A stretch of 64,000 nucleotides of DNA, from the NCBI RefSeq assembly GCF_000331305.1, contig NZ_KB217478.1:8683433-8747432 (forward strand). The letters are read 5' to 3'. The first letter of the stretch is position 1. Each line of letters starts with the position of its first letter. Below are positions 1 to 64,000 of this stretch, one piece after another. The notes beneath the pieces were generated by a model. That model was not told the DNA's origin. It did no database searches and saw only the letters and a program-made list of their open reading frames with translations. Position numbers and translations under genes: made by a program. The stretch is from Calothrix sp. PCC 7103. GTDB lineage: Bacteria; Cyanobacteriota; Cyanobacteriia; Cyanobacteriales; Nostocaceae.

Positions 1-38
1 TGATAATATTATCCCTTTATTGATAATCATCTCCTTCT

Positions 39-806
39 CTAACGCCACCTTGACTGGGCTGCGATATAACCTAACCCCTGTTTTTTGCGAAAAACCGCGA
101 CAGCAGGGCCAGTTGCTTTCAGATAGCGTCCATCTTCCAAACCAGAGATACCGCTAATTCGTCTGTCTGCGCTCGAATTGGTTCTTTCCCATTTACCATC
201 AGCATTTTTGCGAATCGAAATAATACCTAGTCCTTGATCTAACAGCGCTTCTTTAGAGATTTCCCGAATTTTCGCCTTGTTAGGGTCTTTATCAGGCAAA
301 CCAAAAGCATTGATTTCACTTTTCTTTGACCCTTGCCCTTTGAGGACTGTTTTTACTTCGTCAAATGGTAGCGATTTACCAATAACATCTTGATAAGTTT
401 GCATCCAAGGGGCAGCACTGATATATTCAAAATTAATTGCAAGATACCCCTCGTTTTCGCTGGTTGGGATAAAAGACAAATAATCATTATTGTAACCGAA
501 GCGGGAATCACCGATTTTATCTCCCCAAGTACCAATAACTTGGTATTGAAAACCATCTGGCAATACTAAATCATCAACTACCTCAAAATTGCTATACTGT
601 TCTTTCTGCTGTTCTGGCTTAAATCCATCTGTTTCTAGGGGAATGGCGCCTTTGATTGGATTAAATGTAAATGATGCTTTAACACCTGGTGTTGTAGTTT
701 GGGGGGTAACAGAAACCTTGCTGTTACACCCAGTTAGAGAACCCAAGGCTAAAGCACTTACGCTTCCTCCCATTAACAACAAAAATTCTCGACGTTGGAT
801 ACTCAT
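39..806 (-). pseudogene. PhoX-family phosphatase (DUF839), N-terminal third only
   Basis: The 255-residue product starts with a Tat-like signal (QRREFLLL) that runs into a lipobox (LTGC), so it would be an exported lipoprotein. The following sequence (VLPDGFQYQVIGTWGDKIGD, then EGYLAINFEYI and KATGPAVAVFRKK) is the N-terminal region of PhoX-like alkaline phosphatases, calcium/iron enzymes that release phosphate from organic esters in the periplasm. Members of this family usually have more than 600 residues. Here the frame stops after SRWR, before the NCxGGxTPWGT region that I would expect next. Only 38 bases remain to the window edge, and in the other frames they do not give an obvious continuation. 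A frameshift or truncation is therefore likely, but the rest of the gene may lie just outside the window. Confidence 0.6.
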
Positions 807-1172
807 TACAATTGGTATAATACACTACAAATTATAAGTTAGCTAAATAAATTTAACCTTATTAATTTAACTGTAATTCCTTAATTTTAAGAATAGGTTA
901 ATGAATTAGCAGTTGTAGCCGTTAACACTATATACTAATAAGCGTTTTTAACTTTAATCAAAAATCATCATATATAATAATCAACGACCGTACCGATGCT
1001 GAAATACCTTGAGAAATGCTCAAATTGTCAGAAAACCTTTACCTAGGGGCATCAATTGTCACAGTTCGCTGGCAAGATATTGAAAATATATAATTTGGGA
1101 TGATACTAACAATTTAATTAGCTTAAAATTTCAAGAAGAGCATTGTAGTGGAAAAATAGTAGCTTATACAAA

Positions 1173-1265
1173 GCATATATCCGCGAGTGCGTAGCTAGAA
1201 ATCCGAACACTCCCGTATCGATTGTTAAAAGTTTAGCGGAAGATGCAGATGATTATGTTCCGCAA
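1173..1265 (+). pseudogene. Relic of a leucine-rich-repeat-variant (LRV/HEAT-like) protein
   Basis: One frame reads YIRECVARNPNTPVSIVKSL followed by AEDADDYV. This is almost a consensus repeat of the LRV/HEAT-like proteins common in cyanobacteria (VRxxVAxNPNTPxxxLxxLAxDxDxxVR). No start codon or further repeats are present on either side, so this is a fragment of a lost gene. I see no other gene in the 807-1415 gap. The rest is AT-rich sequence that must hold the promoters of the flanking divergent genes. Confidence 0.5.
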
Positions 1266-1415
1266 TTCTCTCACAATATCGATTCGGTTATTTCACACCT
1301 TATAGGCGCCTATAAACATAATACTTATAACTAAAATCCGGTAGGATAGTGTAGTGTAGCCGATAGCTATACTTATATATTAATGTGAGGCTACGTCTGC
1401 TCCACACATTGCACT

Positions 1416-3770
1416 ATGTCCATGACGACAACTTCTAATTTTCTTAGTCACCTCAACCCCAGTCAACGCCGTGCCGTCGAACACTACTGCGGGCCTTTGC
1501 TTGTTGTGGCAGGCGCCGGTTCTGGCAAAACACGCGCTCTGACTTATCGTATCGCTAATTTAATTCTCGAACACAATGTTGACCCAGAGAATATTTTAGC
1601 GGTTACTTTTACCAATAAAGCCGCGCGGGAAATGAAAGAACGTATCCAAAAACTGTTCGCCGACCACATGGCGATGCAAGAATATGGAGAAAAGTATGAT
1701 TTGTTACCTGAGTATGACCAGGTGAAGTTACGTTCGCGCGTTTATAAGAATGTTATCAAAGATATGTGGTGCGGTACATTCCACAGTTTGTTTTCGCGTA
1801 TTCTCAGGTTAGATATAGATAAATACCAGGATGAGAATGGTCGCAAATGGAATAAAAATTTCTCTATATTCGATGACTCTGATGTCAACGCAATAATTAA
1901 GGAGATTGTTACCAAGCAACTCGACCTTGATGATAAAAAGTTTGAACCCCGTTCAGTACGGTATGCTATTAGTAATGCCAAGAACCAAGGTTTATCACCT
2001 AAAGAATTTGAGCGTGAGCAGCCTAATTATCGTGGTCGGATAATTTCTCAAGTTTACAGTTGCTATCAAGATAGGTTAGCGGAAAATAATGCGCTTGACT
2101 TTGACGATTTAATTTTGATACCAACAAGATTATTTCAACAAAATAAACAAGTTTTAAATTATTGGCATAGCAAGTTTCATCATATTTTAGTTGATGAATA
2201 TCAAGATACTAATAGAACACAGTATGATTTAATTCGCTTGCTATCTACTAATGGTGAAACTGATAAAAATAATTGGAATTGGAATGACCGTTCAACCTTC
2301 GTGGTGGGTGATGCAGACCAATCAATTTACTCATTTCGCATGGCTGACTTTACCATTTTAATGGGTTTTCAAGGTGATTTTGGTGATGGTTTAGATGATG
2401 ACGATACCAGTACGATGGTAAAATTAGAAGAAAACTATCGTTCGTGTGAGAATATTTTAGAAGCTGCCAATTCTTTAATTGAAAATAATACTGAGCGTAT
2501 TGATAAAGTTCTCAAACCAACTCGTTCTGCTGGTGAGAAAATTTATTTGTTTAAAGCTGACGATGAAGTGGTTGAAGCTGATTTTGTTGTTAACCAAATT
2601 CGTAAGCTCGAATATGAAAATCCTGATATAGATTGGGGAAGTTTTTCTATACTATATCGTACTAATGCTCAATCACGTCCATTTGAGGATTTATTAGTAA
2701 AATATCAAATTCCCTATACGGTTGTTGGTGGGTTTAGATTCTACGACCGTAAAGAAATTAAAGATATTCTTGCTTATTTAAAAGCTGTTAGTAACCCTGC
2801 TGATACTGTTAGTATTATGCGCGTTATTAATACTCCTAGACGTGGTATTGGTAAGTCAACGCTTGATACGCTATCGCGAGCTTCTCAAGAGTTAGGTACT
2901 ACTTTGTGGGAAATACTCAGCGATGAAACATCAGTTAACACTTTAGCTGGACGTGCTGCCAAAGCTGTAAATGGGTTTGCCGATATTATTAAAAAGTGGC
3001 AAGCACAAGTTGAGACGCTTCCTGTTGCCGAGCTTGTGCAGGGAATAATTGAAGATTCTGGTTATGTCCAAGATTTACATACTACAGGAACCGATGAGTC
3101 ACAAGACAGAATCGAAAACATCCAAGCGCTTTATAATGCTGTATTAGAGTTTCAAGAAGAAAACGAAGATAACGCGACTTTACAAGGTTATTTGGAAAAA
3201 ACTTCTCTTAGTTCCGATTTAGATAATTTGAAAGAGGGTGATGCCGCAGTATCTTTAATGACATTACACGCATCAAAAGGGTTAGAATTTCCGATTGTTT
3301 TCTTAGTGGGTTTAGAGCAAGGATTATTCCCTAACTACCGTTCAATGCAAGACCCCGCTTCTTTAGAAGAAGAACGGCGCCTATGTTACGTTGGTATTAC
3401 TCGCGCACAAGAAAGGTTATTTATTAGCCACGCACGTGAACGTAGATTATACGGTAGCAGAGAACCTGCTATTCGCTCCCAATTTCTCGATGAGCTACCT
3501 ACAGAATTAATCGCAACACAACAAGGTGGGCGCCAAGCTAACGTTAGAACTAGTACAGGTAATATTAGAAGTGACCGAAGTGGCACCAGTACAGGAGGTA
3601 CAGTAATAAAATGGGAAGTTGGCGATATAGTGCTACATAAAACATTTGGAGAGGGTGAAATTACTCACGTATTTGACCCGAATAATAAAACCTCTGTAGC
3701 AGTTAAGTTTCCCAACTTAGGTACAAAAATCATCGACCCACGAGTCGCACAGTTGCAGAAAATTGGTTAA
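1416..3770 (+). CDS. pcrA: ATP-dependent DNA helicase PcrA/UvrD (superfamily 1A)
   Basis: This 784-residue protein is a 3'-5' helicase for nucleotide-excision and mismatch repair and for clearing RecA or stalled complexes from DNA. Visible motifs are the Q-motif/LNPSQRRAV start, Walker A GAGSGKT (33-39), motif Ia TFTNKAAREMKER, Walker B VDEYQDTN, motif III GDADQSIYSFR, motif IV EENYRS, motif V TLHASKGLEFPIVFL and motif VI EEERRLCYVGITRA. The C-terminus has the PcrA-type Tudor-like tail (WEVGDIVLHKTFGEGEI), which in the family contacts RNA polymerase. Length and order match full-length family members. The ATG at 1416 is used because it lies about 14 residues before the LNPSQ motif, as is usual. 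The gene stands alone, with a dispersed repeat directly after its stop. Confidence 0.95.
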   Translation: MSMTTTSNFLSHLNPSQRRAVEHYCGPLLVVAGAGSGKTRALTYRIANLILEHNVDPENILAVTFTNKAAREMKERIQKLFADHMAMQEYGEKYDLLPEYDQVKLRSRVYKNVIKDMWCGTFHSLFSRILRLDIDKYQDENGRKWNKNFSIFDDSDVNAIIKEIVTKQLDLDDKKFEPRSVRYAISNAKNQGLSPKEFEREQPNYRGRIISQVYSCYQDRLAENNALDFDDLILIPTRLFQQNKQVLNYWHSKFHHILVDEYQDTNRTQYDLIRLLSTNGETDKNNWNWNDRSTFVVGDADQSIYSFRMADFTILMGFQGDFGDGLDDDDTSTMVKLEENYRSCENILEAANSLIENNTERIDKVLKPTRSAGEKIYLFKADDEVVEADFVVNQIRKLEYENPDIDWGSFSILYRTNAQSRPFEDLLVKYQIPYTVVGGFRFYDRKEIKDILAYLKAVSNPADTVSIMRVINTPRRGIGKSTLDTLSRASQELGTTLWEILSDETSVNTLAGRAAKAVNGFADIIKKWQAQVETLPVAELVQGIIEDSGYVQDLHTTGTDESQDRIENIQALYNAVLEFQEENEDNATLQGYLEKTSLSSDLDNLKEGDAAVSLMTLHASKGLEFPIVFLVGLEQGLFPNYRSMQDPASLEEERRLCYVGITRAQERLFISHARERRLYGSREPAIRSQFLDELPTELIATQQGGRQANVRTSTGNIRSDRSGTSTGGTVIKWEVGDIVLHKTFGEGEITHVFDPNNKTSVAVKFPNLGTKIIDPRVAQLQKIG

Positions 3771-3780
3771 TGTTTTATCA

Positions 3781-3816
3781 GTAGGTTGGGTGGAGGCTTT
3801 GCGTAACCCAACTTAC
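3781..3816. repeat. Dispersed palindromic repeat, GTAGGTTGGG family
   Basis: An inverted repeat with arms GTAGGTTGGG and CCCAACTTAC starts ten bases after the helicase stop. Related copies are at 5979-6011, 18830-18854 and, as a long double form, 38013-38087. It resembles the REP-like intergenic palindromes of Nostocales. It may end the helicase transcript, but there is no T-run. Confidence 0.7.
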
Positions 3817-3925
3817 AATTTATGTTCGGGTAATTTCTGCTCTTGTTTTAATTCTTTTCTGTCTGAACGGCCTAAAACCAATTTTGTCAAAAACATAGTT
3901 ACCAGTCAAAAAAATCCTGCGAAGG

Positions 3926-4201
3926 AAGATATTAGTTGCGAATGTATTCCTTGATGCCCCAGATTGGACTATTGAAATATTATCCCCCGAACAAAGTCAA
4001 ACAAAAGTAACAAAAAATATTCTGCATTGCCTCAAACATGGCACAGAAATGGGTTGGCTGATTGACCCAGATGAGCTAACTGTGTTTCTTTATATATGAG
4101 AAACTGTACAATTATTTGATGAACCTCAACAAAAATTACCCGTACCACCTTTTGCGAATAAATTTAAATTAATAGTAGGGGATTGTTTGGCTGGTTGCTA
4201 G
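3926..4201 (+). pseudogene. Uma2-family (DUF820) endonuclease-like gene, 5'-truncated with internal stop
   Basis: The frame reads ANVF, then APDWTIEILSPEQSQTKVTK and GTEMGWLIDPDELTVFLY. This is the conserved core of Uma2 proteins, PD-(D/E)XK-fold putative nucleases present in very many copies in cyanobacteria. A TGA follows FLYI at about 4097. The same frame then continues with ETVQLFDEP and KLPVPPFA to a TAG at 4199. The N-terminal part, normally 80-100 residues, is missing; a dispersed repeat lies upstream. With a lost start and an in-frame stop this cannot make a full protein. Confidence 0.7.
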
Positions 4202-4227
4202 AGTAAGATTTCAACAACTCTCTGTGC

Positions 4228-4275
4228 AGACGCAATTCATTGCGTCTCTACTCTGTGTTCTCTATGTCTCTGTGG
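4228..4275. repeat. Dispersed repeats: agacgcaa/ttgcgtct palindrome plus CTCTGTGTTCTCTxTGxCTCTGTGG element
   Basis: The palindrome agacgcaattcattgcgtct (4228-4247) belongs to the same GTAGAGAC-type family as copies at 16339, 42259 and 52699. It is followed by CTCTGTGTTCTCTATGTCTC (4251-4270) and TGTGG. An inverted relative of this second element lies at 32338-32363. Both sit just before the metallophosphoesterase start. Confidence 0.6.
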
Positions 4276-4296
4276 TAAAAATATATCTAATATATT

Positions 4297-5928
4297 ATGT
4301 CAACTACCTTAAAACTACTAACCGACCCCTTTCTGCAACTTCCAACTCCAACAGGAATAAATGTTGTTTGGTTTACAGAGTTTGCTGGTTTACAACACAC
4401 AGTATATTACGGCGAAAATCTTAATCTAAGCACAGGCGCCACTACAACCAAACTCACTCGCACCCGCGAAGACCAAGACTCACGAGTTGGAAACAAACTA
4501 TACAAACAACCCACTACCCGCGATATTTGGCGCCACGAAGCAGAAATTACTAACTTAACTCCAGGTGTACGAGTTAATTATCGCGTTAATAGTATAGATG
4601 ATAACGATAGTATCGTTATTAGCGACATATTTACTTTGGCGCCTCTCCCAGTTCCCAATACCCCTCTAAAAATTCTTCTCACATCTGACCATCAAATTAA
4701 GCCAATGGTCGCGGCAAATTTACAAAAAGTTACAGAAGCAATTGGAATAGTTGATGCAGTTTGGTTTGCAGGTGATTTAGTTAACATTCCTGACCGTGCG
4801 AGCGAATGGTTTGATGATAATAGAGGTAATGCGTTTTTCCCTTGTTTACAAGGACGTGGTAATTATGAAATGGACTGGGATGGAACGAAAATAACTTATA
4901 AGGGAGGACAAATTATACAACATGCTCCTATGTTTACCTGTATTGGAAATCATGAATTAATGGGACGCTTTGCACGTGAAGGCAGTTTGAACAAAGAATT
5001 TGACGATACTATTCCTCGTGATATCGCGCGTAAGTTATATGGAGAAGAGTATTTAAAAGATAATTCCTTCAACACCGATACATACGAAGAAATTTTTACT
5101 TTACCCCAAAGCGAGACAGGAGGGAAAACTTATTACGCTACTACCTTTGGTGATATACGTCTAGTAGTACTCTATGCTACAAATATGTGGCGGTTGGTAT
5201 CAACCGAAGATGGACGCAAAGGTAAGTATGGAGAACCAAAAGATGATTTAGAAAACCCAGAAAATTGGGGTTATGGGCAAATTATTTATGAACCGATAGC
5301 AAAAGGAAGTAGACAGTATAACTGGTTGGAAGCAGAATTAAATAGCTTAGAGTTTCAACAAGCTAAATATAAAGTAGTGATGCTGCACCATCCATTTCAT
5401 ACACTCGGTGATAATATTGTTCCTGCTTACACCGACCCAGTACAAATTATTGAATACGATGACAACGGTAATGTTAAAGATGTGCGATATGAATATCCCA
5501 AAAATGCAGATTATTTAATGCGTGATGTAATACCGTTACTCGAAGCAGCAAAAGTACAACTTGTCTTTTTTGGACATTCGCATTTGTGGAACCGTTTTAC
5601 GAGTGAATCGGGAATGCATTTTATTGAAACTTCTAATGTCGGTAATTCTTACGGCGCCGCTTTTGAGAACCGTAAGCGTGGTAATGTGCCTACTATGGGT
5701 AGCAATGATTATATTGAAATAGGAGACCCTAACGGTTTAGAACCTGTTGTACCTACACTGGCACCGATGTTTAATGAAGAGGGCGCCAAAATACCTTATA
5801 TTTCAAGTAATGAAGTTACTGTGTTTAGTATTTTTGATACTGAAACATCTACAATAACCAGTTATCGATTTGATACCAGTAAGCCAGAAAGCGAAGTGAT
5901 CAAGTTTGATGAGTTTAAATTAATTTAA
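4297..5928 (+). CDS. Metallophosphoesterase with N-terminal beta-sandwich (purple acid phosphatase-like layout)
   Basis: This 543-residue protein has about 110 N-terminal residues resembling the fibronectin-like domain before purple acid phosphatase cores (HTVYYG, then WRHEAEITNLTPGVRVNYRV). A calcineurin-like catalytic domain follows. Metal-ligand motifs are SDHQ (D131), GDLVN (G159-D160), GNHE (217-220), LHHPFHT (H364, H365) and GHSH (426-429). Together they support a two-metal phosphohydrolase acting on phosphomonoesters or diesters; the substrate is unknown. I see no signal peptide, which is unusual for this layout and suggests a cytoplasmic enzyme or an unrecognised export signal. The ATG at 4297 opens directly on the beta domain. 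It is a single-gene unit flanked by dispersed repeats. Confidence 0.8.
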   Translation: MSTTLKLLTDPFLQLPTPTGINVVWFTEFAGLQHTVYYGENLNLSTGATTTKLTRTREDQDSRVGNKLYKQPTTRDIWRHEAEITNLTPGVRVNYRVNSIDDNDSIVISDIFTLAPLPVPNTPLKILLTSDHQIKPMVAANLQKVTEAIGIVDAVWFAGDLVNIPDRASEWFDDNRGNAFFPCLQGRGNYEMDWDGTKITYKGGQIIQHAPMFTCIGNHELMGRFAREGSLNKEFDDTIPRDIARKLYGEEYLKDNSFNTDTYEEIFTLPQSETGGKTYYATTFGDIRLVVLYATNMWRLVSTEDGRKGKYGEPKDDLENPENWGYGQIIYEPIAKGSRQYNWLEAELNSLEFQQAKYKVVMLHHPFHTLGDNIVPAYTDPVQIIEYDDNGNVKDVRYEYPKNADYLMRDVIPLLEAAKVQLVFFGHSHLWNRFTSESGMHFIETSNVGNSYGAAFENRKRGNVPTMGSNDYIEIGDPNGLEPVVPTLAPMFNEEGAKIPYISSNEVTVFSIFDTETSTITSYRFDTSKPESEVIKFDEFKLI

Positions 5929-5978
5929 TTTCTCTTGTGAGGTAGGTATCCTTGCTTGCCTTATATTAACAAGATTTA

Positions 5979-6011
5979 TGTTGGGTTCCGCTGTTGCTCC
6001 ACCCAACCTAC
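5979..6011. repeat. Dispersed palindromic repeat, GTAGGTTGGG family (reverse orientation)
   Basis: TGTTGGGTTCCGCTGTTGCT followed by CCACCCAACCTAC is the reverse-orientation form of the repeat at 3781. It lies 50 bases after the metallophosphoesterase stop. The 5929-6173 gap holds nothing else that I recognise. Confidence 0.65.
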
Positions 6012-6173
6012 AACTATTACCATAACAAATCTACTCAAAGATTTGTATGTAGTCTGCGACTATTGACTTATAAAGTGTGAATATTGACTATTAGCAGTTA
6101 GCTATTCAGGTTTACTAAGGCTTGCTACTCACTTATTTAAGTATAAACTCCTGACTGTTGAATATATAGAATA

Positions 6174-7934
6174 ATGATTAATCGTGCATTGGATGATTGG
6201 TACCAGTATATTAGTAAACGTCCAGCCCTTGCTGTGACTTATTCTGTGTTATGGGTGGTCTTGGTTTGTGGGTTGGCGTTTTTTTGGCATTTGGGTAGTA
6301 TCGGTTTGATTGATGAAACTGAACCTCTGTTTGCTGAGGCTTCACGGCAAATGATAGTGCGTAATGATTGGATAACGCCTTTTTTTAATGATGAAACACG
6401 ATTTGATAAGCCTGCTTTGGTTTACTGGTTTCAAGCTATTGGATATTTAATTATAGGTGTAAATGAATGGGCGGTGCGTATTCCTAGCGCAGTTGCGGCA
6501 ATGGTAACGATAGGTTTATCTTTTTATACTTTACAGTGGTATTTTTTAAAGCGAGATGCTTTGGAAGGTGTTACATTGCCGACTCGTCGCTGGTTTATTC
6601 CTTCTTTAGCAGCAGCAATGATGGCTTTTAATGCGTCGATGCTCGTTTGGGGTCGAACGGGTGTTTCTGACATGTTGCTTACTGGTTGTATAGCTTCGTC
6701 TTTACTTTGCTTTTTTCTTGGCTATGCGAAACAGCAGGAAGGAGAAGTAAGTAGTGGTTGGTATTTTGCTTTTTATGTTTTGGTTGCAGGCGCTATTTTA
6801 ACTAAGGGACCTATTGGTATAGTGTTACCAGGTTTAGTGATTGCGGCTTTTTTATTTTATCTTGGTAACTTTTTTGAGGTGCTGCGAGAAATACGTTTAA
6901 TTCCGGGTCTGTTAATTATTTTTGGGTTATCGGCGCCTTGGTATATGCTTGTGATTTGGCGCAACAATGATTATATAGATTCTTTTTTTGGCTATCATAA
7001 CGTTGAACGCTTTACTGATGTTGTAAATGGACATCAGGCACCTTGGTTTTTTTATTTTATTGTGGTGTTGCTTGGTTTTGCACCATATTCCGTTTATTTA
7101 CCGAGTGCGATGCTTAATTTAAAGTTTTGGCAACGAGAAAATTGGCGCCATAAACCTAGAGTTGAACAACTTAGCTTATTCGCGTTCATATGGTTTTTGT
7201 GCGTATTTGGCTTTTTTACTATTGCTGTTACAAAACTTCCTAGCTACGTTTTACCTTTAATGCCTGCTTGCGCTATACTTGTGGGGATATTATGTGCTGA
7301 TGTTCTAACTTTATCCCCAACTCCTGGGTTTCGCTTCAGTGCTTGGGTTAATATAGTTTTTGTTTCCGCTTGTTCTGCTGCCTTGTTCTATGTTCCTAAA
7401 CTACTTGGTTATGACCCTGCTGCACCAAATATTGCTCAAACTATACAACAGTCGAATATTACGGTTGTCAGTGGTATAATTTGGCTTGTTTGTGCAATAG
7501 TGTTAGCGTTTTTAGTGTTGAGAAAATACTGGGTTGCTTTGATAGGTACTAATTTAATTGCATTCGCTTTATTTTTAGTGTTTGCTTTAACACCAGCATT
7601 ATTTATTATGGACGGTGAACGACAACTATCTTTACGTAAATTATCTGCTGTTGTTGTGCAAAATATCCAACCCCAAGAAGAACTAATTATGGTTGGCTTC
7701 AAAAAACCTACCGTTGCTTTTTACACTCAACGTCACGTTACTTACATTCGGACGAATGAAGCTGGGAGCCAGTATATACTAAATAAAACTGCAAAAAATA
7801 ATTCTTCGTCGGTATTAGTTTTAACACAACCGAGAAAATTTTCAGAAATGGGGTTACAACCAACTGATTATAAGGTTTTGGGTGATAGCGGCGCCTATCA
7901 ATTAGTACGGGTCGAAAAGAAACCAGGTTTCTAG
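6174..7934 (+). CDS. ArnT/PMT-like GT39-family glycosyltransferase, membrane protein
   Basis: The 586-residue protein has about a dozen hydrophobic segments. Its first periplasmic loop has the signature of lipid-linked sugar transferases: DETEPLFAEASRQM, then DWITPFFNDETRFDKPALVY. These acidic residues (DE, and the D/E of the loop) are those that bind sugar and metal in ArnT/PMT enzymes. Such proteins move a sugar from a polyprenyl-phosphate donor to a lipid or protein on the periplasmic face. The acceptor here is not known; cyanobacteria lack the classical aminoarabinose pathway, so the ArnT name refers to fold only. The start follows the short cytosolic leader MINRALDDWYQYISKRP before TM1. 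It converges on the hybrid kinase gene, with only 4 bases between the two stops. Confidence 0.85.
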   Translation: MINRALDDWYQYISKRPALAVTYSVLWVVLVCGLAFFWHLGSIGLIDETEPLFAEASRQMIVRNDWITPFFNDETRFDKPALVYWFQAIGYLIIGVNEWAVRIPSAVAAMVTIGLSFYTLQWYFLKRDALEGVTLPTRRWFIPSLAAAMMAFNASMLVWGRTGVSDMLLTGCIASSLLCFFLGYAKQQEGEVSSGWYFAFYVLVAGAILTKGPIGIVLPGLVIAAFLFYLGNFFEVLREIRLIPGLLIIFGLSAPWYMLVIWRNNDYIDSFFGYHNVERFTDVVNGHQAPWFFYFIVVLLGFAPYSVYLPSAMLNLKFWQRENWRHKPRVEQLSLFAFIWFLCVFGFFTIAVTKLPSYVLPLMPACAILVGILCADVLTLSPTPGFRFSAWVNIVFVSACSAALFYVPKLLGYDPAAPNIAQTIQQSNITVVSGIIWLVCAIVLAFLVLRKYWVALIGTNLIAFALFLVFALTPALFIMDGERQLSLRKLSAVVVQNIQPQEELIMVGFKKPTVAFYTQRHVTYIRTNEAGSQYILNKTAKNNSSSVLVLTQPRKFSEMGLQPTDYKVLGDSGAYQLVRVEKKPGF

Positions 7935-7938
7935 GTTT

Positions 7939-10900
7939 CTAAGATTTTAAAATTTTATGAATTTCATGCAGTAAATCTTCCATCGAAATAGAACGAGGTA
8001 AGGTTTTAGCGGTTGACTTTGCTGACGTGTGAGTTGATACTATCGAGATTAAATTTTCTTGCTTTTCGTTAGTGTTTACACGTCGGTCAAGTATTAACAT
8101 TGGTGGTAAATTAAAAGGTAATTTCTCTAAGGTCTTGAGTGTAGAAATTACTTGTTTCTCTGGCGCCGATTCTTCTAAACAAACCACCAGTAAGTCAATA
8201 CTACGATGGCGAATTTGCTGTAATAATTCAGACCATGAACGACAAGGTGCTGTTTTAAAGCCACCTGTTTGTAAATACTGAATTAATGCCTGCATCCATT
8301 CAGAAGCACGTGCTATATTAGTGTTATCACTTAGATTTCCTAAATGTTTTTCGACGCGATGATTACGTAAATGTGTATTGCGCGCTTCGGGTAAATCTGG
8401 CAATATGGCAAAATCGACTACTAATATACTAGGTGGGCAAGATATTCCTGCGGCTATTTGCAATACCGAAAGTAGCATGTTTACATTAAGAGTATTGTTT
8501 TCGTCGTTACTCAAGGGAGTTAAACACGGAAACACTGAAAGTCCCGAAATTTGAGAAGCAACTTGAGCGGCTTCAACGTTACACGTCACTAATGGTAAAG
8601 TTGCTAAACGAGGGTGTTGACTTATGGTTTCAAGATATTTTTTAGCTGTTTCCATCGGAGCATCTAGGAGCATAACATCGAATTGCCAAACCCTTGCTAG
8701 CAGCTCCGCTTGTTCTAGGTCGTCAACTTCGATAACACGATGCTCAGGTAGTGAAGGTTGGTTACTAACGATATCAGGATTTACAAGTCGCAAAATTCGT
8801 AGTGGAACGTTCGCAGCAATTACTTCTATATTTTCTCCAGTTTGTTTTTTAACTTCGGGTGAAACTGATAAACTGTCTAATAATGGCGCCAGCATTTGAT
8901 GCTGTACTGGTAAACGTAAAAATCCATCCGCACGATTTGCAAAAGCTTGTTCTTTCTCGGCAACAGTCGCAGTTACAATTACAGGAATATGACGTGTTGC
9001 ATCTTCTGATTTAAGCAATGTTAGTACATCCCAACCAGATAATAGTGGTAGCAGAGGGTTGAGAAATATTGCTTTGGGTTGTAACCTACGTGCTTTTTCG
9101 ACTGCTTCACATCCAGAACGTGCAATCGCTACACGATACCCCATTCCAGTTAGGTGTTCCGTTAACTCCTCTATATATCTACCTACTGCTTCGACTAATA
9201 ATATTAATCTTTGTGAGGAATCACGGCGCCCTCTAACATTACCTGTTGTCTCGAAATTATTTTTTGTAGACGGTACTGCATCAAAAAATGATTGACGTTT
9301 TAAGTTGATATCTTGCTGATAGCTGTATATTTTATCTTGCAATTTTTCTGTGGCAAGCTCTTTACGTCCATGAGGGTCGAGCGAGTTTTCTGTAAAACCT
9401 GCTTTTGGAGGACTCGGAGGAAGCAAAAGCGTAAACTGACTACCTTTACCTTCTCGTGATATAAAGCTAACATCACCTCCATGAAGTCTTGCTAAAGCAC
9501 GAGTTAATACAAGTCCTAACCCCGTACCCTCATACTGACGGGTTAATGGATTTTCTAACTGTTGAAATTTCTGAAAAATTAAATGTTGTTGGTGTTCAGG
9601 TATACCAATTCCTGTGTCCCAAACAGTGAAAGCAACCCAACCTTCCCAATAGTTAACACGCAAACCAATTTTGCCACCACCTTCGGTAAATTTGAAAGCG
9701 TTAGAGAGCAAGTGGACAAGCATTTGCCGCAACCGCTGTTCATCAGCAATAATTTCGTCTAAACCTGGTTCTATAAATAAACTAAATTCGTGGTTTTTTT
9801 CTGATTGTACTTTACTCAATGAGGTATGAATCGTTTTGCTTTCTGTTAAAGCTAGGTCACATACTGTTTTAATTTTGACAGAGCCTAATAATAACTCCAT
9901 TTGCCCGGTTTCCATTCGGGTCAAATCAAGAATATCATTAACCACACTCATTAAATGGCGCCCACTTTGATGAATAAGTCCAGCGTAACGTGCTTGCCGT
10001 TCGTTTAATTCACCTAATTGTTGGTCAATTAAAAGTCGAGATAACCCAAGAACTGCGGTTAAAGGGGTTTTGAGTTCATGACTAATACATGCCAAAAACT
10101 CGTCCTTCAAACGGTTCATTTGAATTAAATCAGCATTTTTTGCCGCTAATTCTTTACTTAGCTGCTGCTGTTCGGTAACATCAGTTGCTAGCACTAACCA
10201 TAGTTCACCACCATAACTAACAATTGAATTTAATTGATGCCCATCAAGTAATGAAACAAAATGTCGGGAAGGAACTTCGTAAGTTGAACCTTTTGAGAAC
10301 TGGATATCCTCAGACGTGTTTACATAACTTTGTCTAATATTATTTGGGGCAATTTCGGTTTCCGTTGAAAGTGATTCCTCCAATACCTTAATTTCAGGAC
10401 TATCAAGAGGAATTTTTGCGAACTGCCATACCCGTTCTTGACCGCTTTGCACTTCAACTACACAAGTACAAGTTCCTAGTTGACTATCAAGGACACAACG
10501 ATTATTTTTGGCTTTACTACGTCTTTTACTTGAAGTTGATTGTGTGCTACGACTCGTAGTCCTTGGTTTTATACCATCTGACAAAATTGTCTCGACTTCT
10601 TGCCGTACTCCATCTGGGTCTTTTAATACTCCTAACTGTTGCCACCATGCTGGGTTTTGCGCCACAATATCACCAGCACTCGTTTGCAACATTAAAGGCC
10701 AAGGTAAACGTTCGAGTAATTGTACTAACGATTGATATTGTTGAGATTTTTCTCTTGCTTTTAAAGAACTATTTAACGCGAGACTTGATGGTTGTGATGG
10801 TTTGGGAGCAGGATTTTTCTTACTTGCGCGTGCTGACGATTGCTTTTTCGTTTTATTACTACTATTGGAACTATTATTGACTATTAACTTGTTCAAATGC

Positions 10901-11328
10901 TTGAGCAATCGAGTCGTATCAACCAATCCCGCATATTTTCCATAGGAATCTGTTACAACTATAGATGTATCACCATCGCCTGGTGAATATAAAACTTGAC
11001 TAAATTCTTGAATAGTTGCTTCTATAGATACTAAACGTATCGATTTAATTGTATGATTAAATGTGAGAAGTTGGTGCTGCAAATTTTCGGCAGACTGTCC
11101 TTGTGTCACAGCTAGTACTTGCGGCAACAAACTGGACAAATGTACAATTCCGGTAGGCACCCCAAGTTCTGAGACAATAACTAGCCGTTCGCAATTTTCA
11201 GATTCAAAGATGGACAAGACATCCGCCAGAGTTGTGGATTGCCAGCAGATAGGAACGGTTATAATAAACTCATCAAGCGGATATTCTAGCATTGGCATTT
11301 TTTTGCTCTCGTCATTCTGGTTCCGCAA
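7939..11328 (-). CDS. Hybrid sensor histidine kinase with CBS pair and degenerate receivers, divergent from kaiABC
   Basis: This 1129-residue cytosolic protein starts with a CBS pair (about 10-150), a nucleotide-sensing module, then a Ser/Lys-rich linker and a PAS-like region (about 200-400). HisKA follows, with phospho-acceptor ISHELKTPL near residue 415, then a HATPase domain (LSNAFKFTEGGG near 546, DTGIGIPE, GTGLGL near 606). After about 710 come three receiver-like segments. The first has Asn where the phosphorylated Asp should be (FLNPLLPLLSGWD). The second keeps a LLD but lacks the N-terminal acidic pair. The third has Cys (LLVVCLEE). They therefore look like pseudo-receivers. From memory, Nostoc PCC 7120 has a hybrid kinase (all2883) in the same place next to kaiA. 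A link to clock input or output is an inference from position. Confidence 0.85.
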   Translation of the reverse strand: MRNQNDESKKMPMLEYPLDEFIITVPICWQSTTLADVLSIFESENCERLVIVSELGVPTGIVHLSSLLPQVLAVTQGQSAENLQHQLLTFNHTIKSIRLVSIEATIQEFSQVLYSPGDGDTSIVVTDSYGKYAGLVDTTRLLKHLNKLIVNNSSNSSNKTKKQSSARASKKNPAPKPSQPSSLALNSSLKAREKSQQYQSLVQLLERLPWPLMLQTSAGDIVAQNPAWWQQLGVLKDPDGVRQEVETILSDGIKPRTTSRSTQSTSSKRRSKAKNNRCVLDSQLGTCTCVVEVQSGQERVWQFAKIPLDSPEIKVLEESLSTETEIAPNNIRQSYVNTSEDIQFSKGSTYEVPSRHFVSLLDGHQLNSIVSYGGELWLVLATDVTEQQQLSKELAAKNADLIQMNRLKDEFLACISHELKTPLTAVLGLSRLLIDQQLGELNERQARYAGLIHQSGRHLMSVVNDILDLTRMETGQMELLLGSVKIKTVCDLALTESKTIHTSLSKVQSEKNHEFSLFIEPGLDEIIADEQRLRQMLVHLLSNAFKFTEGGGKIGLRVNYWEGWVAFTVWDTGIGIPEHQQHLIFQKFQQLENPLTRQYEGTGLGLVLTRALARLHGGDVSFISREGKGSQFTLLLPPSPPKAGFTENSLDPHGRKELATEKLQDKIYSYQQDINLKRQSFFDAVPSTKNNFETTGNVRGRRDSSQRLILLVEAVGRYIEELTEHLTGMGYRVAIARSGCEAVEKARRLQPKAIFLNPLLPLLSGWDVLTLLKSEDATRHIPVIVTATVAEKEQAFANRADGFLRLPVQHQMLAPLLDSLSVSPEVKKQTGENIEVIAANVPLRILRLVNPDIVSNQPSLPEHRVIEVDDLEQAELLARVWQFDVMLLDAPMETAKKYLETISQHPRLATLPLVTCNVEAAQVASQISGLSVFPCLTPLSNDENNTLNVNMLLSVLQIAAGISCPPSILVVDFAILPDLPEARNTHLRNHRVEKHLGNLSDNTNIARASEWMQALIQYLQTGGFKTAPCRSWSELLQQIRHRSIDLLVVCLEESAPEKQVISTLKTLEKLPFNLPPMLILDRRVNTNEKQENLISIVSTHTSAKSTAKTLPRSISMEDLLHEIHKILKS

Positions 11329-11934
11329 GCTAAAACTGTTGCAAATAACACCCTCGGCGCCCCTGAAATGCCAACGGTGTGAAAGACTACGCTTAAACGC
11401 TTGTCGAAAATTTAAACTTAAAGAGATTTAGGTTAAGTTATACAAGTCAAACATGTGCGCGTAAAACAGGTTTACAATAGCACGGTTATTAAAATTTGAG
11501 ACAAGGCACCGTTGTAAGCAAGACGGATAACTTTGCTCAAACAATGGCACAGAAGTCGTGCAAGCGTTCTGTAATATACTGTTACAAAAACTACTGGGCG
11601 TGCAGGAACTCCTGATAATAACTGCTATGACAATTATGGCTTGAAAATAGCGATAACAACCTTTAGGAATTATAATGATTTAGAATGAGACATTTTTTTA
11701 TCTTTGTTAAAGTATCTTATCAACTTGTTAAATTACGAAGCAATGTTACAGATTATTTACGATGCCAATGATATTAAAGTAGCGCTTGTTTAGGAAATTA
11801 ACTATTATCAGCAGGATTATTTGATTTTTGTCAACACGAAAGTAACCAATCAGGGAGGCGCCTTTTATAAACACAGCCATTAGATATAGCGATATGTATC
11901 TGCCCGTAGGTAGATATTACCCGAAAAAAACAGC
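11329..11934. promoter_or_regulatory. Divergent intergenic region, hybrid kinase / kaiABC
   Basis: These 606 bases separate the divergent kinase and kaiA starts, so both promoters should lie here. I find no open reading frame with recognisable content, and no clear -35/-10 pair or operator can be picked by eye. Two GGCGCC sites are present (near 11355 and 11859). The length leaves room for a long kaiA leader. Confidence 0.45.
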
Positions 11935-12282
11935 ATGGTAGGAGAATCGATAACGAACGTCAAGCACTTATCACAAATGACGATAGGCGAGCAGCGAGCA
12001 GTGCTAGAGCAATTAAAATCACAGTATAGAGTGATTATGATTAATTACTTTACCCAAGAGGAAACACTGCAAAATTTGATAGACAAATTTATTAACGGGC
12101 TGTTTCGTGCTAATATTCCTGTGCCGCAAATTATTGAAATGCATATGGAACTTATAGATGAGTTTTCCAAACAGTTAAAATTAGAAGGGCGAAGCGATGA
12201 AGCACTGCTTGATTACCGCTTGACGCTCATCGATATTCTTGCTCATTTGTGCGAAGCGTATCGAGGTTCGCTACCCAAGTAA
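11935..12282 (+). CDS. kaiA: Circadian clock protein KaiA, short form (C-terminal domain only)
   Basis: The 115-residue product matches only the C-terminal four-helix domain of KaiA ([58 protein letters not shown]). This domain dimerises and binds the KaiC C-terminal tail to stimulate autophosphorylation. Synechococcus elongatus KaiA has about 284 residues with an N-terminal pseudo-receiver. The short form is what filamentous cyanobacteria such as Anabaena carry, so this is not a truncation event. The ATG at 11935 gives about 14 residues before the conserved [18 protein letters not shown]; an internal start at MTIGE is possible. It is first in the kaiA-kaiB-kaiC operon. Confidence 0.95.
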
Positions 12283-12293
12283 GCAATACTCAT

Positions 12294-12611
12294 ATGAATA
12301 AAGTAAGAAAAACTTACGTCCTGAAGCTATATGTAGCGGGTAATACACCCAACTCAGTACGGGCATTGAAAACGCTCAAAAACATATTAGAGCAAGAGTT
12401 TCAGGGTGTATACGCTTTGAAAGTCATAGACGTGATGAAAAATCCGCAGTTGGCAGAAGAAGACAAAATATTAGCGACACCGACTTTATCGAAAATTTTG
12501 CCGCCACCAGTTCGTAAAATTATAGGAGATTTGTCAGACCGTGAACGAGTATTGATAGGGTTAGATTTGCTGTATGAAGAACTAAGAGAAGAAGATTTAT
12601 TTGAAGAATAG
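12294..12611 (+). CDS. kaiB: Circadian clock protein KaiB
   Basis: This 105-residue thioredoxin-like, fold-switching protein binds the KaiC CI ring at night and sequesters KaiA, driving the dephosphorylation phase. Sequence markers are [20 protein letters not shown] at the N-terminus, [20 protein letters not shown], then the [20 protein letters not shown] loop and the acidic tail [11 protein letters not shown]. Length equals the usual 102-108. I chose the ATG at 12294 (MNKVRKTY), 12 bases after the kaiA stop, rather than an upstream in-frame codon inside kaiA. kaiC begins 60 bases further on. Confidence 0.97.
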
Positions 12612-12670
12612 AAAACTAGAGATAAAAATATACTATATCGACCTGAGTTCATAGAAAAAGTGGCATAAAA

Positions 12671-14233
12671 ATGAGTGATAACGACCTGCCAGGGCAAAAA
12701 AACACACCTAGAATTGGTGGTGTAGATAAAATTCGCACGATGATAGAGGGGTTCGACGACATTAGTCATGGGGGATTGCCCATTGGTAGAACTACCCTTT
12801 TCAGCGGTACATCTGGGACTGGCAAGACATTATTCTCTCTCCAGTTTCTATTCAACGGGATTCATTTTTTTAATGAACCTGGTGTCTTTGTCACTTTTGA
12901 GGAGTCACCGAGCGATATTATAAAAAATGCTTATATATTTGGTTGGGATTTACAACGTCTAATCGAAGAGGGAAAGTTATTTATACTCGACGCATCTCCT
13001 GACCCTGAAGGGCAAGATATTGTAGGCAATTTTGACTTGAGTGCGCTAATTGAGCGATTGCAGTACGCAATTCGGAAGTATAAGGCGCGACGAGTATCTA
13101 TCGATTCAATTACGGCAGTTTTTCAGCAGTATGAAGCGATTGGAGTTGTTCGTAGAGAAATTTTTCGTTTAGTAGCACGTTTAAAGTTGCTCAACGTGAC
13201 AACAATTATTACTACAGAGCGGAGTGAGGAATACGGTCCGGTTGCGTCCTTTGGAGTTGAAGAGTTTGTTTCTGATAACGTGGTAATTGTGCGTAACGTA
13301 TTAGAAGGGGAACGTCGGCGCCGGACAATAGAAATCCTTAAACTGCGTGGGACTACGCATATGAAAGGAGAATATCCTTTTACAATTACTAACGATGGTG
13401 TTAATATCTTTCCTCTGGGAGCGATGCGTTTGACACAGCGTTCTTCAAACGTGCGTGTTTCTTCTGGTGTCAAAACTCTAGATGATATGTGTGGCGGTGG
13501 TTTCTTCAAAGATTCAATTATTTTAGCAACAGGCGCCACTGGTACAGGAAAAACATTACTAGTGAGCCAATTTATACAAGAAGCTTGTAATAACGGTGAA
13601 CGAGCAATATTATTTGCTTATGAAGAATCGCGCGCACAGTTATCAAGAAACGCTTCCTCATGGGGTATTGACTTTGAAGACTTAGAGCGGCAAGGATTAT
13701 TAAAAATTATTTGTACTTACCCCGAATCTACAGGTTTGGAAGACCATTTACAAATAATAAAATCCGAAATTGCAGAATTTAAACCAGCGCGGATTGCTAT
13801 CGACTCATTATCAGCTTTAGCGCGAGGAGTGACAAATAACACTTTCCGACAATTTGTAATCGGTGTAACAGGTTATGCAAAACAAGAAGAAATTACAGGT
13901 TTTTTCACAAATACAACCGACCAGTTTATGGGGTCGCACTCGATTACCGATTCACACATATCAACAATCACCGACACAATCTTAATGTTGCAGTACGTCG
14001 AAATTCGGGGCGAAATGGCACGCGCAATTAATGTATTCAAAATGCGCGGGTCTTGGCACGATAAAGGTATTCGTGAATACAACATTACTGCTGATGGACC
14101 CGATATTAAAGACTCTTTCCGCAATTATGAGCGAATCGTTAGCGGTTCCCCTTCCAGGGTTGTCTCGGATGAAAAGGCAGAATTATCTCGCATTGTTAGA
14201 GGCTTTCAAACAAAAGAAAGTCCTGATACTTAA
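12671..14233 (+). CDS. kaiC: Circadian clock ATPase/autokinase KaiC
   Basis: KaiC is the hexameric core of the oscillator, with a slow ATPase in the CI ring and phosphorylation/dephosphorylation in the CII ring. The 520-residue product shows both RecA-like repeats. CI has Walker A GTSGTGKT and catalytic TFEESPSD; CII has Walker A GATGTGKT and AYEESRAQ. The phosphorylation sites fall on exactly the S. elongatus numbers: T426 (codon at 13946), S431 (13961) and T432 within HISTITDT. The C-terminal A-loop and tail that KaiA binds are present (RIVSGSPSRVVSDEKAELSR, IVRGF). It is third in the kai operon. A TolC-like gene follows after 60 bases, as I recall for Nostoc PCC 7120. Confidence 0.98.
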   Translation: MSDNDLPGQKNTPRIGGVDKIRTMIEGFDDISHGGLPIGRTTLFSGTSGTGKTLFSLQFLFNGIHFFNEPGVFVTFEESPSDIIKNAYIFGWDLQRLIEEGKLFILDASPDPEGQDIVGNFDLSALIERLQYAIRKYKARRVSIDSITAVFQQYEAIGVVRREIFRLVARLKLLNVTTIITTERSEEYGPVASFGVEEFVSDNVVIVRNVLEGERRRRTIEILKLRGTTHMKGEYPFTITNDGVNIFPLGAMRLTQRSSNVRVSSGVKTLDDMCGGGFFKDSIILATGATGTGKTLLVSQFIQEACNNGERAILFAYEESRAQLSRNASSWGIDFEDLERQGLLKIICTYPESTGLEDHLQIIKSEIAEFKPARIAIDSLSALARGVTNNTFRQFVIGVTGYAKQEEITGFFTNTTDQFMGSHSITDSHISTITDTILMLQYVEIRGEMARAINVFKMRGSWHDKGIREYNITADGPDIKDSFRNYERIVSGSPSRVVSDEKAELSRIVRGFQTKESPDT

Positions 14234-14293
14234 GCTAGTATCGTGTTATATTTCTATGCGTGGGAAACGGTTTAAGCCGATGTCATTTTTTGT

Positions 14294-16312
14294 GTGAGGG
14301 ACGCGGTGAACGGAAAGCAACTATTTTATAGCTTCTTGCCCGGAGTAACGGTAGCAGTGTTAGCTTCTCATTCGAGCTATGCCAACACTGCAAAAATAGG
14401 TGAACCTACATTGGTCGCTTCTGGCATTAACATTTTCGATTCTATTCCTGTATTCAAATCCAACATTTTGCACCCGCAAATGGTATTTGACAATACATTC
14501 GTTACAAAAACTATTAATTTACAGGCGCCATTTCAATTTAATGAAATACGTGCTGTAAATAACCCTAGCAGCATAATATCAAGCAAGTTGATTGGCTCAA
14601 CTGACATTCCTTGGGTTGAAGCAACTAGCAAAAAGTTAATAGCTAAATCAACTACAAAAAATGATGCGAATCTTCTATTGACATTAGTGGAATTTTATGG
14701 TTTAGAACCGAAAGAATTAACCTTAAACAAGTTAGATATATTAAATCTAAATATCAAGGATTTGGTTCGTGATAAGGACACGACTAGTGAAATTATGACA
14801 GTAGCACAAGCACCGTCAAAAAAACTAGGCGCCAAGGCACTAATAGAAACACCAACACCAGCACAGAATCAAATTGCCCAAAACAGGCAACAAAATGTGC
14901 CACCACCAAGACCAACAACAAACCCAACCCAAATAACTCCACCAATAGTTCCATCAGGTGGAACAGGAGAAATTCCTAGCTACTTGAATGCAAACCCAAA
15001 TCCGCTGCAATTTCCAACGAGACCCGAAGAAGTTCGGTTAGAAGGAACGCAACCGATTACATTAAATCAAGCATTAGAAGCTGCACGTCGCAATAACAAG
15101 CAGTTACAAGTGGCATTACTTCAAGTCGAACGTAGTCAAGCTGCTGTTAGAGAAGCGCAAGCTGCATTATTTCCAACATTAGGCTTGAATGCGACTGTAA
15201 CTCGTCAGCGTTCTGCACAGAGTAGATTAGGTTCGGAAGCGCAAATTCGTGAAAACCCAGCTTTTGCTGACCAAATTCAAGGTGCCCAAGAAAGTACAGG
15301 ATTTTCGGGTAATGCTCAATTTAATTATGATCTTTACACATCGGGAAGGCGCCAAGCTACCATTCGGCAAGCAGAAGAACAGCTAAGGTCAGATGAGTTC
15401 AACCTGGAAGTTCAATCAGAAACAATTCGTCTTAACGTTACAAATCAATATTACGATTTGCAACAAGCAGACGAAAGTGTAAGAATAAACAGACAAGCAG
15501 TTGTGAATGCACAAGCATCTTTACGTGACGCGCTTGCACTTGAACGGGCTGGAGTGGGGACTCGTTTTGATGTACTACAATTTCAAGTAGACTTAGCCAA
15601 CTCACAACAACAGTTGACTGTTGCCATTTCGCAACAGCAAATTGCACAGCGACAGTTAGCAGCAACACTAAGTGTACCGCAATCAGTCAATTTGAGTGCT
15701 GCTGACCCTGTAGCAATCGCTGGTTTGTGGAACCAAACACTCGAAGCAAGCATTATACAAGCACTGCAAAATCGACCGGAATTACAGCAGCAACTAGCTC
15801 AACGTAGTATTGGTGAACAGCAAAGACGACAGGCACTTTCTGCACTTGGTCCACAAATTAGTTTAGTTGCTCAGTATAACTTGCTCGACCAATTTCAAGA
15901 CCAAATATCTGTCGTTGATGGTTATTCGGTGGGAGTGCAAGCTAGTATTAGCTTATTTGAAGGAGGTGCCGCGCGCGCTCGTGCATCACAAGCACAAAGA
16001 GCTATTAGTATTGCAGAAACGCAATTTGCCGAACAGCGAAACCAAATTAGGTTTCAAGTTGAACAAGCTTTTTCGCAGTTGCAATCGAACTTAAGCAACA
16101 TTCAAACAGCCAATGTTGCTCTTGAGCAGGCAGCTGAGGCACTACGACTCGCGCGTTTACGTTTCCAAGCGGGAGTTGGGACGCAAACCGACGTAATTAA
16201 TGCTCAAAACCGATTAACACAAGCCGAAGGAAACCGTACTAATGCGATTTTGAGTTACAACCGTGCTTTAGCAACTATACAGCGTGCTGTTACCGCCAGA
16301 GGTGTGCGCTAA
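14294..16312 (+). CDS. TolC-family outer-membrane efflux/secretion channel (HgdD-like)
   Basis: This 672-residue protein has an N-terminal signal (LFYSFLPGVTVAVLASHSSY, ANT), a Pro/Gln-rich spacer of about 200 residues, then two OEP repeats (from about 250: ITLNQALEAARRNNKQLQVA; second repeat near 450-670) rich in coiled-coil helices. The trimeric channel would span the outer membrane and periplasm and work with ABC or RND pumps. In Anabaena the homologue HgdD (alr2887, from memory next to kaiC) exports heterocyst glycolipids and other substrates. The start is a GTG at 14294; a second GTG at 14306 is also possible. Co-transcription with kaiC is plausible from the 60-base spacing but not shown. 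Confidence 0.88.
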   Translation: MRDAVNGKQLFYSFLPGVTVAVLASHSSYANTAKIGEPTLVASGINIFDSIPVFKSNILHPQMVFDNTFVTKTINLQAPFQFNEIRAVNNPSSIISSKLIGSTDIPWVEATSKKLIAKSTTKNDANLLLTLVEFYGLEPKELTLNKLDILNLNIKDLVRDKDTTSEIMTVAQAPSKKLGAKALIETPTPAQNQIAQNRQQNVPPPRPTTNPTQITPPIVPSGGTGEIPSYLNANPNPLQFPTRPEEVRLEGTQPITLNQALEAARRNNKQLQVALLQVERSQAAVREAQAALFPTLGLNATVTRQRSAQSRLGSEAQIRENPAFADQIQGAQESTGFSGNAQFNYDLYTSGRRQATIRQAEEQLRSDEFNLEVQSETIRLNVTNQYYDLQQADESVRINRQAVVNAQASLRDALALERAGVGTRFDVLQFQVDLANSQQQLTVAISQQQIAQRQLAATLSVPQSVNLSAADPVAIAGLWNQTLEASIIQALQNRPELQQQLAQRSIGEQQRRQALSALGPQISLVAQYNLLDQFQDQISVVDGYSVGVQASISLFEGGAARARASQAQRAISIAETQFAEQRNQIRFQVEQAFSQLQSNLSNIQTANVALEQAAEALRLARLRFQAGVGTQTDVINAQNRLTQAEGNRTNAILSYNRALATIQRAVTARGVR

Positions 16313-16338
16313 CGAAACAAGACAATTATTCCCGAATT

Positions 16339-16388
16339 GTAGAGACGCGATATATTTCCTGCGGGACACTGCGTGAACGCGTCTTTAC
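16339..16388. repeat. Dispersed palindromic repeat, GTAGAGACGCG family
   Basis: GTAGAGACGCG at 16339 pairs imperfectly with CGCGTCTTTAC ending near 16388, around a loop with a second small inverted repeat. It lies just after the TolC-like gene. Similar palindromes are at 4228, 42259 and 52699. Confidence 0.65.
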
Positions 16389-16486
16389 ATTTATAATTTG
16401 ATGTAAAAATGGGCAGAAAATTTTACAATAAACGAAAAAGCTCATAACATAGCTGAATCGTAGCTACTTTGCTCATCAAAAACCGC

Positions 16487-16864
16487 ATGACAACAGTTAC
16501 ATTAAAAGAAATAGCCCAATTTCGCTCGCAACTTTCAGAAGACCCCCTTGCGTTAAAAGCACTCGACGCTATCGAGGACTGTGAGGGAGATTTGGAAGAT
16601 GCTGCGATGACGTTGGCAATTCGTGTTGGACAACAACCTGAGCGTGCTAACTCGGAATGGTTAGACGCATTAGCTAGAAAATGGCGTTCTGTGATTTGCC
16701 AGCAAGAATTTCGTAGCATCTTACAAGATGGTTCTATTCAAGAGATGATGCAACATATTAGAACTATGTCCACATTTCCTAGCATTTTAGCGGCGCCTGT
16801 TCTAATGTATGTTATGAAGCAAGGCATCGATAATTTTTGTGAACCATTTGATTCATTAAAGTGA
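16487..16864 (+). CDS. Conserved hypothetical protein, 125 aa
   Basis: I do not recognise a named family. The soluble, acidic N-terminal half contains KALDAIEDCEGDLEDAAMTL, a pattern of helical repeats. The C-terminal half (EFRSILQDGSIQEMMQHIR, then FPSILAAPVLMYVMKQG) has a moderately hydrophobic helix. The ATG at 16487 (MTTVTLKEIA) is preferred over an in-frame TTG at 16469. It follows the TolC-like gene on the same strand after a dispersed repeat, so it is probably separately transcribed. GGCGCC is present near its 3' end, as in most native genes here. Confidence 0.65.
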   Translation: MTTVTLKEIAQFRSQLSEDPLALKALDAIEDCEGDLEDAAMTLAIRVGQQPERANSEWLDALARKWRSVICQQEFRSILQDGSIQEMMQHIRTMSTFPSILAAPVLMYVMKQGIDNFCEPFDSLK

Positions 16865-16966
16865 AGTCATATCGATTATATTGTATTTGGTATTCATTTG
16901 ATGTTTCTCAGGCTGCTACGCTATTAAATGAGAGCAAATCTGATTAAACAACGAATTTTATAATCA

Positions 16967-17473
16967 ATGAATTACCTAGTTGCTGTATTAGCCGACCGTA
17001 TTCAAGCCGAAGCTGCTTACCTAGAATTAGAAAAAGAGGGTATAAATAGTACTATCTTAGGTAGGGGTTACAAAACTGCTGATGAGTTTGGCTTAATTGA
17101 CCCTAAAGAGCAAGCGGTGAAGCAAACAAAGTTTATGGCAATATGGTTGATACCATTCGGTTTTTTTGCTGGTGCTACATTTAACTTAGTTACTGGCTTA
17201 GATACTTTTGCCTGGGCTGGTAGAATTGGTAATCAACTTATCGGAGGACTTCTAGGTGCTGCTAGTGGCGCCTTGGGTAGTATCTTTGTAGGGGGAGGAG
17301 TCGGGATGATTACAGGTAGTGGTGATGCATTACCATATCGTAATCGTCTTGATGCTGGAAAATACCTAGTTGTAGTTCAAGGTCAAGAAAGTCAAACCCG
17401 CGAAGCAACTAGGATATTACGTCGGTTTGACCCAGAGAATCTTCAGGGTTATGCTGATACATCAACTGTTTAA
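16967..17473 (+). CDS. Conserved membrane protein with glycine-rich hydrophobic core
   Basis: The 168-residue protein starts with a cytosolic alpha/beta region (MNYLVAVLADRIQAEAAYLE, LEKEGI), then has two hydrophobic stretches (MAIWLIPFGFFAGATFNLV; IGGLLGAASGALGSIFVGGG), the second Gly/Ala-patterned as in glycine-zipper proteins. A short C-terminal domain (AGKYLVVVQGQESQTREATR) mirrors the N-terminal fold. This layout recalls the general-stress/DUF1269-like proteins, where two ferredoxin-like halves flank a glycine-rich hairpin. Function is unknown. The GNAT gene begins 8 bases after its stop, suggesting a two-gene operon. Confidence 0.7.
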   Translation: MNYLVAVLADRIQAEAAYLELEKEGINSTILGRGYKTADEFGLIDPKEQAVKQTKFMAIWLIPFGFFAGATFNLVTGLDTFAWAGRIGNQLIGGLLGAASGALGSIFVGGGVGMITGSGDALPYRNRLDAGKYLVVVQGQESQTREATRILRRFDPENLQGYADTSTV

Positions 17474-17481
17474 TAATTTAG

Positions 17482-18030
17482 ATGGAACAAATTTTATACA
17501 TCGATACACAGCGTCTTGAGCTACTACCTTGTTCATTGGAAGTAGCTCAAGCTACTCTAGCAAAAGACAAACCTTTGCTAGAAAAACTTTTAACTGCTTT
17601 TATACCAGACGATTGGTACAACACAGAAGTTCAAGCTTTCTTACCGAAGTATATAGAGGTACTAAAATCTGACCCTTCACAGTTGGGGTATGGAGTATGG
17701 TTAATAATTCGTACCGATGATTCTACTTTGGTTGGAGATTTAGGGTTTGGAGGAAAGTCAGACAACGAGACGTTGGAAATAGGTTACGAAATTTTAGCTG
17801 CATATCGTAACGAAGGTTACGCGACCGAAGCAGTAGAAGCGCTTATAGACTTTGCCTTTACGCAACTAGCAGCAAAGAAAATTATTGCACATACTCCCAT
17901 AGATAATGCTGCTTCAATTCGGGTATTAGAAAAATTAGGAATGCAGAATGTAGAAAAAATGAAAGGGACAGACACGCCTGGGTTAGAGGTATATAAGTGG
18001 GAGTTGAGGTTAGAATCAAGGAATAGCTAG
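17482..18030 (+). CDS. GNAT-family N-acetyltransferase (RimJ/RimL type)
   Basis: This 182-residue protein has the RimJ/RimL-like order: an N-terminal strand with TQRLELLPCSLEVAQ, a central GYGVWLIIRTDDSTLVGDLG, the acetyl-CoA pocket EIGYEILAAYRNEGYATEAV and the C-terminal HTPIDNAASIRVLEKLGMQN. Such enzymes transfer acetyl from acetyl-CoA to an amine of a small molecule or a protein N-terminus; the substrate cannot be read from sequence. The upstream membrane-protein gene stops 8 bases before the ATG, and the PSII S4 gene follows 23 bases later. All three may share a transcript. Confidence 0.85.
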   Translation: MEQILYIDTQRLELLPCSLEVAQATLAKDKPLLEKLLTAFIPDDWYNTEVQAFLPKYIEVLKSDPSQLGYGVWLIIRTDDSTLVGDLGFGGKSDNETLEIGYEILAAYRNEGYATEAVEALIDFAFTQLAAKKIIAHTPIDNAASIRVLEKLGMQNVEKMKGTDTPGLEVYKWELRLESRNS

Positions 18031-18053
18031 TAGAAATATCATTATTTATCCAC

Positions 18054-18833
18054 ATGCTGCCACGAGAAGAACTTTTGAAGGGTGTTGAAAATAGAGATGA
18101 AGTTGCCCGCGTCATCGACCAAGCGGAAAAAGCCATTAAAACTTGGGAAGTTGTGATGACAGATTTTCTTTCACCTCCAGAGTTGGCAGAAGTTCAAAGG
18201 TCTTTTAGTCGTCTTACAGAAATTCATTTAGTTGCCTGGGGTGGATATCCACAAGCAGAACGTCAGCGACTTGCCATAGCACGTTCGGAACTTCCCTTAG
18301 ACGAGTCGCAAGTAGAACTCGTTGCGCTTGATGTTGCAGGTAATTTTTTATTTGATACTGCAACACATAGAGATTTTCTCGGTGCCATGTTAGGTTGTGG
18401 TATAGTGCGTGACAAAACAGGTGACGTGATTGTGTTAGGAGAACGAGGCGCCCAAGTAATTGTAGTGCCTGAATTAGGAGACTATTTAGAGACACATTTG
18501 AAACAAGTACGCTCAGTACCCGTTAATACCCGACGCATAGAATTAAGTGAATTAAAAATCCGTGAACCCAAGAAAAAAGAACTTACCACCGTCGAAGCAT
18601 CACTGCGACTAGATGCAGTTGCATCAGCAGGGTTTGGGATGTCACGCAGCAAAATGGTCGAATTTATTGAAGCAGGTGACGTTCGCGTAAATTGGAAAGA
18701 CACCACTAGTGCTTCCGCACAACTTAAAACAGGTGATTTAGTTTCTATACGTGGCAAAGGGCGCCTAGAAGTAGGTGAAATTGCGGTAACAAAAAAAGAC
18801 AGGTACCGCGTACAGTTAACAAGGTACGTGTAG
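18054..18833 (+). CDS. Photosystem II S4-domain RNA-binding protein (YlmH-like)
   Basis: The 259-residue protein matches the cyanobacterial/plastid 'photosystem II S4 domain protein' family. The N-terminal region (REELLKGVENRDEVARVIDQ; FLSPPELAEVQ; AWGGYPQAERQRLAIAR) is followed by a mid-domain with GAMLGCGIVRDKTGDVIVLG. The C-terminal S4 RNA-binding domain is SLRLDAVASAGFGMSRSKMV with VRVNWKDTTSASAQLKTGD. In Firmicutes the relative YlmH acts on stalled ribosomes and lies in the division cluster; in cyanobacteria the role is poorly defined. The ATG at 18054 is immediately before the conserved PREELL. The stop lies inside a dispersed repeat. Confidence 0.9.
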   Translation: MLPREELLKGVENRDEVARVIDQAEKAIKTWEVVMTDFLSPPELAEVQRSFSRLTEIHLVAWGGYPQAERQRLAIARSELPLDESQVELVALDVAGNFLFDTATHRDFLGAMLGCGIVRDKTGDVIVLGERGAQVIVVPELGDYLETHLKQVRSVPVNTRRIELSELKIREPKKKELTTVEASLRLDAVASAGFGMSRSKMVEFIEAGDVRVNWKDTTSASAQLKTGDLVSIRGKGRLEVGEIAVTKKDRYRVQLTRYV

Positions 18834-18893
18834 GTTGGGCAACGCCCAACTTACCCAGTAGTAAGTAGTAAGGTGGGGCTTCGTCCCACCATA
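18830..18893. repeat. Two adjacent dispersed palindromes, possible terminator of the 17-18.8 kb genes
   Basis: GTAGGTTGGGCAACGCCCAA followed by CTTAC (18830-18854) overlaps the stop codon of the S4-domain gene. AAGGTGGGGCTTCGTCCCAC (from 18870) forms a second hairpin. Both are copies of repeats found elsewhere in the window (3781, 42914). GC-rich stems placed at the gene end may stop transcription, but no T-run follows. Confidence 0.6.
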
Positions 18894-18914
18894 CATCTAG
18901 AAACAAACAAATAA

Positions 18915-19655
18915 ATGCTCGATAAAAATTTCCACATCCAAGTAGCCAGAATTGCTGCCATAATTACGCTCTCGCTGACAGCATACAACGTAATACAGCC
19001 ACCAGTCACAGCAGGTAATTTAAAAATAGCCCAGGCGTCTGCCCAATCCCAAATTAAGAACCTACCAAGACTTACAGGCAAAGCAACTGTAGTTATAAAA
19101 GTCAACAACCAACCCATCACCATTGAATTAGATGGTACTAATGCCCCAATTAGTGCAGGGAACTTTGTAGATTTAGTGCAAAGAAAAGTATACGACGGAC
19201 TAGCATTTCATCGAGTAGTGCGAGAACCACAACCATTTGTAGTGCAAGGTGGAGATCCACAAAGCAAAGACCGCAAATTTCCGGCAGAAAGGTTAGGAAC
19301 AGGTTCATGGATAGACCCAGCAACAAAGAAAGCTCGTTATGTTCCTTTAGAAATAAAACCCACAGGTGCCAAACAGCCTATATACGGTCAAACATTAGAA
19401 AGCGCGGGAATAAATAAAGCGCCAATATTACGTCATAAACGTGGTGCAGTAGCAATGGCACGTTCCAGTGAAGCAAACTCCGCATCATCACAATTTTATT
19501 TTGCCTTAACCGACTTAGCATTTTTAGACGGTAACTACGCAGTGTTTGGATACGTCACCAAAGGAATGAATATAGTAGACAAAATAAAACAAGGAGACAG
19601 AATTCAAACGGCAACAGTAGTCAAAGGAATAGAAAATTTGAAAAAGGCGCCGTAA
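18915..19655 (+). CDS. Exported cyclophilin-type peptidyl-prolyl isomerase
   Basis: This 246-residue protein has an N-terminal signal-like segment (VARIAAIITLSLTAYNVIQP) and a cyclophilin domain from about residue 55. Diagnostic stretches are TIELDGTNAPISAGNFVDL, YDGLAFHRVV (catalytic Arg in FHRV), VQGGDPQS, GAVAMARSSEANSASSQFYF and YAVFGYVTKGM. It catalyses cis-trans isomerisation of X-Pro bonds, here probably in the periplasm or thylakoid lumen. Compared with compact cyclophilins it has a longer loop (PAERLGTGSWIDPATKKARY), usual in cyanobacterial homologues. It converges on the SDR gene with only 9 bases between the stops. Confidence 0.9.
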   Translation: MLDKNFHIQVARIAAIITLSLTAYNVIQPPVTAGNLKIAQASAQSQIKNLPRLTGKATVVIKVNNQPITIELDGTNAPISAGNFVDLVQRKVYDGLAFHRVVREPQPFVVQGGDPQSKDRKFPAERLGTGSWIDPATKKARYVPLEIKPTGAKQPIYGQTLESAGINKAPILRHKRGAVAMARSSEANSASSQFYFALTDLAFLDGNYAVFGYVTKGMNIVDKIKQGDRIQTATVVKGIENLKKAP

Positions 19656-19664
19656 TTTTAACAA

Positions 19665-20441
19665 CTAAGCTTTAAACTGCTTCTCTAAGACACTCACTAA
19701 AGTTCGACGTGGTACAAGTCGTGATAGCTTGGGTATCAAATGACTAGTTAAACCACCACTAACAACTACCGATTCACCTCTTTCTAAACCTTGGAGAGTA
19801 TCTCGAACAACAGTTTCAACTTTAGTAATTTGAGTATTTTTTGCCGCAATAGTAGGTGGAAATTTTGCCGCAGTGAAAAAGTTTGTGTCTATTGGACCAG
19901 GACAAACACACAGAACACGTACACCAAACGTGCGATTTTCTGCCCATAGCGACTCGCTAAAGCTTAGTACAAAAGCTTTGCTTGCGGCATATACTGACAT
20001 ATAAGGTATCGCTTGAAACGCTGCTATTGATGCAATATTGATAATATCACCACTGCGTCGCTGCCGCATCAATGGTAAATATTTGTGTGTCAAATCAACA
20101 AGCGCTAACACATTTAATTGAATCATTTGTATTTGCCGCTCACCATCACGCTTGGCAAAATCTCCATAGTCTCCAAAACCAGCGTTATTGATTAGCGTAT
20201 CAATTGTAATTCCTTGGTTCCTTGTATAATCAAAAACATCTTCCGTCGAACCAGCAGAAGCTAGGTCTTTGACGATAACATCAATTTCAATGTCATGTTT
20301 AGCTTGCAACTCTGATGCTAACTGATGAAGCTTCTCTTCAGAGCGCGCGACAAGTACTAAATTGTTATTACGAGCAGCGAGTTCCTCAGCAAAAGCTTTA
20401 CCAATCCCGCCAGAAGCACCAGTAATTAAAGCTGTCGTCAT
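19665..20441 (-). CDS. Short-chain dehydrogenase/reductase (SDR)
   Basis: The 258-residue classical SDR has the cofactor motif TGASGGIG near residue 7, NNAGFG, a catalytic Ser in INIASIAAF and YAASK (Tyr/Lys). After the active site comes RVLCVCPGPIDTNFF. It should be an NAD(P)H-dependent oxidoreductase of the DltE/SDR_c5 type; a substrate cannot be assigned. The ATG at 20441 gives MTTALITGASG, the normal spacing. Its promoter should lie in the 20442-20729 gap, which otherwise holds only repeats. Confidence 0.9.
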   Translation of the reverse strand: MTTALITGASGGIGKAFAEELAARNNNLVLVARSEEKLHQLASELQAKHDIEIDVIVKDLASAGSTEDVFDYTRNQGITIDTLINNAGFGDYGDFAKRDGERQIQMIQLNVLALVDLTHKYLPLMRQRRSGDIINIASIAAFQAIPYMSVYAASKAFVLSFSESLWAENRTFGVRVLCVCPGPIDTNFFTAAKFPPTIAAKNTQITKVETVVRDTLQGLERGESVVVSGGLTSHLIPKLSRLVPRRTLVSVLEKQFKA

Positions 20442-20516
20442 TATAGTTAATATAAAGTTTTTAATTTACTTTACAAATTTTAGCAATATTTATTTTGTTT
20501 TGTAACTATCCTCAGT

Positions 20517-20552
20517 TATATATCCGACTTTTAATATATATCCGACTTTTAA
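20517..20552. repeat. Perfect 18-bp tandem duplication upstream of the SDR gene
   Basis: The unit tatatatccgacttttaa occurs twice head to tail (20517-20534 and 20535-20552). It lies 76-111 bases upstream of the SDR start on the opposite strand, so it could be a duplicated regulatory site or a slippage product. Confidence 0.7.
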
Positions 20553-20668
20553 CATCATGTGCAAAAAGGCTCGGTAAAACCTAACCCAAGCAACCCAAGT
20601 ATTTAAGAGGTGATACCACTAAGGGAAGTTGCTAATCATATAGCAGTTTGTACAGGAATTGTAAAAAT

Positions 20669-20710
20669 CTTGTGGAATGGGTCTTGTGAAATGGGCATCC
20701 TTACCCGTCC
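20669..20710. repeat. Dispersed repeat, ACGGGxAAGGATGCCCATT family
   Basis: Read on the minus strand this contains GGACGGGTAAGGATGCCCAT followed by TTCACAAGA. A second copy, GAACGGGCAAGGATGCCCAT, lies at 36281-36310 directly after the HEAT lipoprotein stop. Here it sits just beyond the 3' end of the giant kinase gene, so both copies occupy gene ends. Confidence 0.65.
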
Positions 20711-20729
20711 TTCATAACATAAACTTAGT

Positions 20730-23700
20730 TTATAGCGCATGTATGTAACGGTCACGTCCTTGTCGCTTTGCTTCATAAAGAGCTTTATCTGCGGTAGCAA
20801 TTAAGCTTGCTGAGGAGATGCTATTATTTGGGATTACAGTAGCTATTCCCAAGCTAATAGTAACATATTGACTAATATCTGAACAATCATGAGGTAATTT
20901 GGCTTTATGAATTGCTTGCTGAATTGCCTCTGCGATGATAATTGATTCTTCAACACCTGTTGATGGCATAATTACAGCAAATTCTTCTCCACCATAACGA
21001 GCCACCAAATGTGTTGGAAATTTTACCACAGAAACTAATGCTTCGGTGACTTGTTGCAAACAGTGGTCGCCTGATTGATGACCATAAAAGTCGTTGTATT
21101 TTTTAAAATAATCGACATCACATAAAATTAATGATAAGGGTTGCTGCTCAACTTCTAAGCGATTCCATTCTTGCAATAAATACTCGTCAAAACAGTAGCG
21201 ATTAGCTATTTGAGTTAGCTTATCAATTCTAGACAGACGTTGTAATTCTTGATTTACTTTAACTAGTTCTGATTGAGTTGCTTTGAGGATTTCCAATGTT
21301 TGCCTTAACTCTTTAGTTCGCTCTTGAACTTTTTCTTCTAAGTTACGGTTATATTTAGCTAATTCTTCTGTCGCTTCTTGCAAAGCCATATTTTTAGAGG
21401 CAAGCTCTGCTTCTGCTTGCTTACGCTGTGTTATATCTTGAAAAGCTGCGATTGCATAAATTATATTACCTTTGTTGTCAAAAATAGGTGTTGCTGAAAC
21501 CTCTAAAGGAGTAATTTTATCTGGCAAATGTAGTTCAACATCATTAATAGCGGTACTTTCACCATTCAAAGCTCTGATAATAGGAGACTGGTCGTCAGGA
21601 TAATACTTTTCTGTTCCCTGTATGTAAGCTTGGTAAATCTCTGATAATTGAGAATCTGTATCGGAAATGATTCCTTTACCTAGAACTTTTTGTGCAGCTT
21701 GATTCGCATAGCAAGGTTGTCCTTGGGAATTGACTGTAAATATACCTATTGGTAAAGCTTCAAGAAACTGTGCTAACTTTTTCTCACTTTCCCGTAATGC
21801 TTCTTCTGCCTGCTGACGCTCGCATATTTCTGATTGACAATTTTGGTAAAGTTGAGCATTTTTGATTGAAATTGCTGCCTGAGATGATAAAATTTTTAAG
21901 ACTTCTAATCTTTGTGATGTGAAGGCGCCTACAGCAAGATTATTTTCTAGGTAAAGTACACCAAAAAGTGAACCCTGATAAATAATCGGCGTACACAACA
22001 CAGATTTGGGTTTATTTTGAATAATGTATGCATCTTTAGTAAATATTTCCTCGCAAGATGCATCTGCTAAAATTACATCTTCTTTGGTTTTAATTACATA
22101 GTTAATCAAAGAATTCGGCAACTGTTCACTAGTTTCAGCTAGTAGTGATTGGTATAATACGACTTCGGAGGTATCTATAGTACCTTTTGCTTCGATAAAT
22201 AGCTGTTCTTGCTGTTTTAAAATTAGAAACCCAGTTTGGGCGCCTGCATTTTCAATTACTATAGCCATTAATTTTTTTAGTAACCGCTCTAAAACAATTT
22301 CGCTGGCAATAGCTTGAGAAGCTTTAATAATTGTTGTTAAATCTAAAGCATCTGAACTGGTAATATTTTTGGCTAATTTTGAAAAAGTAATGATATGTGA
22401 ATATTTATATTCTAAATTTTTAGCTTTAGCAATGGCTCCCCAGCATATATAATCATAATGTGCTTTAGTCATATAAGTTCGAGCAATTTCTTGGCGCCCT
22501 AAAGCTAAATAAAATTTAGCCGCCAATTCATAAGCTAGCGCTTCTTCTTGGATATACTCATTTTGATGGGCGCCTGCTATTGCACGGTCGTAGTACTCCA
22601 TAGCCGCAAGTGTTTGCCCCAATACTCTAGCCCTTTCAGCTTCTACTAAGTCATATTTGTGCTGATAATTCATGGGAGCATGTTCAGCCCAGTATTTCAT
22701 TTTTTCCTGATTTTTGTCTACTTCGCTTAAATATTCTTGTAAATTATTTATTTGGTCATTTTTGGATTGCAATAAATTATCATAATAATTAGCCAGCAAT
22801 GCTAAAGAATAAAACCAGTTATGCAGAGTGAAAATAATTTCACTTTGAATAAATCCGGAGTATTTCAATGCCGTTTTTGCATGGCTTAAAGAATTTTGAT
22901 ATTCTTCAAAAAGATAACAGAGAAATGATTTATAAAAAAATATATCAAACAGTGAAATTAAATTATTGCTTGACAAAAAATAAGGTACAGCTTCCTCTTC
23001 ATTCAAAAATTCACCAATTAATTTAGTTTTAACAGTAGACTCATTGAGTAAAGTAGCTACTGCCTGAGCGCATATTTTAGTTAAGTAGAGTGGGTGTTGT
23101 TGCTTAAATTTTCTAATAAATTTAATATAAATAGCTTGATTTTCAGCAACTAACTCTAAATGCTTGCCTACAAACAAGAGATGAGAACAGTAAAAATTTG
23201 CAGCATGACACGCAAATTCAATATCTCCCACTTCTAGACCACTTTCAATCGCCTCATATAAAGGATTTATTGTATTTCTAATATGCTCTTTTTTATAAGT
23301 TATATTAACATGAGTTGATAACAATGCTTTTGATTTAAACTCTTTAGCATTTAATATATCTAATATTTTTAGAGATAATTGACCGAGTTGATAAGCAAAA
23401 TTAATATCTGGAACTAGCCAAGCTGTAAGGGCGCCATAAAGTGAATAAGCATAAATAGATGAGGGTGAATTACCGTATCGCCTAGAAAGTTCAACCATTG
23501 TATACAGAATTGGTAAAGCTATTACACTTTCACTAAAACAAGCAGGACCAATAATAATAATTAAAATCTCCATTGCTGCCAACTTGTATGGATTATTCAT
23601 ACGTGGTAGCCTAGACAGTCGCTCAACATCAAGGTTTTCTGGTGGTGATTCTATTAAGGAAATACCCAGCATTTGCAAAACATTCTGCCCAATCTCTAAA

Positions 23701-26261
23701 ATAGTGCCAATTTGATTTTGTGCTAAGTATATTTTAATTTGTAGTTGATAAAATTTGACATTTTCTAGGATATTTTTATTGTTTTTGAGTGCTATTTTAC
23801 ATAAAAGTAAGGCGGTTGTTAAATTAGTGTTTAGATATTCTGCTTCTGATATTTCAACGTAAAAGCTTAAAGTTAATTTGTATTGATTTTGCCAACTATC
23901 AGGGTGCAGTAATTTTAAACCTATATTTAAATAATTAACAGCAGATTCATAAGCTGTCGCGGCTTTAGCTCTTTTACCAGCAATGAGGTTTAATTCAGCT
24001 AACTCATCCTTTGCTATTTGCGTAGTTAGTAACTCAGCACCAAAGTTTAAGTGATTAACTAAAGTAAAAATATTATCTTTTTGTTGTTCTTTTGTAAAAC
24101 TTTTTAGCAGCAATTGACCAATTTTTAAATGAACATTTTTTCTTTCTAATTCTGAAATCAAAGAATAAGCTGCTTGTTGCACTCGGTCATGCAAAAACTT
24201 ATATTCGATTCTAATATTATTGATATTAAAGATGTCTGAAGTGTCTTCAAAAACAATCGGTATTTTATAATTTGAAGATAAAGGTAAAATTAGACCTGCT
24301 TGCAACGCACTCCATAATTGAGCAGCAGTTAAGCTTTCTGATGTTTCATTAACAGTTGCTAAGATATTTAAACTAAATTGGTTGCCGATACACGCTGCCA
24401 ACTTTAAAACTCTTTGTGTGTCCAGTGGCAATTTACGAATATTTCTAGCAATCAGTTCAACAATGCTATATTCAGCTATGCCAAATGCTTGAATCTTTTG
24501 AATATCCCATTGCCAGCTATCTCTAGCTGACTGGTAAACCAGCAAGTTTTCTTTATATAAACTTTTAAGTAACTGAGTTAAGAAAAAAGGATTACCTTGA
24601 GTTTCATAAAAAAGTAACTCTGCTAACATTTTAATTCGCACTTCTATAATAGCTTCATTAAGTGTGTCTGCTATTAGTTCTTGAACATGTGTAAGTAATA
24701 GGGATTTTACGGTAATATTATGGATTGCAATATCTGTTTTACGTAACTTTTCTAGTGTTTGTATTAATGGGTGAGTGGGGTTTACTTCGTTATCTCGATA
24801 GGCGCCAATTATAAATAGGTATTGACTACTATTATCGGCAGTTAAAAGCCAAAGTAATTTTAAAGATGCAGAATCTGCCCACTGTAAATCATCTAGAAAA
24901 ATTACTAAGGGATGTTCTTGTTGACAAAATACATTTACAAATTGCTGAAAAACGCGGTTAAATCGATTTTCTGATTCAACTGCGCCTAGTTTAGGAACAT
25001 CAACCTGCGGCCCAATAACTAACTCAACTTCTGGAATTACATCAATTAGAACTTGACTGTTGTCACCAAGAGCCTCTAGTAATTGGTTTTTCCAAACAGA
25101 AATTTGCCGCTCATTCTCTGTTAATAACTGACGAATTAATTCTTGGAAAGCTTGAATTAAAGCAGAATAAGGTATATCTCGCTTAAATTGGTCAAATTTA
25201 CCTGTAATAAAATATCCTCGCGCGGCAACTATAGGTTTATGAACTTCATTAACAATCGAAGTTTTCCCAATACCTGAGTAACCTGTAACTAGCATCATTT
25301 CTGTTGCTCCGTGGCTAACCCGGTGGAAAGCATCCATCAGCATAGCAACTTCTCGTTCTCTGCCATAGAGCTTTTGCGGTATTGAAAGCTGACTGCCGAC
25401 ATCGCGCTGACCAAGGATAAAATTTTTAATTTCTCCGGTGCTTTCAAGTTGTTGTAAACAAGTTTTTAAATCAAATTTTAATCCAGCCGCACTTTGATAT
25501 CTTTCCTCGGCATTTTTAGCTAAAAGTTTCATTACAATATCTGAAACTGCTTGAGGAGTTTCAACAAGCTCTTGTGGTGGCACTGGTTTTTTGGCAATAT
25601 GACAGTGAACCAACTCTAAAGGATCATGACTTATAAATGGTAACGTCCCTGTAAGCATTTCATATAAAGTCACTCCCAAAGAGTAGAAATCTGTACGATA
25701 ATCAATCGAGCGATTCATTCTCCCTGTTTGTTCAGGCGCCATGTAGGCTAACGTACCTTCTAATAACTTAGGGTTATTGATAGTTGATTTTTCTAAAGAT
25801 AGACGTGAGGAAAAACCGAAATTAGTTAATTTTACTTGTCCTGTTTTAATATTAACAATAAGATTATTAGGCTGAATGTCTTTGTGAATTATTCCAAGCT
25901 TTTCTAAATCTATTAATATAGACGCAACTTCAATCGCAATTACTAAGCATTCAGTAATTGTTAATTGACAATTTTTAATAATGTGACTCAACGGCTGACC
26001 ATCAAAGTTTTCTAAAATTAATGCAAAACCATTCTCATACTTTTCAAGGCCATATGGTTTAACAATGCCTTCAATAGTCAAGTCTTTAATTACTTGATAC
26101 TCGTGCCGCAAACGAGTAATTTCTTCTAATGTCGGATACTCAGATTTAAGCAATTTAATCACTACTGATTCATGTTGCTGCTTAACATTGCTTCGGTAAA
26201 CAACTGTTTCTATACATTCATGAATTTTTTCAATAATTTTGTATTCAAAAATAGCGAGCAT
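20730..26261 (-). CDS. Giant signalling protein: Ser/Thr kinase-like, AAA ATPase, GAF, PAS and GGDEF domains
   Basis: This 1843-residue protein has the HstK-type layout, with a GGDEF output instead of the usual histidine kinase. Order: protein-kinase domain (1-270; HKDIQPNNL loop, APEQTGRMNRSIDYRTDFYS), AAA/signal-transduction ATPase (Walker A GYSGIGKT near 330; LVIFLDDLQWAD), a long helical TPR-like middle (about 700-1300), GAF (about 1340-1480), PAS (about 1495-1600), a coiled coil and a diguanylate cyclase domain with GGEEF near 1757. The kinase magnesium motif DFG is NFG (N147, codon at 25821-25823), so phosphotransfer is doubtful. No RxxD inhibitory site precedes GGEEF. It probably senses ligands through GAF/PAS and makes c-di-GMP. 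It is transcribed alone. Confidence 0.9.
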   Translation of the reverse strand: MLAIFEYKIIEKIHECIETVVYRSNVKQQHESVVIKLLKSEYPTLEEITRLRHEYQVIKDLTIEGIVKPYGLEKYENGFALILENFDGQPLSHIIKNCQLTITECLVIAIEVASILIDLEKLGIIHKDIQPNNLIVNIKTGQVKLTNFGFSSRLSLEKSTINNPKLLEGTLAYMAPEQTGRMNRSIDYRTDFYSLGVTLYEMLTGTLPFISHDPLELVHCHIAKKPVPPQELVETPQAVSDIVMKLLAKNAEERYQSAAGLKFDLKTCLQQLESTGEIKNFILGQRDVGSQLSIPQKLYGREREVAMLMDAFHRVSHGATEMMLVTGYSGIGKTSIVNEVHKPIVAARGYFITGKFDQFKRDIPYSALIQAFQELIRQLLTENERQISVWKNQLLEALGDNSQVLIDVIPEVELVIGPQVDVPKLGAVESENRFNRVFQQFVNVFCQQEHPLVIFLDDLQWADSASLKLLWLLTADNSSQYLFIIGAYRDNEVNPTHPLIQTLEKLRKTDIAIHNITVKSLLLTHVQELIADTLNEAIIEVRIKMLAELLFYETQGNPFFLTQLLKSLYKENLLVYQSARDSWQWDIQKIQAFGIAEYSIVELIARNIRKLPLDTQRVLKLAACIGNQFSLNILATVNETSESLTAAQLWSALQAGLILPLSSNYKIPIVFEDTSDIFNINNIRIEYKFLHDRVQQAAYSLISELERKNVHLKIGQLLLKSFTKEQQKDNIFTLVNHLNFGAELLTTQIAKDELAELNLIAGKRAKAATAYESAVNYLNIGLKLLHPDSWQNQYKLTLSFYVEISEAEYLNTNLTTALLLCKIALKNNKNILENVKFYQLQIKIYLAQNQIGTILEIGQNVLQMLGISLIESPPENLDVERLSRLPRMNNPYKLAAMEILIIIIGPACFSESVIALPILYTMVELSRRYGNSPSSIYAYSLYGALTAWLVPDINFAYQLGQLSLKILDILNAKEFKSKALLSTHVNITYKKEHIRNTINPLYEAIESGLEVGDIEFACHAANFYCSHLLFVGKHLELVAENQAIYIKFIRKFKQQHPLYLTKICAQAVATLLNESTVKTKLIGEFLNEEEAVPYFLSSNNLISLFDIFFYKSFLCYLFEEYQNSLSHAKTALKYSGFIQSEIIFTLHNWFYSLALLANYYDNLLQSKNDQINNLQEYLSEVDKNQEKMKYWAEHAPMNYQHKYDLVEAERARVLGQTLAAMEYYDRAIAGAHQNEYIQEEALAYELAAKFYLALGRQEIARTYMTKAHYDYICWGAIAKAKNLEYKYSHIITFSKLAKNITSSDALDLTTIIKASQAIASEIVLERLLKKLMAIVIENAGAQTGFLILKQQEQLFIEAKGTIDTSEVVLYQSLLAETSEQLPNSLINYVIKTKEDVILADASCEEIFTKDAYIIQNKPKSVLCTPIIYQGSLFGVLYLENNLAVGAFTSQRLEVLKILSSQAAISIKNAQLYQNCQSEICERQQAEEALRESEKKLAQFLEALPIGIFTVNSQGQPCYANQAAQKVLGKGIISDTDSQLSEIYQAYIQGTEKYYPDDQSPIIRALNGESTAINDVELHLPDKITPLEVSATPIFDNKGNIIYAIAAFQDITQRKQAEAELASKNMALQEATEELAKYNRNLEEKVQERTKELRQTLEILKATQSELVKVNQELQRLSRIDKLTQIANRYCFDEYLLQEWNRLEVEQQPLSLILCDVDYFKKYNDFYGHQSGDHCLQQVTEALVSVVKFPTHLVARYGGEEFAVIMPSTGVEESIIIAEAIQQAIHKAKLPHDCSDISQYVTISLGIATVIPNNSISSASLIATADKALYEAKRQGRDRYIHAL

Positions 26262-26411
26262 AATCTATACACTTTATGTCACTTTTATTGCCAGTACAAT
26301 TTTACCTCAAAGTAACAGCCTTGGAGGTAAAATTTTATAAACTTTACCTAGCCATATTATAGGCTAACACTACTATTTTATAGTTATAACACAGTGACTA
26401 GATTTTGAAAC

Positions 26412-28508
26412 TTAGTCAAAATGAGGGTAAATTTCTTGCTCAAATAGATCCTTAATATCTGCATGTTTTTGAGATGCTTCGTGTACTAATTCCTTATAAT
26501 CTTCGCGAACGTTAATGTAATAATTTGCTTGGCGATTCCTAATGGTTGGCAACCAAGCAGTATGCAAGGTGAAGGCAAAATCTATTGAAGGATGGGATAG
26601 TTTGCATTGAGGACCCCTAGATAAATTATTGGCATCAAAGAGCCAAAATTCATTTTTGTTTTCATGCCATACTGTGCAAATAATATAACCATCTGTTGGT
26701 TTTTCACCACCACGACAGGGAATAAACTGGGGTGAAGATGTTATGTGTCCTGAAGGAAATTTATAACGATCAGCTATTGCGAATGCTTCAGAAGATGATG
26801 TATGGAGTCGAAACAAGTAGGCAGGTATTCCCTTATTTGCCAAGTTCAGCACCTTTGCCAGAGGGATTTGCCGATACTTGTAATCTTTGTATGTATCAAC
26901 AATAAACTTTGTCATTAGGTCTTTCCATAACCCCAAAGAACTCCAGTAAATGTCTTCTAAGCGCTCTAAAGGTTGTCCTGTCTTGGGACAGCGATCGGGA
27001 TAAGCGAATAGTTCTACACCCCAAGTACATTCTACGTCAGAAATAACGTGTGACGAGAGGATATTCCCAGTTTCTCCGTTAATTACATAGCGTCCCAAAC
27101 GTCCAATATCTGTTTCACTATTTTCCATACCGTACAAATATGACGGTATAGAATTTTGAGGATTGTAAGCGGAAACATCATACTGTCTAACCCATTCAGC
27201 TACATTCATCCCACAAATATGGGCTGCATTGAGGGTAATATTGCCCTGCGGGTTAGAGTAATCCACTAAGAAATGTGCTGTTTCTAACGGCAATATAACT
27301 TTTTTGACTATAACTTCAACCTCTTGGTCATCATATGCTGGAAATTGTCCTGCTTTCAAGTCAGCACGACGCACAATATAGAGTGTTGAGTCTGCTGAAA
27401 CCTTTCCCTCTAACAAATTTCTGAGTTGTGTTTCAACTTTTTTATTTTCTGGAAAAGGGTTATTGAGTACTTGTTCCAATCCTGTTGTAAAGGATGTATC
27501 CATTAGCACAATATAATCTTTTGTGATGCCAATTTGATGCATACTTTGGTTAATAGGTAAGGGTACACCATCGGGTAGAACTAGCTTCCAGCGTTCTAAG
27601 GCGCCTGTACCATCCCAACAAATTAGATAAACAAAGTTATCAATCTTTAAATTAGTAAGCTTCTCTAGAAATTTGATATAAATTTGTAAACAAGCTTGGA
27701 AAGATTGGGAAAATAAGTCAAAAATATCCTTGAGGAAACTAATTCCTAGGAATGAACAAAGCGCTGTTAACAGTTCATCTAGTTCGTGGGGAAGTTGCTC
27801 AAGATTATAGATAAAAGGAATGGCATCTATAAAATTTGCTAATGACCTACCATAGTTAACAGTGAACATCTGCTGTGTATCAGGGTCAAAAGCAGGATGC
27901 GCTGTACTCAAAAAAGCTGGAAAAGGAGCATTATAACCACTTAATTCAGGTTGCCACTCTTGATTGGCGCCAATGGGAGTTACAACTTCTAGGGTGTTAG
28001 TGTCTATTTCATAAGGACGACCCGCATCGTAAGTAACCAGTAACCGCTCCTTTTCGTCTTGAGAAAACTTCATTGGCAGAAAAGCTGTATTTAGCTGGTT
28101 ACGAACACCCAAAGATAAAGAAAATCTAGTAATACCATGATTACGAAAACGATACTTGTCATACTTTGAGCCATGACGAGTTGCCTTGTCAGCATAGTAA
28201 TCAGGTGGTTTGGTAATGCGTGTGGTTAATTTTACTTTGTCTTGGCAATCAAAATCTAGGCGATAAATCATGCCATCCCCACACAACAGCGAATCTCCAT
28301 TGGCAAAGGGAAGACCCCCAGAATCAACTGTCCCAACGGGAGCTACCATAAAAACATGACCGTGCAAATCACGAGGAAGATTACCGCAAATTTTCATGTG
28401 GATATCTGTAAGTTCGCATCGACTAGCGGTCATGATTGACTCTGGAACTTTAGGACAGGAATTTATATCTTTATTTTTATAATCAATGTAACGTTGTTGA
28501 GACATCAT
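26412..28508 (-). CDS. Carotenoid cleavage oxygenase family protein (RPE65-like)
   Basis: This 698-residue protein shows the seven-bladed non-haem iron dioxygenase pattern: GNLPRDLHGHVFMVAP near the N-terminus and candidate iron-ligand histidines in STAHPAFDP, MHQIGIT and FTLHTAWLP; a further His occurs in NAAHICGMN. These enzymes split carotenoids or apocarotenoids with O2 to give retinal-like products. At about 700 residues it is much longer than the compact cyanobacterial ACO enzymes (about 490), with an insert around 230-290 (hydrophobic, FLGISFLKDIFDLFSQ) that may bind membrane. Cleavage position cannot be read from sequence. The gene is divergent from the orphan at 28785 across 276 bases that hold nothing else I recognise. 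Confidence 0.85.
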   Translation of the reverse strand: MMSQQRYIDYKNKDINSCPKVPESIMTASRCELTDIHMKICGNLPRDLHGHVFMVAPVGTVDSGGLPFANGDSLLCGDGMIYRLDFDCQDKVKLTTRITKPPDYYADKATRHGSKYDKYRFRNHGITRFSLSLGVRNQLNTAFLPMKFSQDEKERLLVTYDAGRPYEIDTNTLEVVTPIGANQEWQPELSGYNAPFPAFLSTAHPAFDPDTQQMFTVNYGRSLANFIDAIPFIYNLEQLPHELDELLTALCSFLGISFLKDIFDLFSQSFQACLQIYIKFLEKLTNLKIDNFVYLICWDGTGALERWKLVLPDGVPLPINQSMHQIGITKDYIVLMDTSFTTGLEQVLNNPFPENKKVETQLRNLLEGKVSADSTLYIVRRADLKAGQFPAYDDQEVEVIVKKVILPLETAHFLVDYSNPQGNITLNAAHICGMNVAEWVRQYDVSAYNPQNSIPSYLYGMENSETDIGRLGRYVINGETGNILSSHVISDVECTWGVELFAYPDRCPKTGQPLERLEDIYWSSLGLWKDLMTKFIVDTYKDYKYRQIPLAKVLNLANKGIPAYLFRLHTSSSEAFAIADRYKFPSGHITSSPQFIPCRGGEKPTDGYIICTVWHENKNEFWLFDANNLSRGPQCKLSHPSIDFAFTLHTAWLPTIRNRQANYYINVREDYKELVHEASQKHADIKDLFEQEIYPHFD

Positions 28509-28784
28509 GATTTGTTAAGATTTTTTGTTAAACAATCACTGCTTGTAGATTAATTTGTTTGTTTTCCTACTCTAACTTCACTGTTCTAATATCTTCATGA
28601 GTGTATCTACTGACAAACTTATCCTTATACTTTTCTTATCTATATTTTGCTTTAGGCAGTTTCTTTAAAAATAGCTAGGATTTATAAATTTTTATTAAAG
28701 TGGGTAATATTTCGACTTGACATACGTGTTTATGCTGAAATATCCGTTAGCATAATCATTAAGATTGATTATTAATACAAAAAA

Positions 28785-29687
28785 ATGCTAATTAAACACA
28801 ACGTATTTCAGAATCCCAACTTTAACCAACTTTCTCACCAACAAGCACAAGCTTTAACAATGGCTTTTTTAGGAAAAGAATCTATTAGAAGCAAGGATAA
28901 AGCCAAACAGCAGAGATTAAAATTATTATTACTACGTGCCTACGTTATCTACAAGCGGCGCCATCAACTTGAGCCAGAAAAGTTATATAATTATAAATGC
29001 AATTTTAAATTTAGACTTAAAGAATATTTACAATTAGTAAATTATAATTATAAATTACTTCCTAACTATTTATTTATATTTTTAAAAGAGCTTTACTACA
29101 CAGATATAGATGTTGCTAGTTTGAATAATATATATTATCAAAATAATACACAGGTAGTTATAAAAACAGAAATATTAGAGGCGCCGATTCAAGTTAATAC
29201 TCGCAAAGTACCATTTAACTATCATTTAACTTGGGCAAAATTATGCTTGGCTGTATGCACTAATCATCCCTTAGTAGTTAATCTTAAAAAAAGATTTGGC
29301 TGTATAAGTCTTATTCCTATTAAAATTCAAAACGAACATATTAGAATCCGGAACGTTTGTATTCATTATCACGATTTATGCCATCTCGAAGTAGCGCAGC
29401 TAAAACGTATTCAAATGGGTAGGTACATGGTGAGCGGTATCCACGGACTTAATACAAAAGTTTTTCATGATATGCAAAATAATCAAGAATATGACGGGTT
29501 TTTAGATGAAGCTCGCATTGCAATTCATGAGTGGTTAACTCGAACAACTATTTTCAGCAGCATTAAGTTAATTTGTTGGATGATATTACTGATTTTATAT
29601 GGTATTAATCCGATTGCGGTTATAATTCGACATATTGAAAGTATAAAAGATAAACAACACGAGTTATCTATTTTTTTACTTGTTTAA
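28785..29687 (+). CDS. Hypothetical protein, 300 aa, with one C-terminal membrane segment
   Basis: I do not recognise this protein. The N-terminal third is basic and Leu/Tyr/Lys-rich (RLKLLLLRAYVIYKRRHQ, FRLKEYLQLVNYNYKL). The middle has a His/Cys cluster (VCIHYHDLCHLEVAQL) that could bind a metal. Near the end is a hydrophobic helix (LICWMILLILYGINPIAVII), so it may be a tail-anchored membrane protein. Codon use is very AT-rich (many AAT, TTA, TAT), but two GGCGCC sites are present, so it is not a recent arrival by that measure. An open frame of this length with a clean ATG and a free upstream region suggests a real gene. Confidence 0.6.
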   Translation: MLIKHNVFQNPNFNQLSHQQAQALTMAFLGKESIRSKDKAKQQRLKLLLLRAYVIYKRRHQLEPEKLYNYKCNFKFRLKEYLQLVNYNYKLLPNYLFIFLKELYYTDIDVASLNNIYYQNNTQVVIKTEILEAPIQVNTRKVPFNYHLTWAKLCLAVCTNHPLVVNLKKRFGCISLIPIKIQNEHIRIRNVCIHYHDLCHLEVAQLKRIQMGRYMVSGIHGLNTKVFHDMQNNQEYDGFLDEARIAIHEWLTRTTIFSSIKLICWMILLILYGINPIAVIIRHIESIKDKQHELSIFLLV

Positions 29688-29783
29688 ACCGCTTCTTTTG
29701 CTACTACAATCAGGGTAAATCAAGCACATCAGAGATTCTTCGCTTTGCTCAGAATGACAGTTTTATTTTTTACATAAATGGTA

Positions 29784-31340
29784 TTAAGTATTTAAAACAT
29801 GTTTAGTGCTTATTACGAACGGTAGATACTGGGTGAGGGTGTGTGCGTCTACTCCTAGTTCAGTACGTTCTCTGGCGCCTATTATTCCTGCTTGAGCGTG
29901 CCACCATGCTGCTGTGGCTACTGTTTGCTCAATAGGTGTTGATTTATTTATTCCTTGTGCTAGTAAACCAGCTAGTAGTCCTGTTAATACGTCACCGCTA
30001 CCACCACGTGCTAGTGCTGGCGTACTGTCGGGGTTTATCCAGATGTTGCCTTGTGGGTTGGCGATGGCTGTACGGGCGCCTTTTAATAAGATGATGGCAC
30101 CACTTTGTTTTGCGGCTGTTTGGACGGCTTGTATTCTATTTTTTTGTGCGTCAGGTATATCGGGGAATAAGCGTTTGAATTCTCCGGTGTGGGGTGTTAG
30201 TACTGTAGGCGCCTTTCTTTTTTGTAGTGTTTTTACTGCTCCCATTGTTGCTAATATGTTTAAACCGTCGGCATCTATTACTAATGGGTCAGTACTTTTT
30301 AAGACCTGCTCGACTATTGGCACTGCTTCGGTTGTAATACCAGGGCCTATGGCGATGGTGCTAAATGAGTCTAAGCGTGTGTTGGCTGGTAGTTTTAATT
30401 GAGCTATGGTGCCTGTTTCTGTTTCTGGACACCCAATAATTAATGCTTCGGGTAGTTGGGCTACTAGTAAGGGTTTTAAGTATTCCGGCACTGCTATTGA
30501 TAACATTCCTACACCACTGGCACGGGCGCCTAACCCTGTTAATATTGCTCCCCCTGCGTACCTTTGTGAGCCACATATTAGTAGTAAATGTCCTTCTTTA
30601 TACTTGTGTGTGACGGCGGGACGTGGTAAAGGTATTGCGGAAAAGGCTGTATGTTTAGTTATGCGATGAATTTTAGTATTAGATAGTACGGCTTCTATGT
30701 CAGCGCGCGGGATGTCGAAGTCTATTAGTTCGGAAGTTCCTATATATTCTAATGCTCGGTCTTGTAATAATCCTAGTTTCCATAGTCCTAGACATAATGT
30801 ATGTGTGGCGCGTATTGCTGTTCCTAATACTTCTCCGGTGTCTGTATGTAGTCCAGATGGAATGTCTATACTAATGGTTGGTTTTGACCATTCGTTTATG
30901 GTGTTGATGGCTGATGCGATGGGTTCTGTTAGGTTACGCTCTAAGCCAAAACCAAATAGACCATCTATTAAGTAATCAGAGTTTTGTAAGGCACCGATGG
31001 AGTTATATATATTTATTCCTAAGCTTTGGACGTATTGTAGGTGCTGTGAGGTTAGCTCTTTGAGCTTTTCAAAGGGGCTGTATATGTTTATTTTATGACC
31101 TTGTAGGAATAGTTCGCGCGCTACTACGAGGGCGTCTCCTCCGTTGTGGCCGGGGCCTACTAAGATGCCTATTTGATTATGTTTGTTTTTTATGATTTGG
31201 TTAATTTTATGGGTGATGAGTCCTGCGACTTTTTCCATTAATGCTGCTACTGGCATTCCTGCTGCGAATATGCGCGCTTCGATTTCACGCATTTGTGCTG
31301 CTGTTACGATTGTTTGGGATATGTATTGTTGTCTTTGCAT
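29784..31340 (-). CDS. nnr: Bifunctional NAD(P)H-hydrate epimerase/dehydratase (Nnr, YjeF-type)
   Basis: The enzyme repairs hydrated NADH/NADPH. The N-terminal epimerase (GPGHNGGDALVVARELFLQG) interconverts R and S hydrates. The C-terminal ADP-dependent dehydratase (VLTPHTGEFKRLFP; ARGGSGDVLTGLLAGLLAQG) restores NAD(P)H. Length of 518 residues is normal for the fused form. I chose the ATG at 31340 (MQRQQYISQTIVTAAQMREI); the frame stays open up to 31472, but that extension overlaps the next gene's coding end and looks like non-conserved basic sequence. It lies 71 bases after the SPOR-like gene on the same strand. Confidence 0.93.
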   Translation of the reverse strand: MQRQQYISQTIVTAAQMREIEARIFAAGMPVAALMEKVAGLITHKINQIIKNKHNQIGILVGPGHNGGDALVVARELFLQGHKINIYSPFEKLKELTSQHLQYVQSLGINIYNSIGALQNSDYLIDGLFGFGLERNLTEPIASAINTINEWSKPTISIDIPSGLHTDTGEVLGTAIRATHTLCLGLWKLGLLQDRALEYIGTSELIDFDIPRADIEAVLSNTKIHRITKHTAFSAIPLPRPAVTHKYKEGHLLLICGSQRYAGGAILTGLGARASGVGMLSIAVPEYLKPLLVAQLPEALIIGCPETETGTIAQLKLPANTRLDSFSTIAIGPGITTEAVPIVEQVLKSTDPLVIDADGLNILATMGAVKTLQKRKAPTVLTPHTGEFKRLFPDIPDAQKNRIQAVQTAAKQSGAIILLKGARTAIANPQGNIWINPDSTPALARGGSGDVLTGLLAGLLAQGINKSTPIEQTVATAAWWHAQAGIIGARERTELGVDAHTLTQYLPFVISTKHVLNT

Positions 31341-31411
31341 GGGAAAGGGGGCGGGTTTAGGAGATGGTAATATTAGTTTTAGGTTATGGGTTAACCTGCC
31401 CCTACGGTAAT

Positions 31412-32239
31412 CTATCTGCCGTAATAAACTCTTGCGTTTCCTAACCCGGCATTTTTTAATACTGCGTTCCATTGTTCTGCCTGACCACGTTGGGTAAAGG
31501 GCCCTACTGCTATATGGGCGCCACGCGGTTGGTTACGACGCTGAACTCCAATATTATTTGCATATTGTCCTAAGCTGCGCCACACTGTTTGTTCGATTTG
31601 AGAAAAGTCTTCGGGACGGGTTGGAATAGCGACATAATAGTAGCTGGAGTTATTTGGGTTAATATCTCCTGGATTGTTGCCTATACCTCCACCAATACCA
31701 CCTCCATCGGGTGTAATTGCTATTTCTTGCCCATTTGTTGCGTTGAATAATCTAACATTATAAAAGTTTATGCCATTGGCTACTAACTGTTGTATTCTTA
31801 GCACTGCGTTTTGCTGTCGGGTAAAAACTCCTGCTTGTATTACTGAACGTCCGTTAATATTACGGATGTAAGCTGATGGTTCTACTTGTTTTACTTGTTG
31901 TAACAATTGTCCACTATAGCCATTTGTGTCAACTACAACCGAATAGCGCTCGTATGCTTGATTGTATTGCGGCATGGGCGCCTGTTGGTACTGGGGATTT
32001 TGCGGTGGAGCTTGAAATTCAAAAACTTGCCCAGTTCCGTTGTTAATAGGAGGTACAGTATAAGGGTCTTGGTTAATTGGCAGTGGTGGCAACGGCTCCG
32101 AAAGAGGCATTGGTAACTGTGCTAATAATAAGTTACTTGGATGTTCTGCTTTGACTGGTATGGATAACAGCAGCCCAGACAACACCACTAGTTGTAAACT
32201 CAATGCTGGCTGAAATTGACGTAGCAATGCACTTAACAT
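31412..32239 (-). CDS. Exported protein with SPOR-like repeats
   Basis: The 275-residue product has a signal peptide (LSLQLVVLSGLLLSIPVKAE), a Pro/Gln-rich spacer (about 50-95), and two SPOR-like units: YSVVVDTNGYSGQLLQQVK through SVIQAGVFTRQQNAVLRIQQ, and YYYVAIPTRPEDFSQIEQ through HIAVGPFTQRGQAEQW with RVYYGR at the end. SPOR domains bind denuded peptidoglycan, so a cell-wall or septum role is likely but not shown. I use the ATG at 32239; an in-frame TTG at 32275 would add 12 residues before the same signal. Confidence 0.75.
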   Translation of the reverse strand: MLSALLRQFQPALSLQLVVLSGLLLSIPVKAEHPSNLLLAQLPMPLSEPLPPLPINQDPYTVPPINNGTGQVFEFQAPPQNPQYQQAPMPQYNQAYERYSVVVDTNGYSGQLLQQVKQVEPSAYIRNINGRSVIQAGVFTRQQNAVLRIQQLVANGINFYNVRLFNATNGQEIAITPDGGGIGGGIGNNPGDINPNNSSYYYVAIPTRPEDFSQIEQTVWRSLGQYANNIGVQRRNQPRGAHIAVGPFTQRGQAEQWNAVLKNAGLGNARVYYGR

Positions 32240-32337
32240 AAGCTTTTGATTGTTGGTTGGTATCTGTTGTAGCAAATATATTTTTGATTGGCTTAGAAAG
32301 TACAGATTAGAAAAAGAGATTGTGTTATAAAATTTAC

Positions 32338-32363
32338 CACAGAGTCACAGAGAACACAGAGTT
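32338..32363. repeat. Dispersed repeat, CCACAGAGTCACAGAGAACA element
   Basis: This is the inverted form of the CTCTGTGTTCTCT element at 4251. It lies about 70 bases upstream of mnmA. A weaker partial copy (accatagagacacag) occurs near 35080. Confidence 0.55.
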
Positions 32364-32427
32364 AGGAGGAAACGAAGAGTGATGAAAAGTTTTCTCCTTT
32401 GCCTAACTATTTAGTGTTAATTTAGAG

Positions 32428-33513
32428 ATGGTAGCCATAGCTAATTTACGGAAAATGAAAAAAGTCGTCGTTGGTCTTTCTGGCGGCGTTGACAGTTCGA
32501 CTGCCGCCGCACTTTTACACAATCAGGGCTATGATGTGATTGGTCTTACCCTTTGGCTGATGAAGGGGAAAGGTCAATGTTGCTCTGAGGGAATGCTTGA
32601 CGCGGCAAAAATATGTGAACAGCTAGGGGTTCCCCATCACGTTGTGGATATTCGTGATGCTTTTCAAACGTATATTGTTGATTACTTGGTGACTGGTTAC
32701 AGTGCGGGTATTACTCCGTTACCTTGTTCGCAGTGCAACAAAAGTGTGAAGTTTGGCCCGATGCTTCATTATGCAAAAGAAAATTTAGACTGCGATAAAA
32801 TATCTACTGGGCATTACGCGCGTATCAATTTTAACCCAGATACCGGGCGCCATGAGCTTCTACGTGCATTAGATAAGAACAAAGACCAAACATATTTTCT
32901 CTATGACCTAGAGCAAGATATTCTCGCATCGGTTATTTTCCCATTAGGAGAATTACAAAAAACCGATACTCGTCGTATTGCCGCAGAACACGAACTTGAA
33001 ACTGCTGACAAACCCGAAAGTCAAGATTTATGCTTAGTCGAAAGCAACGGTTCAATGCGTGCTTTCTTAGATAAATATCTGGCGCCAAAAGAAGGAGATA
33101 TAGTAGATATCGACGGTAAAGTACTTGGCAAACACGATGGTACACACCACTACACCATTGGACAACGTAAAGGTTTAGGTATTGCAGCTGCCGAACCATT
33201 GTATGTTATTTCTATAGACGCAATTAATAACCGCGTAGTAGTTGGTGATAGAACCAAAGCCACAAAACCCGAATGTACAATACATCGAGTCAACTGGGTA
33301 TCAATAGCAGAACCATCGAGTCCCATCCGTGCTGAAGTACAAGTAAGATATCGTTCGGCGCCTGTACCTGTTACAGTAATACCACTATCCGGAGCGCGCG
33401 CAAAAATCGTCTTCGACGAACCTCAATTTAGTATTACACCAGGACAAGCGGCAGTTTGGTACAACGGTGAAAAAGTTCTAGGTGGTGGAATAATTGAACA
33501 ATTCCCATCCTAA
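32428..33513 (+). CDS. mnmA: tRNA-specific 2-thiouridylase MnmA
   Basis: MnmA activates U34 of Lys, Glu and Gln tRNAs with ATP and inserts sulfur to make s2U. The 361-residue sequence shows the PP-loop [24 protein letters not shown], the first catalytic Cys in [19 protein letters not shown], the second Cys in ESQDLCLVE and the C-terminal barrel with [12 protein letters not shown]. The ATG at 32428 gives 9 extra residues before [11 protein letters not shown]; the ATG at 32455 is the other candidate and fits family length as well. Single gene, full length. Confidence 0.96.
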
Positions 33514-33615
33514 ATTAAAAATTTGATCAAATGCGCCGTCATCAACAGCAATTGTTTGAGCAGGAATATTTACAATAACTTATAGGCGCCTTTCTAGACT
33601 TTCCATTTAAGCTAC

Positions 33616-33832
33616 TTAAGCTACTTCTAATGGTTTCTTAGATAAAGGGATTGGTTCAGGAAGTCCTTTTCCTTGCTCTTGGTACCACTCAATTAGCGAC
33701 TCGATTACTTCTTGCCCATGTTTCGCTGTTTCTTCATATGTTTCACCATGCGTGTGATATTGCTGCCAAGGAAATTCTGGCAAATGTACCAGATAGCAGC
33801 TATTTGTTTTTCTAGGTATTTTTTTTTTGCAT
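33616..33832 (-). pseudogene. HicB-like antitoxin gene with a frameshift in an A10 tract
   Basis: In one frame the minus strand reads IPRKTNSCYLVHLPEFPWQQ, then HTHGETYEETAKHGQEVIES and a tail to KKPLEVA. This is a HicB-family partial RNase-H-like antitoxin (YxVxxPEFP...HGETYEEA). An ATG at 33830-33832 is followed by CAA and ten A bases, which put the start one base out of frame. With nine A bases it would read MQKKIPRKTN and run 72 codons to the stop. The gene span is 217 bases, i.e. 72 codons plus one base. No HicA partner is recognisable beside it. It is either a decayed gene or one that uses slippage. The rest of the 33514-33976 gap shows nothing I can name. Confidence 0.65.
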
Positions 33833-33976
33833 CGTCCCCATCTTTCCTATGATGGCGCCAATGTAACACAACTTGAAATCAAAAATAATGGCAGATACCC
33901 TTTCATAACACCCGTGACACTCGAACTAATTCATTTCCAGCTTTATTTTTCCCAAAATTAATTAATTTATAACGTT

Positions 33977-34966
33977 ATGACTAAAAAAGGAAAATCACTA
34001 CCTTCTAGGTTTATTATTCGCTTTGGTAAATTTGTTTGGTCAACAATGTGGCATATAATGATGTCACAGCTGGCGCCACGTAGTAAATCTGGTGCATATG
34101 TTCGACCAGAAAGTCAGTTTCGAGATACGGTAAGTAATGACGGCAAGTATAAACCCGAAGCAGGGCGATATAAATTATACGTTGGTTTAGGATGTCCTTG
34201 GGCACATCGCACAATAGTTACACGCGCAATTAAAGGATTAGAGTCAGCAATACAAGTATCAATTGTTTCACCTAATGGGGATACAGGAGCTTGGGTTTTT
34301 AAAGAAGAAGAAGAAGGTTGTCAAACTGTACCAGAGTTATATAACTTAGCACAACCTGGCTACAAAGGACGCAGTACTGTGCCAATTTTATGGGATACGC
34401 ACACGAAAACAATAGTTAATAACGAGAGTGCAGAAATTATCGTGATATTAAACTCGCAGTTTAACGAGTTTGCCGTAAATTCAGAGCTTGATTTATATCC
34501 TGCTGAACTGCGCGCTCTGATAGACGCTTGGAATGATAAAATTTATCATGCTGTAAATAACGGTGTGTATCGTTGTGGGTTTGCTCAGACACAAGAAGCA
34601 TACGAGCAAGCTTGTAACGAATTATTTACAACTCTAGATGAAATTGATGTAGCTTTAGAAATAACTCGTTATCTGTGTGGAGATACTGTAACGCTTGCTG
34701 ATATCCGCTTATTTACAACCTTATTTAGATTTGATTCAGTTTACTACGGTTTATTCAAGTGTAATCGGCGCCGCATTCAAGATTATCAGAATTTAGGCGT
34801 CTATTTACGCGACTTGTATCAAATTCCTGGAGTTTCTGAGACTTGCGACGTAGAAAGTGTTAAGCGTGATTATTATGGTAACTTGTTTCCACTTAACCCA
34901 GGTGGAATAATTCCCTCTGGGCCAGATATTACAAATTTATTGGAACCACATAACCGCCAAAAATAA
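33977..34966 (+). CDS. Glutathionyl-hydroquinone reductase (xi-class GST, YqjG/PcpF-like)
   Basis: The 329-residue protein has the xi-class GST pattern: a long N-terminal lead, the thioredoxin-like active site GCPWAHR with catalytic Cys, TVPILWDTHTKTIVNNESAE for glutathione contacts, and an all-helical C-terminal domain with GDTVTLADIRLF. Such enzymes remove glutathione from glutathionyl-hydroquinones and keep quinones reduced, a likely protective task in a photosynthetic cell. The N-terminus (FIIRFGKFVWSTMWHIM) is unusually hydrophobic and could be a membrane-associated helix. The ATG at 33977 is the first in frame. Confidence 0.92.
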   Translation: MTKKGKSLPSRFIIRFGKFVWSTMWHIMMSQLAPRSKSGAYVRPESQFRDTVSNDGKYKPEAGRYKLYVGLGCPWAHRTIVTRAIKGLESAIQVSIVSPNGDTGAWVFKEEEEGCQTVPELYNLAQPGYKGRSTVPILWDTHTKTIVNNESAEIIVILNSQFNEFAVNSELDLYPAELRALIDAWNDKIYHAVNNGVYRCGFAQTQEAYEQACNELFTTLDEIDVALEITRYLCGDTVTLADIRLFTTLFRFDSVYYGLFKCNRRRIQDYQNLGVYLRDLYQIPGVSETCDVESVKRDYYGNLFPLNPGGIIPSGPDITNLLEPHNRQK

Positions 34967-35010
34967 CGTAGCATAAGCCAAAGCGCTTGTGCATTGGATG
35001 ATCAAAACTA

Positions 35011-35036
35011 AAAATGTGAACCACGGTTCACATTTT
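35011..35036. terminator. Perfect 12-bp inverted repeat after the GST gene
   Basis: AAAATGTGAACC (35011-35022), a 2-base spacer, then GGTTCACATTTT (35025-35036). It lies 45 bases after the GST stop. As RNA it would form a stable hairpin with U-rich 3' side, so a terminator is the simplest reading; an operator for a dimeric regulator is the alternative. The following 35040-35251 stretch holds only short 'cctgaattt' repeats before the lipoprotein gene. Confidence 0.5.
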
Positions 35037-35251
35037 GATTGGTGTTTGATGTAATGAATTTTGGTAGTATTTCTTTTTACCATAGAGACACAGACGACTA
35101 CCTGAATTTGCCTGAATTTAACTTAATCGCATTAGAGCTTGTAATTTTAAAAACCTGAAAATACACCTGAATTTAACTCAACAATTTAAGTTAATCCTCA
35201 ACGAAAATATCAGAATACAGAATTTTATGTACAAAAACAAGTAAATTAATT

Positions 35252-36280
35252 ATGGGTAAGCACTACATCATTATAGTTAGCTTATTAACTTTGACTCTAG
35301 GCGCCTGTAACCTAGACAAAGTAAAAGATTCTCAAGTTCAACGTTTAGCTGCCGATAAAAATGTGCAAGGGCTGATTGAGAATTATATCAAAAAGCCTGC
35401 AACGTTTGGCACAGACCAAGCAGCCGAGGCATTAGGAAATTTAGGAGATAAGCAAGCTGTTGAACCTTTAATTACTCTGTTAAATACTCCTATTAACTCT
35501 TCTGCATCTTCTGCTGACATTAAAACTCATGCTGCGGCAGCGCTTGCACTGGGAAAGTTAAAAGATACTCGTGCAGTTAAAGCTTTAGTGGCTAATGTTA
35601 AACACCCAAATCGTACAATTGCAACTGCTGCAAAAACAGGGTTGAAGGATATTGCTGGCACCAATCCTAAGATTACCAATCAGTTGCTAGTTGACTTTAA
35701 AAAAGATGATGCTAATGCGGTTGCTGCTTTGGGTGCAATTGGGAAGCCAGCGCTAGAATCGATGTTGGCTGCTTTAAAAGAACCAGATGCGAGAATGAGA
35801 ACGAATGCTGCGAGTGTTTTATATGATATTGGAGACCCGAAAGCTATTGAACCATTAACTAAGAATTTAACTGATTTAGCATCTAGTCCAATGGTTGGTT
35901 TAGCTTTAGAAAAACTTAATTGGCAACCAGTATCGGAAGCGGATAAAGTACATTTTTTAATAGCTAAAAGAAAAGGTGATGAGTTACGCAATAATTGGGA
36001 AATGACAAAAAGCGTTTTGCTCAAGGATTTGGCGTCAAATAACCCAAGAACAATTGATTATGCGCTTTATTCTTTTATTGGCATTGGTGGCAAAGATACA
36101 ACACAGACGTTAGTGAATGTACTGAAGGAGCAAGGTAACAAGAATCTTGCTTTAACTTATCTTAATTGTGGGGAACCTACTTTGGAAAAAGCTGCTTATG
36201 ATTGGGCACAAAGCAGAGGATACAAAGTTATTAAGACAGCTAGGAAAGAGCAATCAGCAGTTAAGTGGGGTTCATTTTAG
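35252..36280 (+). CDS. HEAT-repeat lipoprotein
   Basis: The 342-residue protein starts with a lipoprotein signal (IIIVSLLTLTLGAC, lipobox LGAC). HEAT/PBS-lyase-like repeats follow: AAEALGNLGDKQAVEPLITL, AAALALGKLKDTRAVKALV, AVAALGAIGKPALESMLAAL, AASVLYDIGDPKAIEPL. The C-terminal part (TLVNVLKEQGNKNLALTYLN, CGEPTLEKAAYDWAQSRGY) is non-repeat helical. HEAT repeats make binding scaffolds; in cyanobacteria related proteins act on phycobilins, but the lipobox argues for a periplasmic or membrane-anchored role. I give no specific function. The gene is followed at once by a dispersed repeat. Confidence 0.82.
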   Translation: MGKHYIIIVSLLTLTLGACNLDKVKDSQVQRLAADKNVQGLIENYIKKPATFGTDQAAEALGNLGDKQAVEPLITLLNTPINSSASSADIKTHAAAALALGKLKDTRAVKALVANVKHPNRTIATAAKTGLKDIAGTNPKITNQLLVDFKKDDANAVAALGAIGKPALESMLAALKEPDARMRTNAASVLYDIGDPKAIEPLTKNLTDLASSPMVGLALEKLNWQPVSEADKVHFLIAKRKGDELRNNWEMTKSVLLKDLASNNPRTIDYALYSFIGIGGKDTTQTLVNVLKEQGNKNLALTYLNCGEPTLEKAAYDWAQSRGYKVIKTARKEQSAVKWGSF

Positions 36281-36310
36281 GAACGGGCAAGGATGCCCAT
36301 TCCACAAGAG
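36281..36310. repeat. Dispersed repeat, ACGGGCAAGGATGCCCATT family
   Basis: Starts one base after the lipoprotein stop and matches the inverted copy at 20669-20710. The core GGGCAAGGATGCCC can form a small hairpin between the convergent lipoprotein and ABC-ATPase genes. Confidence 0.65.
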
Positions 36311-36319
36311 TATTATATA

Positions 36320-37621
36320 TTATTTTTCAAATGGTAGTATTGGAGATGTTTTGGGGTAGATGGCTATTTCGGTTTCGGGGTCAAAGAAGTGTAATTTTTC
36401 TGGTGTTAATGATAACCAAATTTGTTCACCTATTTTAACCGTGCGGTCGGGTGGTATTCTGACTTGTAATGATGGTTCAGAAAAGGATTGTCGTTGAAAC
36501 CCTGGTATTATTAGTTGGGTTGACAGGTAAGTGTCATTACCTAAGTTTTCAACTAAATCAACTTGTACTGGTAAGTTTCTTGTTGCGGGTACACCTACAA
36601 TTAAATGCTCGGGTCGTATTCCTAATATTACTGTTTTGCCGTCGTACTTTTGTAGTGTGGTGCCCCAAATTTCTGGTAGTGTCATCCGAAAGTCACCGTT
36701 TGTAATGATTTGCGGTGCTTGAAATTTGACGGGAATAAAGTTCATTGGTGGTGAACCAATAAATTCTGCGACGAAACGATTTGCTGGACGGTTGTACAGT
36801 TCTAACGGAGGCGCCACTTGTTGGAGTTGACCTTGGTTTAAAATGGCTATTCTGTCCCCCATTGTCATTGCTTCGGTTTGGTCGTGGGTGACGTAAATTG
36901 TGGTTGTTCCAAGCTGACGCTGTAATTTGACTATTTGTGCGCGCGTTTCTGCACGTAATTTTGCGTCTAAGTTTGATAGAGGTTCGTCCATAAGGAATAC
37001 TTGGGGGTTACGTGCTATTGCTCGTCCTAATGCAACACGCTGTCTTTGTCCCCCTGATAACTGTTTGGGTAATCGTTTTAGTAATGCTTCGATTTGCAGT
37101 AATTGTGCGACGTTTTTTACCTGTTGGTCAATCGATTTTTCTTTCTCAGATAAATACCTCAGTCCTTTGGGTAATTTTCTTGTTAGTGCTACAAGAAAAT
37201 TCTCGATAAAGCTGGAGTTCGTCTCCTCATGACCTAAATTATCTAACGAACGGCGCCGTAATCCAAAGGCGATATTATCGTAAACTGTCATATGGGGGTA
37301 AAGCGCATAGTTTTGAAACACCATCGCAATATCACGCTCTTTGGGGGGGAGGTCGTTGACAAGCTTGTCACCCACCGAAATATTCCCACCCGTCATGGTT
37401 TCCAACCCAGCTATCAACCGTAAAAGCGTACTTTTGCCACAACCCGAAGGCCCCACCAACACCATAAACTCACCGTCTGCTACCGTTAAGTTTATCCGTC
37501 GCAAGACATTTACACCAAGAGAGTGTGCAGCATCATCCTTATTTATATGGTCTTTGGCTGGTGCATCCCCTTTGCGGTGGGGGAAACTTTTGTAAACGTT
37601 TTCTAAAATAACTTGTGCCAC
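36320..37621 (-). CDS. ABC-transporter ATPase, MalK/UgpC family
   Basis: The 433-residue protein has Walker A GPSGCGKST, the Q-loop AMVFQNYALYPHMTV, signature LSGGQRQRVALGRA, Walker B VFLMDEPLSNLDAKLR, the His switch YVTHDQTEAM and C-terminal OB-like regulatory domains (ILGIRPEHLIVG; LSLTPEKLHFFD). It should energise uptake of sugars, glycerol-3-phosphate or similar osmolytes. It is longer than MalK (about 370): one insert follows SFPHRKG (Lys/Asp-rich, about 30-45), and another of about 40 residues lies between the Q-loop and signature (NSSFIENFLVALTRKLPKGL). No permease or binding protein is adjacent, so it may serve several transporters, as MsmK does. Confidence 0.9.
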   Translation of the reverse strand: MAQVILENVYKSFPHRKGDAPAKDHINKDDAAHSLGVNVLRRINLTVADGEFMVLVGPSGCGKSTLLRLIAGLETMTGGNISVGDKLVNDLPPKERDIAMVFQNYALYPHMTVYDNIAFGLRRRSLDNLGHEETNSSFIENFLVALTRKLPKGLRYLSEKEKSIDQQVKNVAQLLQIEALLKRLPKQLSGGQRQRVALGRAIARNPQVFLMDEPLSNLDAKLRAETRAQIVKLQRQLGTTTIYVTHDQTEAMTMGDRIAILNQGQLQQVAPPLELYNRPANRFVAEFIGSPPMNFIPVKFQAPQIITNGDFRMTLPEIWGTTLQKYDGKTVILGIRPEHLIVGVPATRNLPVQVDLVENLGNDTYLSTQLIIPGFQRQSFSEPSLQVRIPPDRTVKIGEQIWLSLTPEKLHFFDPETEIAIYPKTSPILPFEK

Positions 37622-38012
37622 GGCTTATAGTTATGGTTATTGGGCATCGCACATTGGGCATTAAATGCTTCTAATGACCAACGTCAAATCAAAATAATAA
37701 TTCAGCGCTCATCATACACGTAACCCCACTATGAAGAAAAGTTAAAAAATAGCTTTACCAATATTTACCTTTCATCCTAGCTAATTACTTGCTTTTTTTG
37801 GTACAATAATACTAATATGGTGTTAAAGTCAAATTACTCGTAACAGTCAGGCGCCTGAGTCAGGTAAATAACAAATAAACAGATATTTACAACTAATGTT
37901 GCTTAACTTTTATGCTAAAACAATACAATGATACCAAGTATAAGAAATATGGAGTTGATTAAGAATTATTAAGAATAAATTTAACTAAAATACTATGTGG
38001 TGATAAAACTGC
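37622..38012. other. Intergenic region without a recognisable gene
   Basis: AT-rich divergent spacer between the ABC ATPase and ssb. It contains one GGCGCC (near 37851) and no readable gene remnant. Promoters for both neighbours should be here; I cannot place them by eye. Confidence 0.4.
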
Positions 38013-38087
38013 GTAGGTTGGGTGGAGGTTTTGCGGAACCCAACAAATAAGTGCAAATGTTGGGTTCCGTTCCTCCACCCAACCTAC
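38013..38087. repeat. Long double copy of the GTAGGTTGGGTGGAGG repeat forming a hairpin before ssb
   Basis: GTAGGTTGGGTGGAGGTTTT, GCGGAACCCAAC, a loop, then TGTTGGGTTCCGTTCCTCCA and CCCAACCTAC. The two halves are inverted copies, so about 75 bases can fold into one long stem. It ends 14 bases before the ssb ATG, which puts it in the ssb leader if transcription starts upstream. Confidence 0.75.
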
Positions 38088-38101
38088 AAATTAGGAAAAA
38101 C

Positions 38102-38674
38102 ATGAACAATTTTATCTTAATGGCAGAAATCATTAGTGAGCCTCAACTGCGTCACACACAAGATGGTTTAGAGATTTCAGAGATGATGGTGCAGTTCCCC
38201 AGTGGAAGAGCAGACGACCCACCATCAATGTTGCGTGTAGTATCTTGGAGAGACTTAGCCAAGGAAGTACATCAAAATTACCACCAAGGAGACCGCGTAC
38301 TTTTAGAAGGACGTTTGGGAATGAATACCATTGACCGTCCCGAAGGATTTAAGGAAAAACGCGCAGAATTAACATTGCAAAAAATACATCCACTCGATGG
38401 TTCGGCGTCTATCACCTCAGCACCAGCAGCAGAAAGAACACCCGTTGCAACTAATAGTAGAACATCAAGCGCACCAGCTACAGCACCAACTACAAATAAT
38501 AATGCATCTAGCTATGATGAGGCGCCTGCAAGAACACCTGCAAAAACAAAAAGCAATGTAGGAGTTATGCAAGAATCAAATCAATACGCAGCACAGCCCG
38601 CTAGGAATTATGAGCCAAGTACCTACCCAGCACAGCAGGAAGTAGAAACAGAAGAAGACGATATTCCATTTTAA
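38102..38674 (+). CDS. ssb: Single-stranded DNA-binding protein
   Basis: The 190-residue protein has the OB fold of SSB (MNNFILMAEIISEPQLRHTQ; MLRVVSWRDLAKEVHQNY; GDRVLLEGRLGMNTI), a Thr/Ala/Asn-rich disordered linker (about 100-180), and the acidic C-terminal tip DDIPF, which recruits repair and replication proteins. It would coat single-stranded DNA at forks and repair sites. I chose the ATG at 38102; an in-frame GTG at 38051 would add 17 residues encoded by a dispersed repeat. The OB domain here is somewhat divergent from E. coli SSB, as is usual for this cyanobacterial subgroup. A terminator follows. Confidence 0.9.
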   Translation: MNNFILMAEIISEPQLRHTQDGLEISEMMVQFPSGRADDPPSMLRVVSWRDLAKEVHQNYHQGDRVLLEGRLGMNTIDRPEGFKEKRAELTLQKIHPLDGSASITSAPAAERTPVATNSRTSSAPATAPTTNNNASSYDEAPARTPAKTKSNVGVMQESNQYAAQPARNYEPSTYPAQQEVETEEDDIPF

Positions 38675-38697
38675 ACGGCGCCATATTTTGCATGAAC

Positions 38698-38729
38698 AGC
38701 ACCCACTAAAAGATTAGGGGTGCTTTTTT
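38698..38729 (+). terminator. Rho-independent terminator of ssb
   Basis: AGCACCC (38698-38704) pairs with GGGTGCT (38718-38724) around a 13-base loop, followed by a run of T (38724-38729). It lies 24 bases after the ssb stop. Confidence 0.8.
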
Positions 38730-38730
38730 A

Positions 38731-39661
38731 TGCAAAGTTTTAACATGTTTTGGAAGTACTGACTTTTCAGAGTTGTCACAGCTTTGTCACAAATGCCAAT
38801 GTATACTCAAAATGTAGTATACGCAATTGTACTAAATGTATGAAATGTATGTGATAGTTTTTACAAAGTTTTGGGAATAATGAAAATTAGGACAACTAAT
38901 CTCTGTAATACTGGCACAGATTCAGTTTGCGTATTGTACTCAAAGGGGTACCAAAATTTCACGTACAAGGAGGACTTAAAGTTAAGATAAACAAAAATGA
39001 TGTGCAAAATCATCGCAAAACTTTTCATGTCTTGGTCGGAAACCCTTGTCAACCGAGTACCTATTTCATATATCAACATTGAACAGCTAAAATCCGGAAA
39101 ACGATGACAAAAAAATAACGAGCATAATACATAGTATTTGCCGCAGACTATAGTTCCAAGTACTCCGAGGTTAACGAGATGCCTTATCCTGCTATCGGTA
39201 CCTTCAGCATCAGTTCTATAGCTTTCAAGCTAGAGTTTCTCAGTTTGACTATGTCGTAGTGTTCAATTTTGATGTCGCATGTTTTCGATTTTTTATCAAA
39301 TCTTTAGGGTATTTAGGAGATGATAGATTACAAATGTGAACAGGTTTTAATCGGTCTACTTACGTTCACAAAATTTGATTTTAAAAGAGTATGTAATTTT
39401 GTTTATTAATTGATGAAAACAAAATCATCAACTTAATCAATAAATATACATTTGAGTATTCTTACTGAGGAGCCACACATATGAATTTGTTACATTTGTA
39501 GTTGATTTTAGGCTATTAGTTCAGGTTAATTACAGTATCGCTAATGATAACTAAAGCTTAAAACCCTTCTATTCTTGTCAAAATAAATTGGCGATTCTAA
39601 GAAAGCTTGGAAAAAACCTGCGTAAGAACGCAGGATATAATTTTAACGTTTAGTGTATTTT
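38731..39661. promoter_or_regulatory. Long gene-free leader region before the DUF11 surface-protein block
   Basis: About 930 bases carry no convincing coding frame on either strand and no GGCGCC. Visible structure: GTCACAGCTTTGTCACA near 38775; an SD-like AAGGAGG near 38969 with no gene behind it; and a hairpin CCTGCG/CGCAGG at 39617-39634 just before the first gene. A long 5' leader or small RNA is possible, but I could not match a known riboswitch. Confidence 0.4.
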
Positions 39662-42244
39662 ATGTCACATTCCAGAATCAATGTCAAAAAACCAACGAAA
39701 TTATATCGCTCGTTGGTAGCTACTGCATTAATCGCTAATGGTGTTTTCCAATTTGTAGCACCTGTAATCGCAGAAGGAACAAGAGCAGGTGAATCAATTA
39801 GCAACACAGCAGAAGCAACTTACGAAGACCCAGATAATGCAGGAACAACTATTAACGCAACCTCTAATACAGTTGTTGTAGAAGTTGCAGAAGTTGCAGG
39901 TATCACAGTTACTTCTTCAGGTACAGCTTTCAGACAAGATAGCAACAATGATGGCAGAGTCAACTCTGGTGATGTCGTTTTATATAACTACACGATCACT
40001 AACGTTGGTAATGACCCAACTCAATTCCGTATTCCCAACTTGGCAAGAACAACAGGACCAGCAACAGTTTCTGGCAATATAGAATATAGTCCTGATGGTG
40101 GTACAACTTGGACTGCGGTAAATGGCAGTGAAGTAATCACAACTTCTGTTCCGGTGAATGGAACAGTTCTAGTGCGTGTTCCTGTGACTGTAGCTGCTGG
40201 CGCCCAAAGTAATGATGTAATTACAGTTACGTTTGGTGATACTCCAGGTGATGCTCAAAACCAATTGCGGAGTCCGAATGGTGGTGACGTATATACCGTT
40301 GATGGAGCAGATGGTAGCATACCTGGAGAAGTTAATGGTACACCAGTGAATGGTGTTCGTGAAGCTAGTGCAACTCAACAAGTGCGTGTAGATTCTGGGT
40401 TAAAGACCTATGCATTAGCTAAGGTGATGAAGGTACGCACAGGTATCAACAATGGTGGTACTGATGCTATTAACGATGATGTCCTCAGCTACAGTTTGAG
40501 TTTGGAAGTTGAAGATAACGATCCTACTGGTAATGGTATCACTCCTGCACCATTGGTAGGTAGAACAATTCCTGGGTTAACAAATCCTCGAATTTTGGTT
40601 TCTGATGCAATTCCAGTGGGCACTCAACTAGCAGCAGCCCCAACACCAATTCCTGGTTGGCAAGTAGTTTACACCGACCAAGACCCAACTTTGGTAACTA
40701 ATAGCGCGGATAAAGTCACCTGGATAGCAATGCCAGCTAACCCCTCTGCCACAGTATTGGCTTCTGTTAGACGTATTGGTTTTGTTAACGACCCAGCAGT
40801 CGTTACCTCTGTGGCGCCAGGTACTATAGTAAATGGTTTTAATATTCAAATCAGGACTACAGGGGCGCCAAACACAGGTTCATTCCAAGTTAACAACATT
40901 GCTCAGTTATTTGGTGCAACTCCTGATAACGATAATGACCCTAACACTACAGGGGCGCCAGTATTTGATGAATCAGGTGATAACAGTCCAAGTAACTTTA
41001 GTGATGATGGTACGCCATTCCCAGGAACTGACACAAACAACGATAGAATTCCTGATAAATTACCCGATACCGTTCCTGATGGTTTTGTAAATGACCCTAC
41101 AGACCTGACCAATATGGGTACTGATAGCGGCAATAACAACACTGGTACAGGTACGGGAGGTGAGGCAAATACATTTATCGTAACTCAACCTGTAGCATCT
41201 TCAGTACTCAATGGTCCTGATAGATTTCCAGATGCAACAGGTCCAGTCAGTGCTACTGACCCTACAGGGACAAACAGCGACTTTACCAATAAATCATCTT
41301 TAGTACCTCCTGGTATTATTCCAGATGCGAATAATAGAATTCCCAACCCTTCACCTGTAGCTTTCACTAATACCGTAAAAAATAACGGTACCTCACCAAA
41401 TAATATTTCTTTAATTCCTACACCTCCAGCAACCCCTGCTGACTTACCAAACGGTACAACAGTCACTATTACTTATGGTTCCGAGTCTAGGATTTATACA
41501 TGGAATGGTACTCAATTCCAAATTAATGGCGGCGCCATCGACCAAGCAAACGAATATATAACCATTCCAAATGTGGCGCCAGGAGCGACTGCGAACTACG
41601 GTGTGGAAGTTAAGTTACCAGCAAATACGCCTTTATCTACAGACTTAGATACAACGACTCCCGCAGTAGACGATTTAATTGGTGGTTTCCCTGTGCCTAT
41701 CTCTGCATTTATTGATGATGCAGCACCTGGCTTACAAGCCGAACCAAGCAATATCACGATTGACCGCGTTTATACTGGCTTCTTGAGAATGCTAAAAGAG
41801 TCAAGAATCTTGGCTGGTACAGGACCTGCTCCTCAAGGAACGGATGGTCAATTTAGCACCAGTAGAAAAAAACCGGCGCCTGGAAATATTATCGAATACC
41901 GCATTATCTATACCAATATCTCTGATGCTCAAGCAGGAACTGGGAATAGAGTTCTGAGGGCAAATGATGTAGTTATAACTGAAGATGGCACAACGGGTGG
42001 TAATAACTGGGCACTCGACAACGATAGAAACGGACAAATCGATACCAGTAATATCGTTGGTACAGCAAGAGACTCCGGCAGTTCAACCATTAGATTCCAC
42101 AGTGGTAATCCAGCAAGTAATGTCACTGTAGACCAAACCGGAACAACTGTAGATACGGATGTGACCAAATATATCAACACAGTGACTGGAAATGTTGAGC
42201 CAGGTCAGTCTCGTACCTTTACCTTACAACGACGGATGAATTAA
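39662..42244 (+). CDS. Secreted DUF11-type repeat surface protein (first gene of surface block)
   Basis: The 860-residue protein has an N-terminal signal (LVATALIANGVFQFVAPVIA|EG) and then Thr/Asn/Gly-rich beta-sandwich repeats of the DUF11 kind (GDVVLYNYTITNVGNDPTQF; NIIEYRIIYTNISDA). Asp/Asn loops like DSNNDGRVNSGD, DTNNDRIPDKLPD and DNDRNGQID resemble calcium-binding TSP3/EF-hand-like turns, so folding may need calcium. The low Cys content and absence of membrane spans fit a cell-surface fibre or coat. I use the ATG at 39662; a GTG at 39653 also fits. It opens a same-strand block of five secreted proteins. Seven GGCGCC sites lie within it. Confidence 0.75.
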   Translation: MSHSRINVKKPTKLYRSLVATALIANGVFQFVAPVIAEGTRAGESISNTAEATYEDPDNAGTTINATSNTVVVEVAEVAGITVTSSGTAFRQDSNNDGRVNSGDVVLYNYTITNVGNDPTQFRIPNLARTTGPATVSGNIEYSPDGGTTWTAVNGSEVITTSVPVNGTVLVRVPVTVAAGAQSNDVITVTFGDTPGDAQNQLRSPNGGDVYTVDGADGSIPGEVNGTPVNGVREASATQQVRVDSGLKTYALAKVMKVRTGINNGGTDAINDDVLSYSLSLEVEDNDPTGNGITPAPLVGRTIPGLTNPRILVSDAIPVGTQLAAAPTPIPGWQVVYTDQDPTLVTNSADKVTWIAMPANPSATVLASVRRIGFVNDPAVVTSVAPGTIVNGFNIQIRTTGAPNTGSFQVNNIAQLFGATPDNDNDPNTTGAPVFDESGDNSPSNFSDDGTPFPGTDTNNDRIPDKLPDTVPDGFVNDPTDLTNMGTDSGNNNTGTGTGGEANTFIVTQPVASSVLNGPDRFPDATGPVSATDPTGTNSDFTNKSSLVPPGIIPDANNRIPNPSPVAFTNTVKNNGTSPNNISLIPTPPATPADLPNGTTVTITYGSESRIYTWNGTQFQINGGAIDQANEYITIPNVAPGATANYGVEVKLPANTPLSTDLDTTTPAVDDLIGGFPVPISAFIDDAAPGLQAEPSNITIDRVYTGFLRMLKESRILAGTGPAPQGTDGQFSTSRKKPAPGNIIEYRIIYTNISDAQAGTGNRVLRANDVVITEDGTTGGNNWALDNDRNGQIDTSNIVGTARDSGSSTIRFHSGNPASNVTVDQTGTTVDTDVTKYINTVTGNVEPGQSRTFTLQRRMN

Positions 42245-42258
42245 CCAAACATCAATAT

Positions 42259-42286
42259 GTAGAGACGTTACATGTAACGTCTCTAC
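42259..42286. repeat. Perfect 28-bp palindrome, GTAGAGACGTTACATGTAACGTCTCTAC-type dispersed repeat
   Basis: Arms GTAGAGACGTTACA (42259-42272) and TGTAACGTCTCTAC (42273-42286) are exactly complementary without a loop. It lies 14 bases after the first surface gene. It could attenuate transcription into the next genes of the block. Confidence 0.8.
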
Positions 42287-42346
42287 AACGTCACAAATTT
42301 GCAAACAAAACCCAACAATCACATAATATTATCAGAGGTTATTTGT

Positions 42347-42913
42347 ATGAAACGTTTATCTATTGCGGGTTTAGGAACTGTTGCTTTAATTGCGAGTGTA
42401 TCATTTAGCAGCGGACTTCCTTTATTTAATAATATTTGGGAATCAGGAGTTGCCATTGCTCAAAATGCAAAGAAAGGACAAGTGCAGTTGCGTTTGGAAG
42501 CAGCTAAAAGAATTGTGCAACAGGTACAAGGTAAACAACAAGTTTCTTGGCAAGCATTGCAAGGTCAAGCAACGGTGCAACCAGGGGATATTTTACGCTA
42601 TACCTTGACTGGGGCAAATAATGGCGAACGTGGCGTAAAAAATTTAGCTATTAAGCAACCTGTTCCCAAAGGAATGATGTTTGTTTTAAATTCTGCAACT
42701 GCGGAAGGTACACGTGATGCAGAGATTACATATAGTATTGATGGCGGACGTAGTTTTACAGAGAAACCAACTGTCAGAGTTGCTTTAGCTAATGGTAAAA
42801 CTGAAGTTCGTCCGGCGCCTGCTTCTGCATATACTCATGTGCGTTGGAGATTTAGTAATGAGGTTCCTGCCAAAGGAATGATCAAAGGAACTTATCAAGT
42901 ACAAGTACGCTAA
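42347..42913 (+). CDS. Small exported DUF11-like protein
   Basis: The 188-residue protein has a signal peptide (MKRLSIAGLGTVALIASVSF) and one DUF11-like beta domain: VQPGDILRYTLTGANNGERG, VKNLAIKQPVPKGMMFVLNS, ITYSIDGGRSFTEKP, HVRWRFSNEVPAKGM. The ATG at 42347 is preceded by AGAGG at good distance; the frame extends further up only through repeat-derived sequence. Being a single domain it could be a minor subunit or cap of whatever structure the larger DUF11 proteins form. Confidence 0.78.
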   Translation: MKRLSIAGLGTVALIASVSFSSGLPLFNNIWESGVAIAQNAKKGQVQLRLEAAKRIVQQVQGKQQVSWQALQGQATVQPGDILRYTLTGANNGERGVKNLAIKQPVPKGMMFVLNSATAEGTRDAEITYSIDGGRSFTEKPTVRVALANGKTEVRPAPASAYTHVRWRFSNEVPAKGMIKGTYQVQVR

Positions 42914-42940
42914 GGGTAAGGTGGGCAGTGCCCACCCTAC
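42914..42940. repeat. Dispersed hairpin repeat, GGTGGGCAGTGCCCACC family
   Basis: GTAAGGTGGGCAGTGCCCAC with CCTAC follows the small DUF11 gene by one base, and 30 bases separate it from the next GTG start. It is related to the second hairpin at 18870. Confidence 0.65.
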
Positions 42941-42969
42941 GAAACAATTATAAACAGGAGAAAATTTAA

Positions 42970-44499
42970 GTGCGCCGTCGAAAAAAGCAACTTCAGATTA
43001 AATATGGGGGTAGCAGTGTTAGACGGATTGCGACAACCTTGCTAGTAGCAACTATTTTACAAAATCCGATATCCGCATTCGCACAAATAGACAATAAGGT
43101 TTCGCGTCCAGAAATTAACAACCAAGCTACATTTACATATACAGATACTGACAGTCAATTTAAATTTCAAGGAATTTCTAGTAAGCTTGATGCAAGTCCC
43201 GAACCATTAGTTGACCCATTAGGTCGTATTTTAGATTGTGGCGGAAATGTTTTGCCAGATTACAGAGGTTTCTCTGTGGCAGTATATGAACCCAATCCTA
43301 ATGACCCAACGGGGACAGAACTTGGTAGATTGGTAGACTTAACACCTACAGAAATTCCAGATATTGAAGGCAACCGAGTTCCTAGGGGTTTGGAACCTAA
43401 TAGTGATAACAGTAACCCATTTTTATTAACAAACGCTGATAACGGTTTTTACAATTTTTTATTAGACCCAAATCAAGGTCAAACCAATGCTGGTAAAACT
43501 TATATTTTAGTAGTTAATCCGCCAACTAATTCTATTTACACTCAACGTCGAGTCAAATTGGAAATATCTCAACCAACGGGTGGTATTCAAAATAATATAG
43601 TTCGTTATACTGCAACTTCTATTGATGGTCAACCAATTAGCACTAGAGGAGGTATTCAGCTTAGTCAAAATGTTGTTTTTGTACCAGATGCGGAAAGAAT
43701 TGGCTTAGATTTATTAGCATTTCAATTTGACTTAGGTTTATGCCAAGCTCAACAAGTGCAAATTATTAAAACAGCAGATAGGGCAACAGCAGAGCCAGGA
43801 GATACTGTAATTTATCGTCTTTCTTTACGAAATTTAGGCGATTCAGGTTTAGACAATGTCCTGGTTACTGACACTTTACCTTTAGGATTTAAGTTTTTAT
43901 CTAACTCAATTCGCGGCGAAATTGATGGTCAGCCAGTTATTTTAACCACTGAGCGCAACGGCAACACAATTAACTTCCGTACCAATGCCGTTATTCCTCG
44001 CGATAAAGTGCTAAATATTGCTTACGGCGCCCAACTTACTTCTGATGCAATTCGTGGTACTGGTCGTAACGTCGCAATAGTTAATGCTCAACGTTCTGAT
44101 AACGATTTTGCTGTTAAAGACGGTCCTGCGACTCACCAGTTAAAAATTAGACCAGGCATAACTTCCGATTGCGGCACTATTATCGGTCGGGTATTTGAGG
44201 ATAAGAACTTTGATGGAGAACAACAAACAGGTGAACCAGGAATTTCTAACGCGGTAGTTATGCTACAAGACGGCAACCGTATAACCACAGATAAAAATGG
44301 TTTGTTCTCAGTGGCGAATGTTTTACCAGGTAAGCATACGGGTGTACTTGATTTAAGTAGCGTTCCTGGCTATAAATTAGCGCCCAATCATAAATTTAAA
44401 GAACGTAATAGCCAATCTCGCCTGGTCAATTTGGCGCCTGGTGGCATGGCAAGGATGAATTTTGCAGTCACCCATGCCGCAGAGGAGGTGAAGAAATGA
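42970..44499 (+). CDS. Secreted protein with DUF11 domain and C-terminal SdrD-B/Cna-B-like domain
   Basis: The 509-residue protein begins at a GTG (42970) with AGGAG upstream. It has a basic N-region and signal (RRIATTLLVATILQNPISAFAQ). The middle holds beta domains; residues about 255-390 are DUF11 (TAEPGDTVIYRLSLRNLGDS; NVLVTDTLPLGFKFLS). The C-terminus is SdrD-B-like: GRVFEDKNFDGEQQTGEPGI, VVMLQDGNRITTDKNGLFSV, LPGKHTGVLDLSSVPGY, ending RLVNLAPGGMARMNFAVTHA. From memory, that last module often precedes an outer-membrane barrel in single long proteins of other phyla; here the barrel is the next gene, overlapping by ATGA. The pair may be a split version of one export machine. Confidence 0.78.
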   Translation: MRRRKKQLQIKYGGSSVRRIATTLLVATILQNPISAFAQIDNKVSRPEINNQATFTYTDTDSQFKFQGISSKLDASPEPLVDPLGRILDCGGNVLPDYRGFSVAVYEPNPNDPTGTELGRLVDLTPTEIPDIEGNRVPRGLEPNSDNSNPFLLTNADNGFYNFLLDPNQGQTNAGKTYILVVNPPTNSIYTQRRVKLEISQPTGGIQNNIVRYTATSIDGQPISTRGGIQLSQNVVFVPDAERIGLDLLAFQFDLGLCQAQQVQIIKTADRATAEPGDTVIYRLSLRNLGDSGLDNVLVTDTLPLGFKFLSNSIRGEIDGQPVILTTERNGNTINFRTNAVIPRDKVLNIAYGAQLTSDAIRGTGRNVAIVNAQRSDNDFAVKDGPATHQLKIRPGITSDCGTIIGRVFEDKNFDGEQQTGEPGISNAVVMLQDGNRITTDKNGLFSVANVLPGKHTGVLDLSSVPGYKLAPNHKFKERNSQSRLVNLAPGGMARMNFAVTHAAEEVKK

Positions 44500-47400
44500 G
44501 ACACAGAATGCACTCAAATATTTTTGATATAACTTGTGATATAAATATCTCCAAATCGAATTTTAACTTAAAATTCATCGCAGCTATGGCTGGAGCTTTG
44601 AGTATTGTATTATACTCTAGCGTTGTTAAGGCTGAAAATTCTAGTGTTACGCAAGAAGTAGAAAATCTCTCTTCGGCAACACCTGAACCTTCTAGTAATT
44701 TTGCTCAGACAAATCATGTAGAAACAAATCAAATATTTTTTACACAAGAAGAACCACAAGAGAAAGTCTCAAATCTGGAGGAAGTTTCTCAAGAAGAATT
44801 TTCAACACGTCCAGATTCAACATCTCCAAGTTCAACACATCCAGATTCAAAACATCCAGATTCAAAACATCCAGATAATTTATCTTTGGTAGGTATTAAA
44901 GCATTTGAACCCGTATCTGATGCTAAATTGCCTAGAAGCTTACAGAAACTTGTAGAGTCACGCCAAGTAGAGACTCCATTTACAACTAGTCAATCAGAGA
45001 AACAGCCACAAGGCACCAGCAAAAATAATCCAATAAAAATACTTTCTCCATTAACAAATAGTGTTATGGATATTCCTGCAACTACAGTTGTTTTGGAAAT
45101 TCCTTTCGGTCAGGAAGTAGAACTATTCGTTAATGGTGAGTTGGTAGACCGCTCTTTAATTGGACGCACGGAGACGGGTACAAATACTGCAACTCAGTCT
45201 TGGTTTGGTGTTTCCTTAAAAGAAGGGGAAAACACTATTACTGCCAGAATAGTTGGTTCTACAGTAGATGCTGCAAGCGTTAAGGTTCAAGTACGTGGTG
45301 CCGCAGAAAAATTAAAAGTTGATACAGTCGAAAGCCGTATTCCTGCGGATGGACGTTCAACTGCTACAATTCGAGGTGAATTAGTTGATGCATCTGGAAA
45401 CCTTTCCAATCGAGATACTGTAGTTACTTTATTATCGAATGTTGGTGAATTTGTTGGCGAAGACTATAAACCTGAGCAACCTGGTTTCCAGGTATTAGCT
45501 AAAAGTGGTCAATTTAGTACCACCCTCAAATCTACCTTGGATGCTCAAACAGTCAGAATTCGGGCAACTAGTGGAGAGTTAGAAGCTTTTACTCAGTTGC
45601 AATTTGAAACTGCCCTACGTCCTAGTATTGTGAGTGGGGTGATTGATTTGCGTTTAGGTGCCAGGGGTACAGATTTTTACAGTCGCTTCCGTGATTTCCT
45701 TCCTGTTGATAGAAACAACAGCACCCAATTTAATGTCCGCTCGGCAGTTTTTGCGACTGGGGCAATTGGAGAATGGTTGTTTACTGGTGCGGTTGATAAT
45801 ACCCGCAATTTGAACGAAGACTGTAACTGTGATACCCGTCTATTTAAAACTTATCAGTTTAGCGAGCAAAATTATCCCGTTTACGGCGATAGTTCTACTG
45901 TTGACGTACTGGCACCTTCGATTGATAGTTTCTTTGTTCGCTTGGAGAGGTCGCCGAAAATTCCAGGCGCCAACCCCGATTATTTCATGTGGGGTGACTA
46001 TAATACTGAAGAATTTGCACGAGCTTCGCAGCAATTTACCGCAATTACTCGTCAATTACATGGCTTTAAAACCAATTACAACCTAGGTAATTTACAAATT
46101 ACGGGTTTTTACGCCAATAACGTCCAAGGTTTCCAAAGGGATACAATTCCCCCAGACGGAACAAGCGGTTTCTATTTTTTGTCACGACGTTTATTACAGC
46201 CAGGTAGCGAAACTATCTTTATAGAGTTAGAAGAGCTTAACCGTCCGGGTACAGTTTTAGAACGCAAACGTCTTAACCGTGGCCCCGATTATGAAATTGA
46301 TTACGACCGAGGTACAATATTATTCCGTGAACCAATTTTACGTACTGATGTCGGTAAAGCAGGAGAAGTATTAACTCGTCGTATTGTCGCTACTTACCAA
46401 TATGAAGGAGAAAACACAGACAACAATAATATCTATGCAGGGCGCCTGCAATATAACTTCTCGCGTATTCTCAACCAAGAAAGCTGGTTTGGTGCAACTT
46501 ACATCCAAGAAAATCAGGGTGTTCGGCAATTTGAATTGTACGGTACTGATGCCATGATTTCCTTTGGGAATGATGGTAAATTAATGGCGGAATTTGCCCG
46601 CTCCACAAACGAATCTGATACTTTAGGTTTGGTTAGTGGTAATGCTTGGCGAGTAGAAGCCCAAGGCAAACTAACTAACGCAATTCAAGCACGAGCTTAT
46701 TACCGTTTTGCAGATACTGGATTTGCGAATAACGCTACTGTTAGCTTTGTCCCTGGTCAAACTCGCTATGGCGCCCAAGTCACGGGACAAATTACCCCTA
46801 GCACTAGTTTGCGAGCGCAGTACGACCATGAAGATAACTTTGGTATAGCACCGCAACCATTGGATACGTTTGAAGAGTTGTTGGCGCCTCGAATTACAGC
46901 AACTCCCGGAACAAAAGTAGATAATGATTTAACTACTATTTCCGCAGGTATTCAGCAGCGTTTTGGAAAATCAACTTTTGATTTTGATTGGTTACACCGC
47001 AACCGCGAAGACCGTTTAACTGCGACAACAACTAATTCCGACCAGTTACGTTCGCGGTTGACAGTTCCCATTTTTGACAAGCTGACATTTTTAGCCCAAA
47101 ACGAATTAACTATATCTAACCAAACAGATACTATTTTTCCTGACCGAACTCTTTTTGGATTAAATTACGAAGTCATCCCCGGAATCAATCTTAGTTTGTC
47201 CCAACAGTTTTATACTCGTGGACAGTTTGATGGTAATTCAATCACTGCTTTTGGTGTTAATGGTGAACACAGTCTTGGTAGAGATACTAAGCTGACCGGG
47301 CGTTATACCATTTATGGTGGCGCAAATGAAGTTACAAGCCAAGGCGCCGTTGGTATTAACCAAGGTTTTACTATCGCGCAAGGGTTACGGCTTAACTTAG

Positions 47401-48311
47401 CATACGAACGGATATTTGGTAATTTATTTGGACAAACTGCTGCTGGTACACAATTTAGCCAACCCTTTGCGATTGGTCAAAGTGCAGCAGCTTTGGGTAT
47501 TAACTCTGGTGACAGCTACAGCGTTGGCTTAGAATACACCGATAATCCTGATTTTAAAGCTAGCGCACGCTTTGAACATCGCAGTTCCTCCACTGGTTCT
47601 AATACTGTAATTTCCGCAGGTGTTTTAGGTAAAATTTCACCATCACTAACAGCATTAGCACGTTATCAACAAGCAAGTGCTTCTAACCAAGGAATTATTG
47701 GGTTAGGAGACACCGCTTCTTTACGAGTTGGTTTAGCTTATCGTGACCCCAACAACGATAAATTTAACGCTTTGCTACGTTATGAATACCGTAAAAATCC
47801 TGCGACTCTCCCCGATAGTGTCCTGCGAGGAAGTGGTACTGGTGCAGAAGACCATACTTTTGCTTTAGAAGCTATTTACGCTCCGAATTGGCAATGGGAA
47901 TTATATGGTAAATATGCTTTCCGCAATAGTACCTCTTTCCTTGCTCAAGATTTGATTGGAAGCAGTAGCACTAATCTTGGACAAGCACGTTTAACTTATC
48001 GTTTGGGTTACAGTGTTGATTTAGTAGGAGAAGCTCGAATAATAGGTCAAAAAGACTACACCGAAATTGGCTATGTAATTGAAGCTGGTTATTATCTGGC
48101 GCCTAATTTGAGGCTTGCTGGTGGTTATGCCTTTGGTCAAGTTGATGACCGTGATTTTTCTGGCACTCGTTCTGGTGGGGGACTTTATTTGGGTGTCGGT
48201 CTCAAACTTGATGAATTGTTTGATGGTTTTGGTAGGCAAAAACCAATACCAGCGATGCGTAAAGAGCAAGTAGATATGAAAACGGGGGTGGAACTAAATG
48301 GAGCGATTTAA
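44496..48311 (+). CDS. Large predicted outer-membrane beta-barrel protein with Ig-like periplasmic domains
   Basis: The 1271-residue protein has a hydrophobic N-terminal signal (KFIAAMAGALSIVLYSSVVK|AEN), a low-complexity PDS/HPDSK stretch (about 105-130), and Ig-like/invasin-like domains (about 185-375: NPIKILSPLTNSVMDIPATT; RIPADGRSTATIRGELVDAS). From about 380 to the end it shows alternating aromatic/polar strands typical of a barrel (GYSVDLVGEARIIGQKDYTE; YYLAPNLRLAGGYAFGQVDD). A motif LNRGPDYEIDYDRGTILFRE occurs near 590-610. A similar G-x-DYxIDYxxGxIxF pattern is known in large secretion barrels such as SprA. TonB box and plug are not evident. It overlaps both neighbours (4 and 14 bases), so translation is coupled. 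Confidence 0.78.
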   Translation: MRHRMHSNIFDITCDINISKSNFNLKFIAAMAGALSIVLYSSVVKAENSSVTQEVENLSSATPEPSSNFAQTNHVETNQIFFTQEEPQEKVSNLEEVSQEEFSTRPDSTSPSSTHPDSKHPDSKHPDNLSLVGIKAFEPVSDAKLPRSLQKLVESRQVETPFTTSQSEKQPQGTSKNNPIKILSPLTNSVMDIPATTVVLEIPFGQEVELFVNGELVDRSLIGRTETGTNTATQSWFGVSLKEGENTITARIVGSTVDAASVKVQVRGAAEKLKVDTVESRIPADGRSTATIRGELVDASGNLSNRDTVVTLLSNVGEFVGEDYKPEQPGFQVLAKSGQFSTTLKSTLDAQTVRIRATSGELEAFTQLQFETALRPSIVSGVIDLRLGARGTDFYSRFRDFLPVDRNNSTQFNVRSAVFATGAIGEWLFTGAVDNTRNLNEDCNCDTRLFKTYQFSEQNYPVYGDSSTVDVLAPSIDSFFVRLERSPKIPGANPDYFMWGDYNTEEFARASQQFTAITRQLHGFKTNYNLGNLQITGFYANNVQGFQRDTIPPDGTSGFYFLSRRLLQPGSETIFIELEELNRPGTVLERKRLNRGPDYEIDYDRGTILFREPILRTDVGKAGEVLTRRIVATYQYEGENTDNNNIYAGRLQYNFSRILNQESWFGATYIQENQGVRQFELYGTDAMISFGNDGKLMAEFARSTNESDTLGLVSGNAWRVEAQGKLTNAIQARAYYRFADTGFANNATVSFVPGQTRYGAQVTGQITPSTSLRAQYDHEDNFGIAPQPLDTFEELLAPRITATPGTKVDNDLTTISAGIQQRFGKSTFDFDWLHRNREDRLTATTTNSDQLRSRLTVPIFDKLTFLAQNELTISNQTDTIFPDRTLFGLNYEVIPGINLSLSQQFYTRGQFDGNSITAFGVNGEHSLGRDTKLTGRYTIYGGANEVTSQGAVGINQGFTIAQGLRLNLAYERIFGNLFGQTAAGTQFSQPFAIGQSAAALGINSGDSYSVGLEYTDNPDFKASARFEHRSSSTGSNTVISAGVLGKISPSLTALARYQQASASNQGIIGLGDTASLRVGLAYRDPNNDKFNALLRYEYRKNPATLPDSVLRGSGTGAEDHTFALEAIYAPNWQWELYGKYAFRNSTSFLAQDLIGSSSTNLGQARLTYRLGYSVDLVGEARIIGQKDYTEIGYVIEAGYYLAPNLRLAGGYAFGQVDDRDFSGTRSGGGLYLGVGLKLDELFDGFGRQKPIPAMRKEQVDMKTGVELNGAI
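44838..44876 (+). repeat. 15-bp in-frame tandem repeat in the barrel gene
   Basis: The unit catccagattcaaaa is repeated with starts of 'ccaga' at 44841, 44856 and 44871, preceded by degenerate copies. It encodes THPDSKHPDSKHPDN. Copy number is likely to vary between strains, changing the length of a flexible periplasmic linker. Confidence 0.7.
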
Positions 48312-50718
48312 AACCAAATTTAACCTGTGCGGACAAAAGCTAAAGAGGATAAATCTATTTAGCAACTCTCTAAAATCTGGACAAAGGAAAAATAATAGTA
48401 TAATCAATTACTTTTTCCTTGCATCTGCCTTAAGCTTTCTGTCTTTTTCGTCATCAGCCCTTGCAGAAGGTAGTAGAACTTTATACCCCAGTAATGCTAC
48501 TGTTTTTCGAGCTAATTTAGAGTGGCGAAATAATACGTATGGTCCGCTCGCACCTGTAAACAATTCTTTATTGCGTCGTACCTTACTACAAGTCTACGCC
48601 AAGCAGGGCGAATATATCCTCTTGGGTTCGAGTGCGGTGGGAATCAGTCAGGGTGACATCCTAGTTTATGGTAGCAAAATAGGTAGAATTGGCAATGAAA
48701 CTTTGTCTGACCTAAAATTTAGATGTTCTACTCAAAGAAACCAAACAGGAAATTTAAATCAGGGTCGTATCACCAGTCGTAATATTGAATTAGCTGGGCC
48801 AGATACAATTACCGACGCAGCAAATGCTACACCAGGTTTAGCAGTTCAATATAACGCAACCCCAGGTTATGTTCCTTGTTACTACGAAGCTCCATCTGAT
48901 GGAATTTATTATGTAGTTTTTTATGGCCCGACAGGGGATAATAGTAATATAGACGGCTCTCCAACAGCAGAACTAGATTTAAATAGTTCCAACAACTTTA
49001 ATGACTTACAGCGAACTAGTGTTGCAGCTTGGGATGTGACGGTACGTAGCAGTCTGACCTCTACAATTGATATTAATGGACGACTGTTTGCAGACTACTT
49101 AGCTATGTATACAGGTGGTAATGCTAGGCCTGTTAATTTTTTAACTTATGTTGTTACTCGAGATGGCTATCGCTATCAAACAAATTTAAACGGACTAGAC
49201 CCGAACGGATTTGTTATTTATGGTAATGATGTTGGCTACTATGACAGCGATGGGCAAACACCGCTCTATCGAAATGTTTTGGGAAATAACGCTCAACTGA
49301 CTATCCTCGAGGGTGGAACTAATCTTGCTTTACCCAATCATGTTATTTTTATTAGTAATCCTCAAAGTAGTACTGGTGCCTCGGATGCGATTATCGCGCG
49401 AAATATACCATTATTACCTACACTACCAAGGATTGAAAATGCTAGCTTTCAAGGAACAGCGGGAGCTAATAATTCTAATTTAAACACAGGTGGAACTTTT
49501 CGCTTTACTACCAATGTTCCTGGTAGCTATGAAATTATTATTAGTAGAGATGGTAATAATTTTGACCCAGCAAATCCTCAAAACCGAGTTTTGAGAGCCA
49601 TAATTACAAGTAGCGGGCAGCAAACTGTTCCTTGGAATGGTAAAGATAATAACGGTGACTTTTTTCCTGTCGGTAGAAATTATCAAGTCAGATTATCAGT
49701 TCGTAATGGCGAGTACCACTTTCCACTGATTGATGCGGAAAATAGTACCAATGGCGGCCCAAGCTTTACTCTGCTCAATGCTACCAATCCTTTGGGAAAC
49801 ACTACAGGATTTTATGACGATCGAGGATACCGAACATTGTCTGGTGTTAATGTTGGGACACCAGGTCAAGTACTATGTGGAGGTTCTCCTCCATCTATAC
49901 CTAATAGCAACCTGATTACAGGGTTCAACACGACTAGCACTCAAAGAGCGTTCGGTACAAATAGTGGCGGTAATACTAACGCTTCTTGTTCTGGTTCTTT
50001 TGGTGATGCTAAAGGATTGGATATTTGGACTTATGTTCCTAGTGAAGCAGCTTTAACTAACCTTAATATTATTGCATCGAATAACCCCAATGTACTTTTA
50101 GTCAAACGAATTACAGGCATTAATAACCAAACTCAAAATCCAGGTGGCGATAATTTAGCAGCTTACAAAGACGAGAATACTAATCCCTACGATGACAATA
50201 CAATCACTATTATCAACCCCAATCCACCAACCGAACCCGCAGACACCGACAAATGGCCTGACCCCAATACTTTCCTAATTGGAGGGACGAGGGGTGGTAA
50301 GGTTAACCCTGGTGATGAAATTGAGTATACAATTTACTTTCTATCAGCAGGTGATTCCACAGCCAGTAAGGTTTTGATATGCGATCGCATTCCTGAAAAT
50401 GTCTCCTTTATTCCCACAGCATTTAATGGTAGCGGTAGCCCAACTCAAGTAACAGGTGGTATACCAGGAGCTGATCTCGGTATTGCTTGGCTTTACAATG
50501 GCAATCTTCAATCTTTAACTAATGTTAGAGATGGTGATGCTGCACAGTACTTTCCACCCGGTACTGACCCAAAATCTTTTTACCCTAATGTTAACTGTGG
50601 TGGCGCCAATACTAATGGCGCAGTTGTGGTGAACTTAAGTGATTTACCCAATGCTACTGCACCAGCTACACCACCTGGCTCCTACGGGTTTGTACGCTTT
50701 AGAGGAAGGGTGAAATAA
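48298..50718 (+). CDS. Secreted DUF11 surface protein with FlgD-Ig-like domain (last gene of block)
   Basis: The 806-residue protein has a delayed signal peptide (FFLASALSFLSFSSSALA|EG). Its N-terminal half is beta-rich (SRTLYPSNATVFRANLEWRN; QGDILVYGSKIG). A FlgD/fibronectin-like Ig domain follows (GSYEIIISRDGNNFDPANPQ; QTVPWNGKDNNGDFFPVGRN). The C-terminal DUF11 domain is GDEIEYTIYFLSAGDSTASK with VLICDRIPENVSFIP. The start overlaps the end of the barrel gene by 14 bases. It also contains the only canonical HIP1 octamer GCGATCGC in the window (50381-50388). It is probably a passenger or structural subunit exported or anchored by the barrel; that is inference from gene order. The tRNA-Cys gene lies 211 bases downstream. 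Confidence 0.76.
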   Translation: MERFKTKFNLCGQKLKRINLFSNSLKSGQRKNNSIINYFFLASALSFLSFSSSALAEGSRTLYPSNATVFRANLEWRNNTYGPLAPVNNSLLRRTLLQVYAKQGEYILLGSSAVGISQGDILVYGSKIGRIGNETLSDLKFRCSTQRNQTGNLNQGRITSRNIELAGPDTITDAANATPGLAVQYNATPGYVPCYYEAPSDGIYYVVFYGPTGDNSNIDGSPTAELDLNSSNNFNDLQRTSVAAWDVTVRSSLTSTIDINGRLFADYLAMYTGGNARPVNFLTYVVTRDGYRYQTNLNGLDPNGFVIYGNDVGYYDSDGQTPLYRNVLGNNAQLTILEGGTNLALPNHVIFISNPQSSTGASDAIIARNIPLLPTLPRIENASFQGTAGANNSNLNTGGTFRFTTNVPGSYEIIISRDGNNFDPANPQNRVLRAIITSSGQQTVPWNGKDNNGDFFPVGRNYQVRLSVRNGEYHFPLIDAENSTNGGPSFTLLNATNPLGNTTGFYDDRGYRTLSGVNVGTPGQVLCGGSPPSIPNSNLITGFNTTSTQRAFGTNSGGNTNASCSGSFGDAKGLDIWTYVPSEAALTNLNIIASNNPNVLLVKRITGINNQTQNPGGDNLAAYKDENTNPYDDNTITIINPNPPTEPADTDKWPDPNTFLIGGTRGGKVNPGDEIEYTIYFLSAGDSTASKVLICDRIPENVSFIPTAFNGSGSPTQVTGGIPGADLGIAWLYNGNLQSLTNVRDGDAAQYFPPGTDPKSFYPNVNCGGANTNGAVVVNLSDLPNATAPATPPGSYGFVRFRGRVK

Positions 50719-50929
50719 TAGATTTGGGGGGCGAGACATCGCAGGTCTAGCAAATGGTGCAATTAACATTGCTGTAGTAAGTAAGTCCTATTGGTTCCGT
50801 CCTAGAACTCTAAAACAGCTTTCATATTCTAGTCTAAGTTGATTACAACCCCATTGCTAGTAAAGATCAATTTTATAAAAACTTGTTGAAATAATAAACT
50901 AAAACTGATATGATATGATTTGTGAATAC

Positions 50930-51001
<72 letters not shown>

Positions 51002-51107
51002 CTTCTAATTTATCACACTTTCCGGCTCCAGAAGCGGCTTCTAGCTTCAAGAGCCGATATTACTATTTGTATCAAATTAGCTCAAAACAGGTCGAATCAA
51101 CCCAGGA

Positions 51108-51129
51108 ATTTAGTCACAAATTTAGTCAC
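51108..51129 (+). promoter_or_regulatory. Pair of direct repeats, candidate integrase arm-binding sites
   Basis: ATTTAGTCAC occurs at 51108-51117 and again at 51120-51129, and a degenerate GTTTTAGCTAC follows. Short direct repeats between a tRNA attachment site and an integrase gene are typical arm-type sites, but no binding evidence exists. No gene is visible between 51002 and 51255. Confidence 0.35.
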
Positions 51130-51255
51130 AGTTTTAGCTACGATTTAGAGGTCAGGACGAACTCCCTATATAGCTCCTGTATCGTTGAATGGGGTGACAT
51201 CTTTCAAGGGGCATTCTCCCTCAGCCAACTTTGCCTTAATTTGGGGTAAGTAATT

Positions 51256-52392
51256 ATGGATATTAGTAGTCGCCTCGCCCAAGCCAATGGTAGGTTAAGA
51301 GCTTCAAATACTGGCATTAGTATCGAGCAACGTGGAGGTACTTTATGGCTGAGGGGAACGCTTCCGCCAAAGCCAAACTCAGGTAAGACTAAACCTTACC
51401 AGCAAAAGCTTTCCTTAAGAACAAAAGAAAATCCTCAAGGAGTTAAAGCTACAATTGCTGGATTGCAGTATGCCGAGCAACAAGCCCGTGCGATTCGAGT
51501 ACAACTTGATAAAGGTCAGTTCAATTGGACTGACTGGCAATTGAATCAAGCGTCAGAAGTTGAAACTGTGTCTGATTGGGTCGAAAAATACGAAACAGAA
51601 TATTGGAGAAGAAGACAGCGCAATCAGCAAACCGAAACAACATGGAAAAAAGATTATCAAGCTGTTTTCCCCAAGTTTGTTAAATTCGCCAAAGACGCAG
51701 AGATTTCTACCGACTTAATCATCAAGTTCATATACCAAACCAAACCTGATACGCGAAATCGTAAAAGGGTATGTGATGTTTTAGGTAGACTTGCCAAATT
51801 TGCCAAGCTTGAAAATTTGGACGCGATTAAAGAACTGGCTGGAAATTATTCACCAGGAACGGTCTCACCAAGAAATTTACCTACAGATAAAGAGATAGCT
51901 CAATGGCGAGACAAGATTACCAATCCTGGCTGGCAGTGGGTATATGGAATGTGTGCGGCATATGGCTTACGTCCCCATGAAATATTTCATGTTGACATGC
52001 TAGACTTTCCCATCGCTAGAGTTAGTGATGAAACCAAAACAGGAGAGCGATTTATTTACCCGCTTTATCCTGAATGGGCAGAAAATTGGAATCTTCGAGA
52101 AATTATCTTACCGAACTTGGAATCAATCGAAGATTCCTCCAATGCCAAACTTGGAACCAAAATATCCGGGTTTTTCTACGACTTTAAAATTCCATTTCCC
52201 CCATACAACCTACGTCATTCCTACGCACGCCGATGCTTTGAATTCGGCTTTACCCCTGACTTTGGAGCAAAATTAATGGGACACTCAGTCACAACTCATT
52301 GCAAAACTTACCGAGCCTGGATTGATGAAGCAACATATTGGAAAGTATATGAAAAGTTAGTTAATCGCATGGGTAGACCACCTGCACCTTAA
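51256..52392 (+). CDS. Tyrosine recombinase (integrase) next to tRNA-Cys
   Basis: The 378-residue protein has an N-terminal DNA-binding part (GGTLWLRGTLPPKPNSGKTK; TIAGLQYAEQQARAIRVQLD), a SAM-like core-binding region (about 95-215) and a catalytic domain. Catalytic residues visible are R239 (GLRPHE), K261 (ETKTGER), R320 (YNLRHSYARR, with Tyr at 317 where His is common), H343 (LMGHS) and nucleophile Y352 (KTYRAW). It should integrate and excise the element at the tRNA-Cys 3' end. It has no GGCGCC, unlike nearly all large genes here, which suggests recent arrival. Its TAA overlaps, on the other strand, the stop of an excisionase-gene relic. Confidence 0.9.
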   Translation: MDISSRLAQANGRLRASNTGISIEQRGGTLWLRGTLPPKPNSGKTKPYQQKLSLRTKENPQGVKATIAGLQYAEQQARAIRVQLDKGQFNWTDWQLNQASEVETVSDWVEKYETEYWRRRQRNQQTETTWKKDYQAVFPKFVKFAKDAEISTDLIIKFIYQTKPDTRNRKRVCDVLGRLAKFAKLENLDAIKELAGNYSPGTVSPRNLPTDKEIAQWRDKITNPGWQWVYGMCAAYGLRPHEIFHVDMLDFPIARVSDETKTGERFIYPLYPEWAENWNLREIILPNLESIEDSSNAKLGTKISGFFYDFKIPFPPYNLRHSYARRCFEFGFTPDFGAKLMGHSVTTHCKTYRAWIDEATYWKVYEKLVNRMGRPPAP

Positions 52393-52496
52393 CAAAAAGC
52401 AGATGGGGTTGCAAATGTATCAATCACAGCAGTGATGTTAATTTTAACGATACGATTTGCAACCCCACTAAGTCTTGCATCAATCTAATGAATGCA
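52389..52496 (-). pseudogene. Relic of an excisionase-like gene (3' end)
   Basis: On the minus strand this reads (C)IH*IDARLSGVANRIVKIN ITAVIDTFATPSAFC and stops. It is the C-terminal third of the intact gene at 53114-53356 (IHWIDARRGGTANRIVKINI). A TAG (52485-52487) replaces the Trp codon, and the 5' part is gone. Its stop overlaps the integrase stop exactly as in the second copy. Confidence 0.75.
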
Positions 52497-52660
52497 TTAA
52501 ACCTGAAATAAAAGTAGCAAGTCTTTTTGTACTAGTATGTGATGTCCTATTTTCTGACCTATAACCTCGGCGCCGACACCAAGATTTTTTGTAATGCGCT
52601 CAATTTTTCTTATTGCTTGATACTAACTGCCCTTAGCTAAATTGATTCTTTGTCTTTTAA

Positions 52661-52762
52661 TATCATGTCCGGTTGATTACCCATAATTACCACGTCACGT
52701 AGAGACCGAATTAATACGGTCTCTACAATGATTTTATTATGGTTACGCTCCCGGACATGATA
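52661..52762. mobile_element. Small palindromic element with 12-bp perfect terminal inverted repeats (MITE-like)
   Basis: TATCATGTCCGG (52661-52672) and CCGGACATGATA (52751-52762) are exact inverted copies bounding 102 bases. The interior is also partly palindromic: GTAGAGACCG (52699-52708) pairs with CGGTCTCTAC (52717-52726). There is no coding capacity. Such elements are moved by transposases in trans or spread as REP-like sequences. The surrounding 52497-53053 DNA has no gene I can name. Confidence 0.55.
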
Positions 52763-53053
52763 TAAGTGGGACTTGCGCTGATAACTGTTTGGAGAATATC
52801 AATACCTTCGCCAAAAATATGATTGGCAAAAAGACTTTTGCCGTCAACGTTTCCAGTCAAACAAAATATCGAATCTGTCTGCTATACGTTGACCTCAGAG
52901 TCCTTATACACTAAGGTTTTGAATCTAAAAACCCGGTGTGGAATAACGGAACGGAGTTTTTAGCTAGTCTGGAAATTATAACGCTTATTGCTCTTATACG
53001 AAAAAGCCTTAATTTTAGAAGCGTTGATGCTACGTTATGACTCCGAAATAGCC

Positions 53054-53117
53054 GCGAAGGTATTGGAATATACAAAGCGGTTAGTTAGTTCGAGTTGGTA
53101 GACCACCAACGCCTTAA
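53054..53117 (+). pseudogene. Relic of a second integrase gene (last ~21 codons)
   Basis: The stretch reads through GTATTGGAATATACAAAG, GGTTAGTTAG and GGTAGACCACCAACGCCTTA to a TAA. It aligns with the final 63 bases of the intact integrase gene (GCAACATATTGGAAAGTATA ... GGTAGACCACCTGCACCTTA). The TAA overlaps the stop of the convergent excisionase-like gene, the same geometry as at 52389-52392. The upstream part of this second integrase has been lost. Confidence 0.65.
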
Positions 53118-53356
53118 CGAAAAGCAGCTGGAATTGCAAATGTATCAAGCACAGCAGTGATATTAATTTTAACGATACGATTTGCAGTGCCACCACGTCT
53201 TGCATCAATCCAATGAATGCCCTCTTGCCACTCCCCAGAATTGATTCGACGAACAATAGAACTGCGGCTAAAGCCTTTACCCAATCGGTTTGATGCTTGT
53301 TCAATCGTTAGAAGTTCTGCATCAGACGGCAGCTTTGAGATTGTTCGCTTATTCAA
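53114..53356 (-). CDS. Excisionase-like small DNA-binding protein
   Basis: The 80-residue basic protein (LPSDAELLTIEQASNRLGKG, FSRSSIVRRINSGEWQEGIH, WIDARRGGTANRIVKINI) resembles small winged-helix/MerR-like excisionases and directionality factors: a LTIEQAS-type helix-turn-helix followed by a W-I-D-A-R wing. The start is a TTG at 53356 with a strong AAGGAGGT seven bases upstream. It lies convergent to an integrase 3' end, as recombination directionality factors often do. No GGCGCC is present. A transcriptional regulator of the integrase is the alternative reading. Confidence 0.7.
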   Translation of the reverse strand: MNKRTISKLPSDAELLTIEQASNRLGKGFSRSSIVRRINSGEWQEGIHWIDARRGGTANRIVKINITAVLDTFAIPAAFR

Positions 53357-53954
53357 ATTACTAACCTCCTTGAATAATTATAGATTCAAATTTTACTTAA
53401 GCTCAATGGTTTTACTGACATAACCAATAACTTCCATAAGTGGAACTATTGTTATTCGAGACGATGCAAAGTTTGGGTATGTCTAAATTTTCTAGCGACC
53501 AAGACACTTACAAATTTCCGCGAGCATGATTGAAGAATAAACCTAACCTACCTCTATAAGCCCCCACTCTATAAAAATAGGCAAAGTATCTCCAATCCTA
53601 GTAAATTTACTAAAATCAACAATCGGTGAATTAAATTGGAGTTAGATTCTGCACTATGAACTATTTATACATATTTATCCATATTTTGACAAATTACCTG
53701 CCCTAAAAAATAATTTATAGTTTTAAGCAGTAATATTTATGACTACATACCCGAAGATGCCTAAAAGCTTATATGGCAAAGATTTTAGCGTTTATTTACA
53801 ATTTATCTATGACCCTCCGTTACGGATAAGTTTCGACTATAGTCATAGGAAATTTATGCCACTAGTCTATATTCATTTTTTCGCTACATGTTAGAAAATA
53901 AACATACGACTTTTAAATGAAGTCGCACAAACGACTAATATTAACTTTCTGGCT
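53357..53954. promoter_or_regulatory. Divergent spacer between excisionase-like gene and conjugation cluster
   Basis: About 600 AT-rich bases with no readable gene. The reverse-strand ribosome site AAGGAGGT (53364-53371) belongs to the excisionase-like gene. Promoters for it and for the rightward conjugation cluster should be here. No GGCGCC is present. Confidence 0.4.
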
Positions 53955-54959
53955 ATGGCTATCACTGACCCCCAAGACTTGTGGTACATCTCAGATGTCG
54001 TTAACCAAGTGTTGGATTGCAAATACAAATTAGCAGATATTAAAGGTGTACAAGCAGCTTTAAAAGAGGTCAGTGTTGCACGCGGTCGGGAAATACAGAT
54101 GAATCTAGTTTTTGAGGAGGACAAACTTAGAGGATTTAATTTTGCGTTCAAACTAGACCCAAACAATGCGACTGAAGCTATTTACTTTAAACCAGAACAG
54201 CTAGATATAGAGGTGTTTAGGGGTAATATTATCCCCTACAAACCATTAGCTAGTGCGATTAATGCAGCGAAACCAGAATCAGAGGGGCATCTAACTACTT
54301 ATTCTCAGCTACGCGGTGAAATTATTATTCCTCCACCATCACAAGTAGATAATCTTCACGCTATCGAAAAGGAGGCGATAGATGTACTGTCGGGGACTTG
54401 TGATAAATTTAATAAGATAAATCCGGGTTTAATTCGGGTTGCACAACAATTAACATCGCGTAACGAGATAGATGGATTACTATTAACAGGTGTAACTCTT
54501 AAAGCGGGAGTTACACTTGCTTCAAGTTTACAGTCAGAGAGTAATCCAGATATATATACTGCTGGATTAGCAATAATCAAACGCTTTCAACAGGTATTAC
54601 CTCAAGAATTTGCAGGTCTTAAAGAAGGGGAAATTCCAAAAGTTTTTGAATGGAAAGACTCAAAGTCAGGTAAGCAATATTGCTTTAAGTTTGAAGAGTG
54701 CCTTGTTTCCGATTCGAGCAAAACCGTAAAGCCAATGAAACTGCAAGGAATCGAAACAATACCTGGTTCAAATTTAATACGACCCGTATTTGCCGCAACT
54801 TTGATTGATAGTAAATACAATCAATGGAGTATTGAACAATGTGATTTCACTCCAAGCCAGATTCGCGATTTAAGCGTCGCGGTAAAACCCACACCCCCAA
54901 ATCTCTCTCCGGTAATTACCACTACCGGAGAAGGTTTTTCTTCAGAAATTGAATATTGA
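53955..54959 (+). CDS. Hypothetical protein heading the type IV secretion cluster
   Basis: I do not recognise this 334-residue soluble protein. It begins MAITDPQDLWYISDVVNQVL, has a basic/aromatic N-terminal domain, a central helical part (SGTCDKFNKINPGLIRVAQQ) and a C-terminal beta part (WKDSKSGKQYCFKFEECLVS; PVFAATLIDSKYNQWSIEQC). There is no signal or membrane span. Its stop overlaps a possible start of the pilin-like gene, which argues for membership of the same operon. It could be a regulator or DNA-processing accessory; nothing in it resembles a relaxase. It lacks GGCGCC, like the integrase. Confidence 0.65.
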   Translation: MAITDPQDLWYISDVVNQVLDCKYKLADIKGVQAALKEVSVARGREIQMNLVFEEDKLRGFNFAFKLDPNNATEAIYFKPEQLDIEVFRGNIIPYKPLASAINAAKPESEGHLTTYSQLRGEIIIPPPSQVDNLHAIEKEAIDVLSGTCDKFNKINPGLIRVAQQLTSRNEIDGLLLTGVTLKAGVTLASSLQSESNPDIYTAGLAIIKRFQQVLPQEFAGLKEGEIPKVFEWKDSKSGKQYCFKFEECLVSDSSKTVKPMKLQGIETIPGSNLIRPVFAATLIDSKYNQWSIEQCDFTPSQIRDLSVAVKPTPPNLSPVITTTGEGFSSEIEY

Positions 54960-54997
54960 ATACAAGACAAATAGATGTCTCTAACTATCAAATCTTT

Positions 54998-55669
54998 ATG
55001 CCTGAGAACTACTGTAATCATCAGGATATAACGAAAAATCGTTACTTCCAAAATCTCCAAAATAATATTGCAATTGGGCTACTATCTTCATTGAATTGGA
55101 CTCAAAATGATACAGGCGCCTTTATTGCTTTATTATCAGGGCTAATTTACATGGCAGTAAAAGAACCGCTTTTAGTTACAGTAATGTTATCGCTAGCGTT
55201 ATTTTTTTACTGCCTTAACAGAGTAATTAGCTACATCCCTTACTTAAACTTTTATGTCAAAAGAAAAATTCACTTTTGGCAGATTACAGGAGTAATAATT
55301 GGATTAACAGCAACCTTGACAGTATTTGAAATGCCAGCACAGGCAATTTTTTTGAGCGGTTTGGAACAATTTCTCACTCAGATTGCACAGCAAAGTTCTA
55401 CAGGAGGTACAAGTGCGATAGACCCACAAGCAATTACTTTGGTTTTTAATGCGATTCGAGGTGTGTTTTTACTATTAGTCGGTATAGCAGCACTATTCGC
55501 TTATAACCAAGCACAACAAGGAAACGATTGGCGCCCAATTGCAACTCAAGCAGGTTTAGCAATTGGAATTATTCTCACAATCGATGTAATTACATTTCTA
55601 TTCGTCGGTGATGGAACTGGCGCCGGCGGTGGTGCAGGTAGTGGCGGTGGAACTGCTCCAGGAGGCTAG
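54998..55669 (+). CDS. VirB2/TrbC-like pilin candidate with long leader
   Basis: The protein has a long N-terminal part with two hydrophobic helices (FIALLSGLIYMAVKEPLLVT; ITGVIIGLTATLTVF), then a signal-peptidase-type site MPAQA|IF. The remainder of about 110 residues has two further hydrophobic helices (FNAIRGVFLLLVGIAALFAY; AGLAIGIILTIDVITFLFVG) and a Gly-rich tail. A short two-helix product after an AxA site is the VirB2/TrbC pilin layout, and it sits directly before virB3- and virB4-like genes. I use the ATG at 54998; a TTG at 54956 overlapping the previous stop is also possible. The identification rests on topology and order, not on a sequence match. Confidence 0.6.
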   Translation: MPENYCNHQDITKNRYFQNLQNNIAIGLLSSLNWTQNDTGAFIALLSGLIYMAVKEPLLVTVMLSLALFFYCLNRVISYIPYLNFYVKRKIHFWQITGVIIGLTATLTVFEMPAQAIFLSGLEQFLTQIAQQSSTGGTSAIDPQAITLVFNAIRGVFLLLVGIAALFAYNQAQQGNDWRPIATQAGLAIGIILTIDVITFLFVGDGTGAGGGAGSGGGTAPGG

Positions 55670-55676
55670 TGCAACA

Positions 55677-55712
55677 AGGCAAAAGTAAAAAGCTAAAAGT
55701 AAAAAGAAAGAA
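55677..55712. repeat. AAAAGTAAAAAG-type dispersed repeat
   Basis: GGCAAAAGTAAAAAGCTAAA followed by AGTAAAAAGAAAG, starting eight bases after the pilin-like stop. A related block lies at 60903-61016, also between conjugation genes. Confidence 0.5.
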
Positions 55713-55789
55713 AACCTGATTAAACATACGCTTTGTGCCCTTTTTCCAACTGAATAGTTATTTTAGCCACACTGCACTAGAAATAAATC

Positions 55790-56143
55790 ATGTCAATGGA
55801 TACAGAAAAAGAAGCAGTAAGAGTCAATAAGATTTTAGGCAAACAAGCGGGGTTTGGACCAGTACCAGCGAATCAAATTCTGCCTTGGTTTGCGATTATC
55901 ACGATTACGTACTTTATTTTTGATGGATTGTTAGGATGGGGAATTCCGAAAGTGGCTGTGATTAGTTTTTGGTTAATTCTGAGTTGGTGGTTTGTAACAG
56001 GTAAAGACCCTGATAAATACATTAACCGCTTCCGTAAACCAAAAGGACGTAATTGGATAACAGGTGGCGCCGTTTACATATCTCCTCTACTTTCTGCACA
56101 TAGCCGACAGAAGCTACGTAAAAATAAAAATCAACGCATATGA
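55790..56143 (+). CDS. VirB3/TrbD-like type IV secretion protein
   Basis: The 117-residue protein has one hydrophobic hairpin (LPWFAIITITYFIFDGLLGW; VISFWLILSWWFVTGKDPDK) and a basic tail (RFRKPKGRNW; RQKLRKNKNQRI). Size and topology match VirB3/TrbD, the inner-membrane partner of the VirB4 ATPase. Its stop overlaps the virB4 start by 4 bases, the usual coupling of this pair. The ATG at 55790 or 55796 may be used. Confidence 0.65.
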   Translation: MSMDTEKEAVRVNKILGKQAGFGPVPANQILPWFAIITITYFIFDGLLGWGIPKVAVISFWLILSWWFVTGKDPDKYINRFRKPKGRNWITGGAVYISPLLSAHSRQKLRKNKNQRI

Positions 56144-58995
56144 AGAGTAGTATCCCAGCAATTTCTGCTAAAGAGCAGCATCACTCGGTACAATATTTAC
56201 CTTTTGAGAACGAGCTTGACCTTTGCTGTATGGTTCGTATTGAACGGGATAATCGTAGTATTGGAGCGTTTCTTCTCAATAAAGGTGATATTAGTAACGC
56301 TAACCAGTTTCAGCTAGTTTTTGGTTTTAAGCTCAAAGGTATCCATGACCAGCTATATCAAGAAGAGCTTTTAGCTTTATCGGAAGGAATTGGCGAGGCA
56401 ATGAAATTTGTCCTCGCAAGCGAGAAATGTACGTTCTTTTTGGGTCGTTATTCTCAAGACGAAAAAAGGCAGCACTACCTTAACCAGCTTGCTAATGCTT
56501 GCTCTCTAAAGTTACCTGCAATTTTAATGCGGAATGAACAAGCAAGAGTAAATTCCTTAACTCGTTCTGGCGCCAGATCAATTTGGCAGCAAACTCTATT
56601 TTGCACTTGGACAGTAGATGCGGTTGGTGAACGTAAAACTGACATGTTGTCTAAACTTATACATAGTTTGGGCAAAAGCGGGCGCCTCTTATTAGATGGT
56701 GTAACAGGCAGAATATCCCAACGGCAAGAACAAATTTTAAGTCGCTTATTAATGAAAGCTTACACCGAGGGATTTATTCAATGGGAAATGTTATTTAACA
56801 CAAAAGCCCAATTAGAAAATACTCCAATGAGCGACACTGAGCTTTGGTCTTGGCTTTGGGGTAGGTTTAATAAATCTCCGTCCCCAGCAATTCCGCAATT
56901 GCTTGTGCTAACAGAAGATAAAGATAGGGGTGTAAAATTAACCGAAATTCAAAACTCACCAAAACACGCTACAACTATCTTGATAACTGGGGAATACGGG
57001 CGAAGCTCATGTCCAGAACACCGTCAATGTACAAATCGCGTATACGTCAAAGATAAAGTTGTTGGTGTTTTAACAATGGCGGATACGGTTGCGGCGTGGG
57101 TGTCGGTTAGAGAGCAAATACTGTGGATGTGGAAGGTTTTGAGTGAAAGTCATGTTCGCGATACGGAAGCAATTGTAGAAATATCCGCTGCTAACCGCTA
57201 TTTAACTGAAGATAATCTACATCGCCAAGCGAAACAAACTAAAGCCGCACGTGAACGTGCTTTACTCAAAGGTACAGGTCGAGATGTCGGCGCCGAAATT
57301 AAGCAAGAGGAAAGTTTTGACGCACAGAAAAAACTATACAAAGGTGCTGTTCCATTAAATTGTGCGGTTGTATTTCTCGTAACGCGCGAAAATGCGGAAA
57401 GTTTGGATTTAGCATGTGATTTACTTTCTAGTAGTTTTGGTAACGCGAAGGTAGTACGCGAACGACATATTGCTTCCTCTATCTGGCTTGAAACTTTACC
57501 AATAACTTGGCGCCGTATACTGCATTCAAGTTCAATATTAAGTGAACGTCGGTTGGTATTGGAAAGCGAAACGGTTGCTGGCATCTTACCTTTAACAGTA
57601 CCTAGGGAACTCGACTCAATTGGTGTGGAATTTTTAACACATCGAGGTGGTAAACCTGTATATGTTGATTTATTCTCTTACACTCAACATGCCTTGATTA
57701 CAGGTAAAACGGGTTCTGGAAAATCTGTATTATTATGGCGATTTATGCTTGATGCATTGTCGCAGAATATTCCAGTAGTTGGTATAGATATTCCTGCGGC
57801 AGACGGCGAAAGTTCTTTTAAAACAGGAATTGAATTACTAGGTGAGGCAGGCGCCTATTTTGATTTATCGCGCGCTTCCAATAATCTAATGGAACCCCCT
57901 GATTTACGCCGCTTCGATGTTGACGAACGTGCGTCACGTATGAAGTCTTGGCGCGAGTTTATACGTAATGCTCTAAGTGTGATTATAATGGGGCGCCTGA
58001 ATGCTCCTCATTTAGCACAGCGAGTTGATGCAATTTTGATGCAAGCGCTCGACGTATTTCTAAGTGACTCAGATATGATTTCGCGTTACAACGAGGCTTT
58101 TGATAAAGGATGGAAATCAGAAGAATGGCAAAATATTCCAACACTAAAAGATTTTGTACGGTTTTGTTCAATTGCTCGGCTTAATATCCAAAAACCAGAA
58201 GCAATTGACTATCAAGCAATTAACCAAATCACCAGCCAAATAACAGCGCTATTAGTAAGCCCTCTAGGAACAGCGATAGGAAAACCAAGCAGCTTTTCTT
58301 CAGAACCAATGGTGAAATTTTATGCGCTAACAGGTTTAAGCAACGACCAAGATTCATATACAATGGCGGTCGCAGCGAAAGCCGCATGTTTACGAGTAGC
58401 TCTGTCTTATCCGAAAAGTTTGTTTATTGGAGATGAGCTTTCAGTACTTTTCCGTAAAGATGGCTTTAGTGCAATGGTTGGCGAACTTTGCGCGACCGCA
58501 CGTAAAGATGGTGTAAGCATTGTTTTATCAAGCCAAGACCCAGATACAATTTGCCAATCTGCGGCTGCTGCGATGATTATGCAGAATATAAGCTACCGAA
58601 TAACGGGGTGCATTACATCAAATGCAGTTGCCTCATTCCAAAAACACCTAACCTACCCAAGTGAAATCATTGCTCAAAATGCATCCGAATCATTTTTTCC
58701 TCGCAGAACAGATTTGTACTCATGCTGGCTAATAGAGAAAGGAGGACGTTTTTGGCAGTGTAGATTTTACCCAAGTGAGATGACTTTAGCAGCAGTCGCA
58801 ACAAACCAAGAAGAGCGTCGCGCGCGTCGTGCTTTGATGGCACGCTACCCAAATACCATTAAAGGGCAACTTCAAGGACTAGCTGAATTTACAAAACTTT
58901 ACGTTGCAGCACTTAAAGAAAATAGAGGGTTAGCACATATTAATCAAGGAGTCGATAAATATGATTCTGAAAAGAAAACGTCGTTTGTTACATAG
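56140..58995 (+). CDS. VirB4/TraC-like conjugation ATPase
   Basis: The 951-residue protein drives pilus assembly and substrate passage. The C-terminal RecA-like ATPase has Walker A GKTGSGKS (near residue 521, after YTQHALI), Walker B SLFIGDELSVLF (near 764), and VSIVLSSQDPDTICQS as a motif-C-like Gln segment. The N-terminal 450 residues are the divergent VirB4 membrane-binding region (RIERDNRSIGAFLLNKGDIS). Ten or so GGCGCC-containing positions lie within or near it, the highest density in the window. Its 3' end overlaps the next gene by 35 bases. Confidence 0.88.
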   Translation: MKSSIPAISAKEQHHSVQYLPFENELDLCCMVRIERDNRSIGAFLLNKGDISNANQFQLVFGFKLKGIHDQLYQEELLALSEGIGEAMKFVLASEKCTFFLGRYSQDEKRQHYLNQLANACSLKLPAILMRNEQARVNSLTRSGARSIWQQTLFCTWTVDAVGERKTDMLSKLIHSLGKSGRLLLDGVTGRISQRQEQILSRLLMKAYTEGFIQWEMLFNTKAQLENTPMSDTELWSWLWGRFNKSPSPAIPQLLVLTEDKDRGVKLTEIQNSPKHATTILITGEYGRSSCPEHRQCTNRVYVKDKVVGVLTMADTVAAWVSVREQILWMWKVLSESHVRDTEAIVEISAANRYLTEDNLHRQAKQTKAARERALLKGTGRDVGAEIKQEESFDAQKKLYKGAVPLNCAVVFLVTRENAESLDLACDLLSSSFGNAKVVRERHIASSIWLETLPITWRRILHSSSILSERRLVLESETVAGILPLTVPRELDSIGVEFLTHRGGKPVYVDLFSYTQHALITGKTGSGKSVLLWRFMLDALSQNIPVVGIDIPAADGESSFKTGIELLGEAGAYFDLSRASNNLMEPPDLRRFDVDERASRMKSWREFIRNALSVIIMGRLNAPHLAQRVDAILMQALDVFLSDSDMISRYNEAFDKGWKSEEWQNIPTLKDFVRFCSIARLNIQKPEAIDYQAINQITSQITALLVSPLGTAIGKPSSFSSEPMVKFYALTGLSNDQDSYTMAVAAKAACLRVALSYPKSLFIGDELSVLFRKDGFSAMVGELCATARKDGVSIVLSSQDPDTICQSAAAAMIMQNISYRITGCITSNAVASFQKHLTYPSEIIAQNASESFFPRRTDLYSCWLIEKGGRFWQCRFYPSEMTLAAVATNQEERRARRALMARYPNTIKGQLQGLAEFTKLYVAALKENRGLAHINQGVDKYDSEKKTSFVT

Positions 58996-59788
58996 ATTCG
59001 GTAAAAAAGTGAAAAGCATTTCTGTAATTGGTATAACAGCGATTGGAATAAGCTTAACTGTTATTAGTTCAGCATTTGCTGCCACTGTTGATACACCAGA
59101 GACTCGTTCAATTACTCAAACAGCTAGTTCCGTTAGCAATGCCTCGAACTCAATTCAAAATTTTGTTGATGATTTAGGTTCATTTGTGAGAGGGAACTTA
59201 TTTGGAGGAATTACAAAATTTGTAAATAATGCTCTTGGTTCAGTTGAAGTTCCCGATTTGGGTGAAGTCGTAAGCGAAATTATGAAAGGTTCGCTACCTG
59301 AAGATGGGACAACATCGAGCAAATTGGAAAATAACCTCAAAAACTCTTACGCAATTCGTCAAGATTTAGCGAATCAAAGTGAACGAGTAGGAGCAATTGA
59401 AGTTGCCCAAAACAAAACTCTTTCTAAAACCGCTCAAAATAAATCTAAAAATACTTTAGAGCAAAGCACTAACTCTCAACTTGAATCAAGCTCTATGGCG
59501 GATGATTCACAAAATACCGATACTTCACAGCAAATTCTTCAAAATATATCTCAACAGTTGAAAGATAATGCCACAATCGCTGATTTGCAGTTACAAGAAG
59601 CATCACAAGCGCGACAAGATAGGGCTTTAGATTTAACTCTCACCGCTCAAACAGCACAGGAACTCAATACCTTTAATACAGGAGAACGTCAAACCAGAAT
59701 TGCAACAGGCAATAACGTTGTGTCCCAAGGCGCCTTACTAACAATGCCCGGAGGAACTGTCTTTGGTCAAAATTTGAACAGTCAGTAG
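58961..59788 (+). CDS. Exported VirB5/TrbJ-like protein of the secretion cluster
   Basis: The 275-residue protein has a basic N-region and signal (SVIGITAIGISLTVISSAFA|AT). The mature part is polar, helical and Gln/Asn-rich (QQILQNISQQLKDNATIADL, QLQEASQARQDRALDLTLTA), like VirB5/TrbJ minor pilins that have long coiled helices. It sits between virB4- and virB6-like genes where VirB5 is expected. AAGGAG lies upstream of the ATG inside virB4. Assignment is by position and secondary structure. Confidence 0.6.
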   Translation: MILKRKRRLLHRFGKKVKSISVIGITAIGISLTVISSAFAATVDTPETRSITQTASSVSNASNSIQNFVDDLGSFVRGNLFGGITKFVNNALGSVEVPDLGEVVSEIMKGSLPEDGTTSSKLENNLKNSYAIRQDLANQSERVGAIEVAQNKTLSKTAQNKSKNTLEQSTNSQLESSSMADDSQNTDTSQQILQNISQQLKDNATIADLQLQEASQARQDRALDLTLTAQTAQELNTFNTGERQTRIATGNNVVSQGALLTMPGGTVFGQNLNSQ

Positions 59789-59808
59789 TTATATATTACT
59801 TAAGCTTT

Positions 59809-60903
59809 ATGTTCTCCCCTCTCTTAATTTCGCAAGTAACGCCACCTGATAATAATTCGGCTTCAACTGTTGGGCTTACCCTAATCAGCAGCAGTATTGA
59901 ACTGAGTAAACAAACCGTTGAATCGTGGAATAAAGCATGGGGAGATGTAATTAATCCATCCGGCGCCTTGTGGGCAGGTTTATGTAATCTAGGTACTACT
60001 CTTGCAGCATTAAGTATAATTTTTCTGGCAGTTAAAATGGCTTCTGATTACCAAGAAAAGCGCTTTTTATGGTCAGAATTAGCAGCATCCGTTGTTTATC
60101 CTTTGGTTATTGCTTTATTTCTAGGAAGTAATGGCTACTTGCTCTCTCAAACTATTCTTATCGTTAGGAATATTGGTCATCAGCAAGTTATTAGTGTTCT
60201 CAACATCCAACTAGCCGACACCACTTTTAAACAAGCAATATCTGATGTAACTCTAACTCAAAGCGTTAAAACCCAAGTATCTACAATTTATGCTGAGTGT
60301 CAGGGTAAAACTGGTAAACCACTTACAGACTGCCTTACTGAAAAACGACCAATCATAGAACAGGTTCTTGCGGAGGCAGAAAAACAAAATAATGGGCCAT
60401 TAGATTCGGCACGTAAAGCCGTGGCACAACTAACAGACTTTGTACAAAATCCAGGCGCCGTTTTCAGTGCTTCGATTTCACTAATATTAATCACCTTTCT
60501 CTACGCCCTGCAATGGGCATTTGTAAACATCTTAGAAGCTGCACTAATTATGACTGCGACTTTTGCACCAATTGCTTTGGGGTTAAGTTTATTACCTCTA
60601 GGGTCAAAACCAATATGGGCTTGGGCTAGCGGTTTTATCTCATTGTTTGGAGTTCAACTTGGTTACAACATTGTAGTTGGGTTAGCTGCGACGGTAATAG
60701 TTGCTGCTGGCGCCCAAAGTGCATCTGATTTAGCTTTTTTAGCGTTTATCAGCATTTTTGCTCCAGCTTTAGCACTGTTAATTGCAGGAGGTGGAGGCGT
60801 TGCGCTTTATACAGGTATTAATAGCCGAGTTCCGGCTCTTTTTAATGCAGCATTTGATGGTGTGGTAGCCATTGCAACGGGTTTTGCTGGTAAGAGCCTT
60901 TAA
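59809..60903 (+). CDS. VirB6/TrbL-like polytopic inner-membrane protein
   Basis: The 364-residue protein has an N-terminal span (NLGTTLAALSIIFLAVKMAS), a second (ELAASVVYPLVIALFLGS), a soluble loop with paired Cys (ECQGKTGKPLTDCLTE) that may form a disulfide, and a C-terminal bundle of five or so helices (VNILEAALIMTATFAPIALG; LGYNIVVGLAATVIVAAGAQ). This is the TrbL/VirB6 pattern, the inner-membrane channel part of type IV systems. Gene order supports it. A start at the ATG 59809 is used. Confidence 0.75.
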   Translation: MFSPLLISQVTPPDNNSASTVGLTLISSSIELSKQTVESWNKAWGDVINPSGALWAGLCNLGTTLAALSIIFLAVKMASDYQEKRFLWSELAASVVYPLVIALFLGSNGYLLSQTILIVRNIGHQQVISVLNIQLADTTFKQAISDVTLTQSVKTQVSTIYAECQGKTGKPLTDCLTEKRPIIEQVLAEAEKQNNGPLDSARKAVAQLTDFVQNPGAVFSASISLILITFLYALQWAFVNILEAALIMTATFAPIALGLSLLPLGSKPIWAWASGFISLFGVQLGYNIVVGLAATVIVAAGAQSASDLAFLAFISIFAPALALLIAGGGGVALYTGINSRVPALFNAAFDGVVAIATGFAGKSL

Positions 60904-61016
60904 AAAGTAAAAAGATAAAAGTTAAAAGTCAAAAGAGATTTCTTATAAATTTTGTGGCTTTAAGTCAATATTTCTTTCTTTTTCCTTTTTCCTTTTACCT
61001 TTTACCTTATCTTGTG
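60903..61016. repeat. Low-complexity AAAAGTAAAAAG/CTTTTTCCTTTT inverted block
   Basis: TAAAAAGTAAAAAGATAAAA on the left and CTTTTTCCTTTTTCCTTTTA on the right are roughly inverted and could pair. This is a common low-complexity dispersed repeat type; the copy at 55677 is related. It separates the virB6-like and virB8-like genes. Confidence 0.5.
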
Positions 61017-61026
61017 AGGTATTACA

Positions 61027-61761
61027 ATGCTGAAGTCTGTAAAACAAGTTAGACGACCGAAAATATTGCTTGATTCTAAAGATATTCTGCCGCTATGTTT
61101 TATTGGGCTGACTACTTTTAGTTTATTAAGCTTTTTATTCATATTGTTTCTGAGTTTTAAAGTCAATCAACTTTCAGAACGGAAAACGACTTTTGTACAG
61201 TTGGTGAATGGTCGTGCTTTGGTTATGTCAGAGCAAGATTATTTATACCGCTATCCAGAAGTTATCAAAAATACAGTTCGACAGTGGGCTAATTTGACTT
61301 TTAATTGGGATGGTGTAATTAATGGCACTAAAGAGCTAGATAAAGGACGAGATATCGGCAAGGGAAAGCGTGTAACAACAAATGCTTATTTTGGCTCGTT
61401 CTTAATACAGCAAGGAAAAAGTGGATTCCGACAAGCTGTATTACAACAACTAGCAGAAATTACGCCACAACGAGTATTTAACGGTCAAGTTCGCTCAAAG
61501 ATTATAATTTCTTACCTTTCAAATCCTCGCCAAATCAAATTAGGTGAGTGGGAAGTGGATATGGTTGCTACAAGGGTACTCGTAAATATGGGTGGTGGCG
61601 CCGATGAGGAAATAGCAATAAATCGCACGCTTACTTTGCAAGCTGTAGATATACCTCAACCACCAGAAAACAACGCTTCTGCTCTAGAAAAACAATTATA
61701 TGAAATTAGAAGTGCGGGTTTAGAAATAACAAAAATTTCTGAATTTACTCCAAATAAATAG
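61027..61761 (+). CDS. VirB8-like bitopic inner-membrane protein
   Basis: The 244-residue protein has a short cytosolic N-terminus, one membrane span (CFIGLTTFSLLSFLFILFLS) and a periplasmic domain of about 185 residues (VQLVNGRALVMSEQDYLYRY; VRQWANLTFNWDG; RSKIIISYLSNPRQIKLGEW). Size and topology equal VirB8/TraE-type assembly factors with an NTF2-like fold, which link the core complex to the inner membrane. It precedes the virB10 homologue by 10 bases. Confidence 0.65.
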   Translation: MLKSVKQVRRPKILLDSKDILPLCFIGLTTFSLLSFLFILFLSFKVNQLSERKTTFVQLVNGRALVMSEQDYLYRYPEVIKNTVRQWANLTFNWDGVINGTKELDKGRDIGKGKRVTTNAYFGSFLIQQGKSGFRQAVLQQLAEITPQRVFNGQVRSKIIISYLSNPRQIKLGEWEVDMVATRVLVNMGGGADEEIAINRTLTLQAVDIPQPPENNASALEKQLYEIRSAGLEITKISEFTPNK

Positions 61762-61771
61762 AGAGAAGATT

Positions 61772-63388
61772 ATGAATAATTTTAACAGTTCACAATTAGA
61801 TGATGAGATTACACCAGAAGAAGAACTAGAAATATCAGGGTATCAACCTCAAGAAGGTGCTTTAATAGACCAAGAATACTTAATTCAACGTGATTTAGAA
61901 CAAGCAGAACCAATTGTGCCGAGTGAAAATCCACTCGTTAGAGGCGCCATCGTATCTCTTTTAGTAGGTGGTGTGATGGGTTTTGGTTGGATGTGTTGGT
62001 CAATATTTTTCGCACCGAAACAAATTGCGAAAACTCCTATTACACCAAAACCAACACAACAAGCATTCGCGCAATCCCAAAGTGAAGAGGAAGCACGTCT
62101 TAAAGCTGAACTCGCACTGCGTAATCAACAAAGCTCTCAAGAGAAGCAAATACAAAAACCTTTAACACCAAAACCTTCAACACCAAAACCATCTCCAACA
62201 ATCCGCAGGTCGGCACCAGTTAGGCAAACTCGTATTGCTAACCTACCAGCACCTAGAATTATCCGCACTCAGGTTTCATCACCACCAAGAATAATTAGAG
62301 AAACGGCGCCACGTCAACAACCTAGAAATTTACCAGTTAGTAAGCCGACACAAGCAGTTGACCCATTCAAGCAATGGAGCGAACTTGCGACCCTAGGCCA
62401 GCAAACAGTTGCTCTTAATGATGATAAGCAAATTCAAGAAACCGAAACTCTGCCTAACAAAGTTGAACAAACCAATACATCAAATAGTACACCAATCAAT
62501 TCATCTTCCCCTTATAGAGAAATAAGCTTTCAAAATAATAGCGATAACTCAAAAGGTAACATCAATAAGCCTTCATCCATTCCGGTTATTACTGTAAATA
62601 GCAGCGCAACTGATACAGAAAAAAGCTTAAACCAAATTCAAACACCTGGAGAATGGGGAATAGTTAACCGTCAAAGTCCAAATACTCAATATTCTGACTT
62701 TATACAAAATGCTTCTATTACACCAAGTAATTTACAAGTTCAAATTGGAACGACAGCAGAAGCAAAAGTATTAGTACCAATGCTTTGGGCTAAAGAAGAT
62801 AAAAATCAGGGACGGTTTGCTGTTGAGTTAGAAGAGGATGTTTTGTCAAATGACGGTCGCATAGCTTTACCAAAAGGAACGATTTTAATCACAGAGGTTG
62901 ATTCGGTGTCTGGAGCTAACAACTTGGTAAAACAGAGCGTTGTTGCAATTGTTTATACTGATAGTTTGGGAAAAGTTCGACAACAAACAATTCCAAGTAA
63001 TGCAATTTTAATCCGAGGTTCAGATAATAAACCCCTGATAGCGCAATCGCTAACTGATAGAGGCGCCGCCATCGCACAGCAAGATATTTTAATTGGTTTA
63101 CTTGGCGCCGCAAGTCGTGCAGGTCAAGTGTTTAACCAAAATCGGACTCAATCTCAAACAGTAATTTCCGACGGTGGGTTTAATAGTCAAACCATTGTAA
63201 CAGGTGCCCGTAAACCGAATATTTTAGCGGCGGCAGTCGAAGGTTTTTTTCAACCAATGCAAGAGCGCTTGAATAAGCGCGCTGATAAAACAGATAGTGA
63301 TTTGCAAAACCGTCCGAATGTTGCAATTGTACCAGCAGGTACTAAAGTATCTATCTTTTTCAACAGTTTCTTTGAAATTACCCGTTAG
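61772..63388 (+). CDS. VirB10/TrbI-like core-complex protein
   Basis: The 538-residue protein has one N-terminal span after an acidic cytosolic part (GAIVSLLVGGVMGFGWMCWS), a Pro/Gln/Lys-rich periplasmic stalk (about 95-330; PKPSTPKPSPTIRRSAPVRQ) and the C-terminal VirB10/TrbI beta domain: VLVPMLWAKEDKNQGRFAVE, ALPKGTILITEVDSVSGANN, NVAIVPAGTKVSIFFNS. VirB10 spans both membranes and gates the channel. Family length is 370-480; the stalk here is longer, maybe to cross the thick cyanobacterial peptidoglycan. Confidence 0.82.
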   Translation: MNNFNSSQLDDEITPEEELEISGYQPQEGALIDQEYLIQRDLEQAEPIVPSENPLVRGAIVSLLVGGVMGFGWMCWSIFFAPKQIAKTPITPKPTQQAFAQSQSEEEARLKAELALRNQQSSQEKQIQKPLTPKPSTPKPSPTIRRSAPVRQTRIANLPAPRIIRTQVSSPPRIIRETAPRQQPRNLPVSKPTQAVDPFKQWSELATLGQQTVALNDDKQIQETETLPNKVEQTNTSNSTPINSSSPYREISFQNNSDNSKGNINKPSSIPVITVNSSATDTEKSLNQIQTPGEWGIVNRQSPNTQYSDFIQNASITPSNLQVQIGTTAEAKVLVPMLWAKEDKNQGRFAVELEEDVLSNDGRIALPKGTILITEVDSVSGANNLVKQSVVAIVYTDSLGKVRQQTIPSNAILIRGSDNKPLIAQSLTDRGAAIAQQDILIGLLGAASRAGQVFNQNRTQSQTVISDGGFNSQTIVTGARKPNILAAAVEGFFQPMQERLNKRADKTDSDLQNRPNVAIVPAGTKVSIFFNSFFEITR

Positions 63389-63392
63389 ACTT

Positions 63393-64000
63393 ATGAAAAC
63401 CAAAATAATCAGTGCGATTAGTTTTGTGATTATAGCTTTTACGGCACCTGCTTACGCGCAACAATTAGTAAAACAGCAAGTTCTAGAAAATACAGACTCT
63501 TCAATAAATGTTCAAGTCTGGTCAGGTAGAGGAACAGCGATTGATTTCTCTGATGCCAAGGAACAAATAACTCAAATTTTTCTCGCTGACCCCAGCCGTT
63601 TTACTTATGCAACCGATACTCCATTATCTAGTGGTCAAGCGACAACGGTATTTATTCGTCGAATCAAGCCATTACAATTTCCAAATTTGACTACAGCGAA
63701 CGTTACGAACTTATTTGTCAAAACTAAAACAAGTGCAGGAAACTCACGACTATATACGTTTAATATCCAGCCAGGAGAAAATGAGCCACGATACAGCGCT
63801 TTAAATATGGCGCTCATAAACGCTAGTCAACAAAATAATCGTACTTTAGAAGTTGGTGATGGGCGCAAAGCAACATTGAGAGATATTGAGCGCGGTTTAG
63901 TTGCATCAATACGTCTGGGGTATGCTCCTGCTTCTGACCCTGTGGTGTCAAAGGTTAGGGAATTTGTAGCACAAGCCCTCAATACCTCAAATAAATCTTT
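63393..64000 (+). CDS. VirB9/TraK-like protein, cut by the window end
   Basis: The frame starts ATG at 63393, 4 bases after the virB10-like stop, and runs to the end of the window without a stop (about 202 residues). It has a signal peptide (IISAISFVIIAFTAPAYA|QQ). Then VWSGRGTAIDFSDAKEQI, TTVFIRRIKPLQFP and NVTNLFVKTKTSAG with YTFNIQPGE are the N-terminal beta-sandwich pattern of VirB9/TrbG/TraK proteins, where the G-x-xTxIxF start and the VxT...YxFxI strand are conserved. It forms the outer ring of the core complex with VirB10. Confidence 0.65.
   Translation, partial: MKTKIISAISFVIIAFTAPAYAQQLVKQQVLENTDSSINVQVWSGRGTAIDFSDAKEQITQIFLADPSRFTYATDTPLSSGQATTVFIRRIKPLQFPNLTTANVTNLFVKTKTSAGNSRLYTFNIQPGENEPRYSALNMALINASQQNNRTLEVGDGRKATLRDIERGLVASIRLGYAPASDPVVSKVREFVAQALNTSNKS

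What the first reader, a model, noticed from the sequence alone, without database searches (positions are those of the whole stretch)
1..64000. GGCGCC is massively over-represented while HIP1 (GCGATCGC) is almost absent
By eye I counted about 95 GGCGCC sites (for example 645, 1315, 1512, 3376, 7144, 13533, 32848, 41530, 57288, 63062). At roughly 39% GC, chance predicts only about 3-4. They lie in coding and non-coding DNA, with no fixed reading frame or flank. The typical cyanobacterial palindrome GCGATCGC is found once (50381). This lineage appears to have replaced HIP1 with another 6-bp GC palindrome. HIP1 abundance is tied in the literature to Dam-like and other methylation; a methylase for GGCGCC or a repair bias could be behind this.
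Basis: partly seen in the sequence, partly recalled or inferred. Interest (0 to 1): 0.75.

Follow-up and report, generated by a model that had tools for sequence, protein, structure and literature searches.

The report
GGCGCC replaces HIP1 across a genus
In this cyanobacterial genus the short DNA word GGCGCC is about twenty times too common and stands in for the usual cyanobacterial word GCGATCGC; this was already reported for one strain, and the new comparisons suggest that a lone DNA-methylating enzyme is tied to it and that broken copies of the word are put back or weeded out.

Summary
In detail: 97 GGCGCC in the window against 5.6 expected, 17,704 in the 11.58 Mb genome (8 for the reversed word); HIP1 once in the window, 163 times in the genome. 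It is already in print: Elhai 2015 described GGCGCC as an "alternate HIP" in Calothrix PCC 7103, very probably this genome.

What I add: all 7 held genomes of the genus show it (1,150-1,711/Mb; HIP1 4-23/Mb) and 0 of 210 others of the family, so it is a clade trait. All 7 carry an M.BsaHI-type (GRCGYC) cytosine methyltransferase; none has the matching HindVP-type endonuclease; the C5 methyltransferase shared by 8 chosen HIP1-line genomes was not found. A distant genome (G284) has a CGGCGCCG excess, no HIP1 in 27 kb and a 53% homologue. Most losses are transitions at the central CG, though codon-matched tests do not show that base to be a clear hotspot. Losses run near control rates on short branches, yet all four tested synonymous positions are strongly conserved on long branches: sites are kept, by restoration or selection. 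C-only (Vsr-type) repair does not fit. Methylation is untested.

The parts
645..63109 (.). 97 copies of the palindrome GGCGCC, starting at 645, 1305, 1512, 3376, 3529, 4435, 4529, 4638, 5653, 5782, 6932, 7144, 7890, 8162, 8885, 9225, 9957, 11356, 11857, 13317, 13532, 14524, 14828, 15348, 16792, 17267, 18447, 18760, 19646, 21924, 22239, 22493, 22569, 23430, 24801, 25735, 27600, 27966, 28957, 29180, 29874, 30075, 30208, 30525, 31517, 31977, 32846, 33081, 33357, 33585, 33854, 34072, 34767, 35300, 36810, 37252, 37850, 38521, 38677, 40199, 40813, 40864, 40954, 41531, 41575, 41875, 42814, 44026, 44433, 45966, 46441, 46770, 46883, 47343, 48098, 50602, 50995, 52569, 55115, 55530, 55619, 56066, 56569, 56681, 57289, 57509, 57850, 57992, 59729, 59962, 60454, 60709, 61597, 61943, 62305, 63062, 63104
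   Evidence: exact count
50381..50388 (.). the only HIP1 (GCGATCGC) of the window, inside the ORF 48298-50718

Best explanation
GGCGCC is an alternate highly iterated palindrome (HIP) that took the place of HIP1 in the common ancestor of this genus. Proposed steps: (1) HIP1 and the C5 methyltransferase that goes with it were lost (shown as a present-day pattern; order inferred). (2) A GRCGYC-type cytosine-5 methyltransferase (here MT-A, G000:C7:8004451-8005407, 678 kb from the window) was kept without its HindVP-type endonuclease, so its sites were no longer avoided (presence and absence shown; specificity inferred from homology and target-recognition motif). (3) MT-A methylates the inner cytosine of GGCGCC (inferred from M.BsaHI; the mutation pattern is compatible but not decisive). 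(4) Sites are lost at about the control rate, mostly by transition at the central CG, but do not stay lost: over longer times all four tested synonymous positions are conserved far beyond codon-matched controls (shown). The likeliest cause is a methylation-coupled repair bias of the kind Elhai proposed, which converts one-off variants back to GGCGCC (inferred); selection for the sites is the close rival.
For: Genome and family counts: 7 of 7 genus members at 1,150-1,711 GGCGCC/Mb with HIP1 at 3.6-22.6/Mb; 210 other family genomes at most 111/Mb with median HIP1 803/Mb. MT-A: the other six genus genomes have a copy 82-99% identical to that of G000; in G061 a 96% copy is split over two contig ends (residues 94-214 not seen) beside an intact 83% copy. 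The same RuBisCO-like neighbour in 6 of 7 (domain confirmed in G000). RE_HindVP matches in 43 of 217 family genomes (42 over cut-off) but 0 of 7 here; a match lies 18-57 bp from 18 of the 23 non-genus MT-A homologues fetched, short remnants included. Genomes with RE_HindVP have fewer GGCGCC (median 0.74 vs 5.07/Mb in the 154 with neither gene, p=6e-7, relatedness not corrected). The target-recognition loop RR[GA]-x9-T[IV]-RxVNRP is the same in all seven and in 21 of 23 others (two not parsed), and, counting the residues in between, fits the R and G/A positions that Neely and Roberts 2008 give for GRCGYC enzymes; [quoted passage not shown] Of 18 one-off hexamers only GGTGCC and GGCACC are enriched (1.5x), the other 16 are at 0.13-0.60. 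On terminal branches 34 of 49 losses are C3/G4 transitions, 34/926 against 58/2,875 with matched neighbours (p=0.0065). Long-branch synonymous conservation, G062 and G063: C6 83/100 and 61/81 vs 125/258 and 80/219; G1 23/24 and 20/25 vs 187/383 and 120/328 (p from 1e-9 to 3e-5). Second case: G284.
Against: No methylation data. The C-to-T hotspot does not survive codon matching: C3 to T 32/282 vs 13/157 (p=0.33) or 34/472 (p=0.06), G4 to A 9/126 vs 51/713 (p=1.0). An MT-A homologue without RE_HindVP is not enough: 13 other genomes have one, keep HIP1 and have at most 42.6 GGCGCC/Mb. G191 has low HIP1 (82/Mb), a homologue and a RE_HindVP gene with a stop inside, yet only 0.1 GGCGCC/Mb. The predicted site GRCGYC includes GACGCC, GGCGTC and GACGTC, which are depleted here (0.49, 0.49, 0.06). 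G420 has 2,493 GGCGCC (reversed word 38) without an MT-A homologue and with HIP1 in the 9.6 kb read. The simple restoration model (T-to-C 23 against 0.42 elsewhere) fits worse than one in which T variants are confined to the tips (lnL -285.5 vs -273.8), and regain was not seen clearly: 0 on 99 one-off branch-sites, 1 of 15 in the codon test. Spacing is close to random (CV 0.99), against the idea that sites fill up to a set distance. The genomes are related, so 7 of 7 is one evolutionary event.
Confidence: 0.5

Rival explanations
1. Selection for the site: methylated GGCGCC has a cell-wide use (replication, mismatch repair strand signal, chromosome structure), each site carries a small benefit, and variants seen at the tips are short-lived polymorphisms that are purged.
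For: All four tested synonymous positions are conserved on long branches, those not predicted to be methylated included; the tip-confined model fits best; terminal-branch losses are below control at all four positions, though none significantly (p 0.06-0.76); half of all Gly-Ala pairs use GGC-GCC.
Against: Terminal-branch losses at C3 and C6 are not significantly below codon-matched controls, which constant selection strong enough to give the long-branch conservation should have lowered; it needs large within-species diversity. About 17,700 sites per genome would each need effective selection (inference).
Confidence: 0.35
2. Vsr-like very-short-patch repair: a T:G-specific nickase restores only the methylated cytosine at C3, as Vsr does at Dcm sites in E. 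coli (recalled).
For: C3/G4 transitions are the main kind of loss and the fitted T-to-C rate there is about 50 times background.
Against: Vsr (PF03852) found in 0 of 7 genus genomes and 1 of 217 of the family; positions G1 and C6, out of reach of such repair, are conserved just as much.
Confidence: 0.05
3. DNA-uptake or recombination signal: cells take up or recombine DNA carrying GGCGCC preferentially, so the word spreads by conversion, as uptake sequences do in Neisseria and Pasteurellaceae (recalled; PMC1939737 seen only in a search listing).
For: Would restore any one-off variant at all six positions; density of about one per kb is similar to uptake sequences (recalled).
Against: No test here; does not explain the association with a GRCGYC methyltransferase without endonuclease, the loss of HIP1 or the second case G284.
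Confidence: 0.05
4. Compositional or codon-usage artefact: GC-rich or Gly/Ala-rich proteins make GGCGCC common.
For: Most sites are coding, and 149 of 279 are in the Gly-Ala frame.
Against: GC is 39%; the reversed word occurs 8 times against 17,704; GGC-GCC is 23-fold above the product of codon frequencies; non-coding DNA has 0.68-1.22/kb; the other 210 genomes of the family have 0-111/Mb.
Confidence: 0.01

Closest known systems
Alternate HIP GGCGCC of Calothrix PCC 7103 (Elhai 2015, PMC4390886; outline and abstract, sections 9, 13, 19, the first part of section 18, and passages on GGCGCC read)
   Same: Same hexamer, same low HIP1 (14 per Mb in the paper; 163 in 11.58 Mb = 14.1 per Mb here), same GATC depletion (16% of expected in the paper; 12% in 223 kb here), two GRCGYC-type methyltransferases (presumably MT-A and the 59% paralogue L031). 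Very probably the same genome, though no tool names it.
   Different: The paper had one genome plus 19 kb of another and argued that such HIPs are sporadic, not in clades; here it is a genus-wide trait. The paper states that the methylated C was known for no GRCGYC enzyme. Long- against short-branch comparisons are new here as far as my ten searches show.
HIP1 (GCGATCGC) with its orphan methyltransferases
   Same: Density of about 1-2 per kb, palindromic, GC-rich, tied to methyltransferases without endonuclease.
   Different: Different word and different C5 methyltransferase; the C5 enzyme shared by the 8 HIP1-line genomes tested was not found here.
BsaHI / HgiDI / HindVP restriction-modification family, GRCGYC (Neely and Roberts 2008, PMC2413257; section 6 and passages read)
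   Same: MT-A has the target-recognition loop of this family; homologues in relatives sit beside RE_HindVP.
   Different: In this genus the endonuclease is not found and the recognised word is in excess instead of being avoided.
Dcm-Vsr in E. coli (recalled)
   Same: A methylated C whose site is kept.
   Different: No Vsr; the outer bases of the site are kept too, not only the methylated one.

Membership tests
Alternate HIP (Elhai 2015) | GC-rich palindrome at about 1000-2000 per Mb, far above chance | tested here: met
   1,528/Mb in G000, 1,150-1,711/Mb in the genus; 22-fold over Markov-1 in 223 kb
Alternate HIP (Elhai 2015) | HIP1 low or nearly absent | tested here: met
   3.6-22.6/Mb in 7 of 7
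Alternate HIP (Elhai 2015) | genome encodes a methyltransferase able to modify the word | tested here: met
   by homology and motif only: MT-A in 7 of 7
Alternate HIP (Elhai 2015) | word is methylated in the cell | not testable with these tools
   no methylome data; indirect signs are mixed (for; not significant)
Alternate HIP (Elhai 2015) | sporadic, not clade-wide (stated in the paper as a pattern) | tested here: not met
   7 of 7 genus members; a descriptive claim, not a defining one
M.BsaHI-type GRCGYC C5 methyltransferase (for MT-A) | C5 DNA methyltransferase domain | tested here: met
   PF00145, TIGR00675 dcm over cut-off
M.BsaHI-type GRCGYC C5 methyltransferase (for MT-A) | R and G/A at the set distances before the TL motif | tested here: met
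   RR[GA]-x9-TI in 7 of 7, counting residues in between
M.BsaHI-type GRCGYC C5 methyltransferase (for MT-A) | homologues linked to a HindVP-type endonuclease | tested here: met
   18 of 23 fetched non-genus homologues, remnants included; 0 of 7 in the genus
M.BsaHI-type GRCGYC C5 methyltransferase (for MT-A) | methylates GRCGYC at the central C | not testable with these tools
   shown for M.BsaHI in PMC2413257 only
Vsr-type very short patch repair | Vsr endonuclease gene | tested here: not met
   0 of 7
Vsr-type very short patch repair | only the methylated C is restored | tested here: not met
   G1 and C6 conserved as well

The most novel reading that the evidence does not exclude
A methylation-coupled sequence drive: once a GRCGYC methyltransferase stands without its endonuclease and HIP1 is gone, DNA repair itself keeps rewriting one-off variants into GGCGCC at all six positions, so that a whole genus, and independently the distant genome G284 (whose endonuclease status I did not search), is filled with the word at over one site per kb without the word being selected for.
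Probability: 0.35. Interest if true: 0.8.

Novelty: already known. Interest (0 to 1): 0.5.

Why it matters
Why cyanobacterial genomes are strewn with HIP1 has been open for decades (recalled). A whole genus in which another word took over gives a natural experiment: the swap goes with lacking one C5 methyltransferase and keeping another without its endonuclease, the sites turn over fast enough to compare between species, and the pattern separates C-only repair from mechanisms acting on the whole site. Named strains (Dulcicalothrix desertica PCC 7102, Calothrix PCC 7716) make methylome and knock-out tests conceivable.

Tried and rejected
Vsr-type repair: rejected. GC or codon-usage artefact: rejected. 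GCGC-specific or wider rule: other NGCGCN palindromes are not in step (TGCGCA 0 of about 51 expected, AGCGCT 1.45x, CGCGCG 3.9x). Regular spacing: not found, CV 0.99 (though not exactly exponential, KS p=0.007), with a shortage below 50 bp (3.2% vs 8.4%). G194 as a carrier of another alternate HIP: none found in 80 kb. A two-state restoration fit first looked decisive; the tip-confined model then fitted better, so I do not claim that regain was observed. One search was meant to repeat that for controls; its optimiser stuck at a worse value for GGCGCC (283.4), so only its control figure (1.4% C-to-T tip excess at other CpG, against 6.1% at GGCGCC) is used. One search crashed in its second half, redone. 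On re-checking I found that codon matching removes the significance of the C-to-T hotspot; I lowered the main explanation from 0.55 to 0.50 and raised selection from 0.30 to 0.35 for that reason and because the terminal losses all lean below control.

Weak points: one search used seed translations from loci that were not turned to the match strand, so its profile was built on a mix and missed some hits; one search repeated the key comparison against all ORFs of at least 120 aa in the genus loci fetched, which leave out only short fragments among the matches. N4-cytosine and adenine methyltransferases were not searched. The eight genomes were chosen (six for having few C5 methyltransferases), not drawn at random. 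The table (210 genomes, 43 with endonuclease, 50 with a full-length homologue of at least 58% identity) was typed by hand. CDS used are ORFs of at least 100 aa, not curated genes. Branch-sites are counted per cytosine and are not independent, so p-values are rough. Structure prediction was not used.
Full report
CHECK. The window holds 97 GGCGCC, against 3.5 (base composition) or 5.6 (first-order Markov) expected, and one GCGATCGC at 50381; 200 Markov simulations gave at most 13. The window is G000:C7:8683433-8747432 of an 11.58 Mb genome that has 17,704 GGCGCC and 8 CCGCGG and 163 GCGATCGC.

ALREADY IN PRINT. Elhai 2015 (PMC4390886; outline and abstract, sections 9, 13, 19, the first part of 18 and passages on GGCGCC read) reports GGCGCC as by far the most over-represented hexamer of 97 cyanobacterial genomes, in Calothrix PCC 7103, with HIP1 at 14 per Mb, GATC at 16% of expected, a damaged CGATCG methyltransferase and two GRCGYC-type methyltransferases. 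Here HIP1 is 14.1 per Mb, GATC is 0.12 of expected in 223 kb, and two close members of one C5 family are present. I take the genome to be PCC 7103 or a near twin; no tool names it. Ten paper searches (lists capped) showed no later paper on GGCGCC as a HIP.

A GENUS TRAIT. All 7 held genomes of the genus have 7,475-20,380 GGCGCC (1,150-1,711/Mb) and 31-163 HIP1; the other 210 genomes of the family have at most 1,053 GGCGCC, with 30-8,803 HIP1. Elhai's argument that such HIPs do not persist in clades therefore does not hold for this one.

THE METHYLTRANSFERASE. The genus genomes have 9-17 C5-methyltransferase matches each, fragments included. One enzyme, MT-A (319 aa, G000:C7:8004451-8005407), has copies of 82-99% identity in the other six; in G061 the 96% copy is split over two contig ends and an intact 83% copy lies elsewhere. 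It lies beside a RuBisCO-like gene in 6 of 7. In the other 210 genomes I counted 50 full-length homologues of at least 58% identity. Of the 23 of these fetched, 18 have a PF09519 (RE_HindVP) match 18-57 bp away, some of them remnants or with stops; six neighbouring ORFs scanned directly all matched. PF09519 matches 43 of 217 family genomes and 0 of 7 here. Where it is present GGCGCC is rarer (median 0.74 vs 5.07/Mb, p=6e-7, relatedness not corrected), as expected if its site covers GGCGCC. [quoted passage not shown] So MT-A most likely modifies the third base of GGCGCC.

NOT ENOUGH ALONE. Thirteen other genomes have such a homologue without RE_HindVP, keep HIP1 and have at most 42.6 GGCGCC/Mb. 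Conversely G194 has low HIP1 (50/Mb) but no MT-A homologue, and no replacement word in 80 kb. The C5 methyltransferase found in all 8 HIP1-line genomes chosen, G194 included (350-754 bits, measured from L301), has only distant matches in the genus (best per genome 112-183 bits). That it is the CGATCG enzyme is an inference, and N4-cytosine enzymes were not searched. Together this fits Elhai's idea that HIP1 must go before another word can take over. Against it, G191 has low HIP1 (82/Mb), a homologue and a RE_HindVP gene with a stop inside, but 0.1 GGCGCC/Mb.

A SECOND CASE AND A COUNTER-CASE. In 386 genomes across the phylum, G284, of another family, has 9,489 GGCGCC in 3.8 Mb (reversed word 2,450). 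In 27 kb of it (54% GC) GGCGCC is 3.3-fold and CGGCGCCG 21-fold over expectation (29 against 1.4) and HIP1 is absent; it has an MT-A homologue of 53% identity. Three congeners in the scan have 304-343 GGCGCC. Its endonucleases were not searched. G420 has 2,493 GGCGCC against 38 for the reversed word but no MT-A homologue, and the 9.6 kb read shows HIP1; I cannot explain it. Several other genomes of the phylum have high counts of both words.

HOW SITES CHANGE. In 223 kb, of the 18 one-off hexamers only GGTGCC and GGCACC are enriched (1.5x); the others are at 0.13-0.60. On 7-species alignments of the window and a 140 kb block, 34 of 49 terminal-branch losses are transitions at the central CG, 34 of 926 cytosines against 58 of 2,875 with the same neighbours (p=0.0065). 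With codons matched this is no longer significant (32/282 vs 13/157, p=0.33; G4 9/126 vs 51/713, p=1.0). The changes seen are mostly synonymous (61 vs 10 and 34 vs 6 in two frames), which speaks against sequencing error. All synonymous losses on terminal branches are near control (C3 33/282 vs 20/157; C6 13/271 vs 52/750; G4 9/126 vs 76/713; G1 2/69 vs 105/1,054; p 0.76, 0.25, 0.26, 0.055, all leaning low). On the long branches to G062 and G063 all four are better kept than codon-matched controls (C3 77/99 and 57/86 vs 26/54 and 23/48; C6 83/100 and 61/81 vs 125/258 and 80/219; G1 23/24 and 20/25 vs 187/383 and 120/328; G4 43/51 and 32/44 vs 193/321 and 96/284; p from 0.045 to 1e-9).

WHAT THIS MEANS. 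Losses happen but do not last. A two-state fit gives a return rate of 23 against 0.42 elsewhere, but a model with T variants confined to the tips fits better by 11.7 log units: variants are gone within less than a terminal branch. Regain was hardly seen directly (0 on 99 branch-sites; 1 of 15), because stable one-off sites are too rare. Fast restoration and purging are both open. Near-control losses at the tips favour restoration; a full account needs population data. A C3-only repair such as Vsr is excluded as the sole cause, since G1 and C6 are kept too and Vsr was not found.

EXTENT. 453 of 889 Gly-Ala pairs in 603 kb are GGC-GCC against 19.7 expected; spacing is near random (mean 570 bp, CV 0.99); coding 1.80/kb, non-coding 1.22/kb (1.65 and 0.68 in the smaller sample). 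The conjugation-like part of the window (51-64 kb) has the same density as the rest (1.54 vs 1.51/kb).

VERDICT. Real and striking, but known since 2015 in what is very probably this genome. New here are the genus-wide spread, the missing endonuclease, the likely methylated base by homology, a possible second lineage, and evidence that the whole site is kept.

Noticed in passing
223 kb of G000 (window plus L031-L038): Several other palindromes do not occur at all: TTCGAA (about 70 expected), TGCGCA (51), GCATGC (49), GTGCAC (38), CCATGG (30); GGCC and GATC at 0.11-0.12. Looks like heavy restriction avoidance, fitting the 9-17 C5-methyltransferase matches per genome.
   Followed up: no
G000 and the genus, samples: CGCGCG is the second most over-represented palindromic hexamer in 6 of the 7 genus genomes sampled (third in G061) and in the window (3.9x in G000); cause unknown.
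   Followed up: no
window 51256-63388: An integrase-like ORF (51256-52392) followed by ORFs that look like conjugation genes (for example a 951-aa ATPase-like ORF at 56140-58995): a possible integrative element; names are from reading the ORFs, not from a family search.
   Followed up: no
window 48298-50718: ORF with two of the three CGATCG of the window, the only HIP1, 5 of 21 GGCC and a single GGCGCC: a foreign-looking stretch.
   Followed up: partly
L067-L070 (G194): G194 has 5 GATC in 80 kb and few HIP1 but still carries the HIP1-type C5 methyltransferase: possibly HIP1 in decay under GATC restriction, with no replacement.
   Followed up: partly
G420, L328, L322, L325: 402 GGCGCC per Mb against 6 for the reversed word, at 36% GC in the 9.6 kb read, without an MT-A homologue; a different cause is needed.
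   Followed up: partly
603 kb of G000: GGCGCC pairs closer than 50 bp are rarer than random (3.2% vs 8.4%).
   Followed up: no
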